Below are positions 1 to 64,000 of a DNA stretch of 64,000 nucleotides, piece after piece (positions within the stretch are counted from its first letter, which is position 1; each line of letters begins with the position of its first letter). The DNA comes from Laetiporus sulphureus 93-53. Its lineage: Eukaryota; Basidiomycota; Agaricomycetes; Polyporales; Laetiporaceae. The notes below the pieces were generated by a model. The model was not told the DNA's origin. It worked only from the letters and a program-made list of their open reading frames with translations, and made no database searches. Position numbers and translations under genes: made by a program. Location: the NCBI RefSeq assembly GCF_001632365.1, contig NW_024468532.1:317623-381622 (forward strand), written 5' to 3'.

Positions 1-848
1 GCAAACCTGGTATCCTGAGCTCGTACGCGTCCACTCATCCAATCGGTGATAGATAACAGCTCAATATCACTCCCAAGGACTACCCTGGATCCAACTTTTC
101 CGTCGAGGACTGGGGTCTGGGTTGGATCGGCGCCCATGCCAACAGTACGTGTCTCGTCTTCTCATCATTTTTACTCGCCTCTGCTCATTGGAGACCTCGT
201 ACAGCGGCCTCTTACGTAGGGAAACCGTTGCTTATTGAGGAGTTCGGTGTCACGGGGCTTGGTACGTGTCGCATGTTCTGTTCGGAACAATGTGCTGATT
301 GCAACTTAGACAACAAGACCGCTATCTATCCTGTATGGGTCGATTATGCTCTTGCTACTGGTCATGCGTAAGTTGTGCATGAGTGCGGGGCATGTGTGGA
401 GCCTGCTAACTCTCTTCCATTCATTACAGTGGGTACGGACCTTCTCCTGGCTGAGGCCTCATACGAATTTCGCTGACTCTTACGCAGAATCCAGCCTTGG
501 CAATTCGGCGAACTGGGCCTGACGGAGGACGGAGGCAACCGTCTCATCAAGTACAGTGACCAGATTTACATGGGCGTAAGTTCATGATTGCGCAAACTTC
601 CACGTTGCATCATACTTTAACGTGTTCTCTCTCAGGCGTCGCCGAACGATGGTAAATTGTTCCGTTCATTAAGAGCAATCCTTAATCTCAGCACTTCCTG
701 CTTCTTTCAGGCTTCACCTTTTATATCAACCAGACGTCGGTCTGGGACGTCTTCACGTAAGTTTATCTTCTAGTCAGGGCTCATGATCCGTCATAATTAA
801 TCTTCTATCGGTAGTGCTGCCGCGGTGGTGCAAGATTATCGTTTCTGA
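1..848 (+). CDS. GH5 endo-1,4-beta-mannanase, C-terminal part (5' end outside window)
   Basis: Secreted-type glycoside hydrolase that would cut internal beta-1,4 bonds of mannan. Seen: exons joined by GT-AG introns encode LNITPKDYPG, then KPLLIEEFGVTG, whose second Glu fits the GH5 catalytic nucleophile, then ALATGHAGIQPWQFG, SDQIYMG and INQTSVWDVF, ending at TGA 846-848. The stretch at about 60-115 is the first exon I can read; bases 1-59 look like the end of an intron. The Ala-Gly before IQPWQFG is supplied by a 3-base exon (TGG, 430-432) between introns 368-429 and 433-487. Family known from the EEFG and PWQFG signatures; subfamily 7 is inferred. The signal peptide and acid/base Glu are outside the window. 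Confidence 0.85.
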
Positions 849-1069
849 CCAATATTTAAGCAGGGCTAGTGCCACGGAGATCAAATCTGGTACCGATACA
901 TGTGCGAAGAAGCTATCTCGGGTATATGGCATCGCAGAGACAATAGCTATGTATAATGTGTTTTATTGCGTCATCCATGCGGTTTTGGGATGACTGTTAC
1001 ATTGTATCCCATTCCTATGATACCATTCAGTATGGACCCTAAACGCTTGCTTCAGACACTACTCACAGA

Positions 1070-1501
1070 CTAGCGGCGGATGGTGGCGCGCGTTTCGACA
1101 AGCGACGCTACAGAGATCCCCTCCATCACCACTCTAGACACACCGTCGCATTTTCGCGCCAGCAGATCTGACTCAGATGCTACGTCCGACAAGTTGCAGC
1201 GGCTGTCTTGCCAGACTTTGACACTATGAGAAAAGCTCGGTCGTCCCAAAGCTCAAGTTACCCCGACATAAGATGCTCACGACAGCATAGCCTCCCTTCC
1301 TCCTAGCTTCGCTGCGTATTTATACGGCAAGCCAGCCGTTAATACGAGCGATATGCTTTCTCCGCTGTGTAAGAATATTGTGGCTCCCGTGCGAGAGCCG
1401 CTGTCGTGTCGCAGCACTTGTAGAGTGACCGGCTCGATAGTGTCATTTGAGAACTCGAGGAGGACTTCGTAAGGCACCGTGGACGTTGGCATTCCCGGCA
1501 A
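1070..1501 (-). CDS. Small conserved protein, paralogue A of an inverted pair
   Basis: Function unknown. Two exons: 1501-1281 and 1223-1070, joined by a 57-base intron (gtgagc..catag). The product is about 121-124 residues; start at 1501, or at 1492 (MPTSTV), which fits the paralogue better. It begins PYEVLLEFSNDT, followed by a LHSGESISLVL block and AGLPYKYAAK, then after the intron VKVWQDSRCNLSDV. The gene at 7613-8098 on the other strand encodes the same architecture (YEVLLDFTNDT, LHPGESVTLVL, AGSVYQYALK, RTWRDVNCTVSQL). Copy A lacks the intron that copy B has just after LDAG. No signal peptide or transmembrane helix. The C-terminal tails of the two copies diverge. Confidence 0.65.
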
Positions 1502-1984
1502 GGCTAAGTGGGTGGTGGGACAGGCATGCCTGCCCCCGAAGGCGCTTCACCAGACTCAAATACTTATGGGCGCAGAGTCGATGCACCCCATTGTCTGCAC
1601 CCTGGTTCTCTCTCTATGCGGAAGTACGAACGAGACAATCTGCACGTTGCGCCTTCATTACACGTCCTTCGCACTACAACGCTCATTATTGTTTTCCCGA
1701 AGAGGAAGATTGAAGCAGGACTCCCCGATCATGCATCGAGCTCGGCTCGGCGAGACGCGTTAGAGATTGCCAAACATGGATCAGGAGGTCGATGAGCATC
1801 TGCAGTATATCTAAGACCCGCCGGAAGCATGAGAAACCGGAGAGCGGAATAGTTACGATGTGCGAGAGTGGAGCGTCTGTTATTGTCTTTGCAGTGGTCA
1901 CGTTCTATGGATGTACGTACGGAGGGGAGATAAGAACCATTCTGCGCGCGCCATACATCGTGTTCCGTCCGAGAATCAGTCCGT
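1502..1984. other. Intergenic, 483 bases
   Basis: Lies between the 3' end of the ERI1-like gene and the start of paralogue A, both on the minus strand. It should hold a 3' UTR and a promoter. Several short open frames overlap here in different frames, but none shows family similarity; I see no defined element. Confidence 0.4.
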
Positions 1985-2658
1985 CTACACGTCCTGCGAA
2001 GGATCCCAACCGTCGGAACGCATCCGACGGATTATGCGAAGGATGTTCTTGCAGTCGTCTATCCCCGAATGCTGTCTGCCTTCGAGAGATAGCTTCAAGG
2101 TCTGCAACATCCCCATCATGCCCTGCTGGTAGCGGAGCCGATAATGTCTCCGGAAGGAGTTCTTGACGTTAACGAAGCGATTGTATGGAGCGATGAGGTT
2201 CCCGGATGTATCGAGACTATGCTCGCTGTCACTTAGCTTGAGCTGACGAGGAAGCATGCTCCCGAGATCCCAGTTGCCGCACGTTAGGAAAACATAATCA
2301 GCGGGATCCTTCAGGAAGTCGCTGCCTTCAATGAACTGTCGAAAGCGCTCCCAAACGACAGGGAAGGGATCGGCAGCATCGACAACGTGCTACGGGGCAA
2401 AAAGGCTCGAGCCATGGTCAACTCATTGATGTCTCTCGAACATACCTGCGCGATGCCCGTAAGGTCGATGCAGAATGGAGTCAACGTTGGATGAATCAGA
2501 GGCCTGACATACTCGTGGAAAGTCGCTTCAACCTCGTCTCGTTCCAAGTTATACGCAAGAGTCGGGAACTCTATGATTTCATTCTCTCCTTCGACACGAT
2601 CACCACATGTGGCCTCAAAGTCGAGGATAAGAAGATATCGCAGACGATGTTTCGACAT
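1985..2658 (-). CDS. ERI1-like 3'-5' exoribonuclease (DEDDh)
   Basis: Predicted exonuclease of the ERI1/3'hExo group, which trims RNA 3' ends (small RNA, histone mRNA or 5.8S rRNA in relatives). Two exons, 2658-2446 and 2389-1985, around one 56-base intron, give about 205 residues. Seen: Exo I motif LDFEATCGD near residue 12, EIIEFP supplying the next acidic residue, then LTGIAQ; in exon 2 LTCGNWDLGSMLP (Exo II Asp) and HSGIDDCKNI carrying the catalytic His and last Asp. The start is placed at MSKHRLRYL because the upstream extension of the open frame has no family match. No SAP domain, so this resembles the short fungal forms. Ends at SQDV, stop 1985. Confidence 0.88.
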
Positions 2659-3127
2659 GAACGTGCTGGGAAGATTATGGTGAGGGAACAAGCTGGATGT
2701 GTTGGCGCGAACCAAGGAGCAGGACAAAGCGCCGGCATTCATGTTGATCGAACGGGAACCTGACTGGGAACATTTCGTACGGCATGCAGAACTTCGTCAA
2801 GGCACAGGCGCTCGATGATCCACAGCACAGTGACTGCAGACTGTACCCAGCGCCGGATTCCACGAGACAGCACGGGAGCACACAACATCTGTAATGCTCG
2901 CAAAGAGACACACCGGTGATTCGGAACCAAGAGCAAGTACATAAAATCCAAACACTACGCATCGGCCATCGTCTACCACCATCCTGAACAACATGCATAG
3001 CGGATAACTTGAAAAAAGATGCTTAGCGTATACAGAACAAAGCGGATGAAGTACGAGACGTTACAAACGACATCAGATTCGTGAAATAAGAGCGTGCCCC
3101 GTGAGTCATAACATCCTGCAAGAACGA
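2659..3127. other. Intergenic, 469 bases
   Basis: Between the start of the ERI1-like gene and the stop of the NPC2-like gene, same strand. Presumed 3' UTR of the latter and promoter of the former; no distinctive motif recognised. Confidence 0.4.
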
Positions 3128-3874
3128 TTACCAGCCCAACAGACGGGGTCTCTGAGGCCTAAAGTCAATCTTCATTTCGACACATGCCATATCCTCGTCA
3201 TCCACTGTGTAACCGCGTATGCTGACAGCAAATGGAGCTGGACAGATGTCAGCTCCACATCGAGAGCGATCATAGTTCCACTTACCAGGAGGAATCTCTT
3301 TCGGCAGTGTCACGGTGTGTATGACCTGGTGCTTGCCTTCAGCAACAGGGCACTGGATACTAGCATTTGCACCTCGCCTGCGAGGTTGTGAGTGAGGTTC
3401 TCTTATCGACAACAGGCTGATGACGTACGCTTCCTCGCAAACATCGAACTCCTTTTGAAGAAGCTTGATAGCACCAACTTTAACAACGACGTCTGCATAT
3501 GCGCCCTCCTTGAAGATTAAAACGCTTCAGGCCAGCAGGCCACGAAAAACGGATGTAAAGACGTACCTCAATCTGCTTATCCGCGGTGCCAACAACTGTG
3601 ACAGTCATGTCCTTTCCTTTCTCAGGCGGGTCGGGATAGATTTCAATGCTCTCAATGTGCACTGGGAATGAGCCATCGCCTACGTGCATAGCGGTCGTCA
3701 GTGAGCTGCACACAATCACATCGTCATCAGGTCTCAATACGCACTACAATCTGTCCAAGACCAGCGATCGCTGGTGGTAGTCACGTCAAATGCTTCCTGC
3801 CTTTCACTGGGAGCAGCATTGCAGATAACGTTGAGCGTGGTCACTAAGAGGACTAAGATAGCAAATCGAGCCAT
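3128..3874 (-). CDS. NPC2: Phosphatidylglycerol/phosphatidylinositol transfer protein (ML domain, NPC2-like)
   Basis: Binds and moves lipids or sterols inside the secretory/vacuolar lumen. Five exons give about 173 residues. Seen: an N-terminal signal peptide (MARF then a run of I, L and V ending CNAAPS), WSWTDCS, then IESIEIYPDPPEKGKDMTV, VVGTADKQIE, EGAYADVVVK, EFDVCEEA, ANASIQCPV, TLPKEIPPAPF and IRGYTVDDEDMAC, the standard order of the fungal ML family, with its cysteines in place. All four introns are GT-AG and fall in phase. Starts at ATG 3874, ends with LLGW and TAA at 3128. NPC2 is the closest named relative; lipid preference cannot be read from sequence. Confidence 0.93.
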
Positions 3875-4168
3875 GGAGAGAACGAGAGTGGAGGAGGAGA
3901 AAGAGGAGTGGTGGAGCGGAGAACAAACACTTGGACTGCCGACTTTGGGTTACGTCAATCGTGGGAACTAGATACTTATTCTGAAACCGAGCGGTTGCGC
4001 ATGGGGCTGCGCTGCACAACGGCCTCTCCTCTTCCCACCACCATCCGCTGGTCTTCTGTCCACCGCGCGCTGTCTAGCACTCTCTCCCCAGGCTTCTGAC
4101 GCATTTGCCTCTATCTTTGTTTTTCCAGACCTTCCGCTCGTAGCCCCATAACACAAGGAATCCGCATC

Positions 4169-5149
4169 ATGAAGCCTAGAGAGTACTGCTGCTGCGCAAT
4201 CCCCGTAGTTTACACGGGCATTTATTTTGCGATACTGGAACAATTTGCAGCTGGAATTATAACTGCGACTCTGGCAGTTGCCACACCACAAAGTGAGACA
4301 CTCGCCGCTCTTTTGTTGCATTCCTAATCCAGGCGCTCTGTCAGTTGTGGGAGCGGCAGTGCCCTCCTTCGCAAAATGGATTTTCGCCATCATTTGCTAC
4401 GTAGGTGCAGCGCTTCAGTTCGTAGGTCTCTTTGCAGTTCGTGGGGTGAGTATATCGCCTATTTGAGAATGCGTTGGAAGGGGTTGACGTCGGTTGTGTA
4501 GGAGAGGCCGTCTTTATTCAGAATATATGTAACGTTGCATACGTTGATCACGCTAGCCGCGTTTGCGGTAGCAGCCGTCTGGATCATCATATCGGCCACT
4601 CGACACACCACGGCGGAGACCAACTGCAGGACTACGTATTACTCCGGTACCAACACCACAATTCTGACTGATGAGGCGAACACACTCTGTGATATCTTCC
4701 CTTGGGTTGACATCGGACTCATGGCTGGTCTGTGGGCTCTGATGGCGATCATGCAGGTGATAACATGCCGTCCCCTGTTTTGCCAAGCATTGGCTGATTC
4801 GTTGCCCTCGCACGTGCAGCTGTACCTTTTCTTCGTCCTCTCGTCATATGCGACTGGTATCCGGCGCGATCATGCCAAGTACGATTCGCTGTACGATCCG
4901 ACAGCACCTCTTGCGAGCGACATCCCTCTCCGCACGCGCGGCGACCCCTGGGACGCGCATGGCTCCCCAGACTCATTCGCGAACCCACGCGGATACCATG
5001 ACAGGTCAGAAAGTGTTGCCAGTGTTTCAACTGTAATAGGTGATCGAATGCAGCAAAATCGGGACTACAATGATTATGATCAAACGCCGTATGATCCTAT
5101 CCAGCCAGAGAATGACCACGCAGAAATGAGGCAGCCATATCACGATTAA
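4169..5149 (+). CDS. Four-helix membrane protein (MARVEL-like), fungal
   Basis: Membrane protein of unknown role. Four exons; ATG at 4169 (MKPREYCCC). Seen: four hydrophobic segments, VVYTGIYFAILEQF.., KWIFAIICYVGAALQFVGLF, TLITLAAFAVAAVWIIIS and DIGLMAGLWALMAIM..LFFVLSSYATG. A polar lumenal loop with a Cys pair (ETNC..NTLC) sits between helices 3 and 4, followed by a hydrophilic cytoplasmic tail rich in Asp, Tyr, Pro and Arg. The last intron (4757-4819) is 63 bases and open, so an unspliced reading stays in frame; removing it joins AIMQ to LYLFF and keeps helix 4 continuous. About 270 residues. Four helices plus a tail resemble MARVEL/claudin-like fungal proteins; membership is inferred from topology only. 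Confidence 0.7.
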
Positions 5150-5559
5150 GGGTACGACGAAGAGTAGTTGAATGGGAGTTGGGCCTTGAGTGGTATGTTA
5201 CTCTGAAAATGGAGAGGTGATCCATCGGCAGGGTCAGTCTTCACTACCACCAGTCAGCCGTTGTATACTGATGATTATTCGCATACAACACCCGCATTGC
5301 AGCGTGCGCAAGGCTTGTTGCCTGGCCAGTGATCCGCGACTGCATCTTTGTTACTGCGACTCATTCCTGCGAGGACTTTGGACTTTGCGTTAGCATACGT
5401 TACCCGCATCATATCCTTGTACTGTCCGGACCTTCGTCATATACTATGTTACACAGTTGCTACCATTTACCATGTAACGTTTACGGACCATCTGCGATAA
5501 ATTGTAATCCAGATCGTAGCGCCTATATCCCAGGTATCGCTCTGAAGTCTGATTCGGGG
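5150..5559. other. Intergenic between convergent genes, 410 bases
   Basis: Separates the stop of the four-helix protein from the stop of the F-box/LRR-like gene on the other strand. Presumably two 3' UTRs; no terminator motif or repeat identified. Confidence 0.4.
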
Positions 5560-6861
5560 TTACAATTCCTTCATGTTAACATCCTCCCAAGGTCCAATGT
5601 TTAGTTTAAACCGATGAATCTCAGCAATGGCCTTCCATCTTTTCTCGCGACCGTTCTCGGACATCACTTTGTTCCTGAAGCTAACCCAAATTTCTCGGGG
5701 CGGCGGCTTTCGTTTCATCACAGTAGATTCAAGGGCGTCACACAGTGCCTGCTCCTCTGCCTCCATGGGTATGGCATACCAGGCATTTACGACCTGAAGC
5801 TTGACTATGGCGACCGTGGGGTGCAGCGACAAAACGAAGTTTGTCCGAAGCTCGTCCACCGTGACGAGGCTCAGGGCAAAGTGCTCCAAAAGGGGCAAGC
5901 CTTCCAGGCATGTGGCGATGGCAGTGCTTGTGAGGCGACTGCAGCTGAGTAAGACTAGCTTGCGCAGCCGGCCACCGGAGAGGCCAACCAGCGATTCGAC
6001 ATGACGATTCCGGATCTCGAAGCCAAGCCGGTGCGCGAGTCCGTAGGAAAATGATTCGAGGGCAGCTCCTGTGAAACAGTCTGTGAGGTTGTGCTGGTCG
6101 AAATAGTTTCCGGTGACCCCATGTAGCGTGATGTGGCGGAGAGCTGGTGTGGATAGTGAGGCTGGAAGATGACATTCGCCTGACAACCGTAGCCTGTTGA
6201 TACGATCTGCGGTAACAGTCTCGAACGGATAGATCCTTGTCTCCTGGTCCAAAAAGAGCTCGTACGCGGATAATTGTTTGAGACTTTCTGACAGGACCAT
6301 TGCGTACTCAAATCTTATAGCAAGACGGGTTTTAGCCACTTCTGCATAACAGTATCGTCGATACGATTATAGCTCCCCAAATAAAACCGTGCTTACTGTC
6401 CAGGTCCACAGGTAGCCCCTGGCGGCACTGGAATACCCGAAGGCGTCTGAGGGATGTCATGCGACGGAGTGCGAGGTAGAGCACAGATAACGGCAATGCG
6501 GCCTTCTGCTCAATCAGCACACCTCTCTTTGAAAGATGGAAAAATACATTACTTGCGCGCTTCCACCGGTAGAGAGAACACGGCCGTCATTGGCCACGTC
6601 AGCCCAGTATACTTGGGCTTTAAGGAGGCTGTCCGCATGCTGGAGAAATGCTTTGATCTGCCACTCATTTCTCAGCGAAACATATCCCTGAAATAGCGGC
6701 CCAGCTTCGTGATATATTTGTCTGCACGTGTGGAGCAATCCCAGATGCTGGTTTGACGGTTGACGGGTCTGTGAGACTCGCTGATGCTCTGTCAAGTAGT
6801 GATCATAGATTGCGAGACGGATCTCGACGGGTATTGCAAGGAAATGCAAATCGGCGGCCAT
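5560..6861 (-). CDS. F-box/LRR-like protein
   Basis: Probably a substrate-recognition protein of the type expanded in Agaricomycetes; target unknown. Starts MAADLHFLAIPVEIRLAIYD (F-box-like first helices at 6861), followed by LGLLHTCRQIYHEAGPLF, typical of this family. The large last exon carries leucine-rich repeats (LRKLVLLSCSRLTSTAIA, CLEGLPLLEHFAL). The second intron is clear (gtaagc..tgcag, near 6398-6341). The first is not: in-phase joining of STGGSAQ to GVLIEQK needs a 26-base intron at about 6555-6530, or a weaker upstream donor such as gtatac (about 86-base intron). No frame break otherwise. About 400 residues. Confidence 0.7.
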
Positions 6862-7612
6862 GCTCCCAAGTTATGGCTTCAGGAGTCAATTAGATGCGGG
6901 CAGCTGGCATATCACAACGTTCTATATGAGGATCCTCAGGACCGAGACAAGCAGCGGAACGCACTGAGTCTGACTGAGCGAGATGTTTAGAGAAGGAGGT
7001 CATGTGAGTCTTGTAGAAACCATATACGGACACTCACCACATAGGCGCCCGCTGGCTGCCGGCGGAAGGTGAGGATGCAATTCATGTAACTCGGTTGATC
7101 TGCTGCGTTCGCCTGCCTCACTGCTCATGCATGCCCTGGCGTCACTCGGCTCCCCCCCTATAGGTAGTTGTTGATATCTGCATCGCCCGTCTGCCTCGCC
7201 GAGACCGAACTGAGCAGCCACCCGGCCGGTGCGCAGACAATAAGGCCACGGAGGCATAACGTGGCAACAGGTCCGGTTTTGTCCCATCCTTGCCATGTAT
7301 CCAGGCTGTACACGCAATTTCAATTCCATCTGCCACAGCCAGGCATTTTTGAGCACAGGCCGTACAGGCTCGCAGGCGAACGATACATCAGGAATCGTTT
7401 TAAGACCACGTTCAGTACCGTGAGTGTCGAAGTGCGACGGCCCGCAGAAGCTTCAAGCAACTGTAATTGCCAAGCAGAGCATATACATCCCTGTGCCTCT
7501 CTGGCGTTACGCTCTCTTCTTTTCGCGCCCTCAGAATCCCCGTATCACGTTCCTTCCCTACCACACGATCGTTCCCGAACCCCTCCTCGACGCCCTCCGA
7601 CCGCTTTTGAGC
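6862..7612. other. Intergenic between divergent genes, 751 bases
   Basis: Contains the presumed promoters of the F-box-like gene (minus) and of small-protein paralogue B (plus). Short open frames here do not match one another or any family. A pyrimidine-rich stretch precedes the ATG at 7613. Confidence 0.4.
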
Positions 7613-8098
7613 ATGCCCGCGAGCACTCAATATGAAGTCCTCCTCGACTTTACAAACGATACACATGATTGCGCAACCGTGCAGCTGCTGCGGACCTATG
7701 GTCGGAACACGGGCGCGATCGTTCTATTACATCCGGGCGAAAGCGTCACACTTGTGTTGGATGCAGGTTAGCTCAGCAGCCAGGTACGCATTACTATGAG
7801 ATTGCTAATTCTGCTATGCATGCATAGGCTCAGTCTACCAGTATGCCTTGAAAACGCGTTCAAAAGTCGCGAATGTGACGTGAGTAGCGAATTCACAATG
7901 AGGACCTCCCGATACTAATCGCAACTATTCACCAGCGCGCGGACGTGGAGGGACGTCAATTGCACTGTGTCTCAATTGTTTCCAGGCGGCTCGCATAGCA
8001 TGTCGCAAGCGTCTTCAGAGCCCTGGCGGCCAGTACATGGCATAACGGTCGACCGCCTATGGCGGGATATGCGTTTCTGCATGTGGAACGACTCATAG
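7613..8098 (+). CDS. Small conserved protein, paralogue B of an inverted pair
   Basis: Function unknown; soluble, no signal peptide. Three exons: ATG 7613 to the donor after LVLDAG, then SVYQYALKTRSKVANV, then ARTWRDVNCTVSQLFPGG.. to TAG 8096-8098; about 125 residues. Introns are gttagc..catag and gtgagt..accag, both in phase. By eye about half the first 60 residues match paralogue A at 1070-1501, and the WRDVNCTVSQL block aligns with WQDSRCNLSDV. The shared blocks in both copies, including across the conserved second intron, argue that this is a real gene and not chance. Confidence 0.68.
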
Positions 8099-9413
8099 CA
8101 TTGGTTACCGTGCGTGTTTCCCTCCTACACCGCGTTCGAACTAATGCAGGAATTCGAATGCTAGGAAGTAGCACTATTACGAGATACCTATTCGCTCTTC
8201 GTCATTCACCAGGTTGCCACTGATTACCCGAGTCGTCAGGACGCCTCAAACTCGTGGCTCAGCATCGCGAACTTACGAGGACGGACTTTAGTGTTCCAGA
8301 TCTAGTCTATACCCACGTATTATGATATCCTCACCGCTGTTCCTAGCAATATTATATTATCTGCAGTAACAAAGTTTGCTTTGCTCGGCTTTTGAAAGGC
8401 GTGATTCGCAGATGCATTCAGGCAATGAGGTGGCCGCATGTATCAAGATTCGTTCGACTCAAGCGCGGAGTTCATCAATGCATCGAGAATCAAGTGCACA
8501 TGACAAACTGTGAGTGCTCGACCTCGTGGCCCCCGCAATGCATGGTAGCCTCATGTTGAATTGTGACCAGTGCCAACACCTTCGATGGTCCATTCTCGCT
8601 GGATTCGTCCGATAATTAACTACGCTACATAGAAGACCTTGATAACACAATATGTGTATGTTTCAAAGCCGGTGAGGTGACCAGCAAAGCGTGGACACAG
8701 AGTTGTGACCATTAGCATAAGTGACGTATCATACTCATTGATATCGCAAGTCCGGCATGTCGCGGCCGCGTTCGAGACTATGTGATACGGCACAAGCCAC
8801 TGTCCTATCCACGACCAAACTCCGAATCTCACCAGATAGGAGTTGAAGGGGATCATTCCCATAGCAATCTTGCTCTAGCCAGAATCGACACTGACTGTTG
8901 TGAGAGAACGTAAGCATTTATTAACGCATGTTTCACAGGGAACCTGACGGAGATCCCCCGAAAATGATGCAGATGGCTCGTCCAGTGCGGTCGCAATAGG
9001 CCAACTGGGCTAAGGCTCATGAACTTCTCAGCCTTCAGAAAGACAGTGGTTCCGATATATACTCAGGCTGAGCCTATCGACTCAGGGGTTAAGGAGAAAC
9101 GTAACGTGGGAAAGCGGGGTATGAGCGTGCCAACGGCAATTCCATGCACCAAACGTTTGGCGCTGGTCAGGTCCGCCGTACTTCCGAGACTATGTACAGA
9201 TCGACTTGTTCAATTCCTCCGTATATTTGAGCCATGCTCTTGCCAGAATATGAAACAGATCAAGAATTGAGTTTATGGATTGACCCAGTAAGTGAGATAC
9301 CTACCTAAGGCCTCTCTTAAAGCCTGGAGCCATTGCATGCCTCAGCAGCAGCAAATTGACAATTAGGATATCATACCGTCATGGTAAGAACAATATATAA
9401 TGTGATGTACTGC
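8099..9413. other. Gene-poor stretch, 1.3 kb
   Basis: Only short, scattered open frames on both strands, with no exon chain that I could assemble and no family match. More A/T-rich than its neighbours in places. I see no transposon ends, long repeats or tRNA. Confidence 0.45.
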
Positions 9414-9549
9414 TTATTGAGCATCTGGGCTGTCAGCAAAGGAGCCCAGGATACCGTTGCCTCGCCCTATGTTGAAAGTGAACAAGCTTGAGCCTTGCAC
9501 CACATCTTGGATATCGCTGGTGAAGTTTGGATTGTAGGTACTGCACTGA
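9414..9549 (-). pseudogene. Isolated C-terminal exon of an unidentified gene
   Basis: A coherent last exon. After an acceptor (gtgcag, just above 9549) it reads TYNPNFTSDIQD, VVQGSSLFTFNIGRG, NGILGSFADSPDAQ and stops at TAA 9416-9414. The composition looks like real protein. No upstream exon of comparable quality could be joined in the preceding 400 bases, so this is either the 3' end of a gene with small exons that I failed to assemble, or a remnant. Family not recognised. Confidence 0.35.
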
Positions 9550-10328
9550 AATTTGCTTTATTGGCATTCTGTTCCAAATGTTTTCCTTTTCTCATCTATC
9601 TACATCGCCCCGTCATGTGTTGCTCGTCAGCTTCATACCAGATTGCCTGCATGTGATGACGGTGAACACTGCAAACAGAACTTGTCATCATTCTGTGACC
9701 GTACCCGGAATCCATCCATGTAGGTGAGCCTATGTCGAAACTTTGATAAACGTTCATGAAAACAGAACGCTATGTACGGCCACAGAGACGCTGGCTTTTC
9801 GGCGCCGCTCACTTCCCCGGTGACTTCCCTGGCGAATAAGCCAAATATGTTCGCGTGCCGAAGGAGAACGTGAACCTTCTCCCTATTTCCGAAGAAAAAT
9901 CAGATAAGAAGATATTTTACCTATTGGACGTGCTTTTTACAGATATCACGGACACCGGCGTAGAAGACGGAAATATCGTCGAAATCGGTGTAATCAGGAT
10001 CTCATGCAGGGGTTCGACAGATAGGACTGATGTGCACCAGGGTCTCGATCGCATTGGTAAATGCGTAACCAAGTGGACAAACCCGAAGCCTGGCGCCTCG
10101 AGAATTATCGGCATCGACAGGATTCTACAGTGCCTCGTACTTGCCCGCGAGAAAGTCGGAACCGAGATGATTCGATATTCCCAGCGAAAGGATGTCGTCA
10201 AACGGCTGCAATGAATCTGCGTTGAGATCGCCCTGGATTGTGGTCAGCAGTGATTAGATATAGATGGAAGCAGAGCATTTGACTCAGCATGGTTCTGTGC
10301 GCAGGAACCTTCTATCAACCGAGAGCTC
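9550..10328. other. Unassigned stretch with one open frame
   Basis: Includes an open frame of 119 codons on the plus strand (9855-10214) beginning MPKENVNLLP. It has no recognisable domain, and its antisense is also open over 94 codons. I do not call it a gene. Nothing else is distinctive. Confidence 0.3.
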
Positions 10329-10790
10329 TCATCCACAAGGTCCGAGAAGGCATTGCACTTGAGTCTTGAGATCGATGTGTCCGAGATCGTGAACGAGATG
10401 ATCAACTCTGTCAAGTAATGGTGGTCGCTGCGGTATCATTACCGCATCCGCTGCATACACTGCATGTACGCACCATTGAAGGACGTCAGTCTGATTGGCA
10501 ACGGACAGGTTCCAGTACACAGGTAATGGAAGGAGATCTCACACAACTACATGATCCCCGGCAAGTTCGACCCGACACTGTAAGTTACCTTATGGTTTCT
10601 CGTGTGCGTTGGATCTGATGAGCCTGTGACACGCTCCAGCATGATTACACATCGTTTGCCACTGAGACACTTCTCGAAGTTATATGAGGCTTTGACAAGC
10701 ACGAGGGTGATGTCGAGAAGGTGTTCGTCGTGACGAAGTTCTCGAATGCGCCAAGCAAGAGATGCCCCAGTACAAGCGGGGTGAGTTCGT
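10329..10790 (+). pseudogene. Decayed coding relic with in-frame stops
   Basis: One reading frame from about 10329 gives protein-like blocks EKALHLSLEIDVSEIV, APLKDVSLIGNGQVPVH and WKEISHNYMIPGKFDPTL, interrupted by two in-frame TAA codons, each followed by TGG, and closed by a third TAA at the putative gtaagt donor. After a possible acceptor (ctccag, near 10640) comes HDYTSFATETLLEV, a TGA, then GFDKHEGDVEKVFVVTKF. The last block is out of phase with the donor. The blocks look like one former gene that now carries at least three nonsense changes. Family not recognised. Confidence 0.4.
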
Positions 10791-11260
10791 AAGCGAGCGT
10801 GTGAATAAAGAATAGAAGTGCAAGAGATTCCATTTGTTGTACTACCATATACGTATGATTGTTTAGGTGCGGGTTTATTTGTAGCCCCATGAGGATTGAA
10901 GCTTGATGTGCGGATCCGGAGCTGTCGTGGAAACGGTGTAGACAATCAGCGCAAATTAAGTGAAGCACTCAATGTTATATATCAATCGAGCAGATGGTTG
11001 TTTGATGTCAATCGATACTGCAAGGGTACATCTGACAGTGGGATTCAGACGTTACGGCGGCACATGATGGTAATTGAGTACTTACTGTAGCACCGTAGCA
11101 AACACTCCAGTATTCATTGAATCCGACGCCTGATCTCACCTGAAGGTTTTTCGCGGATTGAACGGGATCATATTCATCTTTCATCGCTCTCAATAGGACT
11201 GATCTTATATAGAGAACAGAGATAGATAGTAGAGATGCCGAAGCAAACTATGACAGATGC
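10791..11260. other. Intergenic, 470 bases
   Basis: Between the relic and the 3' end of the bL17m gene. No open frame or motif of note. Confidence 0.4.
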
Positions 11261-12299
11261 CTATGAAGGGCGGGTCCAGACGTCGGTTCTGTCGACACCG
11301 AGCTTTCTGCTTTCAAACCACCTGGGTCGACCAAGGGGCACTTTTGCAAGAGCACCCTGTGATCGACGAAGCGTGCTGCCCCATCCTCCAGGAACTGTCT
11401 GACCTGCCTTGAGCCGTAGCCCATCCACTCGAGGATATGAAGGACCGTCTCTCCCTTTCTCCTCCTTCTTCTCTGCCTTCTCCTTCGAGATCTGTTCAGC
11501 GAGCGGCTGCGCGAGCAGTGTGTCCTTGAAAGCGACAAGAGGTCCGTTACATCCACAGCAATTAGTCAGAACACGGGACGCACAGCATGATCTTGAGCTA
11601 TGGCAGCCATATCATTGATCGCGTCTTCACTGCGGAATCGCAGGACCTTCTGCAAATACCACCGCGTTTTCGGACGCAGGTCGCCCCGCGCGTCCGGCCC
11701 CAATTCGCGCTCGCGTTCGATAACCTCTTCCACGTTTGGGATGCCAGATCTCGCAACATCCTGCGGCCCGCCATGCTGTACACGCTTGCCGAGCAATTCG
11801 AAGGCAACAGCGCGAGCAGTCATCCCGAACCGCAGGTCCCGCGGATTGTCGACTAACTCGAGGATCGCGTGCGGCGCATTGTCGCCTTGCCGGTGACCAA
11901 ACTTGTGGATACGTGTGTATCCTCCCGGTCGTTCGGCGTACCGCTTCGCGAAGACGTCGAAAAGCCTAAACAAGACTGTGGGCTTCAGGAGGAAGGCGTT
12001 TGCACGCCGATAGGCCGGGAGATCGCTCTTCTTGCCCAGCGTTATCATCTAACATATACGGATGAGTAGCATCCACGAGCAGTACGCAGCGCTGGTTACT
12101 TTCTCTGCAAGCCTGGCAGCCTCCTTCGCCTTCGGCAGGGTTGTCTTGATCTGCTCGTGCTCGAATAGCGAAGTCACCAGGTTTCTACCTGCTGTTCAGA
12201 GACTGCCTGATACATTCAGACAGCATACGCATACCGCAGCATAAGCATCCGATGGGAGGACGTCCTCGAAAGCCCGCGAAATGCCACTCCATGCTTCAT
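11261..12299 (-). CDS. MRPL8: Mitochondrial large-subunit ribosomal protein bL17
   Basis: Structural protein of the mitoribosomal large subunit. Four exons: [19 protein letters not shown] (ATG at 12299); [21 protein letters not shown]; a long exon starting [19 protein letters not shown] and containing [31 protein letters not shown] and [12 protein letters not shown]; and a last exon read from [16 protein letters not shown] to DVWTRPS, TAG at 11261. The central exon has every bL17 block including [10 protein letters not shown]. The final exon makes a basic, Lys/Glu-rich C-terminal extension of about 90 residues beyond the bacterial core. Without the last intron (gtgcgt..ttcaag) the frame would stop at VRPVF, so the extension depends on that splice. 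About 285 residues. Confidence 0.9.
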
Positions 12300-13877
12300 G
12301 ATGGTGGCCTCTCGACTTTAAAGAGATGATATTTAGCGCCCAGCCACCCGGAGGCGCTTGCGTTATTTTCGGCACATCCCGATGACACTCGTGTTGCCGC
12401 CGCCTTGTGGCCCGAACGAACTTAGCGTGAACAAAAGTGAACAAGGCTTTGTCGATGTACTTCGCTGATGCGCAAGTGTTGGATATGGAGTGTCAGCCAA
12501 AGGACTGCTGGAATCAATCTTGACAATGTGCGTGGGTGGCTTATGGCTCCTCATGCTATCACCATGCATTGACGCAGATACCGAGTCGGGATGCTCAATA
12601 TAGGCAGTTTTTGGCCTGACACCTAGGCTACATGGCTGTACATTGATTTTGCATCTCATAACATGGAATTCGCCGCCGTCCGTGCCCTAGTGAATTTTCC
12701 TTATCTTGGCGAGGGAATTCAGATTTGTCGCATTCATTTTGTGGCCACGTCATGCAAATGGCCGTTGCGATATCTGGGCTACTCAAGAGCCTGATACAGA
12801 ACACAAAGCACAAAGGTACTCCGTCGGCATCTGATGATTCGTCCACAATGACATTCCTCAATCTAAATGTGTAGATCGGGGATCGAGAGACTTATCTACA
12901 TTCCAGGGCTATTCTTCAACGTTGCTCTGGCGTATGTCTGTTCAGCGACACCGGACTGAAACCTTGCTTGCGAGCATGGACATGCGGGTGAGGGCGTAGG
13001 TTTTGCGGCTTTGAGCGGTTGTCGCTTGTACGGTAAGACTTGAAGAGCTTTCCGGCAGATGCGCCTTGATATGGATCTACTCACAATTAAACTGAAGTGA
13101 TCGGACAAAGAGCCCTTCTGGTGCGATCTGCCAAATTCGGTGGCACGTCTCAGAGAGACTATCGTCATCGACTTGACAATAAATTGCACGAGTTCAATGC
13201 GCTCTTGGTCAGCCATTGCATCATATTCATGATTACTAGGACAACACGGCAGTTGCTCCTCTGGACAAATGCTATGGCGGTCTTTGATCTAGCTTACTAG
13301 TACGTTCTCAACGAGTTGACAATGCTCGGCAGCGACGCAACAGACTGATGCGTGAAACGCGTCCGCAAGCATGCCGGGTCTCGCGGTGCTCAGCTATTCC
13401 CATGATATGCCGTCCCTGCTGAACGAGATTGGACGGTCGTGAGTTGCTTGAGACTGACAACCCGCAAAAGGGTCCTGAGTATCCAATGGATGTGGCGTAC
13501 CTATCGCATGGTGTCAGCGGTCCTCATGACCGTCGGCTACAATCATGCATCAAGCTCGACTCAGCGTCATAACTTGAACGGCTTGGGATCCGCTATTCAG
13601 TCGGTCATTGCCAGAAATGCGACCTATCCCATCTGAAGAGCAAGTCGCCGAACGCGAGAGACAATGTGATCTCCCGCGAATCAGCGGAGTAGCTCGATGC
13701 CGATCTATCGGTGTTCTGGGCTGCAGGACTTTTGGCCCATGAGGAACGAAGTAGGCAAGAATGCTGATGTACCGATTGCAGGCCTGAAACGTGATGGTAC
13801 ATTGTCACATCCACTATCGCATCCACGCTATAGTTTCTCCCACCAGAGCCCGTCCCCCTCTAAACACAAGCAGCGAC
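12300..13877. other. Gene-poor stretch, 1.6 kb
   Basis: Presumed bL17m promoter followed by sequence with only short, overlapping open frames. A plus-strand stretch near 13440-13640 is open for 65 codons but shows no family features. No repeat ends or RNA genes identified. Confidence 0.4.
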
Positions 13878-15195
13878 TCACGCAGAGAATCTGTGGCGCC
13901 ACGTTCCACCAGTGAATTGACCTGACAGGTCGACCGCAAACAAATTTCCAGAGTCCGGGTAAAGTTCCTGCCGACTTGCATCGCCCCCGCATGCCCCACA
14001 ATGCGCGGTGGTGACATAGAGTCGGTCCGCGTCCGGGCCTGGGAGATTTACCCATCAGATTCAACGTTAAGCTCGAGCTAAGGACTCTTGCCTCCGAAAC
14101 AACACGCAGTAATGTTGAGGGCGGTGGGGAAGTAGACCTCTAGATCCACCGCTCCGCCGGGAGTGTATCTGATGATTCTAGAGCCTCCCCATCTATGCCA
14201 AAGATGAACATCAATGCGTATAAAGCCGCGATTATCGTACTAATCTGACCTCGCAGACCATATGCCTCCTGCGTTATCGATGCAGAGGCCATCGGGGAAT
14301 GTTCCTCGTGGCATGCCGTGAGAGATCGAGTCGACAAATACACGTCGTCCGGATAGTTTCCCGTCTTCATAGTCATATGCGTAGATCTTGTTCACCAACG
14401 AATCAGTGAAATACCTGCGAGCTCCGGTGAGTGGATTCGCAGCAGGAAGATGTAGACATGCTTACATGATTTTCTCATCGGCACTCCATCCCATGCCGTT
14501 GGAATCCTGACAAAGGTCAGCGAAGAGTCGTGGCGGGAGCATAAGCGACTAACCGTAAATGGGCCGGGTTCGATGATTTTGCAGGTGTTGTCAGCTGGGT
14601 CATACATATACAATTGTCCTGGAATGCCCCGCTCTTTGGAACAAAGCGTGCCCGCAAGAAATCGGCCTTTGCTATCGCACGCCCCATCGTTGAACCTTGT
14701 GAATGGCTGATATTCCGGTGGGATGGGCATGGCGAGATGTCGGAGGCCCGAATTTGCTTCAATGACAGCGAAGCCTTGCGCAGATGTACAAGCCAGCTAC
14801 ATATTTTCGTAGCTGATCCATGATTAGTGTTCACAGATATTGATTGCTCGGCTTACTCCCTGTCCATTTCGACGTAAAGCAAGGCAAGTAATCGGCATGT
14901 CGAATTTTTCGACATTGTAGTCCAAAGTAATGGTGTTAAGATGATAAACCTGAAGGCTGCGGGTCAATGTTGAGGATTTGATCTCATACTTAACCAGAGC
15001 TACCTTGTGCTGTTCGATGTCTACGAAGTGTAGCATGGCCGTCCCCGGCTCATAGATGGGCCCTGCAGTGCACACTCAAAATGAATGCATAGAGCGACAG
15101 GAATATATAGAACTAATGCCACTACCTTCACCGAGACTGCAATGAGTCTGCAAAAGTGGACGCTCGACTGTGATAGTCCGTGGAGCAGAAGACAT
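13878..15195 (-). CDS. SMP-30/regucalcin/gluconolactonase-like beta-propeller enzyme
   Basis: Predicted metal-dependent lactonase of the SMP-30 family. Exons from ATG 15195 read HCSLGEGPIYEP (metal-binding Glu), MLHFVDIEQHKV, CLALRRNGQG, FTRFNDGACDSKGRFLAGT (the NDG motif), DSNGMGWSADEKIMYFTDS, DGLCIDNAGGIWSA, a WGGSRIIRYTPGG block, and finally GPDADRLYVTTAHC, with TGA at 13878. The metal ligands (Glu, Asn, Asp) are all present. Six introns are GT-AG; the last (14091-14039) has a gcaag donor. Its removal joins CCFGG to PDADRLYVT, whereas reading through stops after GGKSP. The conserved LYVT..A block downstream makes the GC-AG splice nearly certain. Substrate unknown. Confidence 0.92.
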
Positions 15196-15580
15196 GTTGA
15201 ACCTAGGTGACGGATTCTGAACGCACCAACAACTACGTTCCTTTAAATATGATACTCGGATGGTTCTCCGCGTGCCTTAGAGCATATCTACCGATTAAGG
15301 GTGACTGGGTAAGCGTTCACCCTCCGATCTCCTTGCACGCATGCTACGCATCCACATTATCTTGAGATCATTCATGGGCCCATCCGGAGTTGACTATATT
15401 ACAGAATGGACAATTTAACTGCTTCCAGTGCAGGGGTGCCGATGAACTTGACATGTCACGTCATATCGATCGACTTCGGAACGGGGACCAGCGTGGCAAA
15501 GCCAAAAAGGGATGGAATAATGAAGATGCGGGGTTGGAATGAGGTAAATACACCACTATACAGTGTCATGTGCAACCATC
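15196..15580. other. Intergenic, 385 bases
   Basis: Promoter region of the SMP-30 gene and 3' region of the acyl carrier protein gene. An 88-codon plus-strand open frame (15406-15672) overlaps the end of the latter and has no family match. Confidence 0.4.
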
Positions 15581-16202
15581 CTAGTGAGCTGGAGAGCGAA
15601 ATTAATGACGTGATCAAACAAGAGGCGAACAGTCGTACCAGCAGGCGTCTTCGCGATGTACTCAATTGCTAGAGATAGACGAAGGCGTCGGAATCATGTG
15701 GACAAGGACAAGCGATTCTGCACACCTTGCTTCACACTTTTGATCTCGTCTGCTTCCTCGTCCGGAATCTCGATGGCAAACTCCTGATAAAACGCGGTCA
15801 GGTGAAAGAAAACCACGCCAGAAGATTCGTGCTTGCTACCTCTTCTACTGCCATGACCACTTCGACTGCATCCAGACTGTCCAATCCCAGGTCCTCAGAG
15901 AATCTCGAGGTCTCAGTGAGCTGATCGATAATGACGGCGATCAGTGCCGTTCAGTCACATACTGCACGGATAAGCAGTACCTTTGTAGGGTCCACCTTCT
16001 CGAAACCCTTCAGAACGTCCAAGACGCGCGCCGAGATCTCCTCTTTTGCAAGACCAGCCGACGCAGAGTAGGCGGCATACTGAGGAATGCGACTACGCGA
16101 CTGAGGAAGAACAGCCGCGGCCCGAGGCAATAGCGCTGCTCGGGGGGTCAAAGAGATCCGAGGACGAGAAATGGCGCGCGCGGCGACACGGAGAAGAGAC
16201 AT
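15581..16202 (-). CDS. ACP1: Mitochondrial acyl carrier protein
   Basis: Carries growing acyl chains on a phosphopantetheine arm in mitochondrial fatty-acid synthesis, and is also a complex I subunit. Exon 1 (ATG 16202) is an Arg-rich, Asp/Glu-poor targeting presequence (SLLRVAARAISRPR..), then AYSASAGLAKEEISARVLDV and FEKVDPTK. Later exons give LTETSRFSEDLGLDSLDAVE, with the modified Ser in DSL, then EFAIEIPDEEADEI, KSVKQ and IEYIAKTP. The last intron (gtacga..ctccag) joins TPA to AH and TAG 15583-15581, giving the usual ACP ending; reading through adds an unrelated tail. Four introns, about 138 residues. Confidence 0.95.
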
Positions 16203-17168
16203 TGTCTGAATGGATATCTGAGAGGACGCGTTCCACTTGCCGGTGTGCCCGGTCGCTGCAGCCTGTGATGTCGCTCGGTAACGTCCGGCGGCTGAGTCAC
16301 GTGACTGTGAACTCCAGTTTTCGCGACCAATGCAGTTGAATGCGTTTGAAAGCGAATACACTCGAATGTGTCGAGCACCGCCCCATATGACCGGCATTGC
16401 ACCATGCACCAGAAGCCTCGATAGCCAACTACGCCACAAAAAGACATCATTACGATTACAAAATGGCGACATCACCTAACTTCACTAGTCGACTATCACT
16501 AATCATGACCAGCTGAACTTATGTATCCATCCAGCGCAGTCTACGAATCATGATTTTATCGGTTGGAATCACGCCCACTGACACTTTTCGCGTTGTACGG
16601 TGCTACTGACGACTTAGCGATGCCGTGTCCTTGAGCATTGGACTAATTGCGACTTCAGACGGGGGCTTACGTGATGCAACAATCAGCTTACGACCTCGGA
16701 TGAACCGACGGACTTGATACATATGAGATTGTGACTGTGAGCCGACCGATGATGGTCAGAAATCAGACAAATGCAAAGGAAATGTGTGGCAGCCAAGCTT
16801 TGAAACCAGCGTGTATCAATTGGAGGTTACCGTGTACATACACAGTATCAAGCAGATTGAGCTGAGCCGGAAAACGTGGAGAAATATTACCGCGGGAGCG
16901 CCAGTGCGGGGGAGGCTGAGGCTGCGGCAACCGCCGAGCAGAACTGTGCAGCACCAGTCACGGAGGCTGTCACCCTTTCAATTCTCAGCCACCATTGCTA
17001 ACGACTGCAAGATCGTCAAGGTGAGACTTAGCGTATCGGCGGTGAACGCTCGCTGAGGCCAAACTGCCCACTCTGACCCTGTCCAAACCCACCTAGGTTC
17101 GTTCTTGTGACCTTGCCGAATTTACCATACCTTACCCCGTCCATCGCATCTCCTTCAACAGACTCGCC
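16203..17168. other. Intergenic between divergent genes, 966 bases
   Basis: Upstream DNA for the acyl carrier protein (minus) and uL13 (plus). Near the uL13 start, GTCAAG followed by gtgaga (about 17020) and cacctag (about 17097) could bound an intron in the 5' leader. The last 70 bases before the ATG are pyrimidine-rich, as usual for ribosomal-protein genes. Otherwise nothing distinctive. Confidence 0.45.
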
Positions 17169-17939
17169 ATGGCCACCTTCTCCTCCTCGCCCATTGTTAT
17201 TGATGGCAAGGGCCATCTTCTGGGTCGTCTCGCTTCAATCGTCGCGAAGCAAATCCTGAACGGCCAGAAGATTGTGGTTGTGCGGTGTGAGGAGATAAAT
17301 ATCTCGGGCAGCTTCTTCCGTAACAAGGTCTTTACCAGATTTACGCGTTTCTGTGCGTCCAGCTCATTGTACGGTGTAATCCCTACAGCTGCGGTACCAT
17401 AATTTCTTGCACAAGCGCCACATTGTGAACCCGAAGAAGTCTGGCCCTTTCCATCACCGTGCCCCCTCCAAGATTCTCTACCGGGCCATCCGTGGTATGG
17501 TTCCGCATAAGACCGCCCGCGGCACGGCAGCCCTTGAACGCCTCAAGTTGTTCGAGGGTGTTCCTCCTCCTTACGATCGCAAGAAGCGAATGGTGGTTCC
17601 TGAGGCTCTGAGAGTCTTGCGGTTGAAGCCTGGTCGCAAGTACTGCACAGTCAAGGTGCGTTCTTATTGACAATTCGACTAGATGAAAACATAACATCGT
17701 CGGGATGCAGCGTCTGTCTCATGAGGTTGGTTGGGGCTACAAGGATGTGGTGGACCGTCTGGAGGAGAAGAGGAAGGTTAAGGCCCAGGCCTTCCATGAA
17801 CGCAAGGTATGATACGATACTGCTCTTATCACGCTTCAAGTCTCACGCAAATTGGCAGCTGGCAACTATCAAGCTGCGTCAAAAAGCCATTGCCGACACA
17901 GCATCGTCCTTCGAGAACCTTACACAGCTCGGCTACTAG
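17169..17939 (+). CDS. RPL16: 60S ribosomal protein L16 / uL13
   Basis: Cytosolic large-subunit ribosomal protein (L13a family). Four exons: [20 protein letters not shown] through [45 protein letters not shown] and [17 protein letters not shown] through [26 protein letters not shown]; and [11 protein letters not shown] to NLTQLGY, stop at 17939. All three introns are GT-AG in phase 0. The full uL13 core is present, including GHLLGRLAS and the RGMVPHK motif. About 200 residues, the usual eukaryotic length. Introns of ribosomal genes often host snoRNAs, but these three are only about 50-65 bases, too short for one. Confidence 0.97.
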
Positions 17940-18328
17940 ATGGTCTAATTGCATGGCTTGTTGCATGCTCTATTCGCGATCCACTGTGACCAGATGCCAC
18001 GAGGTATTTCATGTAAACCACGTACTCTTTATGCCTGTTCCGTGGATGTGTTACCAGGGGGCGTTGTCTGAATATGATACTTTCCTCGCCGAGATGGACG
18101 GCAGGAATTCCTCTCGGGTTGTATATTTCGTGTGTGACATACCATGTGAGCACATGATTTCCCGCCGCGCGAGGGCGTTTAGACTCCCGGCCAGTCCGAG
18201 TTATCGGCAAGATCTGCGATTCCAGCTCCGCCACCCCCACGCTGTTCACCATCCGGGCCTCGGCTCGCTCTCTTTGCACGCTCACCGACGCCGCTATCCC
18301 TCCATCCTCCTCACCTCCTTTTCTCGCC

Positions 18329-19424
18329 ATGCCGTCCGACTCTCCTGTTCATCGCGAGGCAGGTTCGTTGATGGTTTCATAGCATCATTTATGAGCGATT
18401 GACAAAATGTTGTTCTCGCCTCAGCTTCTTCTCCGCACTCTCGTTCTCCTTCACCTGCGGGCAACGATACCTTGACTCTCAGGGCGCTCGTCAGTTCTAA
18501 AGATGCGGGTGTGATCATTGGGAAAGGTGGCAAGAACGTTGCGGATCTTAGGGACCAAACTGGCGTCAAAGCTGGCGTCAGCAAGGTCGTCCCTGGTGTG
18601 TTTGAACGGGTGTTGACTGTGGGTGGTTCTGTGGAGGGTGTAGCAAAGGTCAGTGCTCCGCAACTGTTCAGAACTACTTTTTGATGTTCTTGTAGGCGTA
18701 TGCTCTCATAGTTTCCCAGCTTGTTGCCGCGAATCCCTCCTCTCCTGTCTCGAATTCTTCACAGCCGCACACTGCCATCCGCCTTCTAATCTCGCACAAT
18801 CTGATGGGCAGCGTGATCGGACGTAATGGCCTGAAGATCAAGGCGATACAAGATGCATCAGGAGCGCGAATGATTGCTTCAAAGGAAATGCTTCCTCAAT
18901 CCACAGAGCGCATAGTCGAAGTGCAAGGTTCACCAGACGCAATTGGACGCGCTATCGAAGAGATTGGCCGATGTCTTCTGGAGGATTGGGAGCGAGGTAT
19001 GGGAACTGTGCTCTTCCATCCTGGCCCTGGCACGGGGGATGAACGGTCTGGGCGACGGTCGTCTAACGCTGGTGGTCGGCGATATAACGGCGATGCGAAT
19101 GGGCGCGGGCGGACGTCGCCCTCCCCTACTTCCCCAACTCAGCCGACAAACCTACGCACACAGAACATCTCTATTCCGTCTGATATGGTTGGATGCATTA
19201 TCGGACGGAATGGAACGAAAATCACCGAGATCCGGCGTCTCTCCGGTTCCAAAATATCAATTGCGAAGGAGCCCCATGACGAGACTGGCGAGAGGATGTT
19301 TACGATTGTGGGCACCCCTGAAGCCAACGAGAAGGCGCTTTTCCTCTTGTATAACCAATTGGAGAGCGAGAAAGAGAGGCGAGTGGGCAGGGACCAGCAA
19401 CAGCAAGAGGAACTGCAGGATTGA
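18329..19424 (+). CDS. Triple KH-domain RNA-binding protein (PCBP/Rnc1/Hek2 type)
   Basis: Binds single-stranded C-rich RNA or DNA; relatives control mRNA stability. Exon 1 is short (MPSDSPVHREA, ATG 18329). Two introns follow. Seen: three KH domains with intact GxxG loops, GVIIGKGGKNV, GSVIGRNGLKIKAI and GCIIGRNGTKITEI, then a Gln/Glu-rich end (TGA 19424). A Gly/Arg/Ser/Pro-rich linker with SPTSPTQPT separates KH2 and KH3. About 328 residues. The three-KH layout with a long KH2-KH3 linker is that of poly(rC)-binding proteins and fission yeast Rnc1. The start is supported by the SSPHSRSPSPAG junction after a GT-AG intron in phase 1. Confidence 0.9.
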
Positions 19425-20310
19425 TGAAGGCTTGGAGCAACGCACGTACCATCTGCGCTCTTATGCTCTAAACGCTCTGCAACGCTATGAGGTCAATCTA
19501 CGGCTTCATGAACGTCAAGTCGAGGCGCCTCCCGCCGTGCTCGCACGTCCATCAAATCCTCTACTCACCCATCCTCATGCAGCTTCTCAACTCTGCGAGC
19601 ACTCGCCATTCTTCAAACCTCCTGTCATCCGTAAAAATCAAAGCTTTCCTCATCCTCTTGACCCCCCCTCCTCTTCCGACCATCCTCCTCTCGTGGCCTA
19701 TTTCGGGCTGTATGAACGTCCGGCCTGGTGTTGGCAATCTCAGTTTCTCAGTGACGCGTTCTGGCTGATTGTGTCATGCTGTCTGGCTTTCGTGCTCTAT
19801 TGTAGTGCTTACTTGCATCAGTGCGGGCTACAGACATTTAAAAGTAAGCGTAGCGTAATATATAGCTCACAAGGTGTACTGCAAGAAAATATCGATATTG
19901 TATTCTCTCTGATTGCACGTGAGTGTCGCGACCAGCCTCCATCCCAGAGGGCCTTGGCGCCCTCGCATCCTCTGCGTTCTCCAAGAAAGGCCCCTCCATG
20001 CCGTCTCCTTTCTGTGATTCTCCTCACCTTCACGTACGGGCTGTCCGTGACCGTCTGCCGTAATAATTCATCCGCCTAGTCCACTATCCGTCCTCCGCAT
20101 TGCGCCCAAAACCTACGCCCATTACAATACAGCGCGCTGGATATAAATGGTAATATTGTGTACAAATCTGACTGCACGTGACAGAACGCGTAGACGCGAT
20201 CTGGGAAATTTCACGCGATGGCTCTCAGAGCGCTCTGACTGAGCTTCGTCCGCTATTGAGCTCACGTTGTGGTCTTTCTCATTTGGCACCACAAACTTTG
20301 CTCCTTTCCG
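19425..20310. other. Intergenic, 886 bases
   Basis: 3' region of the KH gene and upstream region of the NUFIP1-like gene. A long open frame that starts inside the KH gene continues across to 20079; it is out of frame with the KH protein and low in complexity, so I reject it. A TATA-like element lies at 20142-20148. Confidence 0.45.
20142..20148 (+). promoter_or_regulatory. Possible TATA element of the NUFIP1-like gene
   Basis: TATAAAT, about 165 bases upstream of the ATG at 20311. Position and orientation fit a core promoter, but a 7-base match is weak evidence. Confidence 0.25.
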
Positions 20311-21807
20311 ATGAGCATGCAAGGAGGATGGCCTGACCAAAATGCTCCGGGACCTTCTCAATACCGGTTTGCTAATCCTGGTATGATTGCAGCCCGTGCA
20401 GCGACTGCTGCTCTCTCGAATCCATATGGACAGCCCTTTGCGCATTTTGGATACCAGCAAGTACCCCATTGTGCTCAATACCGTCCATATGGAAGCCCAT
20501 CCGTCCCTTGCGCGAATTCTGACGGCTATACACTATCATCTACGTACGTTCCTGGCTCATACAATGGTGCAGGCAATACCACGTCCGACCTTCCGCAACG
20601 GAGCAATCAACGGCATGCCCATCACGGTCCGGTACCCACCCACTGGTATCAGCCTGGAAACACAAGGTGCACGCATGTTGGATGCAAGTTTGTGGGCTCG
20701 AAGAAGGCTGTTGAGATCCATATGATGGATCGTCATCTGATCTTTCCGCCTGGGTGGGAGAATAGGAAGCGGAAATCTGACTGGGATGCAGACCCTAGTC
20801 TCAAGGGGTGAGCATTCGAGTGATTATGCGGCTATATGCAGAGCTGATGTGTTGACAGGAAGCCGATTCCCATCCAAGGTACTACCATCAAGCTGAACAC
20901 GCCTGAGGCTATTGCGGAGTGGATCGCTGAGCGCAAGAAGAGATTCCCCACTTCGTCTCGGGTGGAAGAGAAGGCGAAGAAGATGGAGGAGGCCATCGCT
21001 CGTGGCCAGTTACCTCCTATTGATTCTCGGTTTCCTAACAGAAAACGGCGACGTCTGAACGATTCATATGAGCAGACGAGAGGCCGTGGTCGTGGGCGCG
21101 GGCGCGGTCAGGGGAGGGGAAGAGTCACTGAGCAGGAACTGTGGACTAGAGACGATGGTGAGACTGCGACACGGAGGACACACGAGCCCATTCCCTTGCC
21201 CGCGCGCCCGTCATTCTCTGTCGGATCATCTCCATCTTCTACTGCAAAACCGTCTGGAAAAGTATCCTCTCTTCCCAATGTAGCGGCAGATTATGCCTCC
21301 GAAAGTTCTGATGCAGACACGGATTCGGACTCTGCGCCGGAGATTGTCTCGTCAAAAGCGCCTTTAGCTTCGCTCGAAAGCGAGCCAGCTCAAGCCGACG
21401 AAGTTTCTTCTACAGCGGGCGGTCCTCAAAAATCTGCCAGTGCCAACGTCGCTCGAGGTGCGGACGCATCGACAACGCAGCAGGTCAAACCAATCAAGAA
21501 GCCATACGTTAAGCATCCCCGGAAGCCACTTAACAATCCCTTCGCCTCACGTCCATCTCTTCTACGCAATGTAAGTACATACTACTTCTACCCCCCATGC
21601 AGATATTTAAACGCGCGTTATCAGCTACTCACTCCTGAGATACGCATGACGGTGTCCAATCTCTCGCAAGCTATCCGATTTCTTGTTGATAATGACTTCC
21701 TGGAGGATGTTGAGCTCAGGGCGGGACAGGCGTCCGAGAAAATGATTGAGGTCATAGGCTCTTCCACTGCAGCGGACGCGGATAATTCGGCTGTAGCATC
21801 TTCCTAG
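20311..21807 (+). CDS. NUFIP1/Rsa1-like box C/D snoRNP assembly factor
   Basis: Likely platform protein for box C/D snoRNP assembly, by analogy to NUFIP1 and yeast Rsa1. Three exons. Exon 1 is Gln/Pro/Tyr-rich, then a zinc-finger-like C-X4-C..H-X4-H (TRCTHVGCKFVGSKKAVEIH) and MDRHLIFPPGW. Exon 2 begins with the NUFIP1 signature PIPIQGTTIKLNTPEAIAEW and IAERKKRFPT, then basic RKRRRLN, an Arg-Gly repeat tract (RGRGRGRGQGRGR) and an acidic Ser/Asp stretch. Exon 3 starts LLTPEIRMTVSNLSQAIRFL and ends VASS. About 455 residues. The PIPIQGT..IAEW block is diagnostic; nuclear location is inferred from the basic tracts. Confidence 0.85.
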
Positions 21808-21889
21808 GAGACGCTGATCCCATTGATATGTCCGTCGGGACGACAAAGAGTAGTAGATATATGCATTGCTCAGCCATTACAGTGTGTCA

Positions 21890-24800
21890 TCATCGGCTGT
21901 CCTCGCTATCACTCTCACTGTCAATAGCGCTCTCGCTGCCGCTTTCCGCTTTGTTATCTTCTTCGGGATCAGCTTGAAGTGTCCGCTGCTTTACTTCAAA
22001 GCCAAGCTTGGTTAACTCTTCCCCGATATCCGCGGCCTTCGAGGGTGCAGTGACAACTACTGCGACAGAGGACGAAGAGTGAAAAAGCGGCAGGAAATGG
22101 ACGCGTAAAACCGACAGGACGTCGTCCTTTGTAACTGCCTGGAACTTCTCCAGGAGATTGACATTGTGGTTTTGATGGACGCCCTTGAAGGCTTGGTTTA
22201 GAAAGGAGGACAATGCCTGGAGGATCTTTTCTCAGCATTCTGCTCATATATATATACGTTATGAGCACTTACCGCGCGACCCGGTGTCGACACGCTCTTC
22301 GTGACACCGAAGACGATGCTGCTTTTCGCTGCGTCAATCGTGGTGTCTTCCAGTGGTATCTACAAGGGAGCGTTGAGATGGCATCCGATCAAGCGGATTA
22401 GATATGCACTTACTGATCCATCCACGAGGCCTTGGATCACCGTTCTAGCCTGCTCCAACGCCTTCATACTATTTGAGCTCTGTTCAAGTTTAGAGCCATA
22501 CTTCTTCAACTCTTGGAACTACACGCACCCTGTAAAGTCCAAATCCCAGAAGACCAGCTTCGAGGTCCACAGATACATGTGCACCGTAGGCCAATCCCGA
22601 CCCACGAATGTACCTCTTGAGATAATATTGAGTGCCAGCCCTAGAGTTTGAAGAGTTTCCGACATACCCATAGGAAGCTCTCTGTAGCGTTGAGAACCTC
22701 GCTAGCTACGCGAAGAGCTGGATAATCGGGATGGGCAAAACCTTGGATACCCTTTGTGGTATGTGCGACATAGGAGCTCTCGATTGTCGGAAGGCTGACC
22801 ACGACCGCCTGACCACGATTTCAGCATGCAAAACATGTATTCGTTCTTTATAACGTACCTTCTTGACGGGGTTCTTACCCAGAGAGCTGAGAGTGTCGAT
22901 AGCTAATGTGACAGGCGCCAGCTCAGTTGCCTACAAGGTATGTGAGATGCTGGTCACACAAGACATCGTTGAGGTTTGTACGTACTGGTAGTTGCTCGAA
23001 GTACTTTCTCCAGGGACTTCGAGGCAGCTTGATGCCCAACATATTCCCAGCAACAGAGAGCCGAACGCCAGTGGGATCTGTGACTGGAATAGAGAGTGGG
23101 CAATGAGATGGCCAAGACGCGCAGTAAGGACATCACCGCTTACTGTGCCGCCTGATCTCTTCGAAATCCTTAATGACTTCCTCTGGCGAATCCTGAAGCT
23201 GCTGCGCAAGCCTTGGGATGAACTCGATCTGTGGCAGGATGCTGCCAGACCGCGAAGTGGAATCTTCGCTGTACAGCATCTCAGAGGAGACGGATGCTAG
23301 CACGTTGTCTCCATCGCGCTTCAACTCTGGCAGTGCTTGTTGGATCTTGGCAATGGTTATTTGCAAGCTGTGATGAAATTGCCAGTTATATAAGAGACAG
23401 TGCGATTGATTTTGAAGTATTCACTGACCGATCCTTGTCGAATTCGCTACCATAGAGGAGATCTCTTAGCCATGCGATGGCAGACTCGTACATAGCAGAC
23501 TCGACCTTGATGCTGACACGCATCATCTCGTTGAAGGCAGCGCCAACTCCAAGTCCAACATCATATGACACGGTATCGTCGTCGAGCTTGTTCACGACCT
23601 GCTCGTGCGTCAGCTCCTCTCCAGAACTTCTCTTCACGGGCAGTGAGAAGAAAGAGGAGAGGTAGGTAGAGATGTAGCTACGATAGAAGTGACAGAATTA
23701 GCAAGGTGCAAAGAACGTCAGACGGTGAATGGACGCACGGGCGCAGTCTGTTGGGCAACCTGGCGAGGGAGAAGTAGGCGTTGATGGTGATGAAGTCAGA
23801 CTATCGTTTCCGTTCAGTTTCCCTCTCCCAGTTTTGGCGCATATACGCACGTGGACATGGTCATACTGGACGAAGAAGGGCAACAGATCCCCGTCTTTTG
23901 CAACGTGCTTCGCAAGCTCAGCGTTATTAGTCTGTTCCACTGTCCGATGACGCCCCTTGCCCTCGCCGATCTCCTGCAAACTCTGCACAGGTATCCATGA
24001 GATACTCTTCACATCAGGCACGGGGAACGAGGTCAAGATATGTTTAGGGATTTCCCGGTCATGTTCCAACTTGGCTGCCTCGAGCTCCCGTTCAGCCTTA
24101 GCGAGTCCTTCCGGTCCCAATCGCGCCTTCTGGTCAGCGATGCGCTTCTTCTCGTCTGCCTCGAGCTTGTCGGCCATTGCACCGGAGGGTTTGCCTTGCA
24201 CAACAATAGAGGGCGGATCCACGTAGTACCTGGAAGTACCTGTTAGGAAAGGCGGGGACAAGAAGATAGGATAATGTACTTTCTGAGAAGATCAGTCCAA
24301 TTCTTGCTCGACCACTTCCGGAGTTGAGCATATTGGTTGATCTCATCCATAGAAGGATCGAGCTCCGAACCATCCTCGGCACCGTACAGAAAGTCGGTGA
24401 TGATGGTGCCAGAGAAGGTATCGCCTTTGGATGTCTCGATCTTGCTGCGAAGCTGACGGAAACCGTTTAGAAACTCGCATACAGATATTTGCGGGTTCAT
24501 GATACCTGGCGCTCATCGCGATTGATGACCATAGCCATGCGTTTCATGTCGACGCCCTCGTCGGCAATTCGCCGAAAGCTGTCCTTGAGCTTCTGGTCGA
24601 AAGTGTCGAGATGCTCGGTAGGCACAGAGCCGACGTAAACGGGAAGGTCAACATACGTCGCGCGAGTATCTTCGCCGAAATAAATGTACGTGCTAATTTG
24701 TCAATTTTTCAGCATGCGTGCAAATACTTCACGAGCCGTAAGCATACCAGAGTGGCGACTCGACCTCAATAAACTCCTTGTTCAGCGGTGCCACTGCGGA

Positions 24801-26602
24801 GGATGTAAGGTACGTCCCAAGAATGTCAAGTGCCTAAAAAACAATTGTAGCGAAGAACGCTAGATAGGATAAACTCGCCCACCTTCCTCTCCAGGAATGC
24901 ATTGGGCGGAGGTCCCATGAAACCAATTACCAGCTCGCCAACACTTTCGTCCTTCTCCGGGAACTCGACCGTTTCCTTGAGAGTCGTTTGAATAGGTCCT
25001 CGCAGAGCACTCGGCGTCTCAGCGAATGGACGTTTCCATCCCAGAGGCCGGGGACCGTGGTTCTGGCCATGGTCGACCAGGACCGGTTCAATCTGTTTCT
25101 CAATAACACTGAGGAGAGAGGTGGTGCCAGAAGCCAGCTTGCCGGTGACGATAAGCGCTAAATTGTGCGGTACATAATATTTGTGATGGTACTCGCGGAC
25201 TGCATCGGAAGTTAGTTATAGGGAGAACGCAGCACGACGTGGACATACTCTTCTCAACCGTGAGCTGCCTGAGAGCTGCCATGAGACCGCCCGTTTCGCT
25301 GCGATAAGCGCTCCCTGGCGGGTTCATTAGGCGCTGCATGCTATGTCGGCGCTCAATTTCCGCTTGTCAACTGATCATGCTCCGCCGCTTACCGGAGTGC
25401 CATCAGGTCCTGCGATGTATTCTCCCTGCCTTGCATCTCGCTGTAGACTACACCGGAATCGTGGCCTTTGCTGTCAATGTGGTGAACCTATGAGAGCCGT
25501 TTAGAGTTGATCTTACTGTCGAAGAGGTAAAACGGGGTGTACCTCTGTTATGAATCCTGCCTTTGTGAGCGTTGGGTACAGGATATGGTCGACATATACC
25601 GGTAGCAGCTGTAGGAACCCTTGCTCTCCAGCCGTCGATACAGTGTACGCTGTATGATCCGTATCCGTCCATGCGTTCGTGCCATTGGAAAAACCACGAT
25701 TTGCGAGATGGTCTATGATGCCCTTATAAGGATATCGCTCCGAACCCATGAATACGAGGCTATTATCTGGCGTGAATCAATTTACACGACGTAGACATGG
25801 GTCACACTCACTGTTCCAGAGTATGAGGACAGCCGCTGTCATCGAAAACTAGTAGAAATGAGACATCCGGCCCGTTAATGGGCAGAAGGGACAAATCCTG
25901 GCGAGCGGCATCGCAGACATCCCGATGTATGCAGAAAACCAAACGGGATATATAAGCCTTGTAATGCGACCACACATGAGCCTGGTGTGAATACAGATGC
26001 GCAAAGATGCAAGGAATGTCGTGCATAAAATATACGCGCCCGAAGCGTATGGCTATCAATACGCATATCGGCAGGCTTACGCGTATGGATGGACGTGCAC
26101 TTCACCAGGCGCATATGCGTAACCAGACCAAATAGCAGCAAGGGATACGCATCTCGGTCTTAAATTTGGGCAGCTGCGCCAGAACCCGTCCCTTCATGAG
26201 CTCAACCAAGTACATACTTTCAGTGGCGATCACGAAGTATCCGTTCACAATGGGAGCTATTCGCAAATTGATTTAGAGGGCGACTGATAGAGAAGCCCGC
26301 CACACACCTTCATAATCGAGATGGACAACAGACAAGCCGGTCACTCTGCTCTTCCACTTAGATACGAGAACGTCGGCAAAGTCCAGCTTGAGACGCTTCA
26401 CCAGGTCGAAATTCCCGAAGCTCTCGCTTGGGCCACCGTTAGACAACGTCTTATCCCTTTCACTCATGACGTTCTGCGTGTGCAGATTATGGTTTCGGAT
26501 ATAGGAGCGAGACGTCAGGCGAGAGTTGGTATATAACACTGTAGAGACGCCACGATTCGGAGTAGCAGGCGGTATGCGAGACAGCCTGAGCAGACGGTGC
26601 AT
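21890..26602 (-). CDS. M16 family zinc metallopeptidase (YOL098C/Sdd3-like)
   Basis: Large pitrilysin-family peptidase of about a thousand residues in more than ten exons. Seen: FDLVKRLKLDFADVLVSKW, VHLDYEAPIVNGYFVIATE, IFDDSGCPHTLEHLVFMGSE (HxxEH zinc motif), YPYKGIIDHLANRGFSNGTN, WTDTDHTAYT, DSGVVYSEMQGREN, VREYHHKYYVPHNLALIVTG, ending in an acidic SDSEDSR tail. The zinc motif is split by an intron between HTLE and the last His (CA/C). The intron before IFDD (about 26215-25853) is about 360 bases, several times longer than its neighbours. The start could be 26602, giving an Arg-rich mitochondrial-like leader (MHRLLRLSRIPPATP..), or 26467 (MSERDK). Family placement from the HTLEH..GSE.YPYKG..TDTDHT order. 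Confidence 0.9.
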
Positions 26603-27280
26603 CCAGCGAGCAAGCTCTTAGAGGTACTGGCCGCTATCCCAGTGAGTCTTCGGGCGGGCAGGAAGATGTGCGGTGTAGGAAAGATATCTGGACGATGGCC
26701 TGAGCGAGCCCGGTGAGCAATGCACCGCTCCTCTGCTGCAGTTAACAAAACTGGTGTCACGTGGACGATCTGATCAAGGGGATAACTGATGTAGCAAGGT
26801 CGATCAGGTTCTAGTGAAGGCCATAGGCTGAGGCTGCAGCGCACCCTGTTGTGGGCCAGAACTTCAGCTGCTTCGTCAGTAATGTAACGCATCCGTTGCC
26901 TTTTTGTGAGAGGCTGAGCTGCGCGCTCCGCTGACCATGCAGCAACCGGAGTTTCGTGAGACACTCGAGCAACGTCCGACCACACTCCCGGGATATCTCT
27001 TGAAACCTGCGTATCGCCTCTTCTTCACGCGACTTTAGTTGTCCGCCTTCAATCACTATGCATCTGTTTCGTTCTAACAGCGCCACGCAGCCCATGCACG
27101 TCGTCCGAGTCACGCCGAGCGCCAGAACGTCGACCCGATGCCGACCATAGCTCGCCCATCAGCGACATCACTCGGCCGCCTGACACATGAAACTATTTGG
27201 CCGCCTACTAAGAGCTCGTTGATTGCACGGAATACATCACCTCGCTTCGGCTCATTGAGACTGTCAATAAGTGAGGCAAA
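26603..27280. other. Divergent promoter region, 678 bases
   Basis: Separates the M16 peptidase (minus) from prephenate dehydratase (plus) and must hold both promoters. Antisense open frames reach 156 codons but show no domain. No clear TATA element. Confidence 0.45.
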
Positions 27281-28463
27281 ATGACCAAGGAACTGGAGAT
27301 GTCTGCCTTGCCCAAACTGGCCTTCCTTGGGCCGCCAGGCTCGCACTCGTACCAGGTCCGTCACTCATAATCCCTTGTTAAACAAGCTTTCATGCACGCG
27401 GAACATAGTGTGCTCGAAATGCTTTCGGCTCTAGCGCGGAGTATGTTGAGAGGCAGACAATCTCAGGTACGTTTCTCGCATGATCGATCGTGCGATTGAA
27501 ACTGACCTCTGGATATAGATGTATTCAATGCAGTGTCCACAGACATACCGTTCGCCGTCATCCCGCAAGAAAACAGTCTATACGGTTCAGTCACAGAAAC
27601 ATATGATCTGCTCCGATTACCCGAGGTTGGAGAGCATAAATTCGTCCGGGGGGAAGTCGTACTACCCATCCGCCATTCTCTGGTTGCACGTAAAGGAGTG
27701 AAACTAGAGAACGTACACAGAGTGCTCAGTCACGAACAGGTGAGCACCACATCCCGAATTGCGTCTTGCATGGCGGCAGCTAAGGCGTGACGCCAGGCGT
27801 TAGGCCAATGCGCGCGCTTTCTGTCAGAGAAATTGCCTGAGGCAACGCGCATCAAGACGCCATCCACTTCGGCGGCAGCACAAGCGCTCCTATCGGACAG
27901 TGAGGAAGATAGAGCAACTGAGAGCGCCGCAATATGCTCGTCTCTCTGCGTCACAGTGTTCGACGGGCTGGATATCTTGCAAGACGATATCCAAGATAGC
28001 AATTGTAAGCTTCTTATATGTTCTGTTGTGCAGATTTCACGGGTATTAACATGAACATGTGCATGCAGCGAACCGCACACGATTCTATATCCTGGCAAAC
28101 TCCCTTGAAACGTCGCTCCCACCCGCGTTTCAGCCTCCACCTCCACGGCACGCCCTCGTGCGCGTCTCACTCAAACAACCGTCCGATACAAGCTCCGAAA
28201 TGTCTCCGAAAAATCGCCTCATCGCGATTGTTCTCAGCACGCTATACACGACATTCGGAATGCCTGCGAGGAGGATAGACAGACGGCCGTCATTATCAGA
28301 CGTGCCCTTCGAGGACGTCTACATGATCGAGCTGGAGGACACGGTCAGCACAACGGATGAGTCTCACGACGCTCTGAGAGAAACGATGTTTGCGCGCGTG
28401 AGAGCCGGGATTCAGAAGGTGCAAGATGCAGGCGGTGAAGCATCTCTACTGGGTATATGGTAG
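27281..28463 (+). CDS. PHA2: Prephenate dehydratase
   Basis: Converts prephenate to phenylpyruvate in phenylalanine synthesis. Five exons from ATG 27281: LPKLAFLGPPGSHSYQ; ARNAFGSSAEYVERQTIS; DVFNAVSTDIPFAVIPQENS with SLYGSVTETYDLL; ALGQCARFLSEKLP through PSTSAAAQALLSDSEEDRA; and a last exon opening NRTRFYILANS (the usual NxTRF motif) followed by an ACT-like domain (ALVRVSL..) to LLGIW, TAG 28463. The IPQENS and TRF catalytic and binding motifs are present. Introns are all GT-AG and phase-consistent. About 310 residues. The ACT region contains extra low-complexity Pro/Ser, so feedback by phenylalanine is likely but not shown. Confidence 0.94.
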
Positions 28464-28684
28464 TACTCGGGACCATGCGTATGCGAATTGTTTTTTTTTA
28501 AATTTATTTTAGATTTCATGTAAACTTCGACATCGTCTATACTAGATTCTACAAGGCGTGCCTAGCACGGCGTGAGATCGTGAGGTAGAGAAGCGTGTTG
28601 TGCATAGTGAGAACAGAATCAGCAGCGACCGCACTTCATAGTGTCATAAGGTTGTGAGAGTGAAGCAGAGGTATCATGCTGCAG

Positions 28685-30904
28685 TCAAAGCTCGTCCGCG
28701 GCTTGCTCGACGAGCGCGGCAGCCTCGGCGGAGCGGGGCATAATGCGACACTGGAAGGGTTCCGGACGGCTAGGGAAGCCAGCGTTAAATATTCCCCTAA
28801 TCTGACGATCGTGTTGCCGAACGTACCTCAACATAGAAGAATCATAGCGCACGTCAGGCTCTATCGGTTTACCGCTTTCGTCGAGCGCCTTGGTGATGTC
28901 TAATGCTGCCGCGATAGTAGCGACCGCGATCCACATGGAATCGACCGCCAGCCACTGCCCTGGACAACTCCTACATATTGTATTGAGTCGATCACGTAGG
29001 ATTATTAGGAGCCGTACGACCACATACCGGCGTCCAAATCCAAACGCAGCGAACGGCGGCTCGTTGATGCCCAGTGCCGCATTCTTTTCTGCGTCTGCAT
29101 AACGCTCCGGTCTGAACGCGAACGGATCAGGATATATCGTTTCGTCATGCAAGATGGCCCTGATTATCGAATTTAGATATCGCTCTCGCAACTGGTGGTG
29201 TAGATGCTCACCAAACGTTGGGCAGCACAGTGGTGCCCTCGGGAATCAAGTATCCTTCATACACGTCGTTTTCGGTTATGCTGTGTGCAATGCCTAACGG
29301 CGTGACTAGACAGCACAAGATAGGTAATCAAACAACCTAGCCTAGCAGAACAGCAAACGCACCGGGGTTCCATCGTAGGCATTCCCAGACGATCCAGTCC
29401 ACATAAGGCAACGAGTGTCTGTCGCCAAAGTTCGGTAACCTTTGCGTGCCTATCACGCGGTCGATCTCTGCCTGCGCATTCTTGTAAAAATCTGGATACA
29501 CAGTTGCAGCCAAGAAGAACGACAAGATTGCAGAAACTGTCTAAGCTATGTTAGATCATCGTAGACTCTTTACAAATGCAACCTTGCTCACTGTATCTGA
29601 GCCAGCTACACGACCTTGTGAGTCAATCCGATACCGAAAATACACACGGATGACAACTTTACCAGCATACGTGGTTGCAGCGACATCCTTCACTAATGTT
29701 TCATGCTCGGGGTCTTGCCCAGACTGAAACCATTGCTCCAGCTCTGTTGCAACGATGCACGGAACAGCCGTGCCCCGCGCCTGTCGGCGCATAGGTCATT
29801 AAGAACTTCTCCGAGCGAAGCCTGAATGCACGTACAACATTTTCCTTAACTTGTTCGAACGGTACATTGAGCATGGCCTGGTTCAGCTTCCGCCACTCGA
29901 AGGCCCTTCGCTTGAAGCCAGCTCCCGGCATCCATGTCGGGACATGTCTGACTGGTAGATGGCCATAAGGTGACCTCCATGCAAGTCGGTAGAAGGGGCT
30001 GTAGCGTACGCATGGGTATATAATCTACTAGGTACGTTCCGAAGATACCGCTGTGGCCCAGCGTAGCGAGGGCCTTGTCAGCTAACGTCACATAGGAATC
30101 TCCTTCCCGCGCAACCTGATACATGCTTAGATTGGTAGATGCACAAGGAAACCTTGACTAAAATAAACGTTACCTGGTGACCGTACATCATCTGCATCAC
30201 GATCGCCGCGGCAGTCCTGCGGCAGAAGCAATTGGGATCAGCCACACTCCCTCGACCGCATAAGTCAACCACAACCTTCGAATATGATGCGGCATATTCT
30301 CCGGCGTCTCAATCAGATTGCGTAGCATTACAAATGTCTCCTTCAGTTGGATAGGATGATAGTCGGAGGTAGTGTTCACGTTAAGGTACTGATGAAATAG
30401 AGTTCTATGTCTTCTCCACCATGTACCATATGGCAGCGTCGAGAACAGCCAATCCCAGCCCATTCTTAGGACGCGAGATCTTCAATGTCATGGTTGCAGG
30501 AAAGACCGCATTTGCTTACAATTTAGTAACCATGGTCCTCTGGGGCCTGGACGAATAGATACTGCTGCGTTTATCGAGCAGATCACTTGCTACTTTGGCC
30601 GAGTTGAGGATCAGGATTGGATTGCCAAAGATGTAGATGTAGATCAGGTTGCCTTTCAAATGCAAATACGAGGATCATCCGAATCACGGAGAAGCATGCA
30701 GCACGTAAAACGAGGCGGACCATAGTTCTGTCTCCATTCGGCGTAGGTCTTCCAAGGGTACGTCTTGGGCAGCTCTACCGAGCCGAACCATGAGGTCTTT
30801 GGGCCTGGCGGGAGAGGAAGACGTCTGGCGGTGCTGCGGAGATATAAGCCATAGAATAGACAGCCGGCAACGAGGAAGGAGAAAGCAAGCGAGAAGCCCT
30901 CCAT
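28685..30904 (-). CDS. Cytochrome P450 monooxygenase
   Basis: ER-anchored haem-thiolate monooxygenase; substrate unknown. About 520 residues from a dozen or more exons starting at ATG 30904. Seen in order: N-terminal anchor (AFSFLVAGCLFYGLYL) and PLPPGPKTSW; IYIFGNPILILNSAK; YGTWWRRHRTLFHQYLN; I-helix AAGSDTT; K-helix ECLRWNP with ExxR; FRPERY; haem loop FGFGRRSCPGQW with the axial Cys; end QAADEL, stop 28685. The haem loop is split by an intron between FGFGR and the Cys. In the last part, removing a 57-base intron joins SML to SRPEPFQC. All key residues are intact, so the gene looks functional. The layout resembles fungal CYP64/CYP5144-like enzymes; the family number is a guess. Confidence 0.93.
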
Positions 30905-31230
30905 GCTGTCGAGGACAAGGTTGAGGTGATGTGCCTCGCGTTCTTCAGGGGGGTGCGGGTGGGAAAGGTTTACGTACCGAATGTCGGCGAGGGGTTCATA
31001 TAGCCATGGCGAAGTTGTCGCGGAGGGCTACGGAATATATGCGCCTGGATTGGCAGGACGGCACCAGGGCTCTGCCTGAGAGTCGCTTGCTTTGCTTCCG
31101 AGGGCTCGCTGAGTTGGTCCCGCGACCGCCCAGACCCATCCTGCCCGCCTGCCTTTCTCGGACATATACATTGTCCCTCCGCTGACTAATCCATGTGCCA
31201 CAACCTTTCCCGCCACCATCGCCATCCCGC
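30905..31230. other. Divergent promoter region, 326 bases
   Basis: Shared upstream DNA of the P450 (minus) and CPSF30/Yth1 (plus) genes. GC-rich in its second half; no TATA element recognised. Confidence 0.4.
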
Positions 31231-32297
31231 ATGAGCGTTTCCACCGCCGCCAACCCCCTCGCAGGACCGTCCCCGCTCAAGGACATCATTCGTCCCTCTT
31301 TCCACCAGAACAACTTTGCAGAGGAGACATACGTCAAGAACGAGCTCGGCATCAAGCTCGACAAAGGTCGGGCCCGCGCCTCGCTGCCGAGACCTGCATG
31401 ATAGCTGACTGTTTTTGAATGCTCCATTCATAGATGATCAAATTTGTCGCTTGAATCTCACGGCAGCCGGTTGTCCGCTAGGCCCCCTACATTGCCCGCT
31501 AAGACACACCGCACCGTCGACGCAGAATTTCCAGCCGCCAAAGCAGCTGCCCACACGTCCCCGTGAGCGGGAGCGTCTTGCCACCGTCTGCAAGCACTGG
31601 CTGCGCGGCCTATGCAAGAAGGGCGATGCATGCGAGTTCCTGCACGAGTACAACCTGAGACGCATGCCCGAATGCTGGTGGTATGCCCATTACGGTTATT
31701 GTTCCGCTGGAGATGAGTGCTTGTATGCCCATGCTAAGGAACGCCGAGTGGAGTGCCCAGACTACAACAGAGGGTTCTGCAAACTTGGTGAGAAGTGATT
31801 TCCGCTCCACACGGTCTCTGACGTACTAACGCGAGCTGCCCCCCAGGCCCGACTTGCCCGCGCAAACACGTCCGGCGCGTCGCGTGTCAGCTATATCTGA
31901 CCGGATTCTGCCCATTGGGTGCTGAATGCCCTCGTGGCCAGTGAGTTCTTCGTATCAATGTTTTGTCACTATACGCTCAATCATGCACAGCCCAAAACCG
32001 GGTCTGCCGCCGCCGGAGGCATATGAGCCACCACCGCGACCGTCTATTCGCGATCTTGGACCGCCTCCTCCGGGTTACGGTAGGTACGCAGACTTCGACC
32101 GTCCTTTCGGCCCAGCACCAGGCGCTGGCGGTTCTGGAGGTCCGCCGGGGCCCCGCAGAAACATCGATGAAGTGGTCTGCTTCAGAGTACGTGTGTGATA
32201 CTTGATGTCCTTGATAGTCAGTGCTGATCTATTCGAACAGTGTGGTGAGAAGGGTCATTATGCAAATCACTGCATGAACTCGATGCGTAAACGATGA
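31231..32297 (+). CDS. YTH1: CPSF30/Yth1 mRNA 3'-end processing zinc-finger protein
   Basis: Subunit of the cleavage and polyadenylation factor that recognises the poly(A) signal. Five exons; ATG 31231 (MSVSTAANPL) chosen because it has a good context and the open frame upstream begins only with GTG. Seen: five CCCH fingers, starting CRLNLTAAGCPLG, CKHWLRGLCKKGD, CWWYAHYGYCSAGD, CPDYNRGFCKLGP and CQLYLTGFCPLGA, then a Pro/Gly-rich linker and a CCHC knuckle CFRCGEKGHYANHC, ending SMRKR. The knuckle is split by an intron between CFR and CGEK. Five fingers plus a knuckle match animal CPSF30 more than budding yeast Yth1, which lacks the knuckle. About 300 residues. Confidence 0.95.
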
Positions 32298-32660
32298 CGA
32301 TTGTACGCGGAGTTGTTACGGCCTTGAGCATTATCTTTGTATGATTTGTGTTAGTTTGGAGCAATGCCATGCGTGTTTCATGCGCTTCTTCACGTTTAGG
32401 ATGCAGCAGTTAAACGTCAAACCGAGCATCGTTTATGTATATCGATACAAATCATGAGCGGAGAACTATCGACTAGTAATCAAGAAACGAGCGACAGGAC
32501 CGACCGAACAGCACAGCACGTAGCAGTAATACATACATATATCAGTAAATGAGAGAAGCCACAGATTCGAATGATCACTATACACAACGACTCCGAACGA
32601 ACAGTTGGAGCAAATCCTTCTAAGACAAGACTTCACCAAGTACAGGACGCGCATGTCCTC
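32298..32660. other. Intergenic between convergent genes, 363 bases
   Basis: 3' regions of YTH1 and of the Zn2Cys6 regulator. A/T-rich, with one palindromic TATCGATA run near 32440. No clear terminator. Confidence 0.4.
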
Positions 32661-35591
32661 TCAGAACCCTCCATTGTAGGATGGGACAGACAGGACAGCT
32701 GGCGCCTGGTACATTTGTGCCGACTCCGAGTACGACCCGGATGACCCGTGCAGCTGCTCCTGCGGCTGCGAGTGACGGGGGGTCTGTCGCGTGTCCCACG
32801 CGTCTATCTGTGTTGCGAGCGTCGGGGAAACGTTCGGAAACGACTGTGGGGATGGGGCCGTCTCCTCTTCGAATGACTGCACCCCCGGGAGCGGCGCAGG
32901 GATCGGCTCGCGTGTCGATGTCACTTCCTTGGAGAACAGGCGCGCGTGTGAGAAGGGGTATAGTGGCACGCCGACCTCGAGGGAGCGCATCTGCGACGAA
33001 ATACGCACAATCTCCGTCATGAGTCCCTGCAGAAGCTTCTCTTGACGAACTAATCAACCAAGATTCATATTAGTTGCACCGAACACAGCTATGGGAATAC
33101 GGTATTAATACTCACCACCAATGGGCGAGCGAGCCCCATACGTCAACATCGCGAACCTGGCCGACGGACAAAACAAATCAGTCAACCATGCCCAAACATG
33201 AGTCCGGGTCTACCGGAAGTGGGAGGAAACTCACCGGAGGGTGTTGATCTCGCCCCACAGCGTCGCTTCCTGGGCCCCATCCCCGATCTCTATCATGTAC
33301 TTGCATACCTGAATCTTCACCACAGCCGCCAGATACCAACAGATCTGCGTAGGCACGCCAGCTCAGCGTCAGTATGGGAGGAAAGCGAAAGCCAGTAGGT
33401 GACCCACAGTAATGAAAGGGTGGAGGCGCGTCGTGTCCAGTGACGTCTCAGAGAGCTTGTAGTAAGCGTTGAGAATCGTGCGGGCGGCGTGAATGCAGCG
33501 GTTCGTGGATATGCAGTGGGGATCGTTGAAGTTCATGAAGGGATTGTGCAGGGTAATGACAGCCCTACAGTCGCAAACATTTGGAATGAGGACAGTATTG
33601 AGAAAGCGAACGCATACTCACGCATGAGGGGCAACATGCGCCATGTACAAATCTGTGTCCAGTGCCCCCGTGTAGCTCACACCGAGATGGCTGTACGGCT
33701 GCGGGAAGCTGTTGACAAAGTCCATATACACCAGCTTGTCCAGCTCTGAGAAGCCTAGTAAGTGGAACGGGTTCTGGTTCTTGCTCGGCATCCCCGGCGC
33801 GCGGAGGCTGCTCCGGGTATTATAGTCTGTCACCTTGCCAAACAGCATAATCGACTTCAGGAACAGTATGAACGAGTCGGTGTACTGCGGATCATTTCTT
33901 GTGTAGAGATCTTTAGATGCGAGATCCTGCGGGTTGTTCGGGATGTTGGACTGGACAACTTGATCGTTAAAAATTGAATAGAATCAACGATACGCATGGT
34001 ACACTCACGTCTGCCTCAAAGTCTACTCGGCGTACAGGGAACTCTGTGCCGATGTCCTTCTCATCGATAGCGTGCATCCATCCGCCCACGGAGACAATCC
34101 GATCAAACAGGACAGTCATCCACCACGCCCTTCGCCTCGACTCCAGCTCTCTGAAGTTCTTCGGCGGAGGCAGGAACGCGCCAGGCGTATTCGCACTCTG
34201 TCCTGAAAACGTCCCAGGATTGTTCAGACGCAACGGCACTGCAACCCTGGCTTGGAATCCCGCGAAAATCCACACCTCGACCCATCGGCCCTCTTGATAG
34301 AAGTACCAAGATAGCATGAGGCATGCTTGAAGTACGGGGAAGATGTCCTGGCCGGATGCCATCGTCCTGTCGATGTATTCACGTGTCTTACTGACGTGCA
34401 ATTCCGCAAACCTGTCACGGCGGCTGCCCTCTGGCAGCATCATGATGTCGTTCGATGCCCATCGAGAAGCGGATGCGCACTAGGCGCGAATATGAAATCT
34501 GACGTCACAAGAGCAAGGTATGACACTCACGATAGCATGCAAGAGGGCTGTGTGTGGGAAGTTGGGATCTTTTGGGTGCAAATGCAAGGAGGCAAGGAAT
34601 GACTGGCGGTGCAGTACGTGCGAACTGCATGGGTCACACCGGAAGAACACGTCCACACTGTCATCACGAAGCAGCTCTCAGCAGCATTCGAAATACTCGT
34701 GAGACGGAACATACGCACTAATGGTGCAGAGTGTCAGGAGGAGGCAGGTAGGGGTCCCAGCCAGATAAAAACAAATCCATCATAGGATTCGGGCCTCTTT
34801 GAGAGTCCGGGGTTTTGGTGGGACTCCGGAGCCGCGAACTTGGACTAGAAGTCGAAGGACCACTGCTGGAACCGGAAGAAGACAGGCTCGAAGGGAGGAC
34901 GATGCCGGAGTCATGCGGGCTATTCTCAGGCGAACGGCCGTTGGATAGTGAGCTGGACAGTGGCCGCAGCGAACCATTCAAGCTGCCTGGGAAGAGATTG
35001 GAGTGTGACGCGGCATCTCGCAGCTGATAAAGCTGGGTTTTGAGTTGTGCTTCACATGTTGCATTAACGGAAGGATACGCAGGTGTGGCGCGCACGACGT
35101 ACATATTTCCTCCTGCATCTGTCGCATCTTCTCTGCGGGATCGACATCCGGAGCAACAGTGAGGCCCTCGACGGGATCATACGAGCACTGGGGCTCAGTG
35201 GGATGGCTATTGAACGTGAACATAGTGTATGCAGACGGATTATGATGGACACGTACGCGTAACCAACGGGGGGTGGCACACTAATGAGCGACTGCCATTG
35301 CCTTTGCCGATCGCCTTTAATCAACCATCCCCGAGATGAGCGAGGTGAACGTACTTGACGCAGGTCCCGCAGTGGGGACGGGCGGCATCACATTTCTGCA
35401 CGTGGAACGGATTAAGACAGCGTCACTGGGGGGACGTCGGACGAGCCGCTCACCAGTTTCCTCTTCCGACATGCAAGGCAAGCCTGGATACGGCGGGAGA
35501 GTGAGTGTGGCGCGTCGGGCAATTGCAGGAAGCGGGCTACCTGATTCCTGCGCAGAGCGGGTCGGGCCGAAGAGGAGCTGGCCTTGGGCAT
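32661..35591 (-). CDS. Zn2Cys6 fungal-specific transcription factor
   Basis: Nuclear regulator; target genes unknown. N terminus from ATG 35591: MPKASSSSARPALRRNQ, then ACLACRKRKLKCDAARPHCG TCVK and, after a further intron, NHPTEPQC. Spacing C-X2-C-X6-C-X6-C-X2-C-X9-C makes a complete binuclear zinc cluster, cut by introns before ACLAC, inside RKLK and after CVK. EKMRQMQEEI..EAQLKTQLYQLRD can form a dimerising coiled coil. A Ser/Pro-rich linker follows, then the fungal-specific middle homology region (ILPVLQACLMLSWYFYQ-like block, ESRRRAWWMTVLFDRI, GWMHAIDEKDI). The C terminus is low-complexity Pro/Ser, ending PSYNGGF at 32661. About 800 residues, many small exons; some inner junctions are not checked. 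Confidence 0.88.
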
Positions 35592-36912
35592 CTTGGCCTG
35601 GAGATCACGGCGGTTCCGCTAGCAGGGTCGGAGGGACGAGGGCGGGGCGGGTCCGCGAGCGGTAGATGGGAGGTTGAACGAAAGGAGAGACTGCTGATAA
35701 GACAGGAAGGGCCACAGAACGAGCAAGTCCGCGAGGCGACAGGACGCGCGCGGGCGGGAATCTCCCGAGTATTTCTTGTTGACAACAGGGCTTAAGTCGG
35801 GTCGCTGCGCAATTTATGTTGAGCTGCGTGCTTCCTCGCCCGGGAGCCGAGGCTGCAGTCTGTATCAGCCAGTCTGCACGCGCACAGCGTCCCCGGCGGC
35901 GATGTGCAAAGGGGCGCCAGCAGGTACCCCAGTTTCGTTCCGAGTGTTGACTACTCGGCTGCCTCGCCGGATCACGGCCTCCCCTGCACTACTACTCCCA
36001 GATCGACAACACTCGTCTTTCGCGTTTCTGCACACCTCTCCCCTCCAATCAATCCAATTCACCTTTCTGATGCCCTTTCCCGCATTCCCATCACCCTCGA
36101 GAACAAGAGATCCCATCGGAAACGCACCCGAAATAGCATCACTCCGTCTACGAGCGTCCTGTGGCGGCCGATCTTCGTGCGGACGTTTCTCATAACTCCG
36201 CCATGATGCAAACTCGGAATACAGCTGCGTAAATTTGTCCGTAGTTCATAGACTACAATACATTATCCCACTGTGATCTGCAAGAACATCCCCACCCCGG
36301 AGATAAATCAAACGACATCGGGCTGTACCGCGCTGGAAATCCAGATGTCGATTGCCGATGCTCTTCGGGAATTACCCGTTGCTAAGATGCTGTGGTATTT
36401 GCGGTAGCCGCGCCGCTAAATATTGTTCACGCACGGCGCCAACCGAGACTTAATTACAAACTGGATCCAACCTTCCAAGCCGCTGTCCAACATACCGGTA
36501 CCTGAATTAGGGGGGTGAACCTGGCCAGCTTCAAATTCTACATACTTCGGGAGCGCTGACCCGTTGCATGTTTGAGCAGTGACGCGATGATACTTTTGCT
36601 CGCGCACAGCTCCTCGCTAACGAGGCTTCGGCGCTGGCCCTGAAGTTCTCGCTTGATCTTCCAGATCACTTTTCGTTCGGCGCTCACTTAAAACCGGCTC
36701 TTACCCAAACGTAGTGCAAAAGAGCGGTTAGCATCAAGAGCAAGGCCGTGACGATCACAGCGCCTGCAATTATGGCATTGCCACGCGAGCAAACGGTGCG
36801 GAGATAGCATTGTTCCGTACCGAGCAGGGACCGTAGTTCATACATGTGTATCTCCGATCCGCAAATGATAGCGTATGTCGTTGACATGACAATTACAGCG
36901 CCCATTGGTGCT
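35592..36912. other. Gene-poor stretch, 1.3 kb
   Basis: Upstream DNA of the Zn2Cys6 gene, then the 3' side of the YjbQ gene. Overlapping plus-strand open frames at 35776-36206 (139 and 100 codons) are Ser/Pro/Arg-rich in two frames at once, a sign of composition and not coding; I do not call them. The rest shows nothing defined. Confidence 0.4.
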
Positions 36913-37792
36913 TCATGTGCTGGGTGAAAGATCAGAGGGTATATCAATGATTCAGGAAGCGCATATTTGACTAACAGGATTGTCGCCACGACTCGTCTGG
37001 AGTGCGTCGCGTGTCTAAATTCGGTGAGATAGATGCCTGCAGAAACGACGTCATGATACACGACATGAAACGACATCAATTGTTCGCACCTTGCCAGGTG
37101 CCCAAGTTGAGGCGACCGTTTGTGATCGGTATGCAGATGGAGGTGCCGACGAGGGACGTCTTGGTGTGCGAGACTCTATGGCAAGGCAATAATTACATCA
37201 ATGTACTCGATTGGTTTTATATTGCCGGATCCGCTCACGAATCGCTAGGACAGGGGTATTCAGTGCGCAATCACCGCCCTGAATGCCCACTCAGTACTCA
37301 CTCGGGGCCTTCATCCGTATGAATCCAGTTCAGATTCTCCGGGACAATTCTGTCCAAGGCCATGTCCATATCTGCGAACATTCAATTAACCATAACGTAT
37401 TTAAAACAATCAGCCGCTCAAGAAACGAAAATACCTTTCCTCACATCTGAGCACCGTCAGGATACTATCAAATCTCATACTTTACGTATCAAACTGCACA
37501 CACCTGGGTCGTAGTTCTCGTTCACGGTCAAGGCTGCAGAAGTGTGTTGACTGCCAGGTCCGGTTGCTCAGTACGACGTCATGCCACGCTAGCAGGACCT
37601 ACATGAAGAGGTAGAGCATCCCTATCTACACACCGACGAAGCCCACCGTCAGTCTATAGCCTCATGAGCTGGTCGCTGAAGGGATACCTGCACATCCTTC
37701 AATCCCGGGCGAATGTGATCGAGCACTTCATTCGTCACCAAGTGGCATCCCTTCCTGTGGGGAGCGAACGTGAAAGACTTCTGCCAACCCAT
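36913..37792 (-). CDS. YjbQ/UPF0047 family protein
   Basis: Conserved small protein; bacterial relatives have weak thiamine-phosphate synthase activity, but the real role is unclear. About 144 residues spread over eight exons from ATG 37792: [90 protein letters not shown] and LNLGTWQ; then [21 protein letters not shown]. Ends ILT, TGA 36915-36913. Two exons are tiny: 12 bases (37446-37435) and 6 bases (37244-37239), each flanked by AG and GT. They restore exactly the conserved blocks YDPDVRxDM and EGPDD at the length of the family. Catalytic-site residues H, E and R of RHxxHSRxV are present. Confidence 0.92.
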
Positions 37793-38270
37793 ACTTTCGG
37801 CTAGTCTACAGATCAAACGGAGGAGTGTATGAGAGCAATGCGAGACAAATGCTCGCGGTCGCGCCGGAGTTGCTGATAAGATGATGCTGTAATGAATAAG
37901 TCCGGATCGCGGATCAGCGCTTCCACGATCAATCAATCGGCGCTTTGTCCCGCTCCTGCCTGCCACCACCATCCGTTATTTCCATAAATTTGTCGGAATT
38001 GACCGACGCGGCCATGTTGCGAAGGCCGGTCATTTAGGTGCAGATGCAACAAAGTTTGTCAGCCTAAAGTGGGCCATAAAATCATGATGCAGGGACAATC
38101 GTCGCTAATGCACGAAGTTCGTCACGATCGACTACATCCCATCAAGCTTCAGGCCGTGAGGCAGTTCTGCATGTCCATTGCATACAAACGCTGCTGCGCC
38201 CTTGACTCTATCGTTCGTGGTAATTTCGATAGTAATACAGTCCTCACAGTGTCAGGATAACAATTCTCCA
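37793..38270. other. Intergenic, 478 bases
   Basis: Upstream of the YjbQ gene and downstream of the hairpin-protein gene, both minus. The frame upstream of MGWQ is open for 60 codons but Arg/Ser-rich and without family match. No defined elements. Confidence 0.4.
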
Positions 38271-39188
38271 TCACCCACTTCCGAGCTTCCTCTCCGCCTC
38301 CAACAATGCATCAAACTCCGCTTGCTCTCGTGCTCGATCAGGCTCCTCCGGTGGACGGTCAGGATTTGACGGGACACGAGCGCGTTCATGACTTTGCCGC
38401 AGAGCATCCCATGAAGACGTTTGGCCAGCATTGCGCGCATTGGCTGTGCGAATTGCGTCCCAGCGACTCGAGGGGCTCGAAGATTGTTGCGGTGCTGCGG
38501 GACGACGCATTCGTCATCGCAACGTTCACAACGTAAGCAGAAGCATTGAACGATGACGTACATTCCTCAGGTAGTGAAACCGGCCTGGAGGGCACAGCTG
38601 CAGATCCGACTCCCATCTCTGCACCTTCTGCGTCTGGAGCCCACTGGCCTTCAGCCGGTCGTGGTGCGTTCCCATGCACGCCCTCCCCATGTTTCACCTC
38701 TTTTGCTCTTGCTAGAGTCCACCCAAGCGGCCGCACGCCTCCCATCCTCTTGTTAACATTCTCTAAGGCTTGGCTGAATGCAACGGGATCATCCAGCATC
38801 TCTGAGAAAGCGAAATGCGCTTCGGCGCGACATATTTGGCCGTATACCGCACCGAAGAAGCCGCTAACCGTGGCGAGAAGTGTTGTCCGGCCAAGTGACA
38901 TGGGTGGCCGTCTCAAATACCGTACGTAGCCTGCGGTCATGCCGCTGCCCACGGCGGCATACATGTGCTGCGAAGTTGTACATGAGCGGCTTCTCACTAT
39001 GCAGAGCGTTGAAATCAATGCGCATGACTGACCGGCCAGTAACGATGAGATCCTGGTAGAAAGGTCGTCGCGAGCTGGTAATCATGCGGCGTGATGAGGC
39101 CCGACTCGAGATCTGGCCGCAGCAGCTCCTGTGCTCTGCTGGGCGAGTTGAACGTCGTATCCAACCATTGAATTGGGTATGTCGACAT
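38271..39188 (-). CDS. Conserved protein with a membrane hairpin (possibly OCIA-like)
   Basis: Three exons from ATG 39188: MSTYPIQWLDTTFNSPSRAQ.. to SHRYWP; HMYAAVGSGMTAGYVRYL with RRPPMSLGRTTLLATVSGFF and GAVYGQICRAEAHFAFSE; and a last exon with SSRWDAIRTANARNAG and SSWDALRQSHERARVP, ending EAERKLGSG at 38271. Two moderately hydrophobic helices (AAVGSGMTAGYVRYL and LLATVSGFFGAVYGQI) separated by a basic turn suggest a membrane hairpin; the pattern recalls OCIA-domain proteins of mitochondria and endosomes, but this is tentative. The tail carries two near-repeats, SRWDAIR and SSWDALR. About 260 residues. Divergent from the Rho-GEF gene, 244 bases between starts. Confidence 0.65.
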
Positions 39189-39432
39189 CGAGAGACGCGA
39201 TGGCTGTGAGAAGGATACGGATGTATGCGAGAGGCCGACGAAGTTCACATTATAGCTGACGCGCACTTCCGAGAAATTCCAGGCGGTACGCAAACGCGTT
39301 GGATCACGTGCGCGCGCCGACGCGTCGGCAGCGAGACGGCAGCTGTGGTGGTGGCGGCGTTGTATCAGTTGTTCGCATAGCGCTAGTGATTGTCGTCTAT
39401 GTAATCCCACGCTCCTTCCTCGATACCCCCTC

Positions 39433-42400
39433 ATGACCAGCAATGTTGCGCACGAACTTTCCGACCGTCGACCCTCACCTACGGCCAGGTCCCAGCCACC
39501 ACTTTCCTTTGTGCCGTCTAATATTCCAAGTTCGACGACTGAATTATCCAATCCGAACGGTACTCTCGGGATAGAGCGTGTGCAGAAGCCTGCGCAGAGT
39601 GCAGGCACCGACAATCTTCATGTCACAGAGTACCCCTCGAAATCTTTGGCTACTCCCTCCGGTGGTTGGTGCCTTCTTACGGTATCCCGAATGCGACTAT
39701 GAGTCCATCGCTGAATTTCGTCCCGTATTGCAGCGTGTGGCGCCTCCGATCCAGCACCTCAGAGTTCGGACATTCCCATGTCTATCCCGAAGAAAGCTAA
39801 CTTGTTGACCGATCTGATGGACACTGAGACATCGTACGTGGAGCTGCTCGCCGGAATCATCAAGGTGCAGCGCCATTCGCTTGAACTGCCATAGCTTTAG
39901 CTAATTGCTTGCGTAGAAGGTGGCTGGCGCATGGTCACGCTCGAACCTACCCCCACAGGAACTTGACACCATGTTCCGAGCTATCGAGAGTATATATAAG
40001 GCCCACCGCTCGTTGCTGATGGTAAGTATTGGGTTCGTTAAGATCATGCTCCTCGCTAACACAAGACCTCAGAGACTCAAGGATATTGCTTTTGACCCCT
40101 CGTCTGCCAAGGTTCTCGGAGATCTCTTGATGGGATGGGTCAGTGGCTTCTATACATGTTCTGCTGTGGCTGATGTTTGTCCAGGCTGAGGAGCTTGAGC
40201 AACCGTACGCGAGCTACTCCAGTAACTACTTGACGGGCTTCGACTTGTGGGAACCCGTGCAGGCGAACGACCGCGTGCGCACCGTCCTAGCCATGTTCTC
40301 CTCCTCTTATCCTCCCTCACTTCCTCCTTCCTCTCCCGAGCATCCACCAGATCCTCCAATCTGGAAACTCGATGGTCTATTCCTGCTACCGCAGAGTCGT
40401 CTGAAATACTATCACAGGTTATATAGTCGGCTTCTGAAGAGTAGTGCCCCAGGCAAAGGGGATCACGAACTCCTGTCGAAAGCCGTGGCAAAGGTGGAGA
40501 AACTGCTAAATATGCTTAGCAGTCGTGCAACCATGCGAGTTGCTGTAATGCACCAGAGCATACAACTGGAGGGACGGTCGACAACGGCTCTAATCTCAGC
40601 TGAAGCTTCGACCGCACAGCCCCCACGTGACAGTGTCCGTCGTCCTGAGGACCCCGCGGGTGAAGTAGTCTCTCACGACAGCGATTTACAGTGGGGATCC
40701 CCCACTAGGTGAGCATGTTCAGTCATCCTAAAGAAAAAATTCATTTTGATGTTGACTTCAAATTGAAGAGCAAATCCATTGGCCACGCGCGGTCCCGATA
40801 TCCAGAAGCGAGCATCCACTCCCTCCGTCACAATTACTCATTTGGAAAGGCGCCTATCCACCGACCGCACGCTCGACATTTTCACTATGAAACCGAAGGT
40901 TGTTAAATGTAATACTGCTCATCGCTTGTACTGATGTGTGATCAATCTTGAAACAGGAAATCCGCCTGCAGATCTCCCCTCCGTCTCTACAATACGCTCG
41001 CGAAGTGCGCTTTTCAGCCGATGTTGCAATCCAGCTCACTCCTCAGTCAACGGGAGTGGAAGTGCGGCAAGAAAGGGGTCGCGTCTTCGTACTGACCGAC
41101 CTTCTTCTTGTATGCGAAAGCATGACACCTGAGGAACAAATCCGACATGGGCAGGATGGTCCTGATATGTGGTTGCTGTATCCTCCATTCGCTGGCAAGC
41201 ATCTTCAGACAGGTCCAGTCGAGAATTCAAGTTGAGCACAAGTTCATCATGTGTGTCTGTTCTCGCTGAGACTCGATTGATATAAAGCAACTGCTATGTC
41301 AATCAACATCATTGGCAAGGAGATCTTGATCCTAAATGCACGGCTACCTCATATACGCGATCGGCTGCTTTCGGAGCTGTCAAATTGTATTGGTGCATTT
41401 GCCAATCGTGAGTCTTGCGGCTTACCATAAATGTAACGTGCACTGATACGGTTTATTAGTGCGGACGTCGATCAACAAGTCTGCACCTCCGGCACCTCAG
41501 GACCCCACATATCCGACATCCCCCTCAACCGTATCTTGTCAGCAGTCCTCCGACTCGCCACTTAGATATGCCGAAACACATAGCGGGAGCATGGCTCCTC
41601 CAGCTCGGGTATTGTCACCTAACGATGACTCTTTAACTCCGCTCAACCCACCTCGTGCCGCTCAACAACCCATCCCGTCTGATACCTCTTGGGTTAGTGA
41701 CATGACAACGCTCGCTCTAACAGATGCAAGCAAGCCGCAGATGCAGCGTCTCCTGTCGGACCCAAACAAACGAAAGTATCCTCCTCGATCAACCTCCATA
41801 GCTCCAGAGCGACGTCATGCACAACCTCCTGGCGGTCCCCCCTTGCAGCCGTCTTTTTCTCCAGGACAAGTTGTACCTCCTCAAGTTGCGCATTCAGGTC
41901 AGCTCGCTCACGGCGCATCCTTCCGTCCAGGACAAATCGTTCCTATAGAGGCTTTCACGCAGAGTCAGCCAGCGTTTATCGATCTGGACAGTTCACAGTC
42001 ATCGTTCAATCCTGGGCAGATAGTGCCAGTTCGGAGGGGTACGAGCATGAGATCTGAGCACTACTATGTTAATGGCGAGATTGCTTCTCAGCCACCTATA
42101 GGGCAATATCCTTCTCAGGGATTCCGTTCTGGTGGCTTGGACGCCTTTTCTAATGATCCTGGTCAATTTGCGAATCTCACCTCTCGTTCACTCGTAGAAT
42201 CTGCAGGTCCTGGAAGCTTCCGCAGGCCTGTCCCGTCACGGTTACCGCGTTCTCAATATGACACAATGTCCACGGCGTCTGCACCTATCGTGCCTGCATT
42301 CTCTCGTGACGCGCCACAATCAAGACCGAACTTCTTCCCAAGGGCAGAGTCACTGAGCTCGATGCGCTCGCTACACCCACAGCTGCAGCCGCGACATCCA

Positions 42401-42859
42401 CCGTTGCTGCCATCCCAGCAAATGAGACTACCTCCGGTCCCTGCAACGCTGCAAGAAACGAGCCCCCCATGCTCGCCTGTGGAAGAGACGCCTCCCTGGA
42501 CCGGACCGACTACAACACATATCACGATGCAGATGAAGTGCAAGGTCTTCCTTCAGCAGCAGCACCAGCAATGGAAATCCCTTGGCTACGCAAATCTCAA
42601 ACTGTATTGCGAGCTCCCGACCTATGTGAAGCAGCTCGTCGTGAATAAAGACAAATCTATTCTCATTTCCACGATCATCCTGGCAGATGGCGTGGAACGG
42701 GTTGGCAAGACAGGCGTGGCCGTGGAACTCAGCGATAGAGGACGGCGGAGCGGGATTATTTACATGTTACAGCTTCGGAACGAAAAGTCCGCAGAAGAGC
42801 TCTTCGAGAGACTTATCGCGGGATCCGACAGGTCTGCCCCAACTAAGAATGCGCATTAA
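39433..42859 (+). CDS. Rho-family guanine nucleotide exchange factor (DH domain, PH-like)
   Basis: Predicted activator of Rho/Rac/Cdc42 GTPases. ATG 39433; about 1000 residues. Ser/Pro-rich N terminus, then DH helices: NLLTDLMDTETSYVELLAGI, LDTMFRAIESIYKAHRSLL, KVLGDLLMGWAEELEQPYAS, RLKYYHRLYSRLLK. Spliced through short exons to RTLDIFTMKPK and a PH-like part with GRVFVLTDLLLVCE and MWLLYPPFAGKHL. A long Pro/Ser/Gln-rich region includes three copies of a F-x-PGQ-(V/I)-VP motif (near 41855, 41920 and 42005). The C terminus (KCKVFLQQQHQQWKSLGYAN, SIIYMLQL-like strands) resembles a Ran-binding/PH fold. Ends TKNAH. The DH call rests on TETSYV and the YAxYS-like block; GTPase specificity is unknown, though a Rac gene lies 3 kb away. 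Confidence 0.82.
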
Positions 42860-43052
42860 TTGTAGTCTCCATGTTAGCACCGTATTTGTGCTCGCACTTC
42901 GGTGTATTATAGGATCCAGTACTCTACAGCTGGCCCACGATTTATTGATTGTAGCAAATACATAATTCATAGTTCATGCACGAAATTGCTTTCCTATGGA
43001 TCCGACCGCCATTCGCCCACGTCCGCTAGTACGATCTCAACATCATAAGCCC

Positions 43053-44820
43053 TCAGCATTTCAGATATGATTCGGCGGCCAGAGATATATGATCGCTGCC
43101 GCATACACCCATCTGTGGGAGCCCCGGCTCGAGGAGCTTGGCTACATGCGGCTTAGCAAGCTTTGTGATAATGGGAGCCGGCTTTCCGGGTGCAAGGACA
43201 AAGATGTAATCTGGATGTCGATCAATCTGGCTGTATTGACTGATCAAGACTGGTTATTCTTACCGAGTACGGCCTTCCAATACTAGTATCGCAGCGGGGC
43301 TTAGCTTGTTAACGCAGACTTGGTAAAAGCTGTGGCACTTACATGAGTGTAACTCGTATAAATCGGCTCATATCCGCCGTGGCGACCGGCTTCGACTGGT
43401 ACTCTACTCCCAAATGTCAAGCCCATGTCCGCGGTGTTCGGTTGTAGACGTTGCCCTTCCTCATATACACTTGCCGGTCTACCTGACTTCTTGAACATGG
43501 CAGCAAGCTCCGCATCCGTAAGGAGGCCATCTTCTCCACGTGCCGGTCGGGCGTTTACAATGTCCCTGTCTGGATCAGCTTCCTCTCCTTCCAGACCGTC
43601 CTCATCCTCCTTCGATGGCACGTCCTGTGCCACAGGTACAGTCGGATCGATGGTAACATGAACGACACGCGATGCAGATAACCGTTCTTCCTGTTTCGGA
43701 CGCAGAGAATCGCCTACGATGAACGAATAGGTCGGATCTTCCGGCGTGAAGTTGAAGTCTGGCTAGCTCATCAACAGATGGTACAGCAACAAGGCGCTGG
43801 AAGAGCACCTCCAGCAATTAGACAAGGCCATTGACGAGTTTCCGGATGACCATCCTCCCGGAACCTGACGACCTCCCGCAACAATATGGCTGCTTGCCTG
43901 AAAATAGCAACTTATATCAGTCCGTCATGCCACTGACACGTCCATCAGTATGACTTGCCTAGTACGTTCGTAAGCATATCTTGGGTCTATAATTGGAACT
44001 ATTTTCTCACAACAGGCAATATATCGCTCACAAAGGATGCCAGAAAAGATGCGTCGTTGCGACAACAACACCCGTAGATGGCGACGCTACTTTCTGCAGT
44101 CGGACCAAGGATGCAATATTCCTCGTCCGGAAGCTGCTCCCCCTGCGAGCAGTCTCACTGCCCTCTTCATGCACCTCTTGTTGGTCATACTCGATCAATC
44201 TTTGATCGGTCAGGATGTATGCGTCTTTGCGATAGGCTATGAGGCAACCATGCTTCTTCCGGGGACCCGCGGCATAAACATGCTCATAGCCAGCCTCCTC
44301 CAATACCGGTAGCAGCCTTTCCAATCTATCAACTTCCTGCACACAGACATAACATGAATACACAGTTCACGAATCGAGAGAAAGACCGTACCTGGAGGCA
44401 GCAGATATCGGCTTCAAGGGAGAGTATCTCATGATGCAGCATCGGCTCCCGTTGACTAGCCTTTAAACAGTCACTCGTTGGGAAAAGCTCGCGTCCTATC
44501 GTGATTCTTGAGCAAACGACTGCATTGCAAGATCGCCTACAACGTACGGACAAGACATTGCGCAAGAAGCTGCTCAATTAGTCACAAACCGGTAATAGCA
44601 ACAGAAAACAGGGACGGACATTCCATGTCATTATTCGGACTCGTTGCCAATCACCGTTCTCCGTATTCGGGGGGTCCTGTACCGTGATCCATTCTCGAGG
44701 CAATATACGACCTTTCTGTGCTTCTTCCTTGGCTGTTATTTGCTCTCGTTTCTCCCTGTTGATTCTGCGCTGCTCGGCTAACGCAATCTGTTCGGGCGTA
44801 CGATGGTGAGGCTCAGCCAT
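43053..44820 (-). CDS. NGL2-type RNA exonuclease (endonuclease/exonuclease/phosphatase fold)
   Basis: Mg-dependent nuclease related to yeast Ngl2 (5.8S rRNA 3' processing) and the CCR4/nocturnin group. Exons from ATG 44820 (MAEPHHRTPEQIALAEQRR) read RVRIMTWN, QLLAQCLV, REPMLHHEILSLEADICCLQ, EVDRLERLLPVLEEAGYEHV, VVATTHLFWHP, YAYERTRQAAILLREV, WPCLIAGDFNFTPEDPTYSF, DYIFVLAP and GVCGSDHISLAAE. Catalytic motifs (WN, LQEVD, THLFWHP, GDFN, SDHIS) are all present. One intron (43958-43898) uses a gcaagt donor; the downstream LREVVRF frame requires it. A segment rich in Asp/Glu/Ala between GDFN and YWKAV is longer than the core fold needs. About 440 residues. Confidence 0.9.
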
Positions 44821-45560
44821 GCTAGAGACAAATCTTAACAAGACGTTTGTCGGGAAGAAAGTTCCAAGGCGCTGGTGTCGGACGGTCAGGGAGTGCTTCA
44901 AGCTGGTAAATAGTGATGATGAACCGTGCAACGTCGAACAGGCTCTACACTGTGATAGTTCAGTCAGTGAGATCCCAACAGACATGGGCTCCAGAGTAAA
45001 AGCTTTCAAGACACAGGAGACATTTTTCGTTCTGTAATAAGACATTGGGATACCAAGTTCGGAAAGGAAAAAGCAGTCACAAACACGGACCCATGTGTGA
45101 CAGTAAATCCGGATTGAATTTATTTTTACCTTACTAAAGCGGATCAGTCCAAAACGGGCTCGTGAAATGTCCCCCGCAGCACAAAGCGCCCTTATCACGT
45201 GACCGTGGCTGGCTGGCTGTGGCTGCTAAGCCGATGACAGCTAAACAAGGTGTACAGTCAACCCAACTTCCAAGCGTAGTAGATGCAATACGATATCTCC
45301 AGGAGACACTATGAAAACATGTAAAAGAAGGGGAAAAGACAAATCCATCAAAAAGCCACCATGTGGAGGGTCCAAATAGTCTATCATGCCTAGGGAGAAC
45401 ATGGGCGACCCAACCGCCATGATGCGTTGTCACCAGTGTGAACGAAGGATGGGTGGATGACGGACAGGACCAGGGGTGCAATATCAGTGGTAAATGGATG
45501 CACATTCATAAATCGGCAACAGCCCTCGGGTATCCCGCGCTGTATAAAGAGTCGAGAGTG
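44821..45560. other. Intergenic, 740 bases
   Basis: Promoter side of the NGL2-like gene and 3' side of the Rac gene, same strand. Antisense and overlapping open frames have no family match; nothing else seen. Confidence 0.4.
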
Positions 45561-46528
45561 CTAAGCGATGATGCACTTTCCGCCGCTCTTGACTTTCTTC
45601 GGCTGCGGTGGCGGATTCACTAAAGCGTGGATCAGCTTAGCGTTTATGGCTACAAAGATAGTTTCATTACTTACAAACTGCACGGATAGCCTCGTCAAAC
45701 ACGGTCTTCAGACCCTTCTGCGTCAACGCGGAACACTCCAGGTACTTCACGGCACCAATGTCCCTCGCCATTGCCACGCCTTGCGCGTATTGGATCGGCT
45801 GCATGCGGCTACGTAGACGGATTGGTCAGCAAACGCGACAGGCCCGTATGAAATGAGGACAACGCACCGGTCCCTAAGTTTCTCGATTGTGCCTGGATCC
45901 TCACGCAAGTCAAGCTTGGTACCTACTAAAACGATGGACGTGGATGGTGCGTGGTGTGAGATTTCAGGATACCACTAAAGCGCGTCAGCTATGCGTTGTA
46001 CACGATATTCCGACACCCTCACCTTGGTCCGGACATTCTCGTAGCTTGGAGGGCTGACGAGAGAGAAGCAGATGAGGAAGACGTCCGTTTGAGGGTATGA
46101 GAGCGGTCGGAGTCGGTCGTAATCCTCTTGTCCGGCGGTATCCCATAGACCGAGCGAGATGGTCTTGCCGTCGACCATCACATTGGCAGAATAGTTATCA
46201 AACACTGGATGATGGCAACTTCGGACCGCGTGCCGTAATCAATCGCGCGAAAACTTACCGGTCGGAATGTACTCTCCCTATGTGTCCTCCGTCAGCTAGC
46301 TCAAGCATAGCAGCATTAGCATGCCACGCACTGGGAACGCATTTGTCGTGTACGAGATGAGAAGGCACGTCTGCGATGGTGGACCAATGAGCCTCGCCCC
46401 GGCCGACCACAAAGACGACGCTTGCCTTTCCAACTGCACCATCTCCTACGACAACACCTGCGATGGCAGTGAGTAATATGTCCTGAGCGATGACTCTTGA
46501 ACTGGCACCAACATTTAATGGCCTGCAT
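45561..46528 (-). CDS. RAC1: Rac-type small GTPase
   Basis: Membrane-anchored switch that controls actin and polarity. Eight exons from ATG 46528 give 193 residues: [49 protein letters not shown].. with [20 protein letters not shown], then [60 protein letters not shown] and [20 protein letters not shown]-loop, switch I/II, TKLD and CSAL motifs, polybasic tail and CaaX box CIIA are all intact. TKLD and the Rac-specific WYPEI favour Rac over Cdc42/Rho. The intron between GK and T of the P-loop (46425-46371) starts with gcaagc, so it is a GC-AG intron. Confidence 0.96.
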
Positions 46529-47515
46529 TATGTGCGCTCGCTTTGCTTCTAGCAGTAGGTGTTCTCAAACAGTGGTTGGAACAAAAGTGATTGTGAGGTT
46601 GGGCGTGTCCTGAGTAGAGGAGCCAAAGCGGGGGAATGCAGAGTGAATATAGACGCGATAAGTGATCAGACTTCTGCCTCTTCTGATGCAGAAAGGGCTG
46701 TCGGATCACCTTGATTGATGCGTTGGATGCGAAGTAAAGCCAAAGAAATCCGTGGTATCAGCTGCAAGACCAAGAGCAAGAGAAAATGTGTAGAGAGTTG
46801 ATGGGAACGCTGTGGTTGGCGATGGAGATGGCGTATCAGGCCACGGCTCGGTGACAGCGTGACGGGAGCCGTTCAATTTCTACCCATTTCTTCAAGCCAC
46901 AATCATGAGTTCACACGGGCTTTCTCAGCAGTTCGTAGTTCGTATGTACAAGGATCGTAAAGATCGCAAAATCGCCAACGCAAATGCATTCTACGTTGGT
47001 ACTTAGAGGGGCCAGGGAGGTCCGCGTAACGCCGATACGAATTCCACCAATGCGACAACAGCGGGCCAAGAGACCGGATACAATATGCGGTAACGTTCTT
47101 CCAGTGCATCCGTATGGCTCTCTGTGTTTGATCGTACCCGACGGCGTACTAGTCTCAATGATCCGTGGAAGGCGTTCATGCTGATGCACTCTACTCTTAT
47201 ACCCATGTCCGGATCCGCGTACAACTTGCCTTACCGCGACGTGCCTTTATGAGATGATGATCGATTTCTCTGGAAACCGCTTTCTGTCTCGTAAATCTTA
47301 CATTCCGATACGATCCAAAAGGATGGTGCGGTTACCCGGCAGATGCTGTACTAGTTGACTCCGGCATTTTCCCGCTCTGAGCCTCAGCTAACGCCATGTT
47401 ATCGCCTCTAGCCAATCCGATGACGGTGGCTCCAGCTCAGCTCGTTGTCGGGCCCAGTCCCAGAGCGTTCGCGCTATTCGATCTCATCTAGCAGCCATCT
47501 AATCGTGCGCTCGCC
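46529..47515. other. Divergent promoter region, 987 bases
   Basis: Upstream DNA of RAC1 (minus) and of the histidine phosphatase (plus). Short antisense open frames near 46900-47220 are shadows of each other in several frames. No repeat or RNA gene recognised. Confidence 0.4.
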
Positions 47516-48637
47516 ATGTTGCGACCTGTTCCACGACTGATTCTCATCCGCCATGGCGAGTGTGGACCGGCTACCATTCATCGTAATCTGACTTGCATCG
47601 CTTGCAGGAGAGACCGAATGGTCGATCAATGGGTCAGTCGATGAGCTTTTGCATGGAAGATCCATATTCACTCAATGGTGGACCTCATTTGCAGCCGCCA
47701 TGTGAGCTATTGAAACGGCCCTTGGTGAAGATCTAGCAGATTCTGAAATTATGTTTGCACGTATAGACTGGCCGTACCGATATCCCGCTCACCAAGCGAG
47801 GTGAGGAACAAACAGCGGGAAATGCGAAGGTGCTCGTCGGGGAAGGAAGTACGTTTCATTATATGAGGAATTCGTCGTCAACTTCCTCAAAGTCTCATCC
47901 AGAGGTGATCGACCCGAACCATATCTGTATGGTCTATGTCTCGCCTAGAGCGCGCGCGCATCATACGTTCCATCTGACTTTCGATCACCTGCCGCAACCT
48001 CCCAAACATACCATCACGGAAGAAGTCAGGGAGTGGGACTACGGTGAATATGAGGGGATGTTGTCCAGCGAAATCCACGAGAAGAACCCAGGTTGGAACA
48101 TCTGGATAGATGGGTGAACGCTCCTCTCAAGTACCACAGAAGGCAGTATGCTCACTAGATGGATACTTGCATAGGTGCCCCGGAGGTGAAAGCACTGCAG
48201 ATATGTGCCATCGTGTGGACACCGTCATTGAGAAAGTATGGTTGTGCACTGGACATCACCTACCGCAAAACCCTCATATGACTGCTAGGTTCGTGAACAC
48301 CACACGCTGTGGCACGAGGCGGGCATAGGTTGCCGCGACGTAGTCATCATCGCTCATGGACACTTCAATCGCTGCATGATTGCACGCTGGATCGACTTTC
48401 CCCTTCATTTAGGTACGTCTAGTCACTGCTCCACGTCGGTTCGAGAAGTTGCCCATATCATGTTTGTAGGAACGCACTTCAACGTGGAGCCCGCGGGAGT
48501 ATGTTTGCCACCTGCTTATACGACACGCGAGCTATGTTGACTGGTCATATTGCCAGGTTGCCGTTCTGACCTACAATCATCGCAATCTGGCCGAGCCTGC
48601 TCTCAGCGCCCTGAATCTCTACGCGCCTCCTCAATAG
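47516..48637 (+). CDS. SHB17: Histidine phosphatase, sedoheptulose-1,7-bisphosphatase (Shb17) type
   Basis: Phosphoglycerate-mutase-fold enzyme; Shb17 feeds ribose synthesis by dephosphorylating sedoheptulose bisphosphate. Exons: MLRPVPRLILIRH-G; ETEWSING; a 7-base exon CCGCCAT (47695-47701) that supplies R-H; TGRTDIPLTKRGEEQ; VIDPNHICMVYVSPRARAH; TEEVREWDYGEYEGMLSSEI and NPGWNIWIDG; CPGGESTADMCHRVDTVIEK; VREHH.. with DVVIIAHGHFNRCMIARW; GTHFNVEPAG; VAVLTYNHRNLAEPALSAL to TAG 48637. Catalytic RHGE and second His (AHGH) are intact. Intron 1 (47556-47607) has a gcgagt donor inside the Gly codon of RHGE. EYEG and the PGGES block favour Shb17 over glycolytic mutase. Confidence 0.9.
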
Positions 48638-49027
48638 ACAGGCACTGATTGCACATGTAATCCGCTGTTTCTATAATAATACAGCGCGTAATCGACACTT
48701 AGACGGGGTTGCGATCGGAGATTACGTTGTTGGAGCTCAAGTCGACGGAATACCCGCGAGGATGTGTGTAAATCGGTGCTGAGGGCATTAAAGTAGGCGT
48801 TGGACGATAGCTGCGACTGTACAACTTAGAGATAGCAATGTTTTAATTTGCCATACTAGGAGTGTTCCGCTGGAGGCGTGGGGTGACAGACGACCGTTCC
48901 GATCTCGTGCTGCTGCGATCTGCACCAAGTGTGCAAAGGGCTCAATTGTTCATCGGTCCGCATTCTCTTGTACCAGATATACCCTTGGTGCAGTCCGTCT
49001 CTGCTATCTCCGCTTCCACTACTCGCC
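48638..49027. other. Intergenic, 390 bases
   Basis: 3' region of SHB17 and promoter of the coiled-coil gene, same strand. Nothing distinctive. Confidence 0.4.
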
Positions 49028-52000
49028 ATGGCCGACCTCGAACCGCAGAGCCCGACTTCCACTGCGACACACGGCGATGTCGTGGCAGGAATTCAGGGAC
49101 CTGAAACGCATTCTGAAGAGCACGAAGAACACGAGGCAGCGAGCGTGGTTGGGGCACCTCCTGAGAGCACACCTGTAGCTGAAGGCGTGGCAGAGGGACA
49201 CGCCGAGGACAACATGGCCCAGGGCTCTGATGCTGCAGCTACGCCTGCGGACTCTCCGACCTCTCCGCACGCAGAGAACATGCCCACAGAAACTGTGAAG
49301 GAGAATACCCCTGCACCACAGTCCGGAAGACATACGGCAAAGCCGTCAATTTCCGTGAAGCCCGGCACCAAGACCACGAGCGCGCCTCCTACACCGCTAG
49401 TCAAGAAGGTATGTGTGTCTGTTAATCCAGCACTTTGCTCTTGATGTGGCGCACAACGTGCTGAATGCACTATGGCGACGCATTTCCGCGGACATAGGTC
49501 ATTAGTTCGGGCACATTTGGATCTGGAGTGAAGCATGCGCCTGCTCCCGGGACGAAAACCACAGGAATAGCCGCGGCTGCAGCCACCAAACCCGCATCCG
49601 CTACCATCCTCAGGAAATCGTCCAGCACGTCCTCTGTTAACCCTCCTACGAAGCCGGCCATGGCATCGAGCAGATCAGGTGCTACTGGGGTCGCAGGTTC
49701 GACCACAACTGCCGTAAGGCGACAGTCAGTCGTTCCTAAGGCCCCCACACCGACGTCCGCCAAAGCCCCGACGTCTAGCAGCGCACGAACACCCACGGCG
49801 TCTTCCACCGCCTCCGCAGCGAAATCCGGGACAGCGGGATCTCGTGCGACGCCCGACGCTTCAGCTGCCCCAGGTCGCCCTCGCGCGTCTGTCAGTGGAG
49901 AGGCGAAGCGTACAAGCACAATTGCATCGCGTTCCACTGTCGCGCCGAATAACCGACCCCCTAGCACGACCTCTACGAGGTCGACCCGACTTGCGGGATC
50001 TGCGTCGATTTCATCGATCAAGGAAGTCAAGAATGATAGCAAGACGGTAGAAAAGTTGCATAACAAGGCAAGTCTTGTGCTCCGGCAGTTGTTGTGTCCA
50101 CCTCAAACTCATATAACCACAGCTGAAAGAAGCGACGGATTCTCTTATCTCGAAGGCTGATGTAGTAAAGGAGCTCGAGGCTCAAGTGAACGAGCTCAAG
50201 TCGTCGTTGAAGTCAGCACAAGCCGAAGTTGAGACTCGGCGGTCTGCCGTTGAGATGCTGGAGGAGTCAAAGGCTGCTGCTGAACAACAGCTCGCTATCC
50301 TCCGCAATCAGGTAGCGGAGCTGCAATCTGGCGGCTCGGAGGAGGGAGCTGCATTGAAATCAATCCGATCGGAGGTGCGCGTTATGATCAGCTTGTCTTT
50401 CGTCATCTTGTATTGACGCGACTTGTGATAGCTTGAAGCCGCGACGGCCGCTCACGCTACGGAGAAGGAGCTCGTGGCTGCTCTCCAGTCTCAGATCCAA
50501 GCCCTAGAGTCCGAGGTCGCGGCAGGAAGGCATAACTTGGACGCGCTTCGCTCTTCATCAAGCGAGCAATCATCTGCCTCGGCGGCGGCGGCAGAGGTTG
50601 AGCACATTGCTCTTCTCAAGGCCAAAGAAGATTTGGAGGCAATCAAGTTAGAGACGGAAAGTCTCAAGGCTGCTCACACTGAAGCGCTTGCAGATGCTCA
50701 AACGCGGATGGCGGAGCTTGAAGAGAAAGCCACTCGAGTCGAGATATTAGAAGCGCAGTTGGCAAAGCTAAAGGCGGAGAACGGAGAGAAGTCCATGAAG
50801 GTCTCTGAGCTCGAGGTCGAGATCCTTGAGATGAAGGAGGAGCAGGAGAAGTCGGAGGATGAGCGCGCACAGGCCATTGCTCGGATCCGATCGTTGGAGG
50901 AGGAGATCACGAAAGCCTCCGAGGCCATGCAAAAGGCCCTCGAGGAGGCGAGCGCGAGTGAGGCAGAGAAGCTAGGGAAAGCCGACGAAGCGTTGCAGGA
51001 ACTTGCACAGGAGCTTAACTCTGTTCGCATGGAGTATGCCGGCCTATCCGACAAGTGCAAGAGCTTGGACGAAGAGCTTGCAAAGGCGATTCAAACCCAC
51101 GAACAGGCCAAGGCTGAAATTGATGCGCAGGTCGAAGCTCACACAGCGGAAATTCGGCGCCTGCAAGACGAGTTCCGAGAGAAGGAGAGCCAACTGATTG
51201 AGCAGATGAAGACCATCACCGCAGAGCTTGAGGTTTGTCCTTCGATGTCTGCGAAGTGTAGCAATCCACTGATTACTGTACAGAGTCAAGAGGCCAAATA
51301 CAACGCGAAGGTCGACGCCGTGAAAGCCGACCATGACGAGCTGCTCAAGCAGGCGTTCGAACGTGCTAGGGTGATTTTTTTTCTTTCCCGCATTGCGCAC
51401 ACAGATGCTCACGTTTCGCTAGAATGAAGCTGGTTCTGCTCATAGTCAGGATCTGCAAGCGCTTCGTGCTGAATCTCAGGCTACGATCGAGCAACTTCGT
51501 ACAGCCCACGAGGTCTCCGTCGAAAGTCTTAAGGCCGAACATCAGGCTGCCCTCGAGAGTCAGGTCAAGACGCTCGAGAAGCAGATCGCGCAGAACAACC
51601 TGGAGTTGAAGGCGACGCATGACGATTTGCAGAAGGCAAAAACTGCATTCGCGTCGAGCTCGCAGGAGCTCGAATCGGTCAAGTCGCAGCTCGACGAGGC
51701 TCGTCAGATTGCGGCAACGATCGATAGATCCGACAAGGATGAAATGATTGTGCGTCTTTCGAAGGAGCTGTCCAACGCTCGCGACGACCATGCCTCACTC
51801 CAAGATATGTTCACCGCTACCAAGGAGTCGCTTACGGAGGTCTCGAAGAGTCACGCTCTCGAGCTGGAAGATGCCGCGCGGGTACGGGCGGAGGAGGTTA
51901 TCAAGCTTCGTGCCGCTCATGACGAGCAGCTGAAAGATCTGACAACGGAGAAATCCGAGCTGCAGTCGAAAGTGTCAGACCTTGAGGGCGAGCTAGCAAC

Positions 52001-52555
52001 CCTCAAGGCAACCGTGGCGGCAGAACCAGTCATTTCTCCCAGGACGAACGGATCTGCCCACGCGCATGCGTCGAATGCGACGCGGGATGAGCTGCAGCGC
52101 TTGCATGAGGCGCACAACCTCAAGATGCTCGACCTGCAGGCAGCGCACGAACGGTCTATGCAGGAGATGAGGGAGCAGCTGGAAATTGCGCTTGCTAAGG
52201 CCAGTGAGCTGGCTCAGGAGGTCGAGCGAAAGACGATGGAAATCAAGTACCTCGAACAAGATCAAGAAGAAAGCCAAGACCAGTTAACGCGGTACGTCAA
52301 AATCTTTGGATTGAAAAGTTTCGTTGGGGCGATGTGCACTCTGGTCGTGGTCTATGGCCTGTTCTAATCCCGTAACCTGATATTCGCTCGCTTTCCGTTA
52401 TTTATTTAACGTCCTGGATGTTAACTTATACCTATACTCATGTTGTCTTTATTCGCACCTCGCGGATCTTTTTTAGACTGAAGGCGGATATGGAGCACCT
52501 TCTCGCGGAACAACTCAAGGAGAAGGAGAGGGTAGCAGCTGCTGCGGCATACTAG
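49028..52555 (+). CDS. Large coiled-coil protein with Ser/Thr/Pro/Ala-rich basic head
   Basis: Function not recognised. ATG 49028; about 1000 residues over seven or so exons. First 120 residues are acidic and low-complexity (HSEEHEEHEAAS..). About 200 residues rich in Ser, Thr, Pro, Ala and Lys/Arg follow (RKSSSTSSVNPPTKPA.., RSTRLAGSASISSIKE). Then nearly continuous heptad coiled coil from KELEAQVNELKSSL to the end: repeated Glu-Leu-Lys-Ala blocks with few prolines except a break at AAEPVISPRTNGSAH. Ends KEKERVAAAAAY, TAG 52553-52555. A basic Ser-rich head plus long coiled coil is the layout of microtubule- or membrane-tethering proteins (CLIP, golgin types), but no CAP-Gly or GRIP motif is seen. 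The last intron, at about 52290-52475, is about 185 bases. Confidence 0.8.
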
Positions 52556-52817
52556 CCTCATGTTCATCTCCCTCGGCGAATCCGACTGCCATGATCTCGC
52601 CCGCGCGCTCAATGTTCACACCGCCTCCTGGGATGTGTTCGGTTTCCTCGTTGCCTCGTCGCCTCAAAATTATGCAATTGTTCTGTTTGTTGCGATACGG
52701 AAGGACTCTAATCATGGGATAATCCAACATGTTGCCAAAAGTTGCTTTGATGTCCTCCTATGCTACTCATCCATGATACCCGTTGTAGCGCATCGTCTCC
52801 TCATGGAAGCAGTGTTA

Positions 52818-53087
52818 CTGTAGAGCCATTTCATAATAGAGCTATGTTAGGCAGACTATGTCATGATACCACTATGAAGACATGCTAGCCTGCGAGAAGT
52901 GGAGGATGCCTTTGGACTCTAATTGGGGCAACCGCTCGCGAATCAGACTCTCGACTTCCGTCTGACTCGATGTCGGCAGAGCGGACCAAACGATGACCTT
53001 TTTGAACATGAGCGACCGTAACTTGCCAAATCACAATCTCCTTGTTGACCACGGAGATGAGCTGCGAAATTGCGGAGGTGACCCAAG
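52818..53087 (-). pseudogene. Duplicated 3' end of the neighbouring F-box gene
   Basis: Near-copy of 53567-53906, which is the 3' UTR and last part of the intact F-box gene. Shared stretches include the 3' flank (tttcataatagagct), the coding end (GAGAAGTGGAGGATGCCTTT), and aatctccttgttgaccacgg. Relative to the intact gene it lacks about 80 bases between the blocks encoding GNLRS and VNKEIV, which breaks the frame, and carries many substitutions. It ends abruptly after tgacccaag at 53087, where the small gene's stop codon begins. Non-functional by itself. Confidence 0.8.
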
Positions 53088-53500
53088 TTAATCAGGGGAG
53101 ACAGGATGATGATCGTTAAACGCCATAGGCATGGCACCTTTGAAGTCATTTTTGGCACGCTGGACGAGATTACGCCTTTTAGCGACTTCATCGGCGTCCA
53201 GGGTGGCGGATGCGGCCTTAGAGCTGTACGGCGGCACAGGCTCTCCAGGCGTCATTGATCTAGTCGCTTTCGCGAAAAATAGGCATGAGCAACCGCACAT
53301 GTACAGTATCTCACACACTTACCAGAGACCAACATAGTCCTATGTGGGGAGGGGGGGGAGAGGAGGCGGCCGCCTAGAGTCGTCTCCTTGAGCGACTGGC
53401 GCTCAAGTGCTTGGTACAAAGTTAAGGAGTCCACTTTGTCCGACAACCCCAGTTGCAGCACGACTTGCTGAACGGTGTCGACAGTGATGGCGATGGTCAT
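53088..53500 (-). CDS. Small hypothetical protein
   Basis: Two exons from ATG 53500: MTIAITVDTVQQVVLQLGLS, KVDSLTLYQALERQSLKETT, then an intron (gtaagt..cgaaag), then TRSMTPGEPVPPYSSKAAS and RRNLVQRAKNDFKGAMPM, ending HHPVSPD with TAA 53090-53088. About 118 residues, soluble, no known domain. The intron is canonical and phase 1. The stop codon sits exactly at the border of the duplicated F-box fragment, so the C terminus may have been created or shortened by that event. Confidence 0.5.
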
Positions 53501-53638
53501 GGTTCAAGTTGATGTTACGGGTATATCATGTGGTTAGTTTATCTATATTACAAAAGAGTAGCTACTGTAGAACAATTTCATAATAGAGCTGCAGTATTAG
53601 GCAGACCATGCCATGATACCCCTATAGGACATGCTAGC

Positions 53639-54802
53639 CTACGAGAAGTGGAGGATGCCTTTAGACTCTAATCGGGGCAATCTCTCGCGAATCAGACTTC
53701 GAACTTCCATCTGACTCATCGGCAGACCAGACCAAACGATGACCTTCAACAGGAGCGACCGTAAATTGCCAAACCTTGCACCGGACAATTCGTCCTCCAG
53801 CGTTTTCCAATCGAGCCCATCTAGATCGCCAAGGAGACGGATCTCCATCACAATCTCCTTGTTGACCACGGAGTTGAGCTGCGAAAATGCGGAGGTGACC
53901 CAAGGGATGTAGCGGTCCTTGAGGATTACGCAGTGCATGGACAGCTTCTCGAGCGTTGTACAGTGATTGAGGAATAATGAAGTAGGCAAGAACACAGCTG
54001 CATTGTGAGAAATGTATTCAGCGGAGATCGAACTGATGTGCAAATGATGTTTACCTTGTTCTACAGAACTGCACGGGTTCCAATCCAACTCAAGGTACAT
54101 CAGCGAAGGGCCAACGTTTTCTAGCAAAACACCGACAGCAGCTGCATCCTCCTGTGACGAGCAGCGCGCCGACAGGGCTGTGATACTGCGATGGTGCGAC
54201 CCGTGTAACAAAAATTCGACCAGCGTGCCAATGTCGGTGTCCTTTCCGAGTACCAGCGTATGCAGCTTCGGAGCCACCACCGGGTGCAAACGTTTGTCGA
54301 AGTACGTGGATGTCCACGACACCCCACGAAGAGTGAGGCTCTGCACATGGGGAATCCCGTAGAAAAGGCGTACAAAGTCTTGGAACGTGGGGAACTCGCA
54401 ATACTGCAGGTGCAGCTCTGTTACAGACGACAAGATTTGTGGACCGCGGATGATGGCATCGTTCATGGCGAGCAGGGATATTCCAAGACACTTGACATGG
54501 CTCAATCGGGCCATTATGGATGGCAAGACGCGCTCAAACAACATAAATTCGGGTTTGTTCGCTGTGCTCAGCTTGGACACGTTCAGCTCGCGCACATGCA
54601 ATCCAAGATGTGGAGAGCTCTCGAGGAGCCGGCCGAATGCGCTGCATAGACGTGCATTATACAGCAGGATGTCGGCGAAGAGATGCTTTTGAGCCGATGC
54701 AACCCAATTTTGACAAGTGAGGCTGCAAGCGGCGAGCGAAGAGCGATCATGGTGCAGGTAGTCGATGATGAGGTCGCTGAGCTCCTGTGGGACGACTGAC
54801 AT
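53639..54802 (-). CDS. F-box/LRR-like protein, single exon
   Basis: Probable SCF ubiquitin-ligase adaptor; substrate unknown. One uninterrupted frame of 387 residues from ATG 54802. Seen: F-box MSVVPQELSDLIIDYLHHD..LAACSLTCQNWVASAQKHLF, followed by leucine-rich repeats (ILSSVTELHLQYCEFPTF, IPHVQSLTLRGVSW, LEKLSMHCVILKD) and a C terminus SLIRERLPRLESKGILHF. This N-terminal PQEL.D.IIDYLHHD..LAACSLT pattern is common in Agaricomycete F-box expansions. No introns, unlike almost every other gene here. Its 3' end and flank are partly duplicated just downstream at 52818-53087. Confidence 0.88.
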   Translation of the reverse strand: MSVVPQELSDLIIDYLHHDRSSLAACSLTCQNWVASAQKHLFADILLYNARLCSAFGRLLESSPHLGLHVRELNVSKLSTANKPEFMLFERVLPSIMARLSHVKCLGISLLAMNDAIIRGPQILSSVTELHLQYCEFPTFQDFVRLFYGIPHVQSLTLRGVSWTSTYFDKRLHPVVAPKLHTLVLGKDTDIGTLVEFLLHGSHHRSITALSARCSSQEDAAAVGVLLENVGPSLMYLELDWNPCSSVEQGKHHLHISSISAEYISHNAAVFLPTSLFLNHCTTLEKLSMHCVILKDRYIPWVTSAFSQLNSVVNKEIVMEIRLLGDLDGLDWKTLEDELSGARFGNLRSLLLKVIVWSGLPMSQMEVRSLIRERLPRLESKGILHFS

Positions 54803-55938
54803 GACGTTTAACTGATACAGAGGAGATTTAGAGAATCTTGTTAGGTAGTTAGGGGGCCAAGGTGACTCACCTGAAAGTCAGGCAGTCAGCAGCACAAAGC
54901 GAAGGACGAGCGGCACAGGCAATTTAAATAGGAAGACGAGCAGAGAAACACAGCATAGGGACTGTGCGCATCTGCCGCCAGGGGCATAACATCAAGATTT
55001 GGATCCGTTCATACGGCGTTCATCTCTGGGGTGCGAAATGGTTTAGATTGCTCCGACTCCTATCGGCGGCAGCTAATTGCAGCGTCCACAAGTTTGAAAG
55101 GTGGGCGATGCGCCGGCCATTTTGGAAGGCCGCCAACGAGTCTGTTCCGCCTTCTCGAAAGGAGGCTAGCGCTGATGGCTGCAGTGTCCATCACGTAAAA
55201 TAAGCCTGAAGCGCATCCGGATCTGGCTTTTGCGACTAAGATCAGCGACAACGAGGAGGGTCGAGGACCGTAAAAGAAGCACCTTTGCCCGTCAACATTC
55301 TTCGAGCCTAGGTTCCGCTGCCTTGTGACCCTTGCCGAGTGTGCACTAACGGCGAGCGTTGGAGCCGCGACCAAGTGAAGCAGTTCAGCATCCAATCAAG
55401 CCACTGATGGAGCTCAGCGCTCATGCATCATGAGTCACCGCCCGACGTTCGCGCAATATCATCTTCGCGTTTTTGAGTTAGCCTACGGAGGGCGGGTGTT
55501 GGTGGTGGTGGTTGTTTCACAAATTCGTGATCTTGTTGTGCCTTGACTTGGCCACGAGCGCCGTTTGAGCGGGGAGCTCAGGGCTGGACCGCCTGGACGC
55601 GCATGATTGATTCCGCGGAAGCATTCCCCCGGATTCGTCGCCCCGCACGATCAGCGACAATGCACTCTTTGCTGTTCTCACCGTCTGAACGGCGGTAGTG
55701 AGAGGATTGGAGATGGGCAGCGCGACAAGATTGCTGTTCGGCCGACTCGTACCACTACGGATGGGACGACGTCGGGCGTTAGAGTGAGCGCGTCTGCGAA
55801 GGATGGGACGGGAGCCCACGCTCGTGTTTGCGGGAAACAAACACTCCGGCTGTCTGCCTCCCCAATACTTTACTGTTCTCCTTCCTCGTTACCTCCACCC
55901 TCGACTTCATCTTCCCTCGTCACTCGCCGTCACCAGCC
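54803..55938. other. Divergent promoter region, 1.1 kb
   Basis: Between the F-box gene (minus) and YHM2 (plus). Holds a TATA-like element for the F-box gene at 54921-54930 and a pyrimidine-rich leader before the YHM2 ATG. A short GGT run lies near 55500. Open frames here overlap in all frames and are not called. Confidence 0.4.
54921..54930 (-). promoter_or_regulatory. Possible TATA element of the F-box gene
   Basis: On the minus strand reads TATTTAAATT, about 120 bases upstream of the ATG at 54802. Spacing is right for a core promoter; the motif alone is weak evidence. Confidence 0.3.
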
Positions 55939-57381
55939 ATGGCCATCGAGAAGGGTGCACCTGGTCAGAAGGGCGTGAACTGGTCCAACATCGCTGTCGG
56001 TGCGTATACGCGCCTGTGGCTGCTGCGTCACATTCCCTACTCACTTCCTGCCATGTCCACCAGGCGGAATCATGAACATGGTATTTGAATCCTCGTGTTT
56101 TCGGAATTGCATTTTACGTTGACGCGTTGCGGGACGGTATGATGACACGTAGTTCGTGAGTATCTCCGCACTCCGTCCTGTCCTCGGATCATTGAAATAA
56201 TCGTTCACAGGAGGCAAGTTACTCTTCGATGCGGTATGCGCACACATGACTTCATTGCGCAATAGGCCACGACTCTCGGGCAGCCACTCGAAGTCATCAA
56301 GACGCAGATGGCGGCCAACCGATCGCAGACCATGCTCCAGGCTTTGCAAACAATATGGAGCCGAGGAGGTGTACTGGGCTTCTATCAGGGTCTCATTCCA
56401 TGGGTACGTAAATTGTCCGACCATCGCTCATCTCCGTCGCTTAACGTTGATGGTGGCGTCAGGCGTGGATAGAGGCATCCACAAAGGGTGCTGTCCTGCT
56501 GTTTACCGCGTCGGAGGTGGAGACGGCCGTGGTGGGCATGGGCATCAGCCCTGGAGCCGCTGGATTGCTGGGTGGCATGACAGGTGGTGTTGCACAGGCG
56601 TACGCGACGATGGGTGAGCATGGCATCCGCGTTCTAGTCGTCACCTCGGCATTGAATGAATGAATTTGCGATAGGTGTCTCGACATGCATGAAGACCGCA
56701 GAGATCACGCGGCATAAGCAGGCCGCGGCGGGTGTCAAACCTCCTTCGACGTGGGCCGTGTTCGCGGATATCTACCGCCGGGAAGGTATCCGAGGCGTTA
56801 ACAAGGGTGTCAATGCTGTCGCGGTGCGGCAGATGACCAACTGGGGCTCAAGGTGAATAGCCCTTGACTCATATCACTGACGGTACTGACAAAGTGCCTC
56901 AGAATGGGCTTCGCTCGTCTTGCCGAAGACATGATCCGGAAGTTTAAGGGCAAGGGCGAGAATGACAAACTGACTGCGTTCGAGAAGATCATGTCGTCGA
57001 CAGCGGGTGGTGCGTTGGGAACATGGAATCAGCCCATCGAGGTCGTCCGAGTAGAGGTCAGCTCCCAAGAAACGCGCATATAATTGCCTTTGACGCGAAT
57101 CCTCCCCTACTCAGATGCAATCAATGGCGAAATCGAAAAACCCCAACCGCCCACAGAAGGTCACGATCGCGAACACGCTGTCATATATCTATAAGGAGAA
57201 TGGCTTCAAGGGTCTCTATCGCGGAGTCACGCCTCGTATCGGTCTCGGTATCTGGCAAACGGTATGCATGGTGTCCTTTGCTGACTATGTGAAGGTTTGG
57301 TGCGTGATTCTTCCTCGTCTTCTAGCATGCTGGTATTGGAGCTGATGGTGTAACGCTGCATCCAGGGTGAAAGGCAGGTAG
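55939..57381 (+). CDS. YHM2: Mitochondrial citrate/oxoglutarate carrier, YHM2 type
   Basis: Inner-membrane carrier that swaps citrate and 2-oxoglutarate in yeast; also linked to mtDNA maintenance. From ATG 55939: [129 protein letters not shown], ending VWVKGR. Carrier signatures QPLEVIK and QPIEVVR and the Yhm2-specific [11 protein letters not shown] and MTNWGS are present. Phe and Glu before ATTLG come from two 3-base exons (56153-56155, 56211-56213), the second followed by a gcaagt donor. About 310 residues. Confidence 0.92.
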
Positions 57382-57758
57382 AAGTATGAAGATCACACGC
57401 CACAAAACCTCTGTTGTCCGCAGGTAGTTTAGCTACGATGGGTTTATTTTGGGGCGCTTTATCTTGTCGGAGACTGATGTCGTTTAATCTATTGCTATCG
57501 TCCATATGTGCCCTTGTACATTGTTGAACTTTGGTCGAGTTCCGAGATGAGGATGTGGCTTTTGAGTTGGTGGATCGGGAGTTATCAGATAAGATGCAAG
57601 CCCGGAGATGTTGCCGCATTTACTACCTACTCGAGTCCCCGTGATTCCTCTGTATCGCTCACCATGGGATACATACTCTGCCAACATAGCAGCTCCTGTT
57701 TCTCGTTCCCACCTCTACCCTTAACTCAGTCCCAGGCTCAACACAGAGCATCCCCAGC
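57382..57758. other. Intergenic, 377 bases
   Basis: 3' region of YHM2 and promoter of the Mpv17-family gene. Nothing distinctive beyond a pyrimidine-rich run near 57700. Confidence 0.4.
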
Positions 57759-58658
57759 ATGAGCACCGTCGCCGCGCCAAAGAAGATCAACCCCCTCCTT
57801 GCGGCGTACCTCGCCTCGCTTGCCGCACACCCATTGAGGACGAAGGCGATCACGACCAGTTGAGCAATGTCATCCTGTCATCAATATCGACAAGATGGTC
57901 TCATATTTTGACAATAATGCCCAGGCGTCCTGCAGTTCGGCCAAGAGGTACTCGCGACACATTTCGCGGGCGTGCCTGCGCAGCAGGTCCCGAAAGACGC
58001 GCCGCTGTACGCACGTCTGCTCGCACTCACCAAGATCAATGCCAAGGCACCCAAGATGGCACTGTATGGCTTCTTTGTGTCTGCGCCGCTCAGCCACACG
58101 ATGGTGGGCCAAATGCAGCGGCTTTTCGCGGGTAAAACCAGCCTCTCTGCGAAGATCGGACAAGTGCTCGTAAGCAACCTCGTTGTGGCGCCCATCCAGG
58201 TGTTAGGTCAGTACACGTAACAAGCCGTTAAGCTCTCGGAGAGTATTAATTGCATATTGCCGACCGCTTGCAGTGTATTTGTCCTGCACGTCTGTCATTA
58301 ATGGTGCCAGAAGCGTGGACGAGGTAGTGAAGACGATCAGAGCGGGCTTCATGAGCGCACTCCGGGTATGTGCATCTCCATGGCTAGCCAGAGACGTACT
58401 TCTCATCTAGTCGCTGTCAGGTCACATGGATGACACTGCCGCTCACGATCGTCTTTGCCCAACGGTATTTGTCGCCAGAGCTCTGGGTTCCGTTCATCAA
58501 TCTCGTACAGTTCATCACTGGTGTGAGTCGGCCAATTCGTGCAAATTCGATTCGTTTCAATTGTTGTGCTGTAGACCTACTTCAATATGAAGTTGAAGAA
58601 GATACGGATGGCTATGGAGGCGAAGGCCAAGAGGGACCAGGAGGAGAAGCGAGAGTAG
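57759..58658 (+). CDS. Mpv17/PMP22 family membrane protein
   Basis: Integral protein of mitochondrial or peroxisomal membranes; relatives form channels or support stress and mtDNA stability. ATG 57759; exons read LLAAYLASLAAHPLRTKAIT, VLQFGQEVLATHFAG, KMALYGFFVSAPLSHTMVGQ, AKIGQVLVSNLVVAPIQVL, VDEVVKTIRAGFMSALR, VTWMTLPLTIVFAQRYLSPE, LWVPFINLVQFITG and a charged tail KLKKIRMAMEAKAKRDQEEK to TAG 58656-58658. The family order YL..L..HP..TK, YG...SAPLSH and LWVPF is visible; the usual WP in the signature is not. About 235 residues with a Lys/Glu-rich C terminus. Confidence 0.85.
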
Positions 58659-59292
58659 GTGATTCCCGTATTATGTACGACTTCCTCGACGCATCGTGTA
58701 TTTTATCTCGGTTATCTTCTATGATGGTTCTGATGCAACAGAATTGGTTCCCACCCCGCAAGACCAGAGCTAAGCACCATGTTATCATCAGACAATGTGA
58801 ACTGAAACAGCCTTGGGATAATAAGTCCTTAAAGTCTAACTGCATCCGCATTAATTGCACCCGCTGTCACTCCGTGTGTTCGTTGCAACCAACCCAGGTC
58901 ATTGGTTGAGGACAAGCGGGCTTCCCGGCTCCTGCACACGCTTTAGCGAAGAAGTACCACCATCTCCTCGGATCCCGAGGAAATTACGCAAACCATTCAC
59001 TACGTTTCAATTGCTCAAAGCCATGGTATGTCGTGCTGGTCTTGGCGGCATTGAATGTCATTATGACTCCATCCAAAACATACGTTAGCACGGTTACAGA
59101 CGGCCCGCAGAAATGTTTGTCATCTAGAAGATGGTACCAGGCGCGGTCAAGAGTTGAGACACCAAACATGCATGCCATGTATGCGCAAGCGTACGCTTGC
59201 CAAAATTATATCCAATGCTCTGGCGAGGTCAGGTACAGGAAAAACCCACCCGACATCCCCGTGAGATAACGTCCCTCCCATCTATCCTCGAC
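58659..59292. other. Intergenic, 634 bases
   Basis: Between two plus-strand genes. Overlapping frames without family match; A/T-rich in the middle. No element recognised. Confidence 0.4.
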
Positions 59293-61081
59293 ATGGCGCC
59301 ATGGGTACTGCGCGACTCGACAGAACACGACGGCCTCACGTACACCCGCCCTCTCGGTCTCAGCGAGATGGGATACCACTGGGACAGCTGCTTCAACGGC
59401 ACCACCGACCTGGTGTGGCACTACGTGACGGAGTCACATCGTCCCGAGCATTTCGACCAGGCGAACGTCGTGCGCACGTGGATCGCTATGAAACAGTACC
59501 ATCCGCTCCTCGGCTCGCGCCTCGAAGGGTGGGCACAGAGCCCTTCTAATGCCGTGCGTATGGTCGTCTCTGAGAGGCGGTTAGCGGAGCTCGTCCCAGG
59601 CGAGCTACAGTTTCAAGAGGCCGCGACGCCTGACGCAGTGCAGTGCCTCATCGACGACATCATCTACGGCGAGCAGCGGTCATTCCCAGACCTTCCCGTT
59701 CGCGTATTCATTCTGGATCGCACGGACCAGCCGGGTCTTCACCACATCATCTTCAATACAGCGCATCTAATAGCCGACGGCGTGTCGCACACCGTGCTAT
59801 GTCGTACGTTCTTCGACATCCTCACGTCCCCGCCTTCGCAGGAGGTACCTGATCTGGAGAAACGGCTCGCAATGGTGGTGGCTTGCGAGGATTTAAACCC
59901 TGCGTCAAAACTCAGTGTTCCCCGCCAAAGATGGAGGCGCGCCATCGCCTCTGTCATATTTGCCTTGCGCCGGAAAAGGATGCAGGTATTTCTTGTCCGA
60001 TTCCCCGCGGCTCCCTATGACTGACCAAGCTCGGCCAGGGAGGTCAGCCGCTCCCGGGCAAGTATAATACTGGCACTTACCACACACCTTCCCGTAAAGA
60101 AGATCTCAGGCTTCGCCTGACAGAGTCTTCCACTGCCAACATACTCGACAATTGCCGCAGGCATGGCATCACTCTTGCGGCGGCCCTCCCAGTTCTGGCA
60201 CAATTGGCCGCGGCGAGAACACTACACATACAACATGTTCTCGGCAAAATATCTGACGCTGACTGGGAGCAGCGCAGGCGAGAGCCGATGCACTTTTTTC
60301 TGCCGGTGAATTTGCGGCCATACCTAGACGGCGACTGGCGAGAGCGAGGAGGCTTCGCGCAAGTTTTCCTTTCCGTCAACCTGTTCTACTGTTCACTCCC
60401 TTTCCTGCCTTCCCAAGCATCTGCCGGTGGTGGGTCGAGAATTTCTGCTACATCACCCTCTTTCTCGACTTTGCTAAGTCGGGAACATTTCCTCCTGCGT
60501 TGCGATATTGTCAAGAAACAGATGGCCAGCTACATTGCACACCCACTCTTTCTCGAGATAGTGGAAGCTGCTACGAAGAGTTCAGTAGCTAGACGAAAAA
60601 TGATCTACGAGCACTGGCAAGCAGCAATACAAGGCCGCAAATTAACAGGAGAAGATGTACCCGTTAGCGTCTTCGCAGACGATTTGACCTACAGTCTCGG
60701 GTTATCCAGCGGCGGAAATGTAAGTGGCGCACAACTCGAATAGTCAAGTTATGGCGCCTGAAATTCTTCCAGTACGATTCGGTCCAACCTAGTAACTATC
60801 CTCTCGCTCCCGACCATCCCTTGTCATCACAAACTATTCAAACATCAAAATCATCCACTCCTGACAGTCAGCAGATAAGACAATACGAAACTCTGCATAT
60901 CACATCGTGGGAGACTCATCTGCATGTACGGCCAGCGTATTTCTACCTTGGTGCAGTCACCACAAAGAAGCAACTCACGCTGCTCCTCAGTTGGGATGCG
61001 AATGTCTATGAACATGCCTTCGCGGAACGATGGCTTAAAGGAGTCGAAGAAGCACTACTATGGTACTTGGAAAGGTCATGA
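59293..61081 (+). CDS. HxxxD acyltransferase (condensation/alcohol-acetyltransferase-like)
   Basis: Predicted CoA-dependent acyl transferase; acceptor unknown. Three exons from ATG 59293, about 515 residues. Seen: WHYVTESHRPEHFDQANVVR, then catalytic motif HLIAD (His158..Asp162, near 59764) preceded by HHIIFNTA; after intron 1 PLPGKYNTGTYHTPSRKEDL, ITLAAALPVLAQLAAARTLH and PMHFFLPVNLRPYL; a third exon DSVQPSNYPLAPDHP to WYLERS. The two-lobed chloramphenicol-acetyltransferase-like fold is suggested by HxxxD at one third and the VNLRPYL strand in the second half, as in fungal trichothecene-type and alcohol acetyltransferases. ATG 59293 is chosen because the upstream open frame has no family match. 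No biosynthetic cluster is visible around it. Confidence 0.75.
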
Positions 61082-61191
61082 AGGAACCTATCCCGCATGA
61101 GCAAGCTGCGATGTCCCTGTTGAAGTAACGCAGGTAGTAAAGGCTTGCTATTCGCTATAGAAAATGGCTGAATATGTACACGTCTCATCGA

Positions 61192-64000
61192 TCATGACGC
61201 CGCATCGTCTATGACGGTTACATAGTGCGGGTCGTCTGCCCGGGGGGCTTGCACGTATCGAAGTTGCCTAGACTTCCATGGCACGGCCGCGGACTCAGAC
61301 TCAACGAAACTTTGCTCGCCGATCTCAGTTTCTACAACCCAACCGTCCAGGATGACGTTTCCAGGACGCGTCACCCAGACGGTCCCACGGAACGTGACGG
61401 ATCCCAGAGGTTCTAACACCTTGCGATGTATTAGACGACCAGCGAAATGCGCAGAGGCGAGCTGACTGAAAAGACATCAAGAAATTGAGACGCATTCAAT
61501 TGCAAACCAATGTGTCGCTCACGTTGTATGAGACCCTCTCCCGTCCTCGGCGTTGAGCTTGAGTACCACCCGTGAAGGGTTGGTGGGTGAACAGTTTCGG
61601 AGCATGAACGAAATATGCACACAGCAAGGCCTAGGATCCGCTCGTCAATCAACCAATGAGCATCGTCTATGGAGTCAGCTCACCCGCGGGAGAAGTCGTG
61701 TCGTACTGTACTGCTTGCGTCTATTGTCACCGTGATCGGGTCCATCTCGACATTCCATTCACTCTCCCGAATAGCTCCCAAAATCTCTAACCGCTCCCGC
61801 TGCGTCTCTGCATACATTGAGCGTTTAACTTTCATCCGTTCTGCTTCATTAACAATGTCCTTTAGGAATGCATGGCCTGCCCCCAGTGTAAGTCCCGGGA
61901 TAAGCACATGTCCACGACGGCCTTCTGCTGGGAGCTCCCAGCACAACAGAATGTCGAGAGAGTGAGGATTATACAAAGGGAAGATGGCTGGGTGGCTGTC
62001 CGGTGGGATGTAGGGATGAGATGAAACAGCAGATCGAGTGCTATATGTCCGTCTGTTGCAATGGATGAAAGTTCTCATGTCTGCCGTTAGAAGTGGGTTG
62101 GAATTGGAGTCCTAACAGATGACCAACGAATCAGTCAATGTCACTAGGATGATAGTTCAGGACTGCTGCTGACATCAAACACATGCCTGCAAATGAGATC
62201 TATTGGTGGCGGCCTCGTCAGATCTGGTTGGTCACCGTGCAGTACGCCTCGGAGCTTGTTGGTGACAAACCGGACGGTGTCCACAGGATCCGACCTTTGC
62301 TGCCATGGTACAGCACCCAGACTAAATCGGACAACTTGATATGGCGGCATAATGCTCCTAGGACACAAGATTTGAGCGAGAACAAGCAGATCGGGAGCAA
62401 ATGCAACACACGCTTGATATGAACCCAGCGGGGCACACGTCCACATGGGGCTCATGGCGATAAGCTGTTTCAAAGTGACCACACTTCCTTCAGCTGCGTT
62501 TTCTACCTCAACGTTCACTGTAAACAAATGTCCCGTCGACTGGCTTGCCTCCGCCGAAACCGCTATTTGTATCAAGGGGGCGACTTCATAGTGCCTAATG
62601 ACGCGAGTGCAACGAAATGATGATGCATTCGCCTGGTCACATAAGCATGAGCTAATTAATAATGGGTCAAACAAAGACAGAACACTCACTTCGCGAAACA
62701 CGAAAAGGATGCATAGGTCCCGATCACAAATATCAGAGGCATGCAGGATGACTGGAAACTGCAGGGATTCTTCGGGTTTCAGCTCCGATGAGCCATGGGT
62801 GCGACTCAATGATATGAGATGCGGTATCCGAGGAGATAGCGAATTCGAAGAATGTATCAGCTCTGCGACCGATGAGCCTTCACTTGACGGTTCTGTTCCT
62901 TAGTCAGTTAAAGGATTGACCTCGCGTGGGAGGACCGGTCACCTGGGCTATTCGGCTTGTCGACATCAAGCCAAAGCTCATCTTCTCTTCCGGCTACCAT
63001 CCACAGCTCGCCGATAGGATTTGTGCCGGAATTAGTGATCCACAGATTGAGGCGTTTGTACTCTCCTTGAGCCAAGACAAGATGCTCGTCGTCCACAAAG
63101 CTGGTATGCAGCCGCTGGAGGGCTTCTTCGACGTCAATCTTGATAACAGCATCAGGCGCATACACTTTATTTTGTCTTTGTTGCGATGTATCGTGCAGTC
63201 TAAAACCGCGCATTGCTAAAGATTCTGTTACTGGTAGCAAGGATAAAAAGTCGTATGTGACATGATCGATCACGAGTGATGCACATTGTTTGCACTTGAC
63301 CGCAATGGGGATCTACAATCTCGTGTCAATGGAATCGAATGAAGTGATACTTGGCCAACGGACCGTACGTGTTTCCTTCCCTCCTAGCGTGATGCCGTCA
63401 ATGACCTCGACTTCAACAAGTTCCTTCGCACTCTCGGGGTTATCTGAAGAGGCCTCCCGAACAGTGATCGAAAGTCCGGATATATTGATATCGACATCGA
63501 GAGGGTTTGTCATCACAAGGTCAACCCAGAAGTCCTCTGTAGTGATTGTCAATTCAATGCTCACACTGCTGTATGGTGAGTGTTCTGACCATTCACAGCG
63601 GCTTTGCGGCTGCGCTCAAGTCGCTCTTTCCCTCGAGGTCTCCAGAATGCACTCCAGTCTTCCTCTAGCCGGTCCCACTCTGCTGGGTCCCCTTCAACAG
63701 TATCGCCTGTGAATCTGACCCTAGTGCGTTTGGCTTGGCAGAGTGTTACTGGCAACTGAAGACCAGCAGCTTCCCATTTCTCTCGCTCAGTCGTCTTGAA
63801 ATGCTGTAAAGTGTAATGTCAACGCAGTCGATAAGGTGTCATCTGCAAGGATTCGAACTCACCTTCAATGCTACTCTGAAATCCTCTAGGTACACTTTGT
63901 CCGTTGAAATGCGGCCATCTGGAGTGCTTCTTCCGCTAGACGCTCTAGATGAAGTCGGGTCGGCTTGCAGTGAGTGATCACAAGAGCTGCCTCTCAGTAG
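61192..64000 (-). CDS. TRS85: TRAPP-III subunit Trs85/TRAPPC8-like, C-terminal part (5' end outside window)
   Basis: Subunit of the TRAPP tethering complex that activates Ypt1/Rab1 in autophagy and Golgi traffic. Runs off the window end. Exons read LPVTLCQAKRTRVRFTGDTV, DPAEWDRLEEDWSAFWRPRG, IELTITTEDFWVDLVMTNPL, RLNLWITNSGTNPIGELWMV, FPLYNPHSLDILLCWELPAE, KVKRSMYAETQRERLEILGA, RESEWNVEMDPI and FRGTVWVTRPGNVILDGW, to stop 61192. The succession of beta-rich blocks with W-TRPG and LWITNSG is that of the C-terminal Ig-like region of large TRAPP subunits. I favour Trs85/TRAPPC8 over Trs120/Trs130 from the KVKRSMYAETQRER block, with moderate confidence. Six or more introns. Confidence 0.7.

Follow-up and report, generated by a model that had tools for sequence, protein, structure and literature searches.

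Are coding exons of only a few bases real parts of genes in the bracket fungus Laetiporus sulphureus 93-53 (Polyporales), and if so, what gives rise to them? In a 64-kb window of this genome (the whole stretch of DNA analysed here), four genes, encoding a mannanase, a YjbQ protein, a Shb17-type phosphatase, and the mitochondrial carrier YHM2, contain six predicted coding exons of 3–12 bases. All six could be located in the sequence as originally predicted, with intact spliced frames and, for the five in YHM2, Shb17, and YjbQ, with encoded residues that match those of relatives. They measure 3, 3, 3, 6, 7, and 12 nt and are internal, each lying between two introns, and each of the four genes, once spliced, has an unbroken reading frame between its ATG and its stop codon. 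The features are as follows.

1..848, plus strand: 3' part of the GH5 endo-beta-mannanase gene, covering part of exon 13 and all of exons 14–21 (21 exons in total); its 5' portion is located to the left of the window
430..432, plus strand: mannanase micro-exon TGG, 3 nt, completing the Ala and Gly of HAG (splice-form test; ab initio)
636..651, plus strand: mannanase small exon, 16 nt (gene model)
36913..37792, minus strand: YjbQ/UPF0047 gene, 9 exons, 138 aa (PDB relatives 1xbf and 1vmh)
37435..37446, minus strand: YjbQ micro-exon ATGTGAGGAAAG, 12 nt, DVRK (splice-form and shuffle test; present in P0241)
37239..37244, minus strand: YjbQ micro-exon CGATTC, 6 nt, the D-S of PDDSV (splice-form and shuffle test; present in P0241)
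36913..36919, minus strand: YjbQ terminal coding exon, 7 nt including the stop codon (final residues match those of P0241)
47516..48637, plus strand: Shb17-type phosphatase gene, 9 exons, 219 aa (best PDB relative yeast YKR043C, 3f3k)
47556..47607, plus strand: Shb17 intron 1, GC-AG (gene model)
47695..47701, plus strand: Shb17 micro-exon CCGCCAT, 7 nt, NG-RH-TG (splice-form and shuffle test; relatives)
55939..57381, plus strand: YHM2 mitochondrial carrier gene, 10 exons, 301 aa
56153..56155, plus strand: YHM2 micro-exon TTC, 3 nt, Phe27 (gene model; relatives; splice-form and shuffle test)
56211..56213, plus strand: YHM2 micro-exon GAG, 3 nt, Glu28, the next exon after TTC (gene model; relatives; splice-form and shuffle test)
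56214..56265, plus strand: YHM2 GC-AG intron, 52 nt, GAG|gcaagt, closing the tandem pair (gene model)

We consider it highly probable that these are real coding exons, which arise because near-random introns in intron-dense genes are occasionally separated by just a few bases, and which are spliced by intron definition. As predicted coding exons the six are well supported, and their splicing in L. sulphureus 93-53 itself is what we infer from the sequence. The introns adjoining them are 52–72 nt long and of the GT-AG type, with a single GC-AG exception, the intron that follows GAG in YHM2. Only the 7-nt exon of Shb17 is required by its length for the reading frame, the other five being multiples of three.

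The two exons of YHM2 are both absent from the public gene models of the strain, and relatives offer a comparison at this site. For three gene families, the relatives considered were the best 120 of 2,434, 3,912, and 7,997. Among those of YHM2, the site reads MNM-FE-V in all 69 proteins that have no NCBI record vs. 16 of 51 NCBI proteins (Fisher p = 3e-18), a ranking that favours rows with FE since the query itself held these residues. In the same set, FE is found in all 59 proteins that have no NCBI record and come from transcript-sized contigs (up to 1,500 bp, the longest being 1,418 bp and the unspliced L. sulphureus gene 1,443) and in 10 of 10 from longer contigs. The 35 NCBI proteins without FE at the site comprise 22 that lack exactly these two residues and 13 with other residues, E alone, or an insert (FQ, FK, VE, IE, etc.). 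Indels occur in 23–24 of the 51 NCBI models at the three micro-exon junctions vs. 0–2 at six other junctions. A likely conserved pair of adjacent one-codon exons in YHM2 that is widely misannotated is the new detail of this analysis. Many mushroom proteomes probably have the same two residues wrong in a core mitochondrial carrier, which makes it a concrete and checkable case.

An alternative reading of this pair is that the 3-nt exons are alternatively used, yielding one carrier with and one without Phe-Glu. The frame is kept when both exons are skipped, so annotated proteins that lack FE could represent a genuine isoform; the 22 NCBI proteins that lack exactly FE would have the expected form, and for Somion occarium two YHM2 proteins that differ by exactly these residues (P0012 and P0023) are annotated on a contig of the same size. 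Proteins without an NCBI record, however, contain FE without exception, though the ranking favours them, and the varied residues in the 13 further NCBI proteins look like gene finders repairing the frame. We regard this alternative as unlikely, and we are just as doubtful about a bolder version, in which the adjacent TTC and GAG exons of mushroom YHM2 would be an ancient pair, older than the split of the Agaricomycete orders, whose inclusion or skipping would be a working switch between two carrier forms differing by Phe-Glu near the protein start.

The other genes give further, graded evidence. The expectation that annotation loses such exons was borne out for the two in YHM2, but three of the five micro-exons compared in YHM2, YjbQ, and Shb17 are present in the strain's public models, where our model proteins of YjbQ and Shb17 are identical to P0241 and P0121, respectively. 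Gene models of relatives lose exactly the micro-exon residues, in a large share for YHM2 and a smaller one for YjbQ, whose D-S is missing in 10 of 84 NCBI proteins vs. 0 of 36 other relatives among the best 120 (Fisher p = 0.03). The trace is weak for Shb17: H24 is missing in 4 of 99 NCBI proteins (one a truncated model) vs. 0 of 21 other relatives among the best 120 (Fisher p = 1), and indels at its micro-exon junctions are found in 2 and 4 of the 99 NCBI models, with 3 of 99 also at junction 1. Public gene models, then, miss such micro-exons sometimes or often. The species with YHM2 losses belong to the Polyporales, Agaricales, Hymenochaetales, and Amylocorticiales, and those with YjbQ losses to the Russulales and Boletales; as the affected species span several orders, the micro-exons look old rather than recently gained. 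Most of the six are likely common to many other mushrooms and, judging from annotation losses at the exact residues, would predate the split of several Agaricomycete orders. Dense intron gain, initially suggested as the cause, is unsupported as a recent event, since losses from the annotation mark identical exon edges in other orders. Where gene models lack a short run of residues, this can serve as a trace of conserved micro-exons without the relatives' DNA.

A much less probable explanation is that the apparent micro-exons are single longer introns that were misread, or sequence errors. Gene finders do skip some of these exons, a 3-base exon alone carries little coding signal, and an 8-nt exon called by our own finder (locus L017) looks false. 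Splice forms were enumerated with GT/GC-AG sites, introns of 40–120 nt, middle exons of up to 30 nt, and a maximum of two or three introns. In each of five tests (133, 23, 61, 20, and 23 forms, of which 12, 3, 9, 1, and 2, respectively, were open), exactly one form gave the model peptide; in four of these tests, a single intron skipping the micro-exon would be longer than 120 nt and thus lie outside the enumeration, but it would yield a different peptide. When introns were shuffled, the model peptide was reached in 0 of 300 shuffles in the four tests that cover the five exons of YHM2, Shb17, and YjbQ, and in 4 of 300 for the mannanase. Misreading is also at odds with the 7-nt exon of Shb17, which the frame requires, and with the encoded residues, which agree with relatives and, for the Rbg1 gene described below, with yeast. 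Recursive or nested splicing by stwintrons, which are known from fungi, hardly deserves consideration: consecutive short introns a few bases apart would look alike in genomic DNA, but the short pieces, which would be left-over splice sites not kept in the mRNA, encode residues that relatives have, and Shb17 without its 7 nt loses the frame.

The mannanase micro-exon is the case with weaker support, based on its ab initio score and intron lengths. The gene was spliced by hand using 3 kb fetched upstream of the window, and the product matches the endo-beta-1,4-mannanase 3wh9 (phmmer, E 5.1e-64, with a query that is approximate at three joints). The TGG exon was found ab initio with a gene-level gain of 8.3, shared with a 13-nt exon, relative to a parse without internal exons shorter than 16 nt. 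The frame is also open when TGG is skipped, and the comparison covers distant PDB relatives only, an alignment that leaves this exon unsettled.

Do the micro-exons require a special explanation, or does chance suffice? Their number shows no excess over random intron positions. With the same introns placed at random, 6.5 micro-exons are expected in the four genes (95% 3–11), which were chosen because they hold the 6 observed, and 10.3 in the whole window (95% 5–16), where 6 are again observed (P of at most 6 = 0.077). A 160-kb sample beyond the window, comprising 25 of 39 family-search loci (two others being in the window and twelve overlapping others), gave 4 called micro-exons vs. 10.8 expected by random placement (95% 5–17). 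In both the window and the sample the counts are below random placement, and either some escaped detection or there is a genuine, modest depletion of exons of this kind. Micro-exons do extend beyond one gene and the window, as had been foreseen: Rbg1/DRG1, located elsewhere in the genome and part of the sample, has exons of 7, 9, and 12 nt and matches yeast Rbg1. Splice sites around micro-exons, for which greater strength had been raised as a point to check, are not stronger in a comparison of the summed score of 17 flanking with 40 other introns (Mann-Whitney p = 0.97; the YHM2 GC donor was scored as GT, Shb17 intron 1 was excluded, and the matrices were trained on the same sample). The lack of a difference in these scores is also the observation at hand on regulated micro-exons of the neuronal type, whose switch-like alternative inclusion depends on a dedicated regulator.

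The calls in the sample come from an ab initio finder that uses an averaged branch-site score and was trained on introns between confident exons. It recovered one of the six micro-exons of the window, missing Shb17 and YjbQ altogether and skipping the YHM2 pair, and 445 null genes yielded 27 false exons of up to 12 nt when every score was admitted, one of them with a gain of at least 4; the genome rate of micro-exons is consequently rough. Its 13 calls of up to 15 nt include six that are supported (two in the mannanase, TGG and one of 13 nt, all three of Rbg1, and an 11-nt exon at L017) and a plausible 8-nt exon at L032 with a gain of 5.4. The 8-nt call at L017 was rejected because the translation of a longer exon resembles mitochondrial carriers better, as judged against known carrier sequences, and the remaining five have gains of 0.1 to 4.1. 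Seven of the ten accepted micro-exons of up to 12 nt (six in the window, three in Rbg1, and one at L017) are multiples of three (binomial p 0.02–0.04), a bias among too few exons to build on.

For comparison with other fungi, Phlebia radiata belongs to the Polyporales, Cryptococcus neoformans to another class, the Tremellomycetes, and Fusarium is an ascomycete. Very short exons, as in L. sulphureus, are called typical of P. radiata genes in the accessible part of its description, which reports exons down to two nucleotides, many of them one codon long (PMC6540522); the models there come from BRAKER1 with RNA-seq, and that part neither traces exons across species nor describes a tandem pair. 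C. neoformans is, like L. sulphureus, an intron-rich basidiomycete with short introns and tiny exons that are hard to annotate, and the available text gives exons down to 1 bp, 3.35 introns per kb CDS, and a median intron of 56 nt (PMC3990503), although its exons, unlike ours, are based on RNA-seq. Our predicted introns have a median of 55–57 nt, with a density of 3.3 per kb CDS in the sample. Exons of one to three bases have thus been published before for both Phlebia radiata and Cryptococcus, as far as the accessible text of these reports goes, and gauged by the intron densities and the P. radiata description there is no sign of a rate above that of other basidiomycetes. The idea that this genome is unusual in its micro-exons does not hold, as their number fits random placement and their kind is in print for other basidiomycetes; they likely represent a type of gene structure that is real but was known before. 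Further parallels, drawn from the accessible portions of the reports, are the P450 genes of the white-rot basidiomycete Phanerochaete chrysosporium, with small exons across one gene family, the shortest of 6 bp, read as a source of alternative splicing (PMC1184071), and a 1-nt exon in Fusarium CYP621A, conserved over many species and deduced from the reading frame together with a relative that is intact, but confirmed by RNA reads, unlike the exons of L. sulphureus (PMC12940212). Plant micro-exons of up to 15 nt are likewise conserved across taxa and dropped by annotation, with two adjacent ones of 5 and 12 nt in rice; they were found from RNA-seq, and the accessible text describes no two adjacent 3-nt exons (PMC8831610).

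How exons this short could be spliced is suggested by the introns. With introns at near-random positions in intron-dense genes, sometimes only a few bases would separate neighbours, and each 52–72-base intron is likely recognised as a single unit, with excision proceeding intron by intron, an order of splicing that is itself conjectural; with each intron as the unit, intron definition would impose no minimum exon length. This fits the short uniform introns and the internal exons of 3–211 nt in the four genes, which show no visible floor on exon length, and it rests on published work that, in its accessible part, describes intron definition in fungi, with failed splicing leading to retained introns rather than skipped exons (PMC2397502). 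For the YHM2 pair, a sequential route is likely, since an exon of 3 bases should not leave room for two complexes at the same time: after removal of one intron, the site next to it would border on an exon of normal size. The two adjacent 3-base exons offer a clean substrate for studying how a spliceosome deals with exons that are smaller than the footprint it occupies. The GAG exon would moreover be the whole exonic stretch able to pair with U1 (GAG|GCAAGT), which may offset the GC donor.

All six exons of 3–12 nt that the original prediction had assigned, by gene and without coordinates, to four genes of this polypore (Polyporales; assembly 38.6 Mb) were located in the window by sequence reading and scripted splicing:

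430-432, + strand, mannanase micro-exon TGG
37435-37446, - strand, YjbQ micro-exon ATGTGAGGAAAG (12 nt)
37239-37244, - strand, YjbQ micro-exon CGATTC
47695-47701, + strand, Shb17 micro-exon CCGCCAT (7 nt)
56153-56155, + strand, YHM2 micro-exon TTC
56211-56213, + strand, YHM2 micro-exon GAG

Splicing yields ATG-to-stop frames of 442 aa (mannanase), 138 aa (YjbQ), 219 aa (Shb17), and 301 aa (YHM2), and the last three proteins match public Laetiporus sulphureus 93-53 proteins. The YHM2 exons are consecutive (ATG / 72-nt intron / TTC / 55-nt intron / GAG / 52-nt GC-AG intron / GCC). Because five of the six micro-exons are multiples of three, only the Shb17 exon is frame-essential by length. Exon sizes are continuous past 12 nt, with internal exons of 13, 16, 17, and 18 nt also found in the four genes; the terminal coding exon of YjbQ has 7 nt (36913-36919, - strand). 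GC-AG introns are present in two conserved window genes (YHM2 intron 4, 56214-56265; Shb17 intron 1, 47556-47607), and a third GC donor follows a predicted 8-nt exon of L032, a locus outside the window.

When all splice forms of each stretch were enumerated (GT or GC donors, AG acceptors, introns of 40-120 nt), each of the five tests had exactly one form that encodes the model peptide. After intron shuffling, this peptide was reachable in 4/300 cases for the mannanase and in 0/300 for each of the others (YHM2, Shb17, and the two YjbQ exons). Forms with a single long intron spanning the micro-exon would lack the residues and exceed the 120-nt limit in every test except the mannanase. Around DPDVRKD, the YjbQ protein is in agreement with bacterial structures, and over the RHG-TEWS-G-TG stretch Shb17 agrees with yeast YKR043C. 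In the mannanase, including or skipping TGG leaves the frame open (2 of 23 forms are open), and the enzyme's nearest PDB relatives are too distant to decide one residue; support for TGG comes from an ab initio gain of 8.3, obtained jointly with the 13-nt exon of the same gene ("gain" being the gene-level score gain over a parse without internal exons <16 nt).

Of the new details, the most useful is YHM2's tandem pair of one-codon exons. The strain's public YHM2 protein lacks Phe-Glu (FE), the residues encoded by the two 3-nt exons. The best 120 of 2,434 relatives divide into 51 proteins recorded at NCBI and 69 known solely from jgi, lgn, or ena. FE is at the site in 69/69 of the latter and in 16/51 NCBI proteins; by hand count, the remaining 35 lack both residues (n = 22), have E only (n = 1), a longer insert (n = 1), or other pairs (n = 11). 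In the same alignment, the three junctions of the micro-exons carry indels in 24, 24, and 23 of the 51 NCBI sequences, against 0, 0, 0, 0, 0, and 2 at the six other junctions, and all 69 non-NCBI proteins are free of indels at every junction. Gaps away from junctions in at least three NCBI rows are confined to the protein ends and positions 6 and 243-245, where non-NCBI rows are gapped too. The source contigs of 59 of the 69 have at most 1,500 bases (longest 1,418); the L. sulphureus gene before splicing is longer (1,443), so these contigs very likely represent spliced mRNA. If the 69 are right, most NCBI entries in this set of 51 would have the pair wrong. For Somion occarium, two YHM2 proteins are annotated (P0012 and P0023); they come from equal-sized contigs and are identical except for Phe-Glu. 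A thin literature search, with subscription journals mostly outside its reach, found no publication on the tandem pair. At 57300-57365, the strain's public YHM2 protein (P0001) also probably enters the last intron, giving it a probably wrong 14-residue C-terminus; the C-termini of relatives P0002, P0003, and P0006 are much like that of the spliced model, and that of P0030 differs.

The expectation that annotation drops such exons thus holds for YHM2 but not for Shb17 and YjbQ, whose public proteins in this strain equal the spliced models, with the 7-, 12-, and 6-nt exons already annotated. Among the best 120 YjbQ relatives, D-S is absent from 10/84 NCBI and 0/36 other proteins, the 12-nt exon is damaged in 2/84 NCBI proteins, and the C-terminal region with the terminal 7-nt exon carries indels in 15/84 NCBI and 3/36 other proteins. 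For Shb17, H24 is absent from 4/99 NCBI proteins (one a truncated model) and 0/21 others among the best 120, and 2 and 4 of the 99 have indels at the micro-exon junctions; this trace is weak, as junction 1 shows indels in 3/99 as well. The best-120 lists are biased towards residue-bearing rows because the query contained the residues. Species lacking the YHM2 residues include Polyporales, Agaricales, Hymenochaetales, and Amylocorticiales, and those lacking the YjbQ residues include Russulales and Boletales (orders looked up for six of the species). The simplest reading of these annotation losses across orders is that those genomes share the same exon edges, which would make the micro-exons old.

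Random placement of the same introns in the coding sequences would give 6.5 internal exons no longer than 12 nt in the four genes (95% 3-11; 6 seen), and 10.3 (5-16) in 19 genes of the window (128 introns; 15 gene models ab initio, 4 curated), where 6 are known (probability of 6 or fewer, 0.077). The count thus fits random placement and calls for no cause other than intron density, which is high in the four genes (one intron per 52-101 nt of coding sequence vs. 300 nt in predicted genes of a genome sample). The suggested test for stronger flanking splice sites showed no difference: in the four genes and Rbg1 (Shb17 intron 1 left out), 17 flanking and 40 other introns were alike in summed score (p 0.97), donor (0.77), acceptor (0.51), branch (0.54), and length (0.69).

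Predicted introns are short, with little variation in length (median 55-57 nt), and the internal exons of the four genes span 3 to 211 nt, as would be expected if the machinery pairs splice sites across introns. Such intron definition, inferred comparatively for fungi including basidiomycetes (PMC2397502), probably operates here, and the introns around the YHM2 pair would very likely be removed one after another. A micro-exon test in fission yeast is cited in PMC11121469.

Very short exons appear in several reports: 1-bp exons in C. neoformans, with an intron density (3.35 per kb) similar to that of our sample's predicted genes (3.3 per kb) (PMC3990503), smallest exons of 6 bp in P. chrysosporium P450 genes (PMC1184071), an RNA-supported 1-nt exon in Fusarium CYP621A (PMC12940212), and conserved, misannotated micro-exons in plants (PMC8831610). 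In Ganoderma lingzhi, RNA-seq was better than Iso-Seq for very short exons (PMC11590231), which bears on the long-read test originally suggested.

The genome sample (16 x 10 kb at round coordinates on contigs C1-C7) totals 160 kb, with 171 internal exons in 38 predicted genes, and random placement predicts 10.8 micro-exons in it (95% 5-17). Within it, the gene finder predicted four exons no longer than 12 nt, three of them (7, 9, and 12 nt; joint gain 17.2) in Rbg1/DRG1 (locus L042, about 4109-5187, - strand), where they complete EMARTQKN, QVIAVART, and YVLNKID, matching yeast Rbg1 (4a9a). The fourth (gain 0.7) is at noise level, given that the null produced 27 such exons in 445 null genes, one with a gain of at least 4. 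Simulated insertions were recovered in 49/63 (7 nt) to 64/67 (9 nt) cases; true sensitivity is lower, since the finder recovered 1/6 known window micro-exons. Three per 160 kb scales to roughly 700 in the genome, with a very large error because all three lie in one gene. A genome-wide property, as originally proposed, is plausible, but ordinary among intron-rich basidiomycetes. Among 25 loci from gene-family searches, an 11-nt exon call in the mitochondrial carrier gene L017 (1218-1228, - strand) is likely right, and a second, 8-nt call there appears false.
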